Source: Halothiobacillaceae bacterium
GTDB lineage: Bacteria; Pseudomonadota; Gammaproteobacteria; Halothiobacillales; Halothiobacillaceae
Direction of reading: 5' to 3'
Length of the DNA stretch: 42,495 nucleotides
NCBI GenBank assembly: GCA_016938615.1
Contig: JAFGUH010000111.1
Span: 1-42,495, forward strand
Each line of letters begins with the position of its first letter. The stretch's first letter is position 1. Positions 1 to 42,495 of this stretch are shown in pieces. A program made the position numbers and the translations under genes. The notes below the pieces were generated by a model. It made no database searches. It was not told where the DNA came from and saw only the letters and a list, made by a program, of their open reading frames with translations.

Positions 1-1
1 G

Positions 2-2131
<2,130 letters not shown>

Positions 2132-2341
2132 CCGTCCCACGGCCCGTCGTCCCGCGGGAGTTGAGTTCTGCCGCGGGCAGGCAGAGAATGGCGAGGGAAA
2201 ACGCGGCTCGAACGGGGCAGATTTCAGACAGGCCTATGGGTAAGCCCAAGGCGACCGTCCGATGCGGAAAGTGAAAGTCTTTCCCAGAGACGGCAACGCC
2301 ACGGATGCCCAGCCCAAGCCCCGCGACACCGGTATAGCACC

Positions 2342-2360
2342 GCATTCGTGCAGCGTCCCC
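2342..2360 (+). repeat. Possible relic end of the dispersed inverted-repeat element
   Basis: The stretch GCATTCGTGCAGCGTCCCC resembles the right ends of the elements at 20.2 and 35.1 kb (ATTCGTGCAG followed by a pyrimidine-rich TTCCC end). Upstream, around 2290-2310, a short GGCAACGCC...GATG segment is also reminiscent of the element interior. The left end cannot be located with confidence, so this is at best a degraded copy between metH and zapD. Confidence 0.3.
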
Positions 2361-2403
2361 AACGCGAGACGGCCGACTCACCCTCGACCTGCATCGGCAT
2401 TCA

Positions 2404-3183
2404 ATGGATCGGAACGTACCCCTGAAAACCTTCGAGCAACCGCTGAACGAACGGATCCGTGCCTGTCTCAGGCTCGATCACCTGTTCTCGCGCATCGATC
2501 ACCACCTGCAGAGCCCGTCGCGCGACGATACGCTCTGCACCGTGCTATTGCTGCTCGAGGCCGCCGACGTGCTCTCGCGCATCGACATCAAGCGCGAGCT
2601 GATCAAGGAGCTCGAGCGGCAACAGGCGCGGCTGATGAAGGTGCCCGACACCCCGGGCGTCGATCGCGAGAAGCTCAACGCCTTGCTGGAAAAGCAGGAA
2701 GGCCTGATCAAGGCGCTGCATGCCTATCACGCCCAACCCGGTGCACACCTCAAGAACCACGAACTCCTCAACGCCGTCCGGCAACGGGCCTCGATTCCCG
2801 GCGCCTTGTGCGAGTTCGACATTGCCGGCCTGCATTACTGGCTCGGCTTGTCGCCGGAGGAACGGCGCGAAGACATCGACGTCTGGCTCGAGCCGTTCAC
2901 TGACATTCGCCACGCCAACGAAATGGTGATCGACCTGATTCGCAACAGCGTCGACACCATGTCCGTCACCGCGGAGGATGGATTTCTCCAGCAGAGCATC
3001 GAGAGCGCGACCCCCTATCAGCTCCTGCGCGTACTCGTCGACGAGGACACCGTCTGCTACCCGGAGATCAGCGCCGGAAAGCATCGCTTTACCGTGCGCT
3101 TCATGACGCTCGATCGCGAGAACGGGCACCCGCGTCAGGTCCATGAAGACATCGAATTCCGCCTGGCTCTGTGCCGCCTGTGA
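2404..3183 (+). CDS. zapD: Cell division protein ZapD
   Basis: ZapD (YacF family) binds the C-terminal tail of FtsZ and cross-links protofilaments in the cytoplasmic Z-ring. The 259-residue product matches the family in length and pattern. It has an acidic/aliphatic helical N-terminal half (LNERIRACLRLDHLF near residue 15, ELERQQARLMKVPDT near 68) and a beta-rich C-terminal half with the conserved IPGALCEFDIAGLHYWL segment near 131-147. The ATG at 2404 is chosen because the conserved family N-terminus (PLKTFEQPLNERIR) follows within a few residues. Its end overlaps the longest possible reading of minC, but the better minC start lies 34 bp beyond the zapD stop. Its neighbours are the Min genes, a sensible division context, although zapD is more often found near coaE/yacG. 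Confidence 0.93.
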   Translation: MDRNVPLKTFEQPLNERIRACLRLDHLFSRIDHHLQSPSRDDTLCTVLLLLEAADVLSRIDIKRELIKELERQQARLMKVPDTPGVDREKLNALLEKQEGLIKALHAYHAQPGAHLKNHELLNAVRQRASIPGALCEFDIAGLHYWLGLSPEERREDIDVWLEPFTDIRHANEMVIDLIRNSVDTMSVTAEDGFLQQSIESATPYQLLRVLVDEDTVCYPEISAGKHRFTVRFMTLDRENGHPRQVHEDIEFRLALCRL

Positions 3184-3217
3184 CGGCCCAGTCGCCGCCA
3201 TTCCCACAACGATCAGG

Positions 3218-4033
3218 ATGAGTTCCGAGCCTCAAATGACCGCCACCACTCGCAAGGCTGACCGGACCGGCTCCGCGGCCCTCGACATCGATCAGCGCTC
3301 GCTGGCGCTCACCCACGTCCATCTTTACGAGACGCACCTGCTCAAGCTCACCCGCAGCTTGAGCGAACGATTCGGCAACCCGGGCGTCGGCGATGCGCGC
3401 GAACCCTGCGTGATCGACCTGGCCGCCATTGCTGACAGCGGCAAGTGGATCGACTTCCCGGCCCTGGTGAGCCTGTTGCGCAACTACCGGCTCGAGCCGG
3501 TGGGCGTGGTGCACGGCAACGACCAGCAAAAGACCCAGGCACGTGGCGCCGAGCTGCCGGTGTTCGACGACCAGACCGGAGCGGCCGGCGAAACGTCAGC
3601 GACCGAGCCGGCGCCGGCAGCCAAGGCGCCCCCATCCAGGCCGGAAGAGCCCGAGCCCGCTCCGGAACCGCCCGCCAGACCGGAACCACCGCCCGGCCCG
3701 GTCGCGCCGATGGTCCTGCGCCACCCGGTTCGCTCGGGCACCGAACTCTACGCCCAGGGGCAGGACATGGTGGTGATGAACACGGTCGGCGCCGGCGCGC
3801 GCGTGGTGGCCGACGGCTCGGTCTACATCCACGGTGCGCTCAAGGGCACCGCGGCGGCCGGCGCCGGAAACCAGGCGCAAGCACGCATTTTCTGCGAATC
3901 ATTCGAGCCGGAGATCATCGCGATCTGCGGCACGTTCCTCGACGGCGAGCAACTGGCGCAACACCCGGCCTGGGGCAAGCGCGTCGTGGTCGAACTCCGA
4001 GACGGCCAGCTGGCGGTGCAGGCGTTCGACTGA
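3218..4033 (+). CDS. minC: Septum site-determining protein MinC
   Basis: MinC inhibits FtsZ polymerisation away from mid-cell and is brought to the membrane by MinD. The 271-residue product has an N-terminal MinC_N domain (about 20-120), a long Pro/Glu-rich linker (about 130-180, repeated PEPP/PEP motifs), and the C-terminal beta-helix with the HPVRSGTELYAQGQDMVVM and VYIHGALKGTAAAG signatures (about 185-270) that binds MinD. The frame stays open upstream to 3143, inside zapD. ATG 3218 is preferred because it lies outside zapD and has a short AGG upstream; ATG 3236 is another possibility. The linker is richer in proline and alanine than in E. coli MinC. Confidence 0.93.
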   Translation: MSSEPQMTATTRKADRTGSAALDIDQRSLALTHVHLYETHLLKLTRSLSERFGNPGVGDAREPCVIDLAAIADSGKWIDFPALVSLLRNYRLEPVGVVHGNDQQKTQARGAELPVFDDQTGAAGETSATEPAPAAKAPPSRPEEPEPAPEPPARPEPPPGPVAPMVLRHPVRSGTELYAQGQDMVVMNTVGAGARVVADGSVYIHGALKGTAAAGAGNQAQARIFCESFEPEIIAICGTFLDGEQLAQHPAWGKRVVVELRDGQLAVQAFD

Positions 4034-4114
4034 GGCCAAGCGCCAACGGGCAAGCGGGATCGTTGGGAAAGGCATGGCTTTGTGGCACAGTCCGGCCGAC
4101 CTGACGATCCGGGA

Positions 4115-4136
4115 CCTGCCGGGCACGCCCGGCAGG
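4115..4136 (+). promoter_or_regulatory. Perfect 10-bp hairpin between minC and minD
   Basis: CCTGCCGGGC, a two-base loop, then GCCCGGCAGG. No run of T follows, only CGAGAAAAACG, so it is not a standard intrinsic terminator. It sits in the 146-bp gap between minC and minD, 44 bp before the minD start, and could attenuate or stabilise the message. Confidence 0.5.
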
Positions 4137-4179
4137 CGAGAAAAACGTCATTATTCTTTCGCGAGTAGGGAGACAATCC

Positions 4180-4995
4180 GTGTCCAAAGTCCTGGTGGTA
4201 ACTTCCGGTAAGGGCGGCGTTGGCAAAACGACGACCAGCGCGGCCATTTCGAGCGGGCTGGCCATGGCCGGCAAGAAGACCGTCGTGATCGACTTCGACG
4301 TCGGTCTGCGCAACCTAGACCTGATCATGGGTGTGGAGCGGCGAGTCGTCTACGACATCGTCAACGTCATTCATGGCGAGGCGGGCCTCAACCAGGCACT
4401 GATCCGTCACAAGGAGGTCGACAACCTCTACGTGCTGCCCGCCTCCCAGACCAAGGACAAGGACGCCCTGTCCGAAGACGGGGTCGGCAAGGTGCTCGAT
4501 GACCTGCGCGAGGAAGGCTTCGAGTACATCGTCTGCGACTCGCCGGCCGGCATCGAGCGTGGCGCCCAGCTCGCCATGTATTTTGCCGACGAGGCCATCG
4601 TGGTCTCCAACCCGGAGATCTCATCGGTGCGCGACTCCGACCGGATGCTGGGCATCCTCGCGAGCAAGTCGCGCCGGGCGAAGGAAGGCGAGACCGCGAT
4701 CAAGGAACACCTGCTGATCACCCGCTACGCCCCGGACCGGGTCGGTACCGGCGAGATGCTCTCGGTAGAAGACATGATGGAGATTCTCGCCGTGCCCTTA
4801 CTGGGCGTGATTCCCGAGTCCAACGCCGTCCTGCAGGCCTCCAACGCCGGCCGACCGGTAAACCTGGACAAGACCACGGACGCCGGCCAGGCCTACGAGG
4901 ACGCCGTCGCCCGTCTGCTGGGCGAGGAACGCCCGATGCGCTTCATCGAGATCGAGAAAAAGGGCTTTCTCGGTCGCCTGTTCGGTCGGAGTTAA
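4180..4995 (+). CDS. minD: Septum site-determining ATPase MinD
   Basis: MinD is a ParA/SIMIBI-type ATPase that dimerises on ATP, binds the membrane and recruits MinC, and is released by MinE. The 271 residues show the deviant Walker A GKGGVGKT (residues 10-17), the VIDFDVGLRNLDLIMG segment (about 36-51), CDSPAGIERG (about 119-128), and a C-terminal amphipathic membrane-targeting helix (FLGRLFGRS). The start is GTG 4180, seven bases after a good ribosome-binding sequence (AGGGAGA at 4167-4173). minE begins three bases after the stop, so the two are surely co-transcribed. Confidence 0.97.
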   Translation: MSKVLVVTSGKGGVGKTTTSAAISSGLAMAGKKTVVIDFDVGLRNLDLIMGVERRVVYDIVNVIHGEAGLNQALIRHKEVDNLYVLPASQTKDKDALSEDGVGKVLDDLREEGFEYIVCDSPAGIERGAQLAMYFADEAIVVSNPEISSVRDSDRMLGILASKSRRAKEGETAIKEHLLITRYAPDRVGTGEMLSVEDMMEILAVPLLGVIPESNAVLQASNAGRPVNLDKTTDAGQAYEDAVARLLGEERPMRFIEIEKKGFLGRLFGRS

Positions 4996-4998
4996 GCC

Positions 4999-5283
4999 AT
5001 GGGATTGCTCGATATCTTTCGCAACCGCACCCAGGATCCTTCGGCCAAGATGGCAAAGGAGCGCCTGCAGATCCTGATCGCCCACGAACGCGCCCAGGGA
5101 CAACACCGGGCGCCGACCTACCTGCCGGAGATGCAGAAAGAGATCCTGGAGGTCATTCGCAAGTACGTCCACGTCGAGGACGACGCGGTCAAGTTCGAGG
5201 TGGAACACAACGAGCAGTACGAACTGTTCGAACTCAACATCACCTTGCCCGAAAAGCTTGAAGGCACCCAGCGCCGGGAATGA
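4999..5283 (+). CDS. minE: Cell division topological specificity factor MinE
   Basis: MinE stimulates MinD ATPase and drives Min oscillation. The product is 94 residues. It has the N-terminal membrane-binding/anti-MinCD helix (MGLLDIFRNR, residues 1-10; AKERLQILIAHERA, about 19-32) and the C-terminal dimerisation domain (YLPEMQKEILEVIRKYV, about 41-57). The start codon lies three bases after the minD stop. A strong intrinsic terminator follows about 80 bp after the stop and closes the min transcript. Confidence 0.96.
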   Translation: MGLLDIFRNRTQDPSAKMAKERLQILIAHERAQGQHRAPTYLPEMQKEILEVIRKYVHVEDDAVKFEVEHNEQYELFELNITLPEKLEGTQRRE

Positions 5284-5364
5284 TCGCGTCAATTCATCGC
5301 TCGAGGTGAACCGAACCGGCGAGCAGACCCCACAGGGACCCGCAGATCGACCCGCAATCGACAC

Positions 5365-5396
5365 ACACCCCCGCCTACCGCGGGGGTGTCTTGTTA
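5365..5396 (+). terminator. Intrinsic terminator after minE
   Basis: Perfect 10-bp stem ACACCCCCGC / GCGGGGGTGT with loop CTACC, followed by CTTGTTAT. It is well placed to end the minCDE transcript. Confidence 0.85.
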
Positions 5397-5625
5397 TGGG
5401 CTTAGAAAAACATCTGCTGGCGCCGGTGGCGATGGATAGTTACCGTGAAGGTTGCACGACGCGATGCCAGGCATTGGGTGGAATCAACCTCCCCACTGTC
5501 CCGCCACCGTTCAGGAACGGCGGCACCTCTCGGCCCCGACATCCGGCGACTAGCGTCCGTGCGAACGATTTTCGCGGACAGCGCCCCGCAGCGGGGCGCG
5601 ACGCCATGCTTGAAGGCACCGGATC
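5397..5625. other. Intergenic stretch with no recognised gene
   Basis: Between the minE terminator and the transporter gene at 5626 there is no open frame with protein-like character and no clear promoter. It should hold the promoter of the YeeE-like pair, but no convincing -35/-10 boxes were found. Confidence 0.4.
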
Positions 5626-6144
5626 ATGGACTTGCTCTACACAGTGACCGACGCGTTTTTCGCCCCGCTCTGGCTCCCGGTCCTGGTTGGCGCGCTAATC
5701 GCGCTGCTCGCCTTCGCCCAACGCTGGATGGTCGACCAACCGCTGTCCTGCTCGACCGGCTTTGCGAACCTGGCCACCTGCCTGCGACCGGGGGGACGTC
5801 GTGACCGCGGCGGCGACTGGCGGATCGTCTTCCTGCTGGGCATCGTGCTCGGAGGCCTGCTCGCCGCCCTGACCGACGCCACGCCGGCCTGGCAAGGCAC
5901 GGCCGCCGAGTTCGGCCGCTTCTACACGGCCCTGGTACCCGACTCCACGGTCGGCTCGGCACTCTGGTGGCTGTTCGGCGGCGTGTTGATCGGGCTGGGA
6001 TCGCGGCTGGCCGGCGGCTGCACCTCGGGCCACACCATCGCCGGGGTCGCCATGGGCGCGCCGGCCAGCATCGTGGCATCGGCGGTCTTCTTCGCGGTAG
6101 CCGTGGGCACCGCCCAACTCGCCGCCTGGGCACTGGGGGTCTGA
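5626..6144 (+). CDS. YeeE/YedE-family (sulfur transport) membrane protein, first half
   Basis: A 172-residue integral membrane protein with about four hydrophobic segments and the family hallmark GGCTSGHTIAG (about residues 132-142). In the TsuA/YeeE group a Cys in this motif lies on the thiosulfate path. Full-length YeeE-type transporters contain two such repeats. Here each half is a separate gene, the second starting three bases downstream, so the pair probably assembles into one transporter. Substrate assignment to thiosulfate or another small sulfur species is from the family, not from this sequence. An unusually charged loop (RPGGRRDRGGDW, about 56-67) separates the first two segments. 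Confidence 0.85.
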   Translation: MDLLYTVTDAFFAPLWLPVLVGALIALLAFAQRWMVDQPLSCSTGFANLATCLRPGGRRDRGGDWRIVFLLGIVLGGLLAALTDATPAWQGTAAEFGRFYTALVPDSTVGSALWWLFGGVLIGLGSRLAGGCTSGHTIAGVAMGAPASIVASAVFFAVAVGTAQLAAWALGV

Positions 6145-6147
6145 ACC

Positions 6148-6573
6148 GTGCTCAATCGGCGCAACGTTCTCTTCCTGGCCTTCGGCATCGGCTTCGGCTT
6201 TCTCCTGAGCCGTGCCGGCGCCACCAGCCCGGCGATCATCAGCGATCTGCTGCTGTTTGAGGACCTGCGGCTGTTGTGGGTGATCGTCACCGCCGTGTGC
6301 CTGGGGGCTGCGCTCACCTGGATCGCCTGGCGCCTGCAGTGGCGGGCGCGCAATACCGGCCAGCCGATCACCATCCAGCACAAGCCGTTCAAGCGTGGTC
6401 TTGTGACCGGCGCGGTCCTGTTCGGACTCGGCTGGGCCGGTACCGGGGTCTGCCCCGGCACGGCACTGGCAATGATCGGTGAGGGCAAGGGTTTCGCCCT
6501 CTGGGTGGGTGCCGGCATCGTGCTCGGCGCCGGTGCCGGCAGCTGGGTCAGCCAACGGCTCGAGCGCGGGTAG
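6148..6573 (+). CDS. YeeE/YedE-family (DUF6691-like) membrane protein, second half
   Basis: A 141-residue membrane protein with about four hydrophobic segments and the motif GWAGTGVCPGTALAMIG (about residues 93-109), the counterpart of the GCTSGH motif in the preceding gene. It starts at GTG 6148, three bases after the stop of its partner, so it is translationally linked. The two-gene arrangement is common in proteobacteria that oxidise sulfur compounds, where the pair is usually annotated as a split sulfur transporter. Confidence 0.83.
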   Translation: MLNRRNVLFLAFGIGFGFLLSRAGATSPAIISDLLLFEDLRLLWVIVTAVCLGAALTWIAWRLQWRARNTGQPITIQHKPFKRGLVTGAVLFGLGWAGTGVCPGTALAMIGEGKGFALWVGAGIVLGAGAGSWVSQRLERG

Positions 6574-6612
6574 GGACCGTCTGCACGGGACAGTCTCCAC
6601 GACACCTGGCGG

Positions 6613-7278
6613 TCAGGCGGCGAGATGCTCCCGGGCATACCAGCCGTTCATCTTTCTCAGCATCATGGGGAACAGCTCGTCGAACCCGTCAGGCAACGAG
6701 TCGCGAACCACCGGCACATCGACCAAGCGCTCGGCCCATGCCCTGACCGTGGGCAGCGCGTCCCAGTCGACGATCGAGGTCGGCAGGGCGAACAAGCGCT
6801 GGAACAGCGGGGCGAAGGACGTGTCGACCAGCGATAGCGCCTCGCCGGAGAAGAAGGGGGCCGGCGGCGCCTTGGCCAGTTGGCGCTCAAGGTGTCCCAG
6901 TAGCGTAGCAAGCTCGTTGCGCTTGGCCGTGCTGCCCGCCTCTTCCGGCGCCGAGATCGTACCGAACATCGCGAACAACGCCGCCGATCCCATCTCGATC
7001 CAGCCTCGCTGCTGGGCGCGTTCAAGGGGATCGTCCGCCAGCATCCGCTCACCGAAGGACTCGTCGAGGAATTCGTTGATCACTGCCGATTCGAACAGCA
7101 CCGTCTCGTCAACCTTCAGGACCGGCACCTTGCCCAGCGGCGAGACCCCGGCAAACCACGGCGGCGGATCGTCGAGCTGGATGAAGGTGGTATCGAAGGG
7201 CACCCCCTTGTGCCGGAGCGTGATCACCGAACGCTGGACGAAGGGACAGAGCTTGAAGCTGATCAGTTCGAGTTGCAT
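6613..7278 (-). CDS. Glutathione S-transferase family protein
   Basis: A 221-residue cytosolic protein with an N-terminal thioredoxin-like domain. It has SFKLCPFVQRSVITLRHKG at residues 7-25, the cis-proline segment GKVPVLKV near 49-56, and FESAVINEFLDE near 62-73. A helical C-terminal domain follows, with the AGST_C pattern SLVDTSFAPLFQRL near 148-161. The CPF motif near residue 11 places a cysteine at the glutathione site, so it may act as a thiol transferase or dehydroascorbate-reductase-like (omega/beta) enzyme rather than a classical conjugating GST. It is convergent with the YeeE pair and divergent from hslR. The substrate is unknown. Confidence 0.88.
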   Translation of the reverse strand: MQLELISFKLCPFVQRSVITLRHKGVPFDTTFIQLDDPPPWFAGVSPLGKVPVLKVDETVLFESAVINEFLDESFGERMLADDPLERAQQRGWIEMGSAALFAMFGTISAPEEAGSTAKRNELATLLGHLERQLAKAPPAPFFSGEALSLVDTSFAPLFQRLFALPTSIVDWDALPTVRAWAERLVDVPVVRDSLPDGFDELFPMMLRKMNGWYAREHLAA

Positions 7279-7366
7279 GATGCCTCCACATCGAAAGAAT
7301 CCTCGGGCCGGACGCGGTCCGGCGAGTTCAACAGGTACCCAATCCTAGTGCATTGTCGCCCCTGAC

Positions 7367-7795
7367 TTGAAAAAACATCCCCCGAAAAAAACCACCGCTG
7401 CCGACCGCATCACACCCGACAGCCAGCGTCTGGACACTTGGCTCTGGGCCGCGCGCTTTTTCAAGACGCGCCAGCTGGCCTCGGTGGCCATCGATGGAGG
7501 CAAGGTCGAGATCAACGGTCAGGGCGTAAGCAAGCGCGGCAAGGCCGTCCGCCCGGGTGATCGGGTGACGATCACCAAGTCGGGAATGCGTTTCGTGGTC
7601 GACGTCGAGGGTCTCAACCCGAAGCGAGGCCCGGCGAGCGAGGCCCAGGCCCTGTACCGCGAGACGCCCGAGAGCCTGGAAAAACGCCGCCTGGTCGCCG
7701 AGCAACAACGCGCTGAACGCGAACTCAATCCGCACCACAAGCCCGCCAAACAGGCCCGTGCCCTGTTGCGAGCATTACGCGGCAAGTCCTTCTGA
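7367..7795 (+). CDS. hslR: RNA-binding S4-domain heat shock protein Hsp15
   Basis: Hsp15 binds 50S subunits that still carry peptidyl-tRNA after premature dissociation and helps recycle them. The 142 residues contain the S4 RNA-binding fold near the N-terminus (RLDTWLWAARFFKTRQLA at about 21-38, VEINGQGVSKRGKAVRPGDRV at about 47-67) and the basic C-terminal tail typical of HslR. The only start in frame before the S4 domain is a TTG at 7367, with no good ribosome-binding sequence, so the exact start is uncertain. The start codon is 88 bp from the divergent GST gene. Confidence 0.87.
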   Translation: MKKHPPKKTTAADRITPDSQRLDTWLWAARFFKTRQLASVAIDGGKVEINGQGVSKRGKAVRPGDRVTITKSGMRFVVDVEGLNPKRGPASEAQALYRETPESLEKRRLVAEQQRAERELNPHHKPAKQARALLRALRGKSF

Positions 7796-8034
7796 CACCA
7801 ACCCTTTCAGCGAGGCGCGCCTGCCACGCCCGGCTGAACACCGATCAGGCTGCCGAGCTCGGGCGTGGTCGGTGATGGGCGAGATCGACCGGATTTGAAA
7901 CTTGTGTCGCCCCGGGGGCTCAAAGCCCGTCAGGTGCGATGGCGACCGGCCCGCTGTCGGCCACGCCGCCATCGGCCCCGATGGCTAAACCACGCCGGAT
8001 ACGTCCGGACAATCGACAATAAGGAGAACGCGCA

Positions 8035-8247
8035 ATGACTACCAGAAATGCATTGATCGCCCTGATGATGGCCCTTGGCCTCACATTGGCCGGCTGCTCG
8101 GACAACGACGGGCCGGCGGAGAAGGCCGGCGAGCAGATCGACCAGACCATGGAAGAGGCCGGTGACGAGGTCGAGAAGGCCACCGACGAGATGGGTGGCG
8201 AGGCCGAAGAGGCCGGCGACAAGATGGAAGAAGAGACCGACTACTGA
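8035..8247 (+). CDS. Small acidic lipoprotein
   Basis: A 70-residue product with a signal peptide and lipobox LTLAGC (Cys20), followed by a highly acidic helical repeat rich in Glu, Asp and Ala. Heptad-like spacing (GEQIDQTMEEAGDEVEKATDEMGGEAEEAGDK) suggests a coiled coil. Short lipoproteins of this type (Lpp-like or YqhG/Smbp-like) are common in gammaproteobacteria, often stress-induced, and their roles are mostly unknown. ATG 8035 follows the ribosome-binding sequence AAGGAG by about eight bases. It has its own terminator and so is a single-gene unit. Confidence 0.85.
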   Translation: MTTRNALIALMMALGLTLAGCSDNDGPAEKAGEQIDQTMEEAGDEVEKATDEMGGEAEEAGDKMEEETDY

Positions 8248-8272
8248 TTCCCGCCGTCTCGCGGACCCGACC

Positions 8273-8297
8273 AGCCCCGGCAATGCCGGGGCTTTTT
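8273..8297 (+). terminator. Intrinsic terminator after the small lipoprotein gene
   Basis: Perfect 9-bp stem AGCCCCGGC / GCCGGGGCT with loop AAT, followed by TTTTCGTT. Confidence 0.9.
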
Positions 8298-8436
8298 CGT
8301 TGTCGGCCCGTGCATCACATCCGCGCGCCGCCCTGCCCCGTTGGCCATTGTTCGACGCTGGAGCGACTCGCTACACTGGCCGGCGCCCTGTTTCTCAGCA
8401 GGCGGGCCTCAGCAACCCAACAAACACCGGATCGTC

Positions 8437-9060
8437 ATGGCCATCACGATTGCGACCTTCATCTACCTGCTCTCGATCCCGCTCTGGCTGCTGGTCTGGT
8501 ACAGCGCTACCGGCTTCAAGCTGATGCGTCACAACCCGCTGTTGATGATCCCGTTCTTCCTGAGCCTGGCGTACCTGGCCGGCAACGCCATCCTGCTTGA
8601 GGTATTCACCGAGACCAGCGGGGCCACCTACGAGGAATCACGCATCCAGGCGATCACCGACCGGGCGATGATCGCCGCCCAGGCCATGGCCAGCGTGCTG
8701 ATCGTCGCCACCATCGTCTACGGCCTGTCGATCAAGCGGGTGCCGCTGCACTTCATCCGCTTCATGGTCTACTCGTTCATCGCCCTGCTCGGCGTTGTGG
8801 CGCCGATCCTGTGGATCCCTGCCGAACAGGCCGGCTTGTTCTTCGTGCTGCGGCACTTTCAGGCCACGGCGCTGAACTTCGGCCTGTTCCTCTGCGTTGC
8901 CGGAATCATCATGCTCTTGCGCGACCTGGTAACGCATGGCGATGCCCAGATCAGTCTCACCCCGGTCGATCCGATGATGCGTTGCCACGAGGATGACCAG
9001 GCGGCCGATCGCCGTGCCGGCGTGGCTGCACGGGAATCTAAGCCCGCGACCGAGCGCTGA
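8437..9060 (+). CDS. Integral membrane protein of unknown function
   Basis: About 207 residues with five or six hydrophobic segments: residues 1-22, 32-52, about 80-102, 112-135, 140-165. The tail (about 175-207) is hydrophilic and charged, and probably cytoplasmic. No family motif is recognised. The frame is open further upstream (TTG 8341), but ATG 8437 is preferred because a hydrophobic segment begins immediately (MAITIATFIYLLSIPLWLLV) and the upstream reading crosses the region just after the preceding terminator. Ribosome-binding sequence is weak. It converges on mltF with a 30-bp gap. Confidence 0.75.
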   Translation: MAITIATFIYLLSIPLWLLVWYSATGFKLMRHNPLLMIPFFLSLAYLAGNAILLEVFTETSGATYEESRIQAITDRAMIAAQAMASVLIVATIVYGLSIKRVPLHFIRFMVYSFIALLGVVAPILWIPAEQAGLFFVLRHFQATALNFGLFLCVAGIIMLLRDLVTHGDAQISLTPVDPMMRCHEDDQAADRRAGVAARESKPATER

Positions 9061-9090
9061 GCACCGCCGCCCATCGCCCTCACGTCCGGC

Positions 9091-10443
9091 TCAATCGGCG
9101 AGCGCCTGACCGATCACGTCACGGTAGTTGCGGATGCGCCGGACGTAATGCACCGATTCGTAGCCGCGCGCGTAGCCGTACTTCGTTTGCGGGTAGTAAC
9201 GCTCGTCAGCCTTGAGCGGCAGCACCTCGCGCATGTCGCTCCACGAGTCCGGGTCGCGGCCCAGCTCGCGGGCCAACTGGCGGGCATCCAGCACGTGCGC
9301 GCGGCCGAGGTTGTAGCTCGCCAGGGCCAGATAGGTGCGATCGGGTTCAGGGATGTCGGCCGGCAGACGCTCGCGACGGTCGGCAAGGTAACGGGCACCC
9401 GCGAGGATCGATTCGCGCGGGTTGAGCCGATCCTCGACTCCGAGTGAGGCGGCCGTGGGTTCCGTCAGCATCATGATGCCGCGCACGCCCGTGGGCGAGG
9501 TCGCCCGCGGGTCCCAGTGCGATTCCTGGTAGGCCATGGCTGCCAGCAAGTCGACGGGCAGCCCGGTGATCTCGCCCGCCTGCTCGAATTCGTCGAGGTA
9601 ACGCGGCAGTCGTTCATCCAGGCGGCGGTTCAGGGCGCGCAGGTCGACGAAATCGAACTCGCCGATGTAGGCGTAGTAGCGCTCGCGGACCCGATCGACG
9701 ACGGCCTGACCACGCTCGCTCTCACGCCAGTCGCGGCTCGCCGCCGCCAGGTCCCCGAGCGAGGCGACCGCATACCAACCCACCTGCTCGGGTGCCGAGA
9801 GATCGAAGGCGACCTCCAGGTTCGGCCAGTGACGTCTCACCACCTCAACGATCGACGAGTCGGCCACCGTGCAACCGATCTCGCGCCGGGCCACCCGGGT
9901 GAGCAGTACCTCGGTACTCAGATCGGCGTGCGTTTGAAAGCGCAACCCCTCCATCTGCTCGGCAAGGGCAGTTAGGCGGTCGACATAGCTCGATGCATCC
10001 GTCACCTGAAGATCGACGCCGACCAGATCCTCGACCGTATCCGGCAGCGGCCGGTCTTCGCGGTGGCAAACGACCTGCTGAATCACTTCACCGTGGGTGA
10101 GCGCTGCCTCGAATCGTCGGTCGCGCGAGTCGAGGTGTGTCAACCCAGCGGCCGCGAGATGCGCTCGACCTTCCTCCAAGGCCGCGAGCACTGCCGCGGT
10201 GGACTCGTGAACCTGCCACTCGACGCGCAGGCCCTGCGCGGCGGCGAATGCCTCGACCAGATCGTGTTCCGGTCCGGTCGGCTGCTGGTTCCGACCGATA
10301 TACCAGCTTACCGGTCCGTTGCGGGTGGCCACCACCAGGACACCGCCCTCAGACGGAGGCGCCGCGCCCGGGGGCTGGTCGTCGCCGCAGGCCGAAAGAA
10401 GGAGTGGCAGGAGCAGAGCAAGGGGGAGCAGGTACCGAAACAT
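9091..10443 (-). CDS. mltF: Membrane-bound lytic murein transglycosylase F
   Basis: Cleaves the MurNAc-GlcNAc bond of peptidoglycan, forming 1,6-anhydromuramic ends, in the periplasm. It carries a lipoprotein signal with lipobox LLSAC (Cys19). Residues about 35-260 form an ABC-type solute-binding (SBP_3) domain that regulates the enzyme. Residues about 290-445 form the SLT domain, with catalytic Glu in AYQESHWDPRATSPTGVRGIMML and the downstream ASYNLGRAHVLDAR segment. The 450-residue length is slightly shorter than E. coli MltF (518). It is a single gene, convergent with the unknown membrane protein. The N-terminal peptide is unusually leucine-rich. Confidence 0.93.
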   Translation of the reverse strand: MFRYLLPLALLLPLLLSACGDDQPPGAAPPSEGGVLVVATRNGPVSWYIGRNQQPTGPEHDLVEAFAAAQGLRVEWQVHESTAAVLAALEEGRAHLAAAGLTHLDSRDRRFEAALTHGEVIQQVVCHREDRPLPDTVEDLVGVDLQVTDASSYVDRLTALAEQMEGLRFQTHADLSTEVLLTRVARREIGCTVADSSIVEVVRRHWPNLEVAFDLSAPEQVGWYAVASLGDLAAASRDWRESERGQAVVDRVRERYYAYIGEFDFVDLRALNRRLDERLPRYLDEFEQAGEITGLPVDLLAAMAYQESHWDPRATSPTGVRGIMMLTEPTAASLGVEDRLNPRESILAGARYLADRRERLPADIPEPDRTYLALASYNLGRAHVLDARQLARELGRDPDSWSDMREVLPLKADERYYPQTKYGYARGYESVHYVRRIRNYRDVIGQALAD

Positions 10444-10514
10444 GAACGCCGGGATGTCATGGAGTTACCCTCAGAATAGCCCATATATGCACCGCCGCCG
10501 ATGATCGCGTCCCA

Positions 10515-10650
10515 GGAAACCTCTGCCCGAATCGTTCGTGTCGGCAGCGGGACCGCCACATACCAACCAACCTGCGGTGTTGCGGCGCTTGGCAATGGCG
10601 ACGGCCATCGTGCGGCGCAAGGCGCCCTGCCTCCGGCCGCCAGCCCCCCG
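10515..10650 (+). mobile_element. Partial copy of the dispersed inverted-repeat element, interior inverted
   Basis: The left end (GGAAACCTCTGCCCGAATCG, then GTGTCGGCAGCGGGACCGCC) matches the left end of the 35.1-kb copy over about 45 bases. The rest contains the conserved interior hairpin (centred on ATGGCGACGGCCAT, with GCGGCGCAAGGCGCC) in the opposite orientation to that end. No right end is found, so this is a rearranged or truncated copy between mltF and the EAL gene. Confidence 0.65.
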
Positions 10651-10659
10651 TAGAAGCGT

Positions 10660-10673
10660 TGGACAATTGTCCA
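10660..10673. promoter_or_regulatory. Perfect 14-bp palindrome, candidate operator
   Basis: TGGACAATTGTCCA lies 133 bp upstream of the EAL-domain start. It resembles, but is one base longer at its centre than, the two CGGACATTGTCCG-type dyads at 20.6 kb. No promoter boxes around it are convincing. Confidence 0.45.
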
Positions 10674-10805
10674 GAGGACCACGGGGAAAAACGGGCTCGC
10701 CCCAAAACCGTCATCACAAGGTCATTTTGACAGGGGACGCTTGACGGTCGTTGGATGCGAGGTGCCCGACCGGCCGGCATCCGAAGACCAACGACGAGGG
10801 AGTGC

Positions 10806-12932
10806 ATGGCACACGGGCAAAACGGATGTCCTCGTTGCAGCGACATCGGCGAGTTGGCGTGCGGGAAACTCGATCCGTCGAGTCCCGAGGCCATGGAATT
10901 ACGTCGGATATTCCGCGAGAAGGCGCTCTCGACCGTCTTTCAGCCGATCGTCGCCTGCGAAGATGGCGAGGTGATCGGCTGGGAGGCTTTGCTGCGCGGT
11001 CCCGAGGGGCCCCTGCACCGGCCGCTCGACCTGTTCCACGCCGCCGAACGACACGGCTGCCTGGTGGAGCTCGACATGCTCGCCCGCCGCCTGGCACTAC
11101 GTCGTTTCGCCGACTCGCCCGTCGGCGACACCGGCCAGCTGTTTCTCAACGTGATGATCGACTCCGTCCGCGCCGAGGAATCCTACGAGACGCTGACCGC
11201 CGGTTGTGTCGAGGCGCTCGGCGTGCATGTCGGCCGTATCGTGATCGAGATCAGCGAACTGCACCCAAGCCCGGACACAAGCGCTATCGTCCGTGCGGTC
11301 ACCCGATTCCAGCGCGACGGATTCCGGGTCGCGCTCGACGACGTCGGGACCGGATACAACGGACTGCACCTCTGGGCAGAAACTCGGCCGGACATCATCA
11401 AGGTGGATCGCTATTTCGTCGACGGCATCCATGCCTGTGGCAAGAAGCGCCGCTTTCCTCAGGGAACCGCTGCACGCATGCCATGCCGCTCTGGCCTTTC
11501 GAGCTGCTCGTGATCAAGACGCGTTGTCGCCGGCGTGCCGGTGGCCACGTCAAGACGACGCAACGCCGAGCACGGGCAGCTCGACAGGCCCCGCAGGGCG
11601 CGCCTTGAGCCAGGCACCTGCTGCGTTGTCGTCCTTGAAAAGGGAATAACCCTTTCGCGGCGGACGAGCGCCTTGCATCTGCCGGGCTCAAGACGCGCAG
11701 AGCGGTATGGCATGCGTGCAGCGGTTCCCGGGACAATAGTTCGGCTCGCACATTCGCTCGGTTGCCAGGTAGTCGCCGAGGGGCTCGAACAGGAGGCCGA
11801 TCGCGTCGTGCTCGTCGCACTGAACGTCGAAATGGCGCAGGGCTACCTTTACGCGCGCCCCGCCCGCGTCCCGCCACTCGCCGCGCGCCTAGTCACCGAC
11901 CCCACACCGCGCGAACGAACCAATCAGGCGGGGGCCGAGACGGCGCATGCCCTGCTCGAACCGCACGAGTCGCTCCACCCGGACTACTCGGTCGCCGACG
12001 TGGTCGCGCGATTCCTGAACGTTCCCGAAATCGACTATTACCCCGTGATCGACGAGGGTCGACAGGTGCTGGGCATGGTCTGGCGGCGGGAATTCATGAA
12101 CCGCTTGCTCTATCGCTACGGCTACGATCTGTATCACCGCAAGCCGATTCGGCAACTGATGGATTGCCAACCGATCGTGGCGGATCTGCGCACGCCATTG
12201 GAGACGGTCTCCCGCCTGATCACCGACTCGCGCAAGGGCTTTCGCAAAGAGGCCGTGATCCTGGTCGAGAACGGCCGGTACGTCGGTGTGGGCAGCTTCA
12301 CGAGCCTGTTGCGATTGATCACCGACATCAAGGTGCAGAGCGCCCACTACGCCAATCCGCTCTCCGGACTACCGGGCAACATCCCCATCCGGGCGGAACT
12401 TCAGCGCCTGCTCGACGAGCGCCGCGCCTTCACCGCGCTGTATCTGGATCTCGATCACTTCAAGCCCTACAACGACCATTACAGCTATGAAGACGGAGAC
12501 AAGGTCATCCGCTACCTCAGCCACCTGCTCCAACGGATCAGCGGAGTGGATTTTCTCGGTCACGTCGGCGGGGACGACTTCGTCGCGATCACCACAATGA
12601 TGACGCGCGGGGAAGCGATCGCCGCACAGGCCATCGCCGAATTCAGCGGCGGCATCGCCTCGTTCTACCGGGGCGAGGATCGCAAGGCGGGCGTCATACT
12701 GGGCCGTGACCGCGAAGATCAGCCTCGACGGTTCCCGTTGATGACGCTTTCGGTGGGCCTGGTCAACGTCGAGGCCGGCACCTTGACCCACCAGCAGCAT
12801 CTGGCTTCCCTGATGACCCGTGCCAAAAAGGCCGCCAAGGCGGCCGGCGGCAACACCTGGCGAGTTGTGCATTCCGCGGAGGAGAGCACCGAGGGACCGT
12901 CGTCGAGGCGGCCTCAGCCGATCTTGAGATAG
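10806..12932 (+). pseudogene. EAL-CBS-GGDEF cyclic-di-GMP protein gene, interrupted by a small element
   Basis: EAL domains hydrolyse and GGDEF domains make cyclic-di-GMP. ATG 10806 follows GAGGGAG closely and is preferred to ATG 10755. The first 219 codons encode most of an EAL domain (signature EALLRG near 60; DDVGTGYNGL near 180; IKVDRYFVDG near 197). At 11463 the frame enters an inserted element and stops at TGA 11511. From 11733 the same frame resumes with the missing EAL end (TIVRLAHSLGCQVVAEGLEQ), a CBS pair (about 11960-12340) and a C-terminal GGDEF domain with motif GGDDF, an Asp for the usual Glu. The interruption is exactly 270 bp, so without it the gene would encode about 618 residues. 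Both halves otherwise look intact, suggesting a recent event. The downstream half could still be translated from an internal start such as GTG 11535 inside the element. Confidence 0.85.
11463..11728 (-). mobile_element. Miniature inverted-repeat element inside the EAL-GGDEF gene
   Basis: The ends are near-perfect inverted repeats of about 30 bp: left GGAACCGCTGCACGCATGCC..., and the right end reads the same on the other strand with one mismatch. The interior, read on the minus strand, aligns piecewise with the 20.2-kb copy (GATGCAAGGCGC; CAACGCAGCAGGTG...CTGGC; GCGGGGC; CTCGGCGTTGC). It carries no transposase. Flanks are TCAG on the left and CGGG on the right, compatible with a decayed 4-bp duplication. 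With the right 4 bp it adds 270 bp to the host gene. Confidence 0.85.
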
Positions 12933-13867
12933 TCGCCGCCGTGTTCCTTGAGAAAGGCGAGGAATTCACGGGCGATCACCGAAAGGACCTTGCCGCGCGG
13001 GTAGACGATGTTCCACTGGCGTTGCAGCGGAAAGCCCGCCACGTCCAGCTTGGTCAACGGGCCGGCATCGCTTTCCAGGTTCAGCGCGTGCTCCGAGACG
13101 ATGGAAATCCCAAGCTGCCCGACTACGGCGTGCTTGATCGCTTCGGGTCCCTCGAGCACCAGCCGCTGGCGCAGGGTCAGTCCGTGCAGGGCGAAGTGTT
13201 CCTCGATCTTGTTGCGGATGCCCGAACCGGGTTCCCGCATGATGAACGGCTCCTCGGCGATCCGTTCCAGCGGGATGTCGCGCTCGCGGGCCAGCGGGTG
13301 GTCGCGGTGGGCGATCACCACCAGTGGGTTGGGCGCGAACGGGATGAGTTCGAGGTCCAGGCTGCTGCGAGGCACATGGCCGATGATGTAGAGATCCGAG
13401 AGGTTGTCCTCGATGCGCTTCACGAGCGTGTCGCGGTTGGAGACCTTGAGCTCCATCTCGATGTCGGGGTACTGCCTGGCGAAATCCCCCATCGCCAGCG
13501 GTGCGAAGTACTTGGCCGTGGTGATCACCGACAGGCGCAGCCGCCCCTTCTTCAGTCCCTTCAGGTCATTGAGCGACATCTCGAGGTTCGACAACGCGTC
13601 GATCACGTCGCGACAGCCCCGGGCGACCCGGTTGCCTGCATCGGTAAGAAAGATCTTGCGGCCGATCTGCTCGAACAGAGGCATGCCGACGGTCTCGGAC
13701 AAACTCTTGACCTGGGCCGAGACGGTCGGCTGAGTCAGGAACAGTTCCTCGGCCGCCCGCGTGAAGCTCCCCAGCCGGGCGACTGCCTCGACGATCTCGA
13801 TCTGCCGCAGGGTGGCGTGCCGAAGGAGATACCGCGCCTCCGATTGCCGAGTATCGTCAGCCATCAT
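12914..13867 (-). CDS. cbbR: LysR-type regulator, CbbR family
   Basis: CbbR-type regulators control carbon-fixation and inorganic-carbon uptake genes and sense Calvin-cycle metabolites. The 317-residue product has an N-terminal winged helix (residues about 17-75: LRQIEIVEAVARLGSFTRAA then QPTVSAQVKSLSETVG) and a two-lobed effector domain (about 100-310, with the GPEAIKHAVVGQLGISIVSEHAL segment typical of CbbR). The start at 13867 has a strong ribosome-binding sequence (AGGAGA). The gene is divergent from dabB across a 448-bp region with several LysR-like dyads, the classic LysR-target arrangement. Its 3' end overlaps the end of the GGDEF gene on the other strand by about 19 bp. Confidence 0.9.
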   Translation of the reverse strand: MMADDTRQSEARYLLRHATLRQIEIVEAVARLGSFTRAAEELFLTQPTVSAQVKSLSETVGMPLFEQIGRKIFLTDAGNRVARGCRDVIDALSNLEMSLNDLKGLKKGRLRLSVITTAKYFAPLAMGDFARQYPDIEMELKVSNRDTLVKRIEDNLSDLYIIGHVPRSSLDLELIPFAPNPLVVIAHRDHPLARERDIPLERIAEEPFIMREPGSGIRNKIEEHFALHGLTLRQRLVLEGPEAIKHAVVGQLGISIVSEHALNLESDAGPLTKLDVAGFPLQRQWNIVYPRGKVLSVIAREFLAFLKEHGGDYLKIG

Positions 13868-13892
13868 GCCTCTCCTTCACCTGTTCGTTCCG

Positions 13893-13916
13893 TTGCATAG
13901 AACCGATTCTATGCAA
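13893..13916. promoter_or_regulatory. 24-bp dyad upstream of cbbR, candidate CbbR operator
   Basis: Two perfect 10-bp arms, TTGCATAGAA and TTCTATGCAA, separated by CCGA. It lies 26 bp upstream of the cbbR start, where LysR-type regulators autoregulate. The GCATAGA half-motif recurs near 14046 (CCATAGA) and 14177 (GCATAGA) in the same gap. Confidence 0.6.
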
Positions 13917-14029
13917 CACCGCGCCGAAGATCGATCCAGGGCCCGTATCTCGCGCCTCTCCGGGTCGATGGAGGCGCCGCCGGAAGGCACCGCGTGCCAT
14001 CGTTACCATTGGAATGATCCATCCCATCC

Positions 14030-14045
14030 ATTGATATAAATCAAT
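14030..14045. promoter_or_regulatory. Palindrome ATTGAT-N4-ATCAAT in the cbbR-dabB gap
   Basis: AT-rich perfect 6-bp dyad around ATAA, set in GC-rich surroundings and about 270 bp upstream of dabB. A related segment ATCAATGGATCA occurs at about 14191-14202, the complement of TGATCCAT...CCATTGAT at 14015-14035. It may be a second CbbR half-operator or part of the dab promoter. The role is inferred from position only. Confidence 0.45.
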
Positions 14046-14315
14046 CCATAGAGCGGCAACGGCGAAACCATTGCCCGAGGTCTATTGAAAGAGGAACGCC
14101 GTCACGGCGGGCATAGCGGCGCATTTCGAGGCCCCGCCCCCCTATTCATCGCTCCGAAGGCCACGCGGAAATCCGTGCATAGATCAGGATCAATGGATCA
14201 CTTCAGGAATTCGTATTGGTGATCGATCGCGCCCATCTCTACCTTTCGTCCTGCCGGCGGGACCGTCTGGACTCCTCCAGCGGACCCGAACCACCAGCCC
14301 GACCGGAGGGACACC

Positions 14316-15980
14316 ATGAACACACTGACCAACTGGCCGCTTGCCGGCACCCTGCTCGCCCTGATGCCGCTGCTCCTGCTGATCGCGGCAATCCCCGCCA
14401 CGGCCGCAGGCGTGGAGGCCGCTTCGCGCTATCGCCGCCGTGTCCGCTGGGCGGCCATTGGCGCCTTGGTGCTGGCGATCGCCGCGACCGTCGTCTTCCT
14501 CGCGGGCGACCGGGCGCCGCTGACCCTCGCCGCCCTGCCCCTGCCGGGTGACATCGGCGCGCTGGCGCTGTCGATCCAGGTCGACCAGCTGACCATGGCG
14601 CTGGCCGTGCTGGTGGCACTGGTCGTGACCCTGATCGCCCGCTACAGCGAGAAGTACCTCGACGGCGACCCGCAGCAGGCCCGCTTCTTCCGCCTGCTTG
14701 CGCTGACCGCCGGCTTCTTCCTGCTGGTGGTGATCTCGGCAAACCTCGCGCTGTTCACGCTGGCGATCATCCTGACCGGCTTTCCCTTGCACAAGCTGCT
14801 GCTGTTCTACCCGGACCGGCCGCGCGCGGTGATGGCAACGCACAAGAAGGCGCTGTTCAGCCGCAGCGCGGACGCCTGCCTGGTCGGCGCCACCCTGCTG
14901 ATCGGCCACCAGGTCGGCAGCCTGCAGTTCGACGCGATCGCCGAGTGGGCCCATGCCCAGGACGGCATGACATTCGGGATGCACGTCGCGGCCTTCCTGA
15001 TCGTGCTCGCCGCGATCCTCAAGAGCGCCCAGTTCCCGTTCCACGGCTGGCTGCTGCAGGTGATGGAGGCGCCCACCCCGGTCTCGGCCCTGATGCACGC
15101 GGGTGTCGTCTACAGCGGCGCGATCATCGTGCTGCGCACCAGCGAATTCCTCGCCGCCCAGGGCAGCGCGCTGTTCCTGCTCGCGATCGTCGGGCTGGCA
15201 ACCTTGGTGATCGCCTCCCTGGTCATGCTCACGCAGACGGCCGTGAAGTCCTCGCTGGCCTGGTCGACCACGGGTCAGCTCGGCTTCATGCTGCTCGAGC
15301 TGGGCCTGGGCCTGTTCGCGCTGGCCCTGCTGCACCTGGTCGGCCATTCGCTCTACAAGGCTCATGCCTTCCTCGCCGCCGGCAGCATCCCCGACCAGCT
15401 GCGCCAGCCGAAACCGGCCGCACGCCGCCGGGTGGGCGTCGCTACCTGGGCGGTCACGATCGCCGCCAGCCTCGCCTTGACCGCGGCACTGGCCGCCGCG
15501 CTCGGCCTCTCGGTGAGCCACGAGCCGGCGCTGATCGCCCTGATCGCGATCGTCGCCCTGGCGGTGGCCCAGCTGGTGCTCAAGGCGATCATCGTCGCCC
15601 CGGGGGTTGCCGGCATCGCGCGGGCCGCGGGGCTGGCCGCGATCATGGCGGCGGTCTACTTCGCGCTGCACGAGGCGTTCGTGACCCTGTTCGGGCCGAC
15701 GGTCGCCGCGATCCCCGACACCCTGACGCCGGCCTACGGCCTGATGCTGGCACTGACCACCATCAGCTTCCTGTTCCTCGCCTGGCTGCAGGGACCGGGA
15801 CGCGAGCACTTCAACGGCTCGGGCCGCAAGGGGCTGTTCGTCCACCTCTACAACGGGCTGTACGTCGACTTGCTGGTCGAGCGCGCCGCGCATCGCCTCT
15901 GGCCGCACAAGGTCGGTCAGCACCGCTCGCGCCATGACGCGCTCAAGGCGCAAACGCCCGTCACAACCACCCAATACTGA
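14316..15980 (+). CDS. dabB: DabB, proton-conducting membrane subunit of the DAB inorganic-carbon pump
   Basis: DabB belongs to the Complex I NuoL/MrpA antiporter family and couples the cation gradient to vectorial CO2 hydration by DabA. The 554 residues contain about 13-14 hydrophobic segments. They include the family helix set with HKKALFSRSADACLVG (about residues 176-191), ILKSAQFPFHGWLLQVMEAPTPVSALMHAG (about 235-264, the conserved Lys and quinone-oxidoreductase signature), STTGQLGFMLLELG (about 317-330) and HLVGHSLYKAHAFL (about 340-353). ATG 14316 is supported by GGAGGGACACC just upstream. dabA follows after 31 bp. The pairing with a DUF2309 gene separates this from a true NuoL. Confidence 0.95.
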   Translation: MNTLTNWPLAGTLLALMPLLLLIAAIPATAAGVEAASRYRRRVRWAAIGALVLAIAATVVFLAGDRAPLTLAALPLPGDIGALALSIQVDQLTMALAVLVALVVTLIARYSEKYLDGDPQQARFFRLLALTAGFFLLVVISANLALFTLAIILTGFPLHKLLLFYPDRPRAVMATHKKALFSRSADACLVGATLLIGHQVGSLQFDAIAEWAHAQDGMTFGMHVAAFLIVLAAILKSAQFPFHGWLLQVMEAPTPVSALMHAGVVYSGAIIVLRTSEFLAAQGSALFLLAIVGLATLVIASLVMLTQTAVKSSLAWSTTGQLGFMLLELGLGLFALALLHLVGHSLYKAHAFLAAGSIPDQLRQPKPAARRRVGVATWAVTIAASLALTAALAAALGLSVSHEPALIALIAIVALAVAQLVLKAIIVAPGVAGIARAAGLAAIMAAVYFALHEAFVTLFGPTVAAIPDTLTPAYGLMLALTTISFLFLAWLQGPGREHFNGSGRKGLFVHLYNGLYVDLLVERAAHRLWPHKVGQHRSRHDALKAQTPVTTTQY

Positions 15981-16011
15981 TTCGCCGGGTATCTACCGGG
16001 AGGACACGGCC

Positions 16012-18495
16012 ATGACACTGGCAACGCAGACCCAACAGCACAACGCCCAGGCGACCCGCGCGACCGGGCGGCTCGACCTCGACCACGTCCGCGAACTGGC
16101 CGACGCGGCCGGGCGCAAGATCGCCCCGCTCTGGCCGCTGGACTCGTTCGTCGCAGTCAACCCCTACCTCGGCCTGATCGACCAGCCGTTCAGCGAGGCG
16201 GCCGGCTACCTCGGCGCGATCGCCGGCGAGCGCACGGTCATGGACCACGAGTGGTACGCCCAGCGCTGGCGCGATGGGCGACTGACCCGCGCGCATATCG
16301 AGCGTGCCGTCGAGCAACTGGGCCACCCGGTTGGCGTCGAGACCGTGATCAAGGCGTTGGAGGCCCCGCACCGGAGCAGCACGCCGATCCCCATGCTGGT
16401 CGAGATGCTCGACCGCCCCGGTTCGGCACCGATCTCGATCTTCGTGGTCGACCAGATCAGCCACTTCCTCGCCGCGCATTTCGATCGTGGCCAAGCGATC
16501 TGGAGCGCCCCGGACGAGAGCGAGTCGCTGTTCACCGCCTGGCGCGAGTACACCCTGATCGATCGCAGCGCCCGCGCCGCCGGCCTGGGTCGCGCCCGCC
16601 GCCACCTGCGCGAGGTGCCGCCCGACCCGATCGAGGCCATCGCCTGGGCGATCGAGACCCTGGACCTACCCGAATCGGTGCATGCCGATTACCTGTTCGC
16701 CGCGCTCAAGTCGGTCAACGGCTGGGCGAGCTACTGCCGTTATCGCCTCTGGGGTGCCGAACTGACCGGCAAAACAAACGAGGATCTCACCGACCTGCTG
16801 GCCGTACGGCTGGTCTGGGAGGCGTTGGCACTCAAGGTGACAGACAACAGCGCGCCCATCCGGAAGGCATGGCAGCGCGAAATCGAACGCCACCACGAGG
16901 CAATCGCCGCCGCCGAGAACGAGGCGGTGATCGACGAGGTCATGCTCACGGCCACCGAGATCGCCTTCCGCGATCCGGTCATCCGGCATTTCCGTCAGGC
17001 GAGCCCTGCCGCGCGGACCGACACGGCACGCCCGCCGGTACAGGCCGCCTTCTGTATCGACGTACGCTCGGAGGTCTTCCGTCGTCACCTGGAAACCAGC
17101 TTCCCGGGCGCCCGGACCATCGGCTTTGCCGGTTTCTTCGGCGTGCCGCTTTCCTACTCCCGTCTCGGCGAAACCAAATGCCGCACGCACACGCCCGTGC
17201 TCCTCAACCCCGGCGTCGAGGTCGCCGACCGTGTCGAGGGCGAGGAGGACCTCGCCACTCGCCGCGAACAACGGGTCGGCAATACCCTGTCCTGGAAGCA
17301 GTTCAAGCTCTCGGCCGCCTCCTGCTTCACCTTTGTCGAGTCGGCCGGTCTGACCTACGTCCCGAAGCTGATCGGCGACACGCTCGGCTGGCACACCCCG
17401 GCACCGCCGCCGGACCAGGCCGGGCTGACCGACGAGGAGCGCGCCCGGATCCACCCGTCGCTTGCCTCCGAGGCCGACCTCGAGGCCCGCGTGGGCATGG
17501 CCGAGGGCATCCTGCGCGGCCTGGGCCTGACCGAGTCGATCGCACCGATCGTGCTGCTGGCCGGCCACGGCAGCACCACGACCAACAACCCGCACCGCGC
17601 GGGCCTGGATTGTGGTGCCTGCGCCGGACAGACCGGCGAGGTCAGTGCCCGGGTGGCCGCCGACCTGCTGAACGACCCGGCGATCCGGGACGGCCTGGTC
17701 GGGCGTGGCATCGAGATCCCCGCCGATACGTGCTTTATCGCCGCGCTGCACGACACCACCACCGACGAGGTCGACCTGCTCGACCTCGACGAGGGGGCGG
17801 TCGATCGGGCCAAGCTCGACGAGTTGCGCCAGGCGCTGGTGCAGGCCGGTGACCTCACCCGCCTGGAGCGGCTGGTGACATTGCGCGAGAACCTTTCCGA
17901 CAACCCGGCGGACCGGGAGGCGGCGCGCAAGGCCGTGGCCCACCGCGGGCGCGACTGGTCAGAGGTACGCCCGGAATGGGGCCTGGCCGGCAACGCGGCC
18001 TTCATCGCCGCCCCGCGCGAGCGCACCCGCGACCTGGATCTGGGCGGCCGCTCGTTCCTGCACGACTACGACTGGCGCCGTGACGAGGGCTTCGGCGTGC
18101 TCGAGCTGATCCTGACCGCCCCGCTGGTGGTGGCCAGCTGGATCAACCTGCAGTACTTCGGCTCGACGGTCGATAACGAGCGCCAGGGTTCAGGCAACAA
18201 GGTCCTGCACAACGTCGTCGGCGGCCTGGTCGGCGTGCTCGAGGGCAACGGCGGCGACCTGCGGGTCGGTCTGTCGATGCAGTCGCTGCACGACGGCGAG
18301 AACTGGCGCCACGAGCCGCTGCGCCTGTCGGCCTTCGTCGAGGCGCCCGCCGAGGCGATCGACGACATCATCGCCGGCAACGAAACCCTGCAGCACCTGG
18401 TGGGCAATCGCTGGCTCACCCTGCTGCGTCTGACCGACGAGGGCGACGTGCAGCGCCGCCGGGGCCCGGGGGACTGGGTCAGCGAAGCGGCCTGA
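16012..18495 (+). CDS. dabA: DabA, DUF2309 zinc protein of the DAB inorganic-carbon pump
   Basis: DabA is a cytoplasmic, membrane-associated beta-carbonic-anhydrase-like protein that hydrates CO2 to bicarbonate in one direction when coupled to DabB. The 827-residue length fits the family. The four positions known as zinc/catalytic residues in Halothiobacillus DabA are all present: Cys348 and Asp350 in AFCIDVRSE, His519 in LAGHGS, and Cys534 in LDCGACAGQTG. ATG 16012 with upstream GGGAGGA is chosen over an upstream in-frame ATG at 15934 that lies inside dabB. The next 350 bp are non-coding, and the carbonic anhydrase has its own ribosome-binding site. Confidence 0.96.
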   Translation: MTLATQTQQHNAQATRATGRLDLDHVRELADAAGRKIAPLWPLDSFVAVNPYLGLIDQPFSEAAGYLGAIAGERTVMDHEWYAQRWRDGRLTRAHIERAVEQLGHPVGVETVIKALEAPHRSSTPIPMLVEMLDRPGSAPISIFVVDQISHFLAAHFDRGQAIWSAPDESESLFTAWREYTLIDRSARAAGLGRARRHLREVPPDPIEAIAWAIETLDLPESVHADYLFAALKSVNGWASYCRYRLWGAELTGKTNEDLTDLLAVRLVWEALALKVTDNSAPIRKAWQREIERHHEAIAAAENEAVIDEVMLTATEIAFRDPVIRHFRQASPAARTDTARPPVQAAFCIDVRSEVFRRHLETSFPGARTIGFAGFFGVPLSYSRLGETKCRTHTPVLLNPGVEVADRVEGEEDLATRREQRVGNTLSWKQFKLSAASCFTFVESAGLTYVPKLIGDTLGWHTPAPPPDQAGLTDEERARIHPSLASEADLEARVGMAEGILRGLGLTESIAPIVLLAGHGSTTTNNPHRAGLDCGACAGQTGEVSARVAADLLNDPAIRDGLVGRGIEIPADTCFIAALHDTTTDEVDLLDLDEGAVDRAKLDELRQALVQAGDLTRLERLVTLRENLSDNPADREAARKAVAHRGRDWSEVRPEWGLAGNAAFIAAPRERTRDLDLGGRSFLHDYDWRRDEGFGVLELILTAPLVVASWINLQYFGSTVDNERQGSGNKVLHNVVGGLVGVLEGNGGDLRVGLSMQSLHDGENWRHEPLRLSAFVEAPAEAIDDIIAGNETLQHLVGNRWLTLLRLTDEGDVQRRRGPGDWVSEAA

Positions 18496-18600
18496 CCGGC
18501 GGCGGGTCCATCCGGCGTCTCTGGAGCGAGGCCTGCCGTGCCGGTTTGCTTTTCGTGGCCCCATCTATGTCCCGGCCGTGGTCTTTCGCCTGATCGCGCC

Positions 18601-18670
18601 GGGAAACGCTCCAGGAATAGCCAACGCCTCTGGTTTATGGCTTTGGTCGTCATCAAGGCGCGGCTTCGGA
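18601..18670 (-). mobile_element. Truncated copy of the dispersed inverted-repeat element
   Basis: About 70 bases (GGGAAACGCTCCAGGAATAG..., CCAACGCCTCTGG, CATCAAGGCGC) match the reverse complement of the right end of the 20.2-kb copy with scattered mismatches. The interior and the other end are missing. It lies in the gap between dabA and the carbonic anhydrase gene. The rest of that gap (18671-18843) shows no other recognised feature beyond the AAGGAG ribosome-binding sequence. Confidence 0.7.
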
Positions 18671-18843
18671 CGTGGATACAACCTCATGATTTTGCGACCC
18701 GCCGGATGTAGGGAGAAACCAATAACCGGCAAACGGAGATGCCATCGAATCACGCAGAGAGTGTTCAACGGAACTAGTAGCCCTGCTATGCAGTCGGACC
18801 GGGTGATTATTCACCCCGACAATCAACCGACAAGGAGTCCTTG

Positions 18844-19599
18844 ATGCGATCTATTCGATTCTCTTCCACCACCCTCGCCGTACTCGTGGCAGCAGCCGGC
18901 CTCTCCCAGCAGGGCATGGCCGCCAGCGCGGGCCAATGGAGCTACGAGGGCGATACCGGTCCGTCGTCATGGGAAACGCTGGACCCCGCCTACGCAAGCT
19001 GCGGGCAGGGGGCAAACCAGTCACCGATCGACCTGGCATCGCCCATCCCGGCCGAGCAGCCTGCCCCGGTCTTCCACTACAGTGCCGGCGGGGTCGACAT
19101 GGTCAACAATGGCCACGCCGTGCAGGTGAACTACCAGGAAGGCAGCACGCTGACGCTCGACGACCGGGACTTCCAGCTCCGACAGTTCCACTTCCATGCG
19201 CCAAGCGAGCACACCGTGGACGGGCGTCATTTCCCGCTCGAGGCGCATTTCGTCCACCGGGACCCGGTTGGCAATCTGGCCGTCGTCGCCGTGCTGTTCG
19301 AAAAGGGAGAAAGCAATCAGGCACTCGAACCGCTGGTCGAGACGTTGCCCGACAAGGCCGGCGAAAAGGTTCGACTGGATAGCGTCTTCGACGCGGCCGA
19401 CCTGTTGCCGATCAAGACCGCGCACTATCGATACAACGGCTCGCTGACCACGCCGCCTTGTACTGAGGGCGTGCGTTGGGTGGTGATGAAAGAGCACCCC
19501 ACCCTGTCCGCCGAGCAAATCCACGCCTTCGAGACCGCGATCGGGATGGACAACAACCGGCCGGTCCAGCCGGTCAATGCCCGCGTGATCGTCGATTGA
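18844..19599 (+). CDS. Alpha-class carbonic anhydrase, periplasmic
   Basis: Interconverts CO2 and bicarbonate, probably in the periplasm. The 251-residue precursor has a Sec signal peptide (about residues 1-27, ending near GMAASA). It contains all alpha-class hallmarks: WSYEGDTGPSSW at the mature start, NQSPIDL, the zinc ligands in QFHFHAPSEH (two His) and LEAHFVH (third His), and the substrate-pocket segment SLTTPPCTEGVRW. ATG 18844 is preferred to the TTG just before it because AAGGAG lies seven bases upstream. Its place right after dabBA suggests it equilibrates CO2 outside the membrane to feed the pump. A strong terminator follows the gene. Confidence 0.95.
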   Translation: MRSIRFSSTTLAVLVAAAGLSQQGMAASAGQWSYEGDTGPSSWETLDPAYASCGQGANQSPIDLASPIPAEQPAPVFHYSAGGVDMVNNGHAVQVNYQEGSTLTLDDRDFQLRQFHFHAPSEHTVDGRHFPLEAHFVHRDPVGNLAVVAVLFEKGESNQALEPLVETLPDKAGEKVRLDSVFDAADLLPIKTAHYRYNGSLTTPPCTEGVRWVVMKEHPTLSAEQIHAFETAIGMDNNRPVQPVNARVIVD

Positions 19600-19672
19600 G
19601 GCCATCTCGGCACGACAATCGGTGACGTTCACGATCACCCCCTGGCTGACCAGGTTCGGTAGCCGGAAGCAC

Positions 19673-19700
19673 AAAGGGCGAGTCTTGGACTCGCCCTTTT
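19673..19700. terminator. Bidirectional intrinsic terminator between carbonic anhydrase and cynS
   Basis: Perfect 12-bp stem AAAGGGCGAGTC / GACTCGCCCTTT with loop TTG. It gives a T run on the plus strand and the matching A run for the convergent cynS transcript. Confidence 0.9.
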
Positions 19701-19734
19701 CACGTTCGTCTTACCGGGACCACGGCAAGTGCGC

Positions 19735-20178
19735 CTACCACGATTTATAGGGCAGGAACTTGCCGTTCATGGTGATCACCACCCGATCGCCGGCCGGGTT
19801 GGCCTCGCGGTCCACGCCCAGGGTGAAATCGATCGCGCTCATGATGCCATCGCCGAACTCCTCGTGGACCAGCTCCTTGATGGTCGGGCCGTACACGCCC
19901 ATGACCTCGTAGATGCGATAGATCAGCGGATCGGTGGGCACGGTCTGTTCCCAGGTCTTCATCGGGCAGGCCTCGATCGCGGCCTTGGCCTCGCCCGGCA
20001 GTTCGAGGATCGCGACCAGCTTGTCGGCGAATTCGGGCTTGAGGCTGTTCATGCCCAGGCAGGCCGACGTCACGAAGGTCGGCGACAACCCCACCCCGCT
20101 GGCGATATCGGCCCAGGACAGGCCCAGCTCGGTCTTCTTTTCCAGGATCAGGTCGGTCAGTGCTTGCTTGGTCATCAT
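19735..20178 (-). CDS. cynS: Cyanate hydratase (cyanase)
   Basis: Catalyses cyanate + bicarbonate to carbamate and CO2, the carbamate then giving ammonia and a second CO2. The 147-residue length is typical of the decameric enzyme. It has an N-terminal helix-turn-helix-like domain (about residues 1-80) and the C-terminal active-site domain, with the catalytic Arg, Glu and Ser in PLIYRIYEVMGVYG and FGDGIMSAIDF. It is convergent with the carbonic anhydrase gene. In an autotroph with a bicarbonate pump it links cyanate detoxification to carbon and nitrogen supply. There is no cyanate permease next to it; the NrtA-type importer at 28 kb is a candidate partner (inference). Confidence 0.97.
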   Translation of the reverse strand: MMTKQALTDLILEKKTELGLSWADIASGVGLSPTFVTSACLGMNSLKPEFADKLVAILELPGEAKAAIEACPMKTWEQTVPTDPLIYRIYEVMGVYGPTIKELVHEEFGDGIMSAIDFTLGVDREANPAGDRVVITMNGKFLPYKSW

Positions 20179-20216
20179 GCGGGCATCTCCGTCAAGGGAT
20201 CACGTTGGTTTGCTTG

Positions 20217-20474
20217 GGAAGGTCTGCACGAATAGCCAACGCCTTTGCGGGTCGCCAGGCGTCGAGGTGCAAGGCGCCGCCCAATGGCCGTAGTCATTGG
20301 CAAGCGCTGCAACACCGCAGATGGGCGCCTGGCGGCCCGCCCCCCGGGGCTTTCCGGCTTATCCGCCCTCGGTGTTGCCGATCCTCGCCGGGCACTGAGC
20401 CCGTCTTCGAATCGGCGCCTTGATGGCGAACAAGCCGGTAAGCCAGAGGCATTGGCTATTCGTGCAGCCCTTCC
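20217..20474 (+). mobile_element. Complete copy of the dispersed inverted-repeat element (258 bp) with 4-bp duplication
   Basis: The ends are inverted repeats (left GGAAGGTCTGCACGAATAGC; right reads GGAAGGGCTGCACGAATAGC on the other strand). They are flanked by the same four bases, CTTG, at 20213-20216 and 20475-20478. The interior is made of paired hairpin segments (CAATGGCCGTAGTCATTGG; GGCGGCCCGCC; the CTCGGTGTTGCC region) and encodes no protein. It starts 39 bp upstream of cynS and is the best-preserved copy in this window. Confidence 0.85.
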
Positions 20475-20589
20475 CTTGGTGGCCGGGAAGGGCCACTGCT
20501 CGCTTCATTACAAGAAGCCTGCCAAGCATAGTTTTTCACTTTATTTCAGCCGGTTAGATCACCACCTCCCCTAACACCCCACCTTGAAT

Positions 20590-20634
20590 CGGACATTGTC
20601 CGCTCCGCACCGCACAAACATCGGACATTGTTCG
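20590..20634. promoter_or_regulatory. Two dyads upstream of the OsmC operon, candidate enhancer-binding sites
   Basis: CGGACATTGTCCG at 20590-20602 and CGGACATTGTTCG at 20622-20634 are 32 bases apart start to start, about three helical turns, so a protein would bind the same face twice. They lie about 76-120 bp upstream of the sigma-54 promoter at 20710, the usual distance for activator sites. Confidence 0.65.
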
Positions 20635-20709
20635 ACACTGCGAGCCCCACCACGGGGCACCCCTGCCAAAAAAGCGCGCAAACGACGCCTTGACGCCATT
20701 TCCGGTTGT

Positions 20710-20725
20710 TGGCACAGCCTCTGCA
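20710..20725 (+). promoter_or_regulatory. Sigma-54 promoter of the OsmC operon
   Basis: TGGCACAGCCTCTGCA fits the -24/-12 consensus TGGCAC-N5-TTGC(A/T) with the invariant GG-N10-GC spacing. Transcription would start near 20735, about 70 bp before the first gene. Confidence 0.75.
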
Positions 20726-20804
20726 ATGCAGTAGGCGACGGCGGGACTCGTCCAGCGAGATCTCGGCCCACGTCCAAGCCAACCCAAAACCGGAGTGAAT
20801 ACTC

Positions 20805-21368
20805 ATGAGCACAGCAACCGCCCAACCCGTCGCCCCGTCCTGCATCCGCCAGGCGATCAAGGAAATCGATGCCGACGGCCTCAAGGCACTGAGTGAAAAG
20901 GGCAAGGCCAACCCGGATGCGGTGGTCACGCTCAAGGCGAAGACCGTCTGCGAAGGCCGTTTCCGCAACCTGACCTACATCCGTGATCTCGACCCGGTAG
21001 TGGTCGACGAGCCGCCGCACCTGCTGGGCGACGACACCGCCCCGAACCCGTCCGAAGCCACCCTGGCCGCGCTGGGTGCCTGCCTGGCCGTGGGCGTCCA
21101 CGCCAACGCCACCGCGCGCCAGATCAAGATCAGCAAGCTCGAGCTGAACATGGAAGCGGACATCAACGTCACCGCCGTCTGGGGCACGGGTGACCTCGAC
21201 GAATCCAAGCCGCTGGGCTTCACCGCCATCCGCGTCTACTTCGACGTCGAGACGGTCGACCCGATCAGTGACGAAGACCTGCAGGATCTGCTGGACACCG
21301 CCGAGAAGTGGTCACCGGTGGCCAACACCATGACCCGTCCGGTCGACCTCTCCTGCCATCTCGCCTGA
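20805..21368 (+). CDS. OsmC-family protein
   Basis: The 187-residue product has the OsmC/Ohr fold pattern: a beta-rich N-terminal half, a central helix with the reactive cysteine (APNPSEATLAALGACLAVGV, Cys near 93), and a second cysteine near the C-terminus (Cys185 in DLSCHLA). OsmC/Ohr proteins are thiol peroxidases for organic hydroperoxides, but many members of this wider family have other or unknown thiol chemistry. It is the first gene after a sigma-54 promoter and is followed by a flavoprotein, a rubredoxin-type reductase and a rhodanese. That context suggests sulfur or persulfide chemistry rather than general oxidative stress (inference). ATG 20805 is the only reasonable start; the ribosome-binding sequence GGAG is about 13 bases upstream. 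Confidence 0.88.
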   Translation: MSTATAQPVAPSCIRQAIKEIDADGLKALSEKGKANPDAVVTLKAKTVCEGRFRNLTYIRDLDPVVVDEPPHLLGDDTAPNPSEATLAALGACLAVGVHANATARQIKISKLELNMEADINVTAVWGTGDLDESKPLGFTAIRVYFDVETVDPISDEDLQDLLDTAEKWSPVANTMTRPVDLSCHLA

Positions 21369-21425
21369 TCGCCGAGACGTCGTCCAATCGGCCCGGTCCG
21401 CCGGGCCTTCCACCGGAGTGATCCC

Positions 21426-22577
21426 ATGAATCTTGCCACCCACGACCCCGTGGCGGCCCGGCCCACGGCGGCCCCGCCGGACGTACCGGCGTTCCTGAAA
21501 ACCGACGCGACGCCCGACCTCGACACGGTGATTCGCCGCGCATTGAAGCCCAAGGTGATCGCGATCGACCACGGCGAATACCCCGCCGACGTGTTGCACG
21601 AAATCGGTGCCGCCGGCGCGTATCGCCACCACCTCGCCTCACAGAACCCCGCCGGCTTGGACATCGCCGCGGCCATCGACGACATGGACCGCATCTCGGC
21701 CGAATGCATGTCCACCGGCTTCATGACCTGGTGCCAGGACGCCGTGGCCTGGTACGTCGAGAATTCCGACAACCAGCACCTCAAGGACACCGTCCTGCCG
21801 AAGCTCGCCAGCGGCGAACTGCTCGGTGGCACCGCCCTGTCCAACCCGATGAAGTACTTCGCCGGCATCGAGGACATCCTGCTGCACGCCGATGAGACCG
21901 CCGACGGCTTCATCGTCAATGGCCAGCTGCCGTGGATCTCGAACCTGGGCGAATCGCACGTGTTCGGCTCGATCTTCCGCGTCGAGGGCGACAACCCGCG
22001 CGACGTGATGGCCCTGGTCCACACCGACACCCCGGGCTTCGAGTTCCGCCAACTGGTCAAATTTTGCGGCATGGAGGGCACCGGCACCTACGCCCTGTTC
22101 TTCAAGGATGTCTTCATCCCGCACAACCAGATCATCGCCGACCCGGTCGGCCCGTTCCTCAATCGCATCAAGGCCGGCTTCGTCCTCTTGCAGGCGGGGA
22201 TGGCCACGGGCGTGATCGAGGGTTGTATCCGCCTCTGCGAGGACGTCGAACCGCGCCTCGGCCACGTCAACTGCTACCTCGACGATCGCCCCGACGAACT
22301 GCGCGAGGCCCTGGAAGACACCCGCGCCCTAGTCCGAGAACTGGCCCGTGACGTATGCAACCCCGATCCGGCCTATTTCCGCCAGGTACTGGAACTGCGA
22401 CTGGCCGGCTCCGAGCTCGCCCTGCGCGCGGCCAACAGCGCCATGCTGCACACCGGCGCGAACGGCTACCTGGTCGATGCCCCGGCCCAGCGCAAGCTGC
22501 GCGAGGCCTACTTCGTCGCGATCGTGACCCCGGCGATCAAGCACCTGCGGAAGGAAATCGAGGCGTTGATCGACTGA
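21426..22577 (+). CDS. Acyl-CoA-dehydrogenase-fold flavoprotein
   Basis: The 383 residues follow the ACAD layout: helical N-terminal domain (about 35-145), a beta domain with the signature KFCGMEGTGTYALFFKDVFIP (about 213-233), and a C-terminal four-helix domain (about 250-383) ending near GANGYLVDAPAQRKLREAYF. The family includes acyl-CoA dehydrogenases and flavin-dependent monooxygenases (DszC/SfnB type) that oxidise sulfur or nitrogen compounds. No CoA-ligase or thiolase genes are nearby. The partners are an OsmC-like protein, a rubredoxin reductase and a rhodanese, so a monooxygenase-like or desulfurising role is possible, but the substrate cannot be read from the sequence. The start ATG 21426 has a modest GGAG upstream. 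It lies 57 bp after the OsmC-like gene. Confidence 0.85.
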   Translation: MNLATHDPVAARPTAAPPDVPAFLKTDATPDLDTVIRRALKPKVIAIDHGEYPADVLHEIGAAGAYRHHLASQNPAGLDIAAAIDDMDRISAECMSTGFMTWCQDAVAWYVENSDNQHLKDTVLPKLASGELLGGTALSNPMKYFAGIEDILLHADETADGFIVNGQLPWISNLGESHVFGSIFRVEGDNPRDVMALVHTDTPGFEFRQLVKFCGMEGTGTYALFFKDVFIPHNQIIADPVGPFLNRIKAGFVLLQAGMATGVIEGCIRLCEDVEPRLGHVNCYLDDRPDELREALEDTRALVRELARDVCNPDPAYFRQVLELRLAGSELALRAANSAMLHTGANGYLVDAPAQRKLREAYFVAIVTPAIKHLRKEIEALID

Positions 22578-22723
22578 CAAGCACCTCGACAAACCTATTC
22601 CGCCACCCGATTGCGGCGTCGCGTGCTCGCTCCTCACCGATCGGATCGATATGTCCCGTCGCTCGCCGCGCGGCTCCTTGCAATTGAGCGGCTCATGACA
22701 GTTTCTCGAGGTACTTGAACACC

Positions 22724-22900
22724 ATGAACCGGATCGCCCACCCGCTCGTCATTCACGCCTGCCAGCTGACGCTGGTGGCGACCTTGCTGCTGCGCGCGGG
22801 ACTGGAGCTGACCCAGGCGACCCGACCCAAGCCGGACCCGCGTCTCCCGGCCCTCACCGAACTGAACGAATCAAGAGTGACCCGCGATGAACACACCTGA
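22724..22900 (+). CDS. Small hydrophobic protein (58 residues), hypothetical
   Basis: One predicted hydrophobic segment (about residues 8-25, [21 protein letters not shown]) is followed by a short polar tail. ATG 22724 has GAGG about 14 bases upstream; a TTG at 22715 is another option. Its end overlaps the start of the rubredoxin-reductase gene by 14 bases in another frame, as in translational coupling. It could be a genuine small membrane protein of the operon or a chance frame. No family is recognised. Confidence 0.45.
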
Positions 22901-24296
22901 GCAGGACATCCGCTGGATCTGCACCGTCTGCGGCTGGATATACGACGAGGACGAGGGCGACCCGGACAGCGGGCTGGCGCCCGGCACCCGCTTCGAGGAC
23001 ATCCCCGAGGACTGGTACTGCCCGCTGTGCGGGGTGACCAAGGCCGACTTCATGCCGCTGCACGAGTACGCCGCCCAGCGCGCCGCCCAGACCGATGCCC
23101 CGCGCCCCCGCGCCGCCCGCGGCGGGGTCGGCGGACCGGACGCGGTGGTGATCGTCGGCGCCGGCATCGCCGGCTGGACGGTCGCCGAGGAGTTGCGGGC
23201 CCGCGACCCCGACCGCCCGATCACCCTGATCAGCAACGACGAGGCGGCCGCCTACACCAAGCCGGGCCTGTCGATGGCCATCGGCCAGGGGCGCGCCCCG
23301 GCCGACCTGATCGAACAGAGTGGCCCGGCCAAGGCCGCCGAGCTCGGCATCACGCTGCAGGCGAATACCGCGGTGATTTCACTGAATACCGACGGCAAGC
23401 GCCTGCTGACCACGCGCGGACCGGTCCACTACGGCGACCTGGTACTGGCACTGGGCGCCCGGCAACGGTTCCGCGCCTTTGACGGCGATGCCGTCGGCCG
23501 GATCACCCGACTCAACCACCTGGCCGCCTACCGGCGCCTGCGCGAACGGCTCGACGGCGACAGTCGGCACGTCACGCTGATCGGTGCGGGCCTGATCGGC
23601 GTCGAACTGGCCGAGGACCTGACGGCCGGTGGCCATCGCGTCACGGTGCTCGATCTCAGCGAACGCATGCTCGATCGCCTCGCCCCCGCGCCGTTGGGCA
23701 GCGAGCTCGGCGAGCACCTGGCCGCCAAGGGGGTCGATTTCCGCCCACACAGCAGTCTCGCTCGCCTCGATCATCACGCCGACGGGCGACTCAAGGTCAC
23801 GCTCACCAATGGCGGCGAACTGGTCACCGACGAGGTCATCTCGGCGATGGGCCTGGTGCCCAACACGGACCTCGCCCGGCGGGCCGGACTGGTCACCAAC
23901 CGCGGAATTGTCGCCTCGCTGGAGACGATGCAGGCCAGCGACAACCACGTCTACGCGGTGGGCGACTGCGCCGAGATCCAGAGTCGCAGCTATTTCTTCA
24001 TCGAGCCGATCCGCCGCATGGCGCAGACCGCTGCGGCACATCTCGCCGGCGAGCTCCTGCCCTTCGAACACCGCCCCGCTGCCATTCGCGTCAAGACCCC
24101 GAGCCTGCCCGTCATGCTCTGCCCGCCGGACCGCAGCCAGGCGGACCTCGGCCGTTGGGTTTCCCAACGCGTAGCGGACGGCCAGCGCGCCGATTTCGTC
24201 AGCCGCGGCACCCTGGCGGGCTACGCGCTGGCCGGAAAGGCCGTCAGCGAACACGAATCGCTCTATCGGGATGTCAACCGACGTACCGGCCGGTGA
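22887..24296 (+). CDS. Rubredoxin-FAD/NAD(P)H oxidoreductase fusion
   Basis: An electron-transfer fusion of rubredoxin with its reductase. The rubredoxin domain (about residues 8-55) has both iron-binding pairs, CTVCGW and CPLCGV. A short Ala/Arg/Pro linker (about 65-85) leads to a pyridine-nucleotide-disulfide-type reductase with FAD motif [10 protein letters not shown] (about 88-97), NAD(P)H motif [15 protein letters not shown] (about 232-246), and the second FAD-binding segment [10 protein letters not shown] (about 354-363). It would pass electrons from NAD(P)H through FAD and the FeS4 site, plausibly to the upstream flavoprotein. Rubredoxin and reductase are more often separate genes. It begins inside the end of the small hydrophobic frame. 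Confidence 0.94.
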
Positions 24297-24354
24297 GGCC
24301 GATTTCGTCGCCCTCGTCACGCCCCTTACGGGCCATCACCATCAGGAACGCCAA

Positions 24355-25215
24355 ATGAGCAATCCCGTGATCGAACCCCAGGACTTGCAGCAACTGGTCC
24401 AGAGCACGCCCCACGTACTGATCGACACCCGCAAACCAGAGGCCTATGCCGCCGGGCACCTGCCGGGGGCCGTCAACATTCCGGAGGTGTTCACCTTCCT
24501 CGCCACATCCACCCCCCAAGGACTGGCCGAACTCGAGACCCAATTCAGCGAGAAATTCGGCCAGGCCGGCCTCGATGGCGAGAAGGTCGCGATCCTTTAC
24601 GAGGATGCCATGGACACCGGCTTCGGCCAGTCCTGTCGCGGCCTGTTCCTGCTCGAGCATCTGGGTTACCCCAAGGACAAGATCCGCATCCTGCACGGCG
24701 GTTTCCAGGGATGGGTCGCCGCGGGGTTGACCGTGAGCAGTGAGGCGCCCTCGCCCATTCCGGCCACGTTCCCGCTGGATATCGGTGCGAGCGACGTGAT
24801 GCTCGACAAGGATGACGTCCTGGCGGCGCTGTCGTCAGACCAGATCACGCTGCTCGACGTCCGGGATGTGGACGAATGGGTGGGCGAGAGTTCCTCTCCC
24901 TACGGCAAGGATTTCTGCCCGCGCAAGGGACGCCTGCCGGATGCGGTCTGGATCGAGTGGTATCGCTTTATGAAGCCCGGCGAGGTGGCCCGCTTCAAGT
25001 CGCCCACCGAGATCCGCGCCGAATGCGACACTGTCGGCATCACACCCCACTCCGAGGTATATCTCTACTGTTTCAAGGGCGCCCGCGCCTCGAACACGCT
25101 GGTCGCCCTGCGCTCGGCCGGGATCGAGAAGGTCCGCCTCTACTTCGGCTCCTGGAACGAGTGGTCGCGAGACCCCAGTTTGCCGATCGACGAGGGGCTG
25201 CCGTACGTCGCCTGA
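24355..25215 (+). CDS. Two-domain rhodanese (thiosulfate/3-mercaptopyruvate sulfurtransferase)
   Basis: Transfers a sulfane sulfur to a thiophilic acceptor such as cyanide or thiols. The 286-residue product has two rhodanese domains. The N-terminal one (about 8-128; VLIDTRKPEAYAAGHLPGAVNI) lacks a catalytic loop. The C-terminal one (about 150-286; LLDVRDVDEWVGESSSPYG) carries the active loop CFKGARAS. It is the last gene of the sigma-54 operon, 58 bp after the rubredoxin reductase, and is followed by a terminator. The loop differs from the CRKGVT form of classical rhodaneses, so substrate preference is uncertain. Confidence 0.92.
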   Translation: MSNPVIEPQDLQQLVQSTPHVLIDTRKPEAYAAGHLPGAVNIPEVFTFLATSTPQGLAELETQFSEKFGQAGLDGEKVAILYEDAMDTGFGQSCRGLFLLEHLGYPKDKIRILHGGFQGWVAAGLTVSSEAPSPIPATFPLDIGASDVMLDKDDVLAALSSDQITLLDVRDVDEWVGESSSPYGKDFCPRKGRLPDAVWIEWYRFMKPGEVARFKSPTEIRAECDTVGITPHSEVYLYCFKGARASNTLVALRSAGIEKVRLYFGSWNEWSRDPSLPIDEGLPYVA

Positions 25216-25234
25216 GACATTCCCTGCCTGAATC

Positions 25235-25258
25235 AAGCCCGGCACGCCGGGCTTTCTT
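25235..25258 (+). terminator. Intrinsic terminator after the rhodanese gene
   Basis: Stem AAGCCCGG / CCGGGCTT with loop CACG, followed by TCTT. It closes the OsmC-to-rhodanese operon. Confidence 0.8.
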
Positions 25259-25354
25259 ACGCCCATTGCCCCCTTAAGGCTTGCTTTATCCGAAAGGCCG
25301 AGTAACAACCGTAGGGGAACGATTCCGCATTTCCTGGCTTGACGAGGCGCCATC

Positions 25355-25972
25355 TTGCATCCGATCACCCTCTACGACTTCCCGCTGTCCGGCAACTGCC
25401 ACAAAGTGCGGCTCTTGCTTTCCATGCTCGGCATCGACTACGAGCGCGTCACGATCGACGTGGTCAAGAACGAAACCGCTTCGCCCGAGTTCACCCGCAT
25501 CAACCCGCGCGGCCAGGTGCCGTTCCTCGTCGACGGCGAGGTGCGGATCTGGGACTCGATGGCAATCCTGGTCTACCTTGCCCGTCGCTACGGTGGCCGG
25601 GAGTGGCTCCCCGACGGCCCGGCCGACGAGGCAAGGGTAATGGAGTGGTTGGCCGTGGCCGGCGACGAACTGCTTTACGGACTGGCGCGGGCACGGGCTG
25701 TCCGGCGGCTCAAGCGCCCGTTCAACCAGGCGCAATGCCAGCAGGAGGGCCGTCACGGCCTCGCCGTCATGGAATCCAGGCTGGACCATGCCGAATGGCT
25801 GGCCGGCACGCGGGCCACCATCGCCGATCTGGCCTGCTATCCCTATGCGGCGCTGGCCGAGGAGGCGGGCGTCTCGCTTGCGCCCTACCCAGCCACGCGC
25901 GCGTGGCTGGGTAGGGTCGAGGCCATGCCCGGCTGGGTGCCGCTGCTCGATGGACAGCCGGGAAACCGGTGA
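25355..25972 (+). CDS. Glutathione S-transferase family protein
   Basis: The 205 residues have an N-terminal thioredoxin-like domain (LYDFPLSGNCHKVRLLLSMLGIDYE at about 5-29; NPRGQVPFLVDG at about 50-61; DSMAILVYLARRYGG at about 67-81) and a helical C-terminal domain (about 90-200; the N-capping motif TIADLACYPYAALAEE near 151-166). The SGN/SGNCHK residues suit glutathione binding. The start is TTG 25355, with GAGGCG upstream; no ATG is available. It is convergent with the sigma-54 activator gene. Near its 3' end lies a 34-bp perfect palindrome. Confidence 0.87.
   Translation: MHPITLYDFPLSGNCHKVRLLLSMLGIDYERVTIDVVKNETASPEFTRINPRGQVPFLVDGEVRIWDSMAILVYLARRYGGREWLPDGPADEARVMEWLAVAGDELLYGLARARAVRRLKRPFNQAQCQQEGRHGLAVMESRLDHAEWLAGTRATIADLACYPYAALAEEAGVSLAPYPATRAWLGRVEAMPGWVPLLDGQPGNR
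25883..25916. repeat. 34-bp perfect palindrome inside the GST gene
   Basis: Arms CCCTACCCAGCCACGC and GCGTGGCTGGGTAGGG flank a central GC, so the whole 34 bp equals its own reverse complement. It codes for the YPATRAWLGR region, which is a conserved stretch of the GST C-terminal domain. In RNA it would form a very stable hairpin 56 bp before the stop. Confidence 0.9.
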
Positions 25973-26027
25973 GCTGAACCAACAGGCCCGATCGGCTTGC
26001 GCGCGAGCGTCGGGTCACGCCAGCCAG

Positions 26028-27698
26028 CTACCTCTCGCGCAGCCCGAGCTTGTCTAGCCGGTAGCGGAACTGACGAGCGGTCATCCCCAGTCTCGCGGCC
26101 GCCTGGGTCTTGTTGCCACCCGTCTGTTCGAGGGCATGGAGCAGCATTTCCGACTCGTCTTCGCGCACCCAGCGGTAGCCTCTCGCTGGCATTACCGGGG
26201 CGGCGTCCGCGACCTTCACGGTCGGCGCGCCGAGATCGCTCCAACAGCTGCCCTGGACCGGAGCATCCGACGGCGCACTCGCCGGTCGAGGCGTGCCGCC
26301 GGCCTCAAGGTGGTCAGTCACGTGCGATTCGTGGGTGAGGATCAGTTCGACGTCAACCACCGTGATCCAGCCGTTCTGCGCCACCAGCACCGCCCGCTTG
26401 ATCACGTTTTCCAGCTGACGGATGTTGCCCGGCCAACGGTAGGCGGCCAAACGATCGAGTACCCCTCGCTCGAAGACGGCGTTGCGGTCGAATTCCTGGC
26501 TGGCTACCTGCAGGAAATGCCGGGCGAGCAGCTTGACGTCGCCCGCGCGCTCGCGCAGGGGCGGCAGGTGGATGGGAAAGACATTGAGACGATAGAACAG
26601 GTCGATACGGAACTGGCCCTTGTTGACCGCCTCCTGCAGGTTCTTGTGCGTCGCGGCGATGATGCGCACATCCACCGGGATGTCCTTGGTGCCGCCGACG
26701 CGGTGAATGGTCTGCCTCTCCAGCACGTGCAACAGCTTCGACTGCAGATCGAGGGCCAGATCGCCGATCTCGTCGAGAAACAGCGTGCCGCCAGAGGCAA
26801 GCTCGACGCTGCCCTTCTTCGCACTCACCGCACCGGTGAACGCCCCTTTCTCGTGACCGAACAGTTCGGACTCCAGCAACTGGTCGGGGATCGCCGCGCA
26901 GTTGATGGCGATGAACGGCCCGTCGCAGCGTGGACTGGTCAGATGCACCATGCGCGCGAAGCGCTCCTTGCCGGTGCCCGACTCGCCATTGAGCAGCACG
27001 GTGGCCTGGGTCGGCGAGACGTGCAGGGTCTGGCGCACGGCCTGGCGCAGCGCCGGGCTCTCGCCGAGGATGCCGTGCGCCCCCTCGTTGCTGCTGGAGA
27101 GCGCCTGACGCAATGACTGGTTTTCCTCCGCAAGGACAGCCGTCTGCTCGCGGATCAGGTCGTCGACCTTGAGCACGCGGGCGACCAGGGCGGCGATGAT
27201 CCTCAGTAGGGTAATGTCGCGGTGCAGTGGCCGGTGACGTTCACGGATGCGGTGCGCACCCAGCACGCCCATCGGCTGGTCCTCGTTGAGGATGGGCACG
27301 GCCAGGAACGCCACCGTCTCGGGCGGCAAGACATCGCGGTCGACCGCCCGGGTGAGGTAGACCGGCTCGGCATCGATGTCCTGAACCACCGCAACCTGGC
27401 CAGTCCGCATCACTCGCCCCGTCACGCCCTCACCCACCCGGTACCGCCCGCGCTCACGTTCGGCAGCTAACAGGCCGTAGGAGTAGCGAATCTCCATCAC
27501 CTCGCCGCTGGCATCGGGAAGCACCACCCGGCCGCGATTGAGCCCAGTGATCTGCGAGAGCAGCCTTAGCATGTGGCCGATCACGGTATCGGGGTCGTTC
27601 ATGTGCGATAGCTGCTGTGTCGCCTCGTGGACAACCAACAGCTCGGCATCGGCACTGTCGACGCGGGATGGACTGACGCTGGGGGCTTTGTTGGACAT
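26028..27698 (-). CDS. NifA-type sigma-54-dependent transcriptional activator
   Basis: An enhancer-binding ATPase that remodels sigma-54 RNA polymerase. The 556-residue product (ATG 27698, GGAG nine bases upstream) has three parts. The N-terminal GAF sensor (about 20-165) is of the NifA type. The AAA+ domain (about 205-435) has Walker A GESGTGKE, the sigma-54 contact loop GAFTGA, and Walker [13 protein letters not shown]. The C-terminal Fis-type helix-turn-helix (about 510-556) reads [25 protein letters not shown]. An extended linker (about 440-500) precedes the HTH. It is divergent from the NrtABD-like transporter, whose start region holds a sigma-54 promoter, so that operon is its most likely target. 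It may also act on the OsmC operon. Confidence 0.93.
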
Positions 27699-27841
27699 GG
27701 TGACGCTCCGGCTCGGTGGCAATCACCACGTTTGCAAGAAGCAGGCCCGCGACTTTGTCCGTCATTGGCGGGCATTGTGCGGCGATCGACCGCGGATCAC
27801 CGCACCAGAAGCGGGACCACCGACCCACGACCGCTTCCCGC

Positions 27842-27859
27842 TGGTGCGAAAAGGCACCA
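27842..27859. promoter_or_regulatory. Inverted repeat TGGTGC-N6-GCACCA, candidate activator site
   Basis: A perfect 6-bp dyad about 45 bp upstream of the sigma-54 promoter at 27901, in the gap between the activator gene and the transporter. A further GCACCA half-site occurs at about 27801. It is a plausible upstream activator sequence for the adjacent NifA-type protein. Confidence 0.6.
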
Positions 27860-27900
27860 ATTCCCATTAGATGGCGCCGAATCGCAAATAACTCGCGGCA

Positions 27901-27916
27901 TGGCACGGCATCTGCA
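27901..27916 (+). promoter_or_regulatory. Sigma-54 promoter of the NrtABD-like operon
   Basis: TGGCACGGCATCTGCA matches the -24/-12 consensus with GG-N10-GC spacing. Transcription would start near 27926, about 30 bp before the first gene. Confidence 0.85.
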
Positions 27917-27955
27917 ACTTGCTCGGAGTCCCTCAACCGAACGAGAGCGAAAACC

Positions 27956-29332
27956 ATGTCCGCATTCGACAACCCGTTTGACCCCGACCAGTCCCTGCAC
28001 CGCGGCTGCACCTGCGGCAAACACGCCAGCCAGTCGGACCACAACGCGGCCCTGGCCGCCAACCCGAACCCGACGGGCGAGGAGGCCGCCCTCGATCGCG
28101 CCGTCGAATCGTCCGTGATGCGCTCGCTGTTCCCGGAAGACGCGACCCGGCGCAACTTCATCAAGGCCGTGGGCGTGAGCACGGCGATGGCCGCGGTTTC
28201 CACCTTCTTCCCGATGGCCGCCGCCAAGGCCGTCGCCGCGGATCCGATCGGCCCGCTGGAGAAGAAGAAGCTCAAGATCGGCTTTATCCCGATCACCTGC
28301 GCCACGCCGATCATCATGGCCCACCCGATGGGCTTCTACGAGCGCGAAGGCCTGGACGTCGAGGTGGTCAAGACCGCCGGCTGGGCACTGATCCGCGACA
28401 ACGTCGCGAACGGCGAGCTCGACGCCTCGCACATGCTCTCGCCGATGCCGATCTCCGCCTCGATGGGTATCGGTGCGCGCCAGCAGGACACCTACGTCGC
28501 CACCATTCAGAACATCAATGGCCAGGCGATCACGATGCACAACAAGCACAAGGACAATCGCGATCCGAGCAACTGGAAGGGCATGACCTTCGGCATTCCC
28601 TACGACCACTCGATGCACAACCTGTTGCTGCGCTACTACCTCGCCGAGCATGGCGTCGACCCGGACAAGGACGTGAAGCTCAAGGTGATCGCCCCGCCGG
28701 AGATGGTCGCCAACCTCAAGGCCGGCAACATCGACGGCTTCCTCGGCCCCGAGCCGTTCAACCAGCGCGCGGTCTACGAGGGCGCCGGCTTCATCCACGT
28801 GCTCTCCAAAGACCTCTGGGACGGCCACCCCTGCTGTGCCTTCGGTGCGACCAAGAGCTTCGTCGAGGGGAATCCCAATACCTTCTCCGCGCTGTTCCGC
28901 GCCATCGCCAGCGCCACGGTCTACGCGCACAAGAAGGAGAACCGCCCGGAGATCATCGAGGCGATCGCCCCGGCCAACTACCTCAACCAGCCGAAGATCG
29001 TGCTCGACCAGGTGATGACCGGCCGCTACGCAGATGGACTGGGCAACATCATCGAGGAGCCGGAGCGTGCCGACTTCGACCCGTTCCCCTGGGAATCGAT
29101 GGGTGTGTGGATCCTCACGCAGATGAAGCGCTGGGGCTACATCGAAGAGGAGATCGACTACGCCGACATCGCCGAGGAGATCTTCCGCGCGACCGACGCG
29201 CGCCAGCGCCTGGCCGAGATGGGCCTGCCGGCACCCGAGATCAACAGCAAAAAGCACATGATCATGGGCAAGGAATTCGACCCGGCGCGCCCGCAGGAAT
29301 ACCTCGAATCGTTCGAGATCGGGAGGGCCTAA
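27956..29332 (+). CDS. ABC transporter substrate-binding protein, CmpA/NrtA family
   Basis: Periplasmic receptor of the nitrate/bicarbonate/cyanate-type ABC importers. The 458-residue product begins with an unusual hydrophilic stretch carrying CTCGKH (near residue 18-23). It then has a twin-arginine signal (TRRNFIKAVG, about 64-73) followed by a hydrophobic segment (about 74-93). The mature NMT1-like domain runs from KKLKIGFIPITCATPIIMAHP (about 103-123). Known members bind nitrate, bicarbonate or cyanate; the exact ligand cannot be told here. The nearby cyanase makes cyanate a possibility and sigma-54 control points to nitrogen. ATG 27956 lies 30 bp after the predicted transcription start. 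Confidence 0.9.
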   Translation: MSAFDNPFDPDQSLHRGCTCGKHASQSDHNAALAANPNPTGEEAALDRAVESSVMRSLFPEDATRRNFIKAVGVSTAMAAVSTFFPMAAAKAVAADPIGPLEKKKLKIGFIPITCATPIIMAHPMGFYEREGLDVEVVKTAGWALIRDNVANGELDASHMLSPMPISASMGIGARQQDTYVATIQNINGQAITMHNKHKDNRDPSNWKGMTFGIPYDHSMHNLLLRYYLAEHGVDPDKDVKLKVIAPPEMVANLKAGNIDGFLGPEPFNQRAVYEGAGFIHVLSKDLWDGHPCCAFGATKSFVEGNPNTFSALFRAIASATVYAHKKENRPEIIEAIAPANYLNQPKIVLDQVMTGRYADGLGNIIEEPERADFDPFPWESMGVWILTQMKRWGYIEEEIDYADIAEEIFRATDARQRLAEMGLPAPEINSKKHMIMGKEFDPARPQEYLESFEIGRA

Positions 29333-29335
29333 GTC

Positions 29336-30178
29336 ATGAGTCAATCACTGCGCTTACGGGGTGGCATCGTCTCGATTCTGATCCTGCTGGTCTTCCTCGG
29401 CGCCTGGTGGGGGGCAACCCTGCCCACCCAGGTCGATCTGGGTGACATGGATCCCGAGTACGCCGCGATGATGGGTCTGGATACCGTCAAGGAATCCGAC
29501 ATCCCCACCCCGGGGGATATCGGCTCGGCGATCTGGACGCATCTCTCCGACCCGTTCTACGTCGCCGGCTCCAACGACATGGGCATCGGCATCCAGCTGG
29601 CCCATTCGCTCTGGCGGGTGCTCGCCGGCTTCGCGCTCGCCGCGCTGGTCGCCGTGCCGCTGGGCTTTTTGATCGGCATGTCGCCGTTGATGCACAAGGC
29701 ACTCGACCCGTACATCCAGATCCTGAAACCCATCTCGCCGCTCGCCTGGATGCCGCTGGCCCTCTACATCATCCAGGACGCCTCGATCTCGTCGATCTTC
29801 GTGATCTTCATCTGCTCGATCTGGCCGATGATGGTGAACACCGCCTACGGGGTGGCCTCGGTCCGTGACGACTGGCTGGCCGTGGCCAAGACCCTCGAGG
29901 TCGGTCCGATCAAGAAGGCCTTCAAGGTGATCCTGCCGGCCGCCGCACCGACCATCCTCACCGGCATGCGCATCTCAATGGGCATCGCCTGGCTGGTCAT
30001 CGTCGCCGCGGAAATGCTCGTCGGCGGCACCGGTATCGGCTACTTCATCTGGAACGAGTGGAACAACCTCGATCTCGCCAACGTGATCTTCGCCATCCTC
30101 CTGATCGGCGTGGTCGGCATGATCCTCGACATGATCTTCGGCCTGCTTGGCAAGGCCGTCAGCTATAAGGAGGTCTGA
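29336..30178 (+). CDS. ABC transporter permease, NrtB/CmpB family
   Basis: A 280-residue inner-membrane permease of the BPD_transp_1 family with about six hydrophobic segments: residues 10-28, 89-113, 124-145, 151-170, 216-237, 252-272. The EAA loop ATPase contact is at about residues 181-200 (VAKTLEVGPIKKAFKVILPAAAP). It starts three bases after the stop of the binding-protein gene and ends two bases before the ATPase gene, so the three form one operon. Confidence 0.92.
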   Translation: MSQSLRLRGGIVSILILLVFLGAWWGATLPTQVDLGDMDPEYAAMMGLDTVKESDIPTPGDIGSAIWTHLSDPFYVAGSNDMGIGIQLAHSLWRVLAGFALAALVAVPLGFLIGMSPLMHKALDPYIQILKPISPLAWMPLALYIIQDASISSIFVIFICSIWPMMVNTAYGVASVRDDWLAVAKTLEVGPIKKAFKVILPAAAPTILTGMRISMGIAWLVIVAAEMLVGGTGIGYFIWNEWNNLDLANVIFAILLIGVVGMILDMIFGLLGKAVSYKEV

Positions 30179-30180
30179 AC

Positions 30181-31053
30181 ATGACTACCCCCGCATTCAT
30201 CCAGGTCGACGGCCTGGAGAAGACCTTCCCCGCGCCGATGGGCCAGGAACCGGTCACCGTGTTCCAGAACCTCGACTTCGAAATCGAAAAGGGCGAGTTC
30301 GTCTGCCTGATCGGCCACTCGGGCTGCGGCAAGTCGACCATCCTCAACATCCTCGCCGGGCTGGATGCCGCGACCGACGGCTACGTCTTCATGGAAAACC
30401 GGCAAGTCACCGGACCGGGTCTCGACCGCGGCGTGGTATTCCAGGGCCACGCCCTGATGCCCTGGCTGACGGTGCGCGAGAACGTCGCCTTCGCGGTGAA
30501 ATCCCGCTTCAAGCGCCACTCCAAGGATGAGGTGAACGCGCAGGTGGAGAAGTACGTCGACATGGTTGGGCTGACCCCGGCGATCGACAAGAAGCCGCAC
30601 CAGCTCTCCGGCGGGATGCGCCAGCGGGTCGGCATCGCCCGGGCGTTCGCCATCGAACCGAAGATGCTCCTGATGGACGAGCCCTTCGGTGCGCTCGACG
30701 CCCTGACCCGCGGCGTGATCCAGGACGAGCTGCTGGCGATCTGCCAGGCCACCAACCAGACCGTCTTCATGATCACCCACGACGTGGACGAGGCGATCTT
30801 GCTGGCCGACAAGATCCTGCTGATGACCAACGGGCCGTTCGCCGAGGTGGCCGAGTGCGCCTACAACCCGCTGACAAAGCCGCGCTCACGCCAGGAAATG
30901 CACCATGACGAGCACTACTACCCGTTCCGCAATCACCTGATGGATTTCCTGGTCAACGGGCCGAGCACGCCCTACGCGGACAAGCTGGAAGGTAACGAAC
31001 CGCCGCCGGTCGAGGCGCCAGCCGACAGGCCGCGCCGGGTGGTCAATGGCTGA
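30181..31053 (+). CDS. ABC transporter ATP-binding protein, NrtD/CmpD family
   Basis: A 290-residue ATPase with Walker A GHSGCGKST (about 45-53), Q-loop GVVFQGHALMPWL, signature LSGGMRQR (about 142-149), Walker B MLLMDEPFGALD and switch His in MITHDVDEA. The C-terminal extension (about 230-290) is typical of NrtD/CmpD, and there is no fused receptor domain of the NrtC kind. It is last in the operon, followed by a 17-bp tandem repeat and a terminator. Confidence 0.93.
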   Translation: MTTPAFIQVDGLEKTFPAPMGQEPVTVFQNLDFEIEKGEFVCLIGHSGCGKSTILNILAGLDAATDGYVFMENRQVTGPGLDRGVVFQGHALMPWLTVRENVAFAVKSRFKRHSKDEVNAQVEKYVDMVGLTPAIDKKPHQLSGGMRQRVGIARAFAIEPKMLLMDEPFGALDALTRGVIQDELLAICQATNQTVFMITHDVDEAILLADKILLMTNGPFAEVAECAYNPLTKPRSRQEMHHDEHYYPFRNHLMDFLVNGPSTPYADKLEGNEPPPVEAPADRPRRVVNG

Positions 31054-31066
31054 TCCGCCACCCCAT

Positions 31067-31100
31067 CCCACATGACAATCCGGCCCACATGACAATCCGG
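31067..31100 (+). repeat. Perfect tandem duplication of 17 bp
   Basis: CCCACATGACAATCCGG occurs twice in direct succession (31067-31083 and 31084-31100). The second copy supplies the left arm of the terminator that follows, so the first copy is a spare left arm. Confidence 0.9.
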
Positions 31101-31120
31101 CCCAGGTGGCCGGATTTTTT
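31094..31120 (+). terminator. Intrinsic terminator of the NrtABD-like operon
   Basis: Perfect 9-bp stem AATCCGGCC / GGCCGGATT with loop CAGGT, followed by TTTT. Confidence 0.9.
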
Positions 31121-31152
31121 GTGCAGCCCGCCCTATCCTTCTCGAACCTGGC

Positions 31153-31653
31153 TCAAACCTGGCGGGCAACGGTCTCAGCGATCTGCTGGTCCTCGAGGCG
31201 GTAGACCATCAGTGACACCTGCTGAAGCCTTCGGGGCCGGTAGGCGGCGATCTCTTCGAGAATCAGGCGGCAGCCGGTGGCCAGGTCGAAACCGGCACCC
31301 CCGCAACCGAGCGGCGGAATCACCAAAGCGGCGCAACCGAGTTCGTCGGCCTTCTCCACGGTGTTGCGAACGGCGTCGCGGATACTATGCTCAGAAGCAC
31401 GTCCGTCGCCGTAACGGGGCATGGCGGCCGCGTGGATCACCCAGCGGGCCGGGAGATCGAACGCCGGCGTCACGGCGGCGCCTCCCAGGTCAACCGGCTC
31501 CTGTGCCATGGCGGCCGCGTCGATCGGACCGCGCGACGCCTCGCGAAGCGAACCGGCGACCCCGCTGCCCATCGCGAGCGTGGTGCCGGCGGCGTCGACC
31601 AGGCAATCGGCGGACTGCGCGGCGATATCGCCCTGTATGATCGCGAACTCCAT
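31153..31653 (-). CDS. Macro-domain protein
   Basis: Macro domains bind or hydrolyse ADP-ribose and its derivatives. The 166-residue product is a single macro fold: GDIAAQSADCLVDAAGTTLAMGSGVAGSLREASR (about residues 8-41) gives the conserved adenine and distal-ribose loops, although the usual DAIVNAAN is LVDAAGT here. The second loop PPLGCGGAGFDLATG (about 113-127) binds the phosphates. The missing Asn of the NAAN motif may lower de-ADP-ribosylation activity. It is divergent from the M16 peptidase genes and convergent with the ABC operon. No toxin partner is adjacent. Confidence 0.86.
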   Translation of the reverse strand: MEFAIIQGDIAAQSADCLVDAAGTTLAMGSGVAGSLREASRGPIDAAAMAQEPVDLGGAAVTPAFDLPARWVIHAAAMPRYGDGRASEHSIRDAVRNTVEKADELGCAALVIPPLGCGGAGFDLATGCRLILEEIAAYRPRRLQQVSLMVYRLEDQQIAETVARQV

Positions 31654-31814
31654 GATCGCCTCCGGGTTTGGACGACTCCGAGTTTGTCCCCGAGTCTGGA
31701 CCCCGGAGGCGGGGAAGTGAAACCCCGGCGAGTGCGGGCGGTCTCACCGTGCCGTGCCATCGAGCCTGCCGCGTATCCGCGGCGTTCCTCAATCCACATC
31801 GGGACACCAAACGC

Positions 31815-33218
31815 ATGCATCGAGCACGCCCCCTGACACGCCTCACCACCCTGCTCTCCCTGCTGACCACGTTGTGCCTGCCCGCGATCGCCACCGCGGC
31901 CATGAACGTGCACGAAGCGACGCTCGACAACGGCCTGAAGGTGCTGGTGCTGCCGGATGATCGAGCACCGGTCGTCACCCACCAGATCTGGTACAAGGTA
32001 GGCTCGGCCGACGAGCCGGGGGGCATCACGGGCATCGCCCACATGTTCGAGCACATGATGTTCAAGGGCACCGATGCGCTCGGCCCCGGCGAATTCTCGG
32101 AGATCATCGCGCGCCTCGGTGGCGAGGAGAACGCCTTCACCGGGCGTGACTTCACCGCCTATTACCAGACGCTCACCGTCGAACATCTCGAAACCGTGAT
32201 GCGCTGGGAGGCCGACCGGATGGCGAACCTCGCACTCGATGCCGAGGAGTTCAGAAAGGAGAAGGCGGTGGTCAAGGAGGAATGGCGCTCCCGCGTTCGC
32301 GACGACCCCAACGCCCGACTCAATCAGCTGCTCTACGCGACGGCCTTTGCCAGCAGTGGCTACCACCATCCCGTAATCGGCTGGAAGACCGACATCGACG
32401 CCTACACCATCGCGGACCTCAAGCGCTGGTACGCCGAGCATTACGCCCCGAACAACGCCACGTTGGTCGTGGTCGGGGACGTCGATCCGCAGAACGTGTT
32501 CGACCTGGCGCGTCGATACTACGGCTCGGTCGAGCGCCGCGATCTGCCGACGGCCAAGCCCCGCGAAGAGAAGCCGCAACACGGAATCAAGCGGGCCCAC
32601 CTGTCGATCCCGTCGAAACTGCCGCGCCTCTCGATGGGCTACAAGGCCCCCTCCCTGGCCACCGCCGACGAGGAGCGAACCGCCTACGCGCTCGCGGTGG
32701 CCGCCGGCATCCTCGCCGGCGATTCCGGCGCCCGGCTGAACAACGACCTGGTTCGGGCCGGCAAGCTCTCCAGCGCATCGGCCGGCTACAACCTCAACGC
32801 ACGCGAGACCACCCTGTTCACCCTCGATGCCACCCCGCGAGAGGGCCAATCGCTCGACGAGACCGAGGACCTGTTGCAAAAGCAGATCGAACGATTGAAG
32901 AACGAGCCCGTCAAGCCCGAGGAACTCGACCGCATCAAGGCCCAGGTGGTCGCCTCGGACGTCTACGAGCGCGACTCGCTGTTCTACCAGGGGATGACGC
33001 TGGGCATGTACGAAACCGTCGGTCTCGACTACCGGCTGGCCGATCGCTTCGTCGAAGGCATCCGTGCCGTAACGGCCTCGGACGTTCAGGCCGTGGCCAA
33101 CCGTTACTTCCGGGACGACGGACTCACCGTGGCGACCCTCGACCCCGCCGCGGAAGAAAAGCCCTCTCTCGCCGATTCGACCCGCAAAGCACCCACCGGA
33201 GGTACCGAGCGTGATTGA
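31815..33218 (+). CDS. M16-family zinc metallopeptidase (catalytic subunit)
   Basis: A secreted pitrilysin/processing-peptidase-type protease. The 467-residue precursor has a signal peptide (about residues 1-28), the inverted zinc motif HMFEH in GIAHMFEHMMFKGT (about 73-86) and the distal Glu region EFRKEKAVVKEEWRSRV (about 136-152). The M16_C domain (about 190-375) follows. ATG 31815 is chosen because the signal peptide starts there. It overlaps the next gene by eight bases. Such pairs work as heterodimers in which one subunit has the zinc site. Confidence 0.92.
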   Translation: MHRARPLTRLTTLLSLLTTLCLPAIATAAMNVHEATLDNGLKVLVLPDDRAPVVTHQIWYKVGSADEPGGITGIAHMFEHMMFKGTDALGPGEFSEIIARLGGEENAFTGRDFTAYYQTLTVEHLETVMRWEADRMANLALDAEEFRKEKAVVKEEWRSRVRDDPNARLNQLLYATAFASSGYHHPVIGWKTDIDAYTIADLKRWYAEHYAPNNATLVVVGDVDPQNVFDLARRYYGSVERRDLPTAKPREEKPQHGIKRAHLSIPSKLPRLSMGYKAPSLATADEERTAYALAVAAGILAGDSGARLNNDLVRAGKLSSASAGYNLNARETTLFTLDATPREGQSLDETEDLLQKQIERLKNEPVKPEELDRIKAQVVASDVYERDSLFYQGMTLGMYETVGLDYRLADRFVEGIRAVTASDVQAVANRYFRDDGLTVATLDPAAEEKPSLADSTRKAPTGGTERD

Positions 33219-34593
33219 CGCGCGACGCCAGACCCGGCGACTGATCCCGGTCGCTCTTCTCACCCTGTTGAGTACCCTGACCACACTGGCCGCGCACGCC
33301 GAGAGCGTCCTGCCGGTCGAGACCTGGCAGACCGACAACGGCGCCAAGGTCCTCTTCTACGCCACCGATAGCCTCCCGATCGTCGATGCGCAACTCATCT
33401 TCGACGCGGGCAGTGCCCGCGACCCCAAGGAGGGGGCCGGCACGGCAAGCCTGACCGCAAGCCTGCTCGAGGAAGGCACCACCGAACGCGATGCCAAGGC
33501 GATCGCCGACGGGTTCGCACGGGTCGGCGCCGAGTTCTCCGCCAGCGCGAACCTGGAGTCGACCGCCATCCACCTGCGCAGCCTGACCGAATCCGACTGG
33601 CTCTGGCCGGCGGTGGACCTGATGGCCGAGGTCGTGGCCCGCCCGGCCTTTACCACCAACGACGTGAATCGCGAGCGCGAGCGACAGTTGCGGTCGATCG
33701 AGGCCCGTGGGCAGTCCGCCCAGGCAGTGGCCAATGATGCACTGCGTCGCGCGGCCTTCGGCGATCACCCCTACGGCCACCCCACCGACGGCAGCACCGA
33801 GAGCGTCGAGCGCATCCAGCGCGCCGACGTCCAGGCATTCCACCAACGCTATTACGTCGCGAACAACGCCATCGTCATCATCGTGGGCGATCTGGATCAC
33901 GATCAGGCCGAGCGGCTTGCAAACCGTCTCACCGCCGCACTGCCCGCCGGCGAGTCACCCCCCGAGCTGCCAGCGGTGCCACCACTGGAGAAATCGCGAA
34001 CCGTCCACGTCGATTTCCCTTCCGAGCAGTCGACCGTGCTGGTCGCCTTCGACGGCATTCCGCGCCGTCACGAGGCCTACATGCCGCTTTACGTGGGCAA
34101 TCACATCCTTGGCGGCAGCGGGTTTGCCTCGCGGTTGATCGGCGAGCTCCGCGAAAAGCGGGGCCTTGCCTATAGCACCTACAGCTACCTGATGGCCCTG
34201 CGTGCGGGCGGGCGCTTCGTGATGGGGATTCAGACCCGCAGCGACCAGGTCGACCATGCCTTGGACCTGATGCTCGAGGAGTTGGACGTTTTCGTCGCGA
34301 ACGGCCCGACGAGCGCTGAACTCGACGACAGCAAATCGAACCTGGTCGGGGGGTTCCCGATGCGATTGAACAGTAACCGCAAGATCGCGGAGCAACTCGG
34401 ATCACTTGCCTTCCTCGGCCTGCCGCTGGATTACTTCGATCACTACACCGACCGGGTGCGAGCGGTCGATGCCAAACAGATCCAGTCGGCTTTCGATCGC
34501 CACGTTCACAGGGGTCATCACATCGAGGTGATTGTCGGACCCGACAAGCGCGACGACCGGGCGGCTGCGCCGAGTGATTCCGCCCCAAACTGA
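33211..34593 (+). CDS. M16-family peptidase-like protein lacking the zinc motif
   Basis: A 460-residue precursor with a signal peptide (about 1-30) and both M16 half domains. The position that holds HXXEH in its partner reads GTASLTASLLEEG here, so it cannot bind zinc. It keeps the R/Y substrate-binding segment ELREKRGLAYSTYSYLM (about 312-328). This is the non-catalytic partner. GTG 33211 lies inside the end of the preceding gene, indicating coupled translation. Confidence 0.92.
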   Translation: MIDARRQTRRLIPVALLTLLSTLTTLAAHAESVLPVETWQTDNGAKVLFYATDSLPIVDAQLIFDAGSARDPKEGAGTASLTASLLEEGTTERDAKAIADGFARVGAEFSASANLESTAIHLRSLTESDWLWPAVDLMAEVVARPAFTTNDVNRERERQLRSIEARGQSAQAVANDALRRAAFGDHPYGHPTDGSTESVERIQRADVQAFHQRYYVANNAIVIIVGDLDHDQAERLANRLTAALPAGESPPELPAVPPLEKSRTVHVDFPSEQSTVLVAFDGIPRRHEAYMPLYVGNHILGGSGFASRLIGELREKRGLAYSTYSYLMALRAGGRFVMGIQTRSDQVDHALDLMLEELDVFVANGPTSAELDDSKSNLVGGFPMRLNSNRKIAEQLGSLAFLGLPLDYFDHYTDRVRAVDAKQIQSAFDRHVHRGHHIEVIVGPDKRDDRAAAPSDSAPN

Positions 34594-34683
34594 GGGAACT
34601 TGGGCAATCGTCGTCGATCCTATTCCCAGAATGACGCGTAAGCGGGCTTGGCCCGCCGATCAATCCATACCGGAGACAGCCTC

Positions 34684-35007
34684 ATGTCAGTACGCATTCC
34701 GACACTGTTGGCGGCCCTGATCCTCCCTGCCACGGCCGCGGTGGGTGGTGAGCTGCACCAGGACGCGGCCATCGGCGGAGCCATCGGCGGTGCGCTGGGC
34801 GGCGTGGTAGGTGCCGAGGTCGGCGGCCGCGAGGGCGCGATCGTGGGCTCGGGCATCGGCGCGGCCGTCGGCACGGGTGTGACCACGCGCGATTACGACG
34901 ACCACGACGAGTACCGCTACCGCGATCGGCATCGCCACGAGATTCATTACGACTCGCACCCGAGCCGATTCTGTCCGCCAGGACAGGCAAAGAAGGGTCG
35001 CTGCTGA
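34684..35007 (+). CDS. Glycine-zipper exported protein
   Basis: A 107-residue protein with a signal peptide (about 1-22), a glycine-zipper segment with repeated GGAIGGALGGVVGAEVGG and GSGIGAAVG patterns (about 30-66), and a polar tail rich in Asp, Arg and His (about 70-95) ending in a Cys. Glycine-zipper proteins (SlyB/YMGG type) associate with the outer membrane and are often stress-induced. GGAGA lies about eight bases before ATG 34684. The function is unknown. Confidence 0.8.
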   Translation: MSVRIPTLLAALILPATAAVGGELHQDAAIGGAIGGALGGVVGAEVGGREGAIVGSGIGAAVGTGVTTRDYDDHDEYRYRDRHRHEIHYDSHPSRFCPPGQAKKGRC

Positions 35008-35067
35008 CCTCAGCCGCTCGTGTCGGCACGCGGCCGAGGCGAGCGAAAAACCGCCTATCTCCGCTAG

Positions 35068-35389
35068 GGGAACTCTGCACGAATCGATAGTGTCTGAAGC
35101 GGGACCGCCAAGGGTCCAGGTGCAAGGCGCGGCGCGCGGTGAATGGCCGTCGCCATTCGCACACGCGGCAACGCCGCAAATGGGCCCTTTAAGATGGGCC
35201 CTTTCAGATGGGCCCTTGCAGATAGCCCCTGGGCGGCCCGCCCGGACGGGGCCCGCGGATTTGCCCGCACTCGTCGTTACCGACCCTCGACGGGCCCAAG
35301 TTATCGCCTTGGGCCCGCCTTCGGTCCGGCGCCAGAAAAGCGAACAAACCCGCGAGCCAGAGGCATCATCGATTCGTGCAGAGGTTCCC
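35068..35389 (+). mobile_element. Complete copy of the dispersed inverted-repeat element (about 320 bp)
   Basis: The left end GGGAACTCTGCACGAATCGA and the right end (GGAACCTCTGCACGAATCGA on the other strand) are inverted repeats. The interior matches the 20.2-kb copy (GCAAGGCGC; ATGGCCGTCGCCAT; CAACGCCGCAAATGGGC; GGCGGCCCGCC). It holds an extra triplication of ATGGGCCCTT (35180, 35194 and 35208, 14-base period). Flanks are CTAG before and CCAG after, possibly a decayed 4-bp duplication. It ends eight bases before the stop of the convergent gene. Confidence 0.85.
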
Positions 35390-35396
35390 CAGCAGG

Positions 35397-35927
35397 TCAC
35401 GCCGATTTGTTGACTCTCGCGGAGTACTCCTTGAGGAGATCGCAGGCACGATGCCCCTCATCCTCGTCGTGGGCGTGGACGACGACTATCCACTCGCCGC
35501 GTGTTGACGCATTGCGGTTCTCCGCGTCCACGCGCTCATGATCCAGGCGAACGAACACCAAACTGGCCACGACCAGGCCGATCAGGCCGCCAATCACAGC
35601 GAAGGCCGCGTACAGCCAACCCGGACTAGCCTGCATAAAATCAAGTCCGACCCCCATCAGGATGGCGGCGAGAATCAGACCGACGACGGCACCAATCACG
35701 CCAAGACCGGCATGGGAGCCAAGAATGGTCCGGTAAATCTCGGACGATTCCGGCTCCAGCTTTTCCGTGCGCTGGGGATCATTCGGGTCGATCACGTAAA
35801 TCTGATCATTCGACAGGCCGGCCTTGTCAGCCAACGCAGTCGCCGCCTCCCGGGCGCGGCGCTCCTCGTGGAACACGGCATCGACCACGTGCGGGAAACG
35901 TTCGGAAGTGAGTGCTGAGCGATCCAT
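35397..35927 (-). CDS. Membrane protein with N-terminal stress-protein-like domain (paralogue 1)
   Basis: A 176-residue protein. A soluble N-terminal part (about 1-70; VVDAVFHEERRAREAATALADKAGLSNDQIYVIDP) resembles the YflT/DUF1269-type pattern in which an alpha/beta domain precedes a glycine-rich membrane hairpin. Two hydrophobic segments with Gly-x-x-x-Gly spacing lie at about 73-96 and 101-125, and a C-terminal alpha/beta part (about 140-176, EWIVVVHAHDEDEGHRACDLL) ends the protein. It is closely related to the product at 36573-37103 and of the same length. Role unknown. Confidence 0.75.
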   Translation of the reverse strand: MDRSALTSERFPHVVDAVFHEERRAREAATALADKAGLSNDQIYVIDPNDPQRTEKLEPESSEIYRTILGSHAGLGVIGAVVGLILAAILMGVGLDFMQASPGWLYAAFAVIGGLIGLVVASLVFVRLDHERVDAENRNASTRGEWIVVVHAHDEDEGHRACDLLKEYSARVNKSA

Positions 35928-36085
35928 AACATACCCTCCTCTGTGGCCATCCCGTCGGTGATCGAGTAAAACTCCTCACCTAAACAACAGGATGGCTACC
36001 AAGGAGAATAGTTCACCCCAGGGGAATCTGGCAGGGAGAGCACGTCCGGTCGGTCAATGACGCTTCGACCACCGGTCCCCCGCGA

Positions 36086-36541
36086 TCAGGAATCGTCGGT
36101 AGGCGGGGCATCCCTCTTGATTGCGCCCTTGGCCGGCGAAAGCAGCCATAGGCTCGCGAAGGTGAGCAGGGAGAGCAGCAGCGCCACCTCGAAATGGTTC
36201 CAGGCCACGGCCACGCCGATGCAGGCGGTTGCCCAGAGGCTTGCCGCGGTAGCGGTGCCATGGGCGTGGTCGCTACTCTTGAGGATCGCCCCGCCCCCGA
36301 TAAACCCCATGCCGGTGATGATCCCCTCGAATACCCGCGCCTCGGCCGTGCTGGAATCGAGCACGTTGATCCCCAGGAGCATATAGCCACAACTGGCAAC
36401 CGCGACCAGAGGGAACGTACGCAGACCGGCCGAGCGGGAGTGTCGCTCGCGCTCGAACCCCACTGGCAGCGCGAGCACATAGGCCGCGGCCAGGTAGGTC
36501 AGGTTCCAGTAGACCGATGACCAGTCGATATCGAATGTCAT
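36086..36541 (-). CDS. MgtC/SapB-family membrane protein
   Basis: A 151-residue inner-membrane protein with about four or five hydrophobic segments. It contains the family pattern LALPVGFERERHSRSAGLRTFPLVAVASC (about 23-51) and GIITGMGFIGGGAILKSSD (about 72-90) in the MgtC domain. MgtC proteins act in low-magnesium survival and modulate membrane ATPases; some homologues have been linked to cation transport. The C-terminal cytoplasmic domain of Salmonella MgtC is absent. It lies between two paralogous membrane proteins on the same strand. Confidence 0.9.
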   Translation of the reverse strand: MTFDIDWSSVYWNLTYLAAAYVLALPVGFERERHSRSAGLRTFPLVAVASCGYMLLGINVLDSSTAEARVFEGIITGMGFIGGGAILKSSDHAHGTATAASLWATACIGVAVAWNHFEVALLLSLLTFASLWLLSPAKGAIKRDAPPTDDS

Positions 36542-36572
36542 TCAGCACCCTTCCGGCGCCGGCGGGCGGCTA

Positions 36573-37103
36573 TCACAGCGATTCCCGCACCGCCTCGGAG
36601 TGCGCCTTGAGCACCTCGTTGGCACGGAGCTTCTCGTCCTCGTCGCGGGCGTGGACGACAACGGTCCAGCGTCCATGATTCGCGGCGTCAACCGTCTGCG
36701 CAATCACCGGCTCGTGGTCGGGTCGGGCGGAGACGAGCCCGGCGAGCAACATGCCGATCGAACCGCCGACCACGGCGAAGATCCCGTACACCCAGCCCGG
36801 ACGGGTCTGCGCGAATGCGAAGCCGGCGCTGATCAGCATCGCGGCCAACACCAGGCCGAGAACCACGCCGGCAAGCCCCAGCAAGGCATGGGAGCGCAGA
36901 ACGGTGCGGAAGATGGACGACGATTCGGGCTCGAGCTTGGCCGCCTGCCGCGGATCGTTCGGTTCGACGACGTCGACCTGCTCGTCGGACAGACCGCCTT
37001 GGGTCACCAGCGCCGAGGCCGCATCCCGCGCCCGGCGACTGTCATCGAAAACGGCGTCGACGAGATGAGGGTAGCGTTCACGGATGATTTCGGTTTGCTC
37101 CAT
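36573..37103 (-). CDS. Membrane protein with N-terminal stress-protein-like domain (paralogue 2)
   Basis: 176 residues, colinear with the product of 35397-35927. It has the same N-terminal block (HLVDAVFDDSRRARDAASALVTQGGLSDEQVDVVEP), the KLEPESSSIFRTVLRSHALLG joint, two glycine-rich hydrophobic segments, and the RWTVVVHARDEDEKLRANEVL C-terminal block. ATG 37103 follows GAGGA by about seven bases; an upstream in-frame reading adds only unconserved sequence. The two copies flank the MgtC-like gene, suggesting duplication and a shared membrane or envelope-stress function. Confidence 0.78.
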   Translation of the reverse strand: MEQTEIIRERYPHLVDAVFDDSRRARDAASALVTQGGLSDEQVDVVEPNDPRQAAKLEPESSSIFRTVLRSHALLGLAGVVLGLVLAAMLISAGFAFAQTRPGWVYGIFAVVGGSIGMLLAGLVSARPDHEPVIAQTVDAANHGRWTVVVHARDEDEKLRANEVLKAHSEAVRESL

Positions 37104-37347
37104 GGGGAGTCCTCCTCGATAGCATTCCCGTAGTGCCGACTGTCGAGGACACGGCACGCGAATCGATAAGATAGGCTGGCAGCCGGCAAGTTCACCCGTC
37201 GCCTGCACGCTTGTCCGCCGGGAAAGGGCCTGGACAGCCACGCAGCCAGACCGGTCTGGAGCCGCGGATACACGGCGTTTTCCGGACTGGGGCGGGCCGT
37301 TCCCGCCTCCTTGGCCCTCAACGTAGCAGATGTCGGTTCAAGCCGCG

Positions 37348-37392
37348 GGCGGTCCTGGCGGTTCTGGTGGGTCTGGCGGTCCTGGCGGGACC
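37348..37392 (+). repeat. Five 9-bp tandem repeats (GGCGGTCCT-like)
   Basis: Units GGCGGTCCT, GGCGGTTCT, GGTGGGTCT, GGCGGTCCT, GGCGGGACC in direct succession. Read in one frame they give a Gly-Gly-Pro/Ser-rich peptide, but no gene can be supported. Confidence 0.8.
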
Positions 37393-37431
37393 AGCAAGCG
37401 TGGCAAACTTGGCGAGCCGATTCGGTCTCGC

Positions 37432-37458
37432 GTTGCCCGCGTTGCCCGCGTTGCCCGC
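37432..37458 (+). repeat. Three exact 9-bp tandem repeats (GTTGCCCGC)
   Basis: GTTGCCCGC occurs three times without change, followed by a degenerate unit GTTGTCCCG. It is 40 bp downstream of the other minisatellite. Confidence 0.85.
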
Positions 37459-37864
37459 GTTGTCCCGGGTTTCGCTCGTGCTTTTTTCGGGTTGGGAGTG
37501 ACGCCGTCGGCACGCTCGGGCAGAGGCGCCTTGCTCAGAAACCGCGTGGCAGGACAAACTGACGCTGCCTTTGGGCGACGATTGCCAAGGTCGCAAGGTG
37601 GGACACCGCAAGTCACCCGAGTCGGGCGCATGGATAAAGCCGAGCCGAACCCCGAAGGAACCCGAGTACCGAGGCCCCGACGGACGACCCGCCGCACATG
37701 CCGGATGCGCTCTTCTCTCCGGCTACCCGTCGCTGTGTTGCCAATCCCGGCACGTATCACGCGCCGAGCGCGTCCTGATCGATCGAACGCCGCACACTGG
37801 TCGATGTCTACCGTCCGTGTTTTCCGTGATAACCCATCGAGGGCGAGCCCTGCGCCATACCGTC

Positions 37865-39406
37865 ATGAAGCCGATCCTGCCCCCCGTCCTGTTCGTCCTG
37901 CTACTGGCCACACTCCTGGCTGGCTGTGCGTTGCCAGTGGTAACCGATCGTCCCGACTCGGACGCGATCGACCCAGAGCAGGCACGCCTCACGCCAATCG
38001 GCCAGGCGATCGAGCCGCTGCGGCTGGCCCACCCGGGGGAGGTGGGCGTCTACCTGCTGGACGACCCGGCGACCACCTTCGCCACCCTGACCCACCTTGC
38101 GCGCACGGCCCAGCGCACCCTCGACCTTCAATACTACATATGGTACGAGGATCGCGCCGGAACCATGCTGCTGCGCGAACTGCTCGACGCCGCCGAGCGC
38201 GGGGTTCGCGTCCGACTGCTTCTCGACGACCAGGGGACCCGAGAACTCGACCCCGAACTGGCCGCTCTGGATGCCCATTCCAACATCGAGGTGCGGCTGT
38301 TCAACCCCTTCGTTGCCCGCAATGCCCGCTGGCTGGAATTTCTCACGCGGTTCGAACGAGCGAACCGGCGCATGCACAACAAGGTCCTGATCGCGGACAA
38401 CGCGGTCCTCGTCAGCGGCGGGCGCAATATCGGCGACAGCTACTTCGGCGCCACCGACGGGTTCCTGTTCTCCGATCTCGACATTCTCGCGATCGGCCCG
38501 GTGGTTGAACAGGTGTCCAAGGGTTTCGACGACTACTGGCAAAGCGAGCCGGTCTATCCGGCCGCAACCATCTTGCCGCCGGCCTCACCCGAGGTGCTGG
38601 ACGATCTCGCCTGGCGTGCCGATGCCCTCGCGCTCGCGCCCCACACCCGGGACCTGCTGGTCGCCGTGCGCGAAAACTTCGTGGTCGGCAGCCTGCGCAG
38701 GCGCGAACTCGGTCTGATCTGGGCGCCCACCGACCTGGTCATCGACCCGCCGAGCAAGGGACTGGGCCCCATCCCGCTAGAGGACCTCCTCACCATCGAC
38801 CTGCGGAACAAGCTTGGCGTCCCGCGCAAGTCGGTCGACATCATCTCGTCGTTCTTCGTCCCCACGCCTACCCTTACCAAGGCGCTGACTACGCTCGCGC
38901 GGCGCGGCGTGCGTGTCCGCGTACTTACCAATTCGCTCGACGCGACCGACATGACACCAGCCCACACCGGCTACGCCCGTTACCGAGAGCGCCTGCTCGA
39001 GGCCGGCGTCGAGCTCTACGAGATCCAGCGCAGCGACGCGCTTCCAAAACCCGCGGCGACCGGACCCTTCGGCAGTCCGGCGACCACGTTGCACGCCAAG
39101 GTGGTGGTGGTCGACGAACACCGCGTCTTCCTCGGCTCCTACAACGTCGATCCGCGCTCGGTGTTGCTCAACACCGAGCTCGGCTTCGTCATCGAAAGCC
39201 CCGACATGGCGGCGGCCATCAGCCACACCTTCACCAGTCACGTTCCCGAAAGCGCCTATCGGCTGGCGCTCGAGGACGGCGACCTGCGCTGGATCGAGCG
39301 CCGGGATGGCGAAATCATCACCCACACGCGCGAACCCGGCGCCGGCCTTCTCAAGCGGGCCTCGGCGTGGCTGTTCTCGCTGTTGCCGATCGAGTGGCTC
39401 TTGTAG
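37865..39406 (+). CDS. Phospholipase-D-family lipoprotein (cardiolipin-synthase-like)
   Basis: A 513-residue protein of the PLD superfamily with a lipoprotein signal (lipobox LLAGC, Cys20) and two catalytic HKD motifs: HNKVLIAD (about 171-178, in RRMHNKVLIADNAVLVSGGRNIG) and HAKVVVVD (about 409-416, in TTLHAKVVVVDEHRVFLGSYNVDPRS). The layout matches YmdC/ClsC-type cardiolipin synthases, which join two phospholipids, but a lipoprotein signal is less usual for them. An outer-membrane or periplasmic phospholipase role is therefore also possible. ATG 37865 is chosen for the signal peptide; the frame continues upstream without protein-like sequence. Confidence 0.88.
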   Translation: MKPILPPVLFVLLLATLLAGCALPVVTDRPDSDAIDPEQARLTPIGQAIEPLRLAHPGEVGVYLLDDPATTFATLTHLARTAQRTLDLQYYIWYEDRAGTMLLRELLDAAERGVRVRLLLDDQGTRELDPELAALDAHSNIEVRLFNPFVARNARWLEFLTRFERANRRMHNKVLIADNAVLVSGGRNIGDSYFGATDGFLFSDLDILAIGPVVEQVSKGFDDYWQSEPVYPAATILPPASPEVLDDLAWRADALALAPHTRDLLVAVRENFVVGSLRRRELGLIWAPTDLVIDPPSKGLGPIPLEDLLTIDLRNKLGVPRKSVDIISSFFVPTPTLTKALTTLARRGVRVRVLTNSLDATDMTPAHTGYARYRERLLEAGVELYEIQRSDALPKPAATGPFGSPATTLHAKVVVVDEHRVFLGSYNVDPRSVLLNTELGFVIESPDMAAAISHTFTSHVPESAYRLALEDGDLRWIERRDGEIITHTREPGAGLLKRASAWLFSLLPIEWLL

Positions 39407-39479
39407 ACCACCACTGCACCGATTGGGTGCGCCCTCGCCCAAACACAGGGCAGCAGGCAGTGCCATTTACTTACAAAAA

Positions 39480-39512
39480 ACATAACATTATCATCCCAAA
39501 TAACTGTTATGT
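39480..39512. promoter_or_regulatory. Inverted repeat ACATAACA / TGTTATGT in an AT-rich island
   Basis: Perfect 8-bp arms at 39480-39487 and 39505-39512, 17 bp apart, just upstream of a consensus -10 box. The AT-rich stretch (39468-39535) stands out sharply from its GC-rich surroundings. A regulator may bind here to control the downstream ABC operon. Confidence 0.55.
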
Positions 39513-39524
39513 ATGTAGAACTCA

Positions 39525-39530
39525 TATAAT
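39525..39530 (+). promoter_or_regulatory. Consensus sigma-70 -10 box (TATAAT)
   Basis: TATAAT, with no good TTGACA at 16-18 bp upstream; the region holds the right arm of the inverted repeat instead, consistent with an activator-dependent promoter. Transcription would start near 39537, about 90 bp before the riboswitch core. Confidence 0.6.
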
Positions 39531-39628
39531 TTTTCGAGTTGGCACCATCCCTGCAAATCCGTCTGTCGTGACGCGCAAGGAGTCTGGACGTGTGCTTCCG
39601 GACCCGGCAGGACCAACAAGATTCAATG

Positions 39629-39745
39629 GGTGACTAGGGTTCCGACCCGCCGAGGCGGGTGGCTGGTCCGAGAGTCACCGACCTCTCTGGCGAGGGGTTA
39701 CACGGCGGGACAAAAGCCCGGGAGATCGCACGTGATGCTCCGGGC
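39629..39745 (+). promoter_or_regulatory. Guanidine-I (ykkC) riboswitch
   Basis: It contains the conserved ykkC blocks in the right order: CTAGGGTTCCG, CTGGTCCGAGAG, then ACACGGCGGGACAAAAGCCC followed by GGGAGA. P1 pairs GGTGAC (39629-39634) with GTCACC (39674-39679); an internal hairpin is ACCCGCC / GGCGGGT (39645-39660); P3 pairs CGGG (39706-39709) with CCCG (39717-39720). An alternative hairpin GCCCGG-AG (39716-39724) with CTCCGGGC (39738-39745) would break P3. GGGGTTAC (39694-39701) is fully complementary to GTAACCCC (39755-39762), just upstream of the AGGAGAG ribosome-binding sequence. No T-run terminator follows, so translational control is more likely. Subtype I is the form known to sense guanidine. 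Confidence 0.93.
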
Positions 39746-39778
39746 GCGCCGTACGTAACCCCAACCCAGGAGAGACCC

Positions 39779-40867
39779 ATGTCTGGTTTCACCCGCTCGT
39801 TCCGTTCCTACCTGACCGCCGCCACCCTCTCGGTTGCCGCGGCAGCCGCCTCCGTCACCGCACCCGCCTTCGCCGGGGAACGCGACAGCTTCAAGATCGC
39901 CTGGAGCATCTATGTGGGCTGGATGCCCTGGGGCTACGGCGAGACCGAAGGCATCGTCGACAAGTGGGCCGACAAGTACGACATCAAGATCGACGTCGTG
40001 CAGATCAACGACTACATCGAGTCGATCAATCTCTACACCGCCGGCTCCTACGACGGCGTGACCGTGACCAACATGGATGCGCTCACCATCCCGGCCGCCG
40101 GTGGCGTCGATTCCACCGCCCTGATCATGGGCGACTTCTCCAACGGCAACGACGGCGTCGTCCTCAAGGGCACGGACAACCTCGAAGAGATCGAGGGTAA
40201 GTCGGTGCACCTGGTCGAGCTGTCCGTCTCCCACTACCTCCTGGCCCGCGCACTGGATTCGGTCGGCTTGAGCGAGCGCGACGTCAAGGTGGTCAACACC
40301 TCCGATGCCGACATCGTCGCCGCCTTCACCTCGTCCGACGTCGAGGCCGTGGTCACCTGGAACCCGCAGCTCGGCGAACTCAAGAAACAGGATGCCGCCA
40401 ACGTGGTGTTCGACTCATCCGAGATCCCCGGCGAGATCATGGACCTGCTGGTCGTGAATACCGAGACCCTCGAGGACAACCCCAGGCTCGGCAAGGCCCT
40501 GACCGGCGCCTGGTACGAGATCATGAGCAGCATGCGTGGCGAGTCCGAGGCGGCCGTCGAGGCGCGCACTGCCATGGCCGAATCCGCCGGTACGGACCTG
40601 GCCGGTTACGAGGCCCAGCTGGATTCGACCAGCATGTTCTATGACCCGGCCAACGCCCTGTCCTTCCTCGAGAGCGACACGCCTGCGGAGACCATGGAAA
40701 GCGTCCGCCAGTTTGCCTTCAAGCACGGCCTGCTGGGCGAGCGTGCCGACAGCCCGGACTTCGTAGGCATTCAGTTCGCCGATGGCTCCGTGCTCGGCAG
40801 CGAGTCCAACGTCAAGTTCCGCTTCAACGCCGACTACACGCGCATGGCACGTGACGGCGAGCTCTGA
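39779..40867 (+). CDS. ABC transporter substrate-binding protein, guanidine-riboswitch-associated (urea-carboxylase-region type)
   Basis: A 362-residue periplasmic receptor of the NMT1/ThiY-SsuA fold. It has a signal peptide (about 1-35, ending AFAGE) and the mature start FKIAWSIYVGWMPWGYGETEGIVDKWADKYDIKIDV (about 39-74). This N-terminal pattern matches the receptor family annotated next to urea (now often guanidine) carboxylases. Control by a guanidine-I riboswitch makes guanidine or a guanidino compound the likely ligand (inference). ATG 39779 lies five bases after AGGAGAG; an in-frame reading further upstream runs through the riboswitch. Confidence 0.9.
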   Translation: MSGFTRSFRSYLTAATLSVAAAAASVTAPAFAGERDSFKIAWSIYVGWMPWGYGETEGIVDKWADKYDIKIDVVQINDYIESINLYTAGSYDGVTVTNMDALTIPAAGGVDSTALIMGDFSNGNDGVVLKGTDNLEEIEGKSVHLVELSVSHYLLARALDSVGLSERDVKVVNTSDADIVAAFTSSDVEAVVTWNPQLGELKKQDAANVVFDSSEIPGEIMDLLVVNTETLEDNPRLGKALTGAWYEIMSSMRGESEAAVEARTAMAESAGTDLAGYEAQLDSTSMFYDPANALSFLESDTPAETMESVRQFAFKHGLLGERADSPDFVGIQFADGSVLGSESNVKFRFNADYTRMARDGEL

Positions 40868-40878
40868 TTCAGAGCTCG
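40858..40878 (+). promoter_or_regulatory. Hairpin spanning the stop codon of the binding-protein gene
   Basis: CGAGCTCTG / CAGAGCTCG, perfect 9-bp arms around ATT, straddling the TGA at 40865-40867. No T run follows. Such intercistronic hairpins can protect the upstream message, giving more receptor than permease. Confidence 0.55.
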
Positions 40879-40960
40879 TCGCCCCGGGTTGGCCCCGAGT
40901 AAACCTTGGGCCGGCCCGGGCCACCTACCGAGCCAAACGGACCCCAAAAGGGACTGATCC

Positions 40961-41779
40961 ATGAAGCGTTTGATCAACCAGACCCCGGCCGCCCCCTGGC
41001 GCCTCGCCCTCGGGCTACTGCCGTTCGTGCTGGTGCTGCTGGTCTACCTCTCGGCCTCCGCCAACCGGCTGGCCGAGAATCCGGATGACCCGCTGCTGCC
41101 ATCGATCGCGGCCATGGCCGACACCATCGCCGATGTCGCCACCGAGCCCAATCGACGCACCGGCGAGCTCACCCTCTGGGTGGACACGGCCGCCAGCCTG
41201 ACGCGCCTCGCTCTCGGGGTCGGCATCGCCATGGCCATCGGCCTGGTCGTCGGTGTGCTCACCGGGTTGATCCCCTACGCCAACCGGACCTTCTCGCCGT
41301 TTGTCTCGGTCCTGTCCATGATCCCGCCGCTCGCGGTGCTGCCGATCCTCTTCATCGCCCTGGGCGTTGGCGAGGTCGCCAAGGTGGCACTGATCGTGTT
41401 CGGGATCGCCCCTTTCATCATGCGCGACATCCAGCAGCGCGTGGAGGAACTCCCCCGCGAGCTGCTGGTGAAGGCGCAGACCCTGGGTGCGAACACCTGG
41501 CAGATCATCCTGCGACTGGTGCTGCCTCAGGTGATGCCGCGCCTGCTCGACGCCACGCGACTGGCACTGGGCTCGGCCTGGCTGTTCCTGATCGCCTCGG
41601 AGGCCATCGCGGCCACCGAGGGGCTGGGCTACCGCATCTTCCTGGTACGCCGCTATCTCGACATGGAGCTGATCCTGCCGTATGTCATGTGGATCACCCT
41701 GCTGGCGTTCCTCGCCGACGTGATCCTGCGCCTGATCGTGCGCATCGTCTTCCCCTGGTACCGGGCACGGAGGTCCTGA
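40961..41779 (+). CDS. ABC transporter permease, guanidine-riboswitch-associated
   Basis: A 272-residue inner-membrane permease of the BPD_transp_1 (SsuC/TauC/NrtB) family with about six hydrophobic segments. The EAA loop ELLVKAQTLGANTWQIILRLVLPQVMP (about residues 167-193) contacts the ATPase. It lies 93 bp after the receptor gene and overlaps the ATPase gene by one base (TGATG), so translation is coupled. Confidence 0.92.
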   Translation: MKRLINQTPAAPWRLALGLLPFVLVLLVYLSASANRLAENPDDPLLPSIAAMADTIADVATEPNRRTGELTLWVDTAASLTRLALGVGIAMAIGLVVGVLTGLIPYANRTFSPFVSVLSMIPPLAVLPILFIALGVGEVAKVALIVFGIAPFIMRDIQQRVEELPRELLVKAQTLGANTWQIILRLVLPQVMPRLLDATRLALGSAWLFLIASEAIAATEGLGYRIFLVRRYLDMELILPYVMWITLLAFLADVILRLIVRIVFPWYRARRS

Positions 41780-42495
41780 TGAGCACGGTCACCCTAAAGA
41801 ACGTCTGGAAGGAATACGGCCGCGACGTGGTGCTGGAGCACATCGACCTGCACGTCAATTCAGGCGAGTTCGTCACCATCGTCGGCGCCTCCGGCTGCGG
41901 CAAGAGCACGTTCCTGCGGATGCTGCTCGGCCAGGAAAGCGCGACCCGCGGTGAGATGAAGCTCGACGGCCGGCCGATGCCCGACGAGCCCGGCCCCGAC
42001 CGCGGCGTGGTATTCCAGAAATACTCGGTATTCCCGCACCTGACCGCGCTGGGCAACGTGCTGGTCGCCGAGGAGCTGGGCGAGACCCGTTTCACCGGGC
42101 GGCTGTTCGGCCGCAAACGGCGCGAGGCCCGCGAGCGGGCACTGAAGATGCTCGCCTCCGTCGGCCTCGAACAGGCGGCGAACAAGTACCCCAGCGAGCT
42201 CTCTGGCGGCATGCAGCAGCGCCTGGCGATCGCCCAGGCCCTGATGAAGGACCCGAAGATCCTGCTGCTCGACGAACCGTTCGGCGCACTCGACGCGGGC
42301 ATCCGCCAGGACATGCACGAGCTGGTACGCGAGCTCTGGCAGCGCCAGGGTCTGACCATCTTCATGGTCACCCACGACCTCAAGGAGGCCTTCGAGCTCG
42401 GCAGTCGCCTGCTGGTGTTCGACAAGGTCCGCCACGACCCGCAGGCCCCCGGGGCCTACGGGGCCAACATCACCTACGACATCCCGCTGTCCCAC
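41779..42495 (+). CDS. ABC transporter ATP-binding protein, guanidine-riboswitch-associated (3' end outside window)
   Basis: At least 239 residues are visible, running off the window. Walker A GASGCGKST (about 35-43), Q-loop GVVFQKYSVFPHL (about 77-89), signature LSGGMQQR (about 135-142), Walker B ILLLDEPFGALD (about 158-169) and switch His in MVTHDLKEA (about 197-205) are all present. The ATG overlaps the permease stop. An operon of this kind usually continues into carboxylase/hydrolase genes for urea or guanidine, which would lie beyond the window. Confidence 0.92.
   Translation, partial: MSTVTLKNVWKEYGRDVVLEHIDLHVNSGEFVTIVGASGCGKSTFLRMLLGQESATRGEMKLDGRPMPDEPGPDRGVVFQKYSVFPHLTALGNVLVAEELGETRFTGRLFGRKRREARERALKMLASVGLEQAANKYPSELSGGMQQRLAIAQALMKDPKILLLDEPFGALDAGIRQDMHELVRELWQRQGLTIFMVTHDLKEAFELGSRLLVFDKVRHDPQAPGAYGANITYDIPLSH

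Follow-up and report, generated by a model that had tools for sequence, protein, structure and literature searches.

The window, by which we mean the whole 42,495 nt stretch analysed here, contains three full and three decayed copies of a dispersed repeat. These are listed below together with their scores against a one-hairpin model (R1).

20217–20474, forward strand: full copy of subfamily C with ends GGAAGGTCTGCACGAATAGCC (R1, 85.0 bits)
20213–20216 and 20475–20478: exact duplication CTTG flanking the 20217 copy
20246–20343: first arm hairpin of the 20217 copy
35068–35388, forward strand: full copy of subfamily A, 321 bp (R1, 79.7 bits), flanked by CTAG and CCAG
35098–35202: first arm of the 35068 copy
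11463–11728, reverse strand: full copy of subfamily B, 266 bp (R1, 33.5 and 97.4 bits), flanked by TCAG and CGGG without a duplication
11492–11593 (forward) and 11595–11699 (reverse): arms of the 11463 copy
10510–10677, no strand assigned: decayed and rearranged copy with its left end at 10515 and a partial arm (R1, 33.7 bits at 10568–10636)
18602–18759, no strand assigned: decayed copy retaining just the end-proximal pieces 18602–18675 and 18721–18759
2231–2360, forward strand: decayed sixth copy comprising an arm and the right end (R1, 33.4 bits)

The initial annotation had placed five copies in the window, and both the sequence and the repeats are confirmed at all five places. Only three of these copies have both ends, however, those at 10515 and 18602 being decayed fragments and not complete elements. 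The sixth copy, the right end of which (GCATTCGTGCAGCG) lies within 2342–2360, had been overlooked. The full copies span 258–321 bp and, as had been proposed, contain no transposase gene. The exact CTTG duplication noted earlier on one copy is present, and no other full copy in the window has an exact duplication. Arm 1 of the 35068 copy contains tandem ATGGGCCCTT-type units, and the copy at 11463–11728 splits an EAL-domain gene.

Ends, target sites and related insertion sequences

The family is present in ten of the 11 genomes of the genus, and the search for further copies recommended at the outset found many. In the 2.4 Mb draft genome from which the window comes, the end core TCTGCACGAAT occurs 58 and 65 times, compared with 0 and 0 for the reversed control. 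BLAST searches with two window copies returned 55 and 76 matching fragments, a figure that does not equal the number of copies, and 42 candidate end pairs with terminal inverted repeats were identified, some of them overlapping. From 225 loci we collected 156 full copies, counting only distinct sequences. These have the terminal inverted repeats at both ends that are expected of a MITE, and the ends of the copies coincide with the repeats. The ends start with GGRANNCTCTGCACGAAT and are found at CTAG-like duplications of fixed length, also as in a MITE: the 4 bp flanks are identical in 44 of the 156 copies, compared with a mean of 13.7 and a maximum of 26 in 1000 shuffles, and agree at none of the four positions in nine. 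Several end subfamilies are found within the family, and the two ends of an element tend to agree with each other (at position 5 in 121 of 156 copies, with 54.5 expected, and at position 16 in 147, with 74.5 expected).

An empty site was found for the 11463 copy, the orthologous EAL gene being uninterrupted in two relatives (G001 and G002). This test concerns one site, at which both of the matching genus genomes are intact; the flank is unmatched in eight of the 11 genomes. The repeats are genuine mobile sequences. The earlier proposal of a miniature transposable element served in trans is supported, as far as sequence comparison can show, by the coinciding ends, the 4 bp duplications, the copy number, the empty site in two relatives and the near-matching termini of insertion sequences.

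The insertion-sequence group, which had been left open, is on sequence grounds the IS5 group of the IS5 family, because an IS5-group insertion sequence has near-identical ends. Three complete IS5-group elements with similar termini were located, L149 being close and L163 and L166 near. The L149 transposase scores 324 bits against NF033581 (cut-off 140) and 106 bits against PF01609; the flanks of this element are unequal (CAAG and CTAG) and its right end is one mismatch away from the core of our elements. L163 has CTAG on each side, and the transposase of L166 is broken. In addition, genome G172 contains a decayed IS5 element (L131) with left end GGAACCTCTGCACGAACCGATAGTG; at its right end (at about 1904 of L131, before CTAG) there is no clear inverted repeat of the left end. 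The IS5-group insertion sequences with an NF033581 transposase share with our elements a terminal GGRANCTCTGCACGAATC-like sequence, the 4 bp YTAR duplication and the preference for CTAG. They differ in that our elements are gene-free and in that none of the three complete IS5 elements examined contains the hairpin pair described below.

No transposase source was found in the 267 contigs of the draft genome, which gave no matches to PF01609 or PF05598. Within the genus no PF01609 gene is associated with these ends: the domain is absent from nine of the ten other genomes, and the single gene with it, in G008, lacks the ends. Across the taxonomic family, none of 16 PF01609 matches (in nine of 27 genomes) is bounded by a pair of these ends; a cousin end, GGAACCTCTGATTGAATC, occurs at two PF01609 loci (L091 and L095). 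The sequences CTCTGCACG and CTGCACGAA are absent from six plasmid stretches containing the nearest relatives of the G172 transposase (six of 118 matching records). BLAST searches of plasmids and phages with the 35068 copy gave no match, nor did a search of Escherichia coli with a 40 nt element end.

The double-hairpin interior

Beyond what the initial annotation had seen, the interior is structured, consisting of two hairpins of about 100 nt placed head to head. Each half therefore comprises an end and an arm, and the whole forms one outer stem with two arms. The mean minimum-free-energy z score is −12.8 (30 of the 156 elements). Covariation was assessed in two alignments. The larger comprised 119 distinct rows from two clusters (120 of the 156 copies, 240–345 bp; the other 36 omitted), and in it 58 of 111 pairs are changed on both sides, with 457 such cells compared with 75–125 when the pairing is slid. 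In the smaller, of 28 rows picked for diversity, 57 of 111 pairs are changed on both sides, with 343 cells compared with 31–72. The two-arm fold was obtained for four of six cluster medoids; the exceptions, in which it is not cleanly formed, are the 210 bp copy L256 and the singleton L017. The outer stem is missing from the minimum-energy fold in four of the 156 copies.

In the outer stem G·T and A·C mismatches are nearly equal in number (152 and 144 in the 119 rows; 74 and 50, and 76 and 61, in two further counts), which fits pairing maintained at the DNA level. The sense strand of the arm is predicted to be the more stable in 68 of 75 cases (65 and 67 of 75 with DNA parameters), which leaves room for a possible single-strand or RNA role. 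Within an element the strands are symmetrical, each bearing one sense and one antisense arm. At the gathering threshold Rfam gave no match to the window copies, the only match in the window being a guanidine-I riboswitch elsewhere; below the threshold, the searches with two of the three full copies gave only matches of E 2 or worse.

The hairpin pair outside the genus

The hairpin arms occur far outside the genus. The R1 model found them in 87 of 369 gammaproteobacterial genomes and in 41 of 398 genomes of a phylum sample; the scans scored the best 9–10 candidates per genome, so that the per-genome counts are floors. Outer inverted repeats bound 79 of the 93 loci examined in 63 genomes; these 79 come from 54 genomes and represent 77 distinct sequences. 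These 79 elements have a median length of 269 bp and the same fold is found in 77, the outer-stem part of this criterion being partly built in since outer repeats were accepted at an ungapped score of at least 12. Several of the 14 loci without an outer repeat lie at contig ends, and at least two (L312 and L353) look like single-arm elements. The arm head is recognizable across the phylum: GCAAGGCGC is found with no more than one mismatch in 71 of 79 elements and GCAACGCCGC in 54 of 79, each count being based on the best match within a defined stretch.

The target type is also shared. A YTAR sequence is found at one boundary or more in 63 of the 79 elements and at both in 42, compared with 5–16 and 0 of 77–79 at four shifted positions; with one element per genome the counts are 41 and 25 of 54, compared with 5–13 and 0. 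Where the matched repeat includes the site, the two sides do not count as independent.

The terminal repeats, in contrast, are unrelated to those in the genus. They include TAGTGTCCTGTCACACG, TAGTACTCTTTCAAGG, GAGCCTGTTGATGATC and GGGCACCTCTATTAATAG, and a rough sorting of the 79 elements by end type gave groups of 33, 18 and 10 with 18 unsorted. Ends of TAGTGTCC type, for which an IS630 label was considered but not adopted, are also found at YTAR sites and could just as well be those of IS5-like transposases. Searches of viral contigs and plasmids linked none of the other end types to a transposase. The viral scans returned six stretches, viewed on one side, in which there was no convincing partner end and by eye no frame resembling a transposase; we judge these matches to be due to chance. 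Against plasmids, a TAGTACTC-type end-proximal query gave nothing better than E 2, two other elements of the wide set gave no match and a third gave three partial matches.

Interpretation and rival explanations

In our view, the most consistent interpretation (probability about 0.7) is that these are non-autonomous elements in which IS5-type ends are combined with an old hairpin chassis that keeps its target type while the two ends change together. An IS5-group transposase acting in trans would cut at the element ends, as the ends, the duplications and the one empty site suggest, and insertion at CTAG-like (YTAR) sites would duplicate 4 bp. Between the ends lies the chassis, two arms of about 100 nt head to head, common to elements in many Proteobacteria. 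On this view a single old lineage would hold on to its chassis and target type, and its terminal repeats would change at the two ends in step, adapting to the transposases that each host provides. Self-complementarity may allow one arm to template the other, which would keep the two ends alike. The recurrence of the hairpin body behind different ends suggests one old parasite design that swaps its ends. More tentatively, at somewhat less than even odds, we envisage a Proteobacteria-wide superfamily defined by the hairpin pair and not by its ends, in which the chassis of about 269 bp and the YTAR target are kept, whereas the ends are replaced or drift in concert and are matched by templating across the palindrome. 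Since the terminal repeats would be replaced or drift, the transposase partner would presumably change too, and the superfamily, if real, would parasitize transposases and be able to move to new hosts by altering its ends.

Paired change of the ends can also come from a transposase that binds both ends alike. We therefore considered that subfamily-specific transposase variants might be its sole cause, without hairpin-templated correction; the ends are the expected transposase sites and there are several end subfamilies. The compensatory changes extend through the arms, however, with 40 of the 57 double-changed pairs in the 28 rows lying outside helix 1, the end stem. This counts against transposase variants as the sole cause, because there is no expectation that a transposase would bind the two sides of an arm alike, and we regard this explanation as rather unlikely.

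Still less likely, in our view, is that hosts retain the double hairpin as a functional RNA (a small RNA, mRNA stabilizer or terminator), mobility being a mere route of spread. The very stable and covarying fold, the phylum-wide arm head and the predicted stability of the sense arm would suit such an RNA, and other bacterial MITEs are transcribed, for example QMITE1 in the available text of PMC5896051. Set against this are the near equality of outer-stem mismatches, the lack of an Rfam family at the gathering threshold, the interruption of a gene by the 11463 copy, the decay in place of other copies and the symmetry that puts one sense and one antisense arm on each strand.

An ordinary MITE, in which an internal deletion has removed the transposase gene of an IS5-group element and the interior is leftover insertion sequence or captured junk, appears improbable. 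Ends and target duplications are of IS5-group type, and MITEs are usually traced back to insertion sequences (PMC10969869). The arm, on the other hand, has no match at E values up to 1 in L149, L163, L166 or the G172 remnant L131, so that derivation of the interior from a parent is not seen in these four; no insertion sequence that is the exact parent was found, and a folded, covarying interior lies behind other ends in the gammaproteobacterial genomes. We reject this explanation since the interior is absent from the IS5 elements examined and conserved behind other ends. A REP/REPIN-type element mobilized by a RAYT (HUH) transposase would likewise give dispersed palindromic repeats, but is very unlikely and was rejected on the size of 260–280 bp and the 4 bp duplications, together with the long terminal inverted repeats (REPs are 20–40 bp as given in the available part of PMC3733652).

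For the preferred reading, that of an old chassis with exchangeable ends, the consequences are as follows. If it is true, the elements form an independent, long-lived lineage in which it can be tested directly how non-autonomous elements maintain matched ends and come by new transposases. MITEs are normally regarded as the decayed remains of a single insertion sequence; here the part recognizable across the phylum is the interior and the variable part is the transposase site. The R1 model offers an annotation route for a class of repeat that is found in 87 of the 369 gammaproteobacterial genomes and whose window copies have no Rfam family. The Correia, ERIC, RUP and bcr elements resemble the present ones as palindromic mobile repeats with foldback structure, but each is known from few lineages and has other ends and targets.

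No earlier description of the element was found in the open-access literature (supplements lay outside its reach), and the available portions of PMC10969869, PMC4853749, PMC5896051, PMC2718517, PMC4666352 and PMC2267715 give no account of it. QMITE1 of Coxiella burnetii is similar in size (300–400 bp), in copy number (about 50) and in its predicted fold (near −193 kcal/mol), but has variable direct repeats of 2–3 nt, a distinction drawn from its description and not from its sequence; according to its authors, other genomes contain no orthologues of it (PMC5896051). Bacterial MITEs as described in the accessible part of PMC10969869, where Correia and ERIC are also named, are likewise short and gene-free, with terminal inverted repeats, direct repeats, many copies and a predicted stable fold. 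What sets the present elements apart is that their terminal repeats vary, yet the interior can be recognized throughout the phylum from both sequence and shape. Such MITEs are also typically AT-rich according to the same text, in contrast to the GC-rich arms seen here (GC content 0.64–0.72 in those window arms with R1 scores higher than 79 bits).

Copies in the window and in the draft genome

The repeats in the window form a MITE family with ends of the IS5 group. The initial annotation had placed five clear copies here, and repeats were confirmed in the sequence at each of its positions. Three of the five are full copies, while the other two are decayed; a sixth, also decayed, was noted. The copies and neighbouring features are as follows.

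about 2231–2360, decayed copy
near 10515, decayed copy
11463–11728, full copy
15934–18495, DabA
near 18602, decayed copy, between the DabA and carbonic anhydrase genes
18841–19599, carbonic anhydrase
19735–20178, minus strand, cyanase
20217–20474, full copy, adjoining the cyanase gene
35068–35388, full copy
39623–39726, plus strand, guanidine-I riboswitch (99.3 bits; gathering threshold 63), heading a set of ABC transporter genes
39659–40867, frame matching TIGR03427 (putative urea transporter substrate-binding model) from residue 75 onward

The inorganic-carbon and cyanate genes adjoin each other (15934–20178).

A search of the genome and its relatives for further copies, as had been proposed, returned many. 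In the draft assembly holding the window (267 contigs, 2,395,148 bases), BLAST with two window copies as queries gave 55 and 76 matching pieces, and TCTGCACGAAT occurs 58 + 65 times versus 0 + 0 for the reversed pattern. The family is carried by 10 of the 11 genus genomes, this one among them. Several draft contigs (e.g. C32, C45, C78, C100, C212 and C254) start inside a copy, so that the assembly probably breaks at the repeats and the copy number is probably an undercount. No earlier description of the element was found in the open-access literature searched, with supplements and subscription papers outside the search, and we provisionally regard it as undescribed.

Locus L010 (contig C198 of the same genome) is a mosaic with a subfamily C-like left half and a subfamily A-like right half, which suggests that copies have recombined.

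Ends, target duplication and empty site

Pairing of ends in this genome gave 42 candidate elements, frequently flanked by CTAG, TTAG, CTTG, TTAA, CTGG or CAAG. From this genome, the genus loci and those of a further genome, G172, we assembled 156 distinct full-length copies. An exact 4-bp duplication is present in 44 of these (1000 shuffles gave a mean of 13.7 and a maximum of 26) and reads CTAG in 18 of those 44; the flanks agree at 0/4 positions in nine copies. The two ends of a copy agree with each other far better than do the ends of different copies (n = 156). At end position 5, where all four bases are present, they agree in 121/156 copies compared with 54.5 expected, and at position 16, mostly A or T, in 147/156 compared with 74.5. 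Templated correction could hold the two ends alike.

Copy 11463–11728, which has no exact duplication, lies in an EAL-domain gene (PF00563). The gene is uninterrupted in both genus genomes that match the flank, G002 (EKRRFLETIVRLAHSLG) and G001 (EKRRFLEAIVRLAHSLG); eight of the 11 genus genomes gave no match. The ends, the duplications and this empty site in two relatives indicate that the original reading as a miniature transposable element was right in kind.

Relationship to the IS5 group

A scan of 369 class genomes with GGRANNCTCTGCACGAAT gave matches in four genomes of the genus and in a single one outside it, G172, which its element copies suggest is the MAG Halothiobacillus sp. KhW_metabat.21. 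G172 holds a decayed element whose left end, GGAACCTCTGCACGAACCGATAGTG, follows CTAG and which encodes the beginning of an IS5 transposase (NF033581, 66.7 bits, profile positions 2–80; below the whole-protein cut-off). Its right side also stops before CTAG and shows no clear inverted repeat. A complete 1188-bp element with close ends, GGGATCCTCTGCACGAATC and GGAAGCTCTTCACGAATCG, lies in a viral contig (L149); its 328-residue transposase scores 324 bits against NF033581 (cut-off 140). Two loci located by likeness to the G172 remnant have near ends: L163 (genome G133), with CTAG flanking both sides, and L166 (G249), with a broken frame. The likeness of the element ends to those at these loci assigns them to the IS5 group, and the proposed search for an insertion sequence with matching terminal repeats yielded relatives with close (L149) or near (L163, L166) ends.

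Neither PF01609 nor PF05598 was found in the draft genome, and the only PF01609 gene in the genus (in G008) is without the element's ends; this leaves the mover missing from this genome, unassembled or undetected. A transposase presumably moves the element at present. In sister genera, loci L091 and L095 have cousin-type ends (GGAACCTCTGATTGAATC) at CTAG/CTAA-like sites.

The double hairpin and its spread

The predicted fold comprises an outer stem formed by the terminal repeats, two long arms (hairpins of ~100 nt set head to head) and a two-pair hairpin between them. All three full window copies and four of six cluster medoids show this fold. The stem has at least 15 pairs in 150/156 copies and none in four, and the mean MFE z was −12.8 (30 of the 156 copies). 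In the main subfamily (119 aligned rows) both sides have changed in 58/111 pairs, with 457 cells versus 75–125 when partners were slid. Across three subfamilies (28 chosen rows) the values are 57/111 pairs (17 in the end stem, 40 elsewhere) and 343 versus 31–72 cells, which 0/500 shuffles reached. Outer-stem mismatches are nearly equally G·T (152) and A·C (144), so pairing here looks to be maintained in DNA rather than in a single RNA strand. The corresponding arm counts, 352/103 for arm 1 and 275/276 for arm 2, are driven by a few columns.

A covariance model of one arm, built from 28 sequences, matched 87/369 class genomes, compared with 5/369 for genus-type ends, and, in a sample of the phylum, 41/398 genomes, of which 20 lie outside the class. 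The arm is absent from all four IS5 loci (L149, L163, L166 and the G172 remnant). Of 93 loci examined in 63 genomes, a manual count gives 55 in which a forward arm precedes a reverse one, mostly 1–7 bases apart. Outer inverted repeats bound 79 of the 93, which represent 77 distinct sequences and 54 genomes. These 79 elements have a median length of 269 (67 within 260–280), and 77 share the fold by a simple pair count. The arm head GCAAGGCGC is kept with at most one mismatch in 71/79 and GCAACGCCGC in 54/79. Their terminal repeats vary widely, with types such as GGAACCTCTGATCAATT or GGGCACCTCTATTAATAG; TAGTGTCCTGTCACACG, TAGTACTCTTTCAAGG or TAGTGTACTGCGCC; and GAGCCTGTTGATGATC or TAGAGCGTGTTATGC. 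The CTAG-like target YTAR stands at one or more boundaries in 63/79 and at both in 42/79 (5–16 and 0 of 77–79 at four shifted positions); with one element per genome (n = 54) the counts are 41 and 25 (shifted, 5–13 and 0).

The double hairpin is the constant part of the element and the end its variable part. In our view, the simplest account is a single element lineage that kept its body and target type while its ends changed together. The ends may have been exchanged rather than have drifted, and the arms might assist transposition.

Plasmid carriers include Variovorax paradoxus (both arms), Azotobacter chroococcum and Pseudomonas aeruginosa. In window copy 35068, three tandem units of ~14 bp (ATGGGCCCTTNNNG) lie within arm 1 (35180–35221), and L032, L033 and L042 seem to be longer at this point as well. 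In L327 (G433) the two arm matches point the same way, not head to head, and L312 and L353 are apparent single-arm elements of ~170 bp with terminal repeats of their own.
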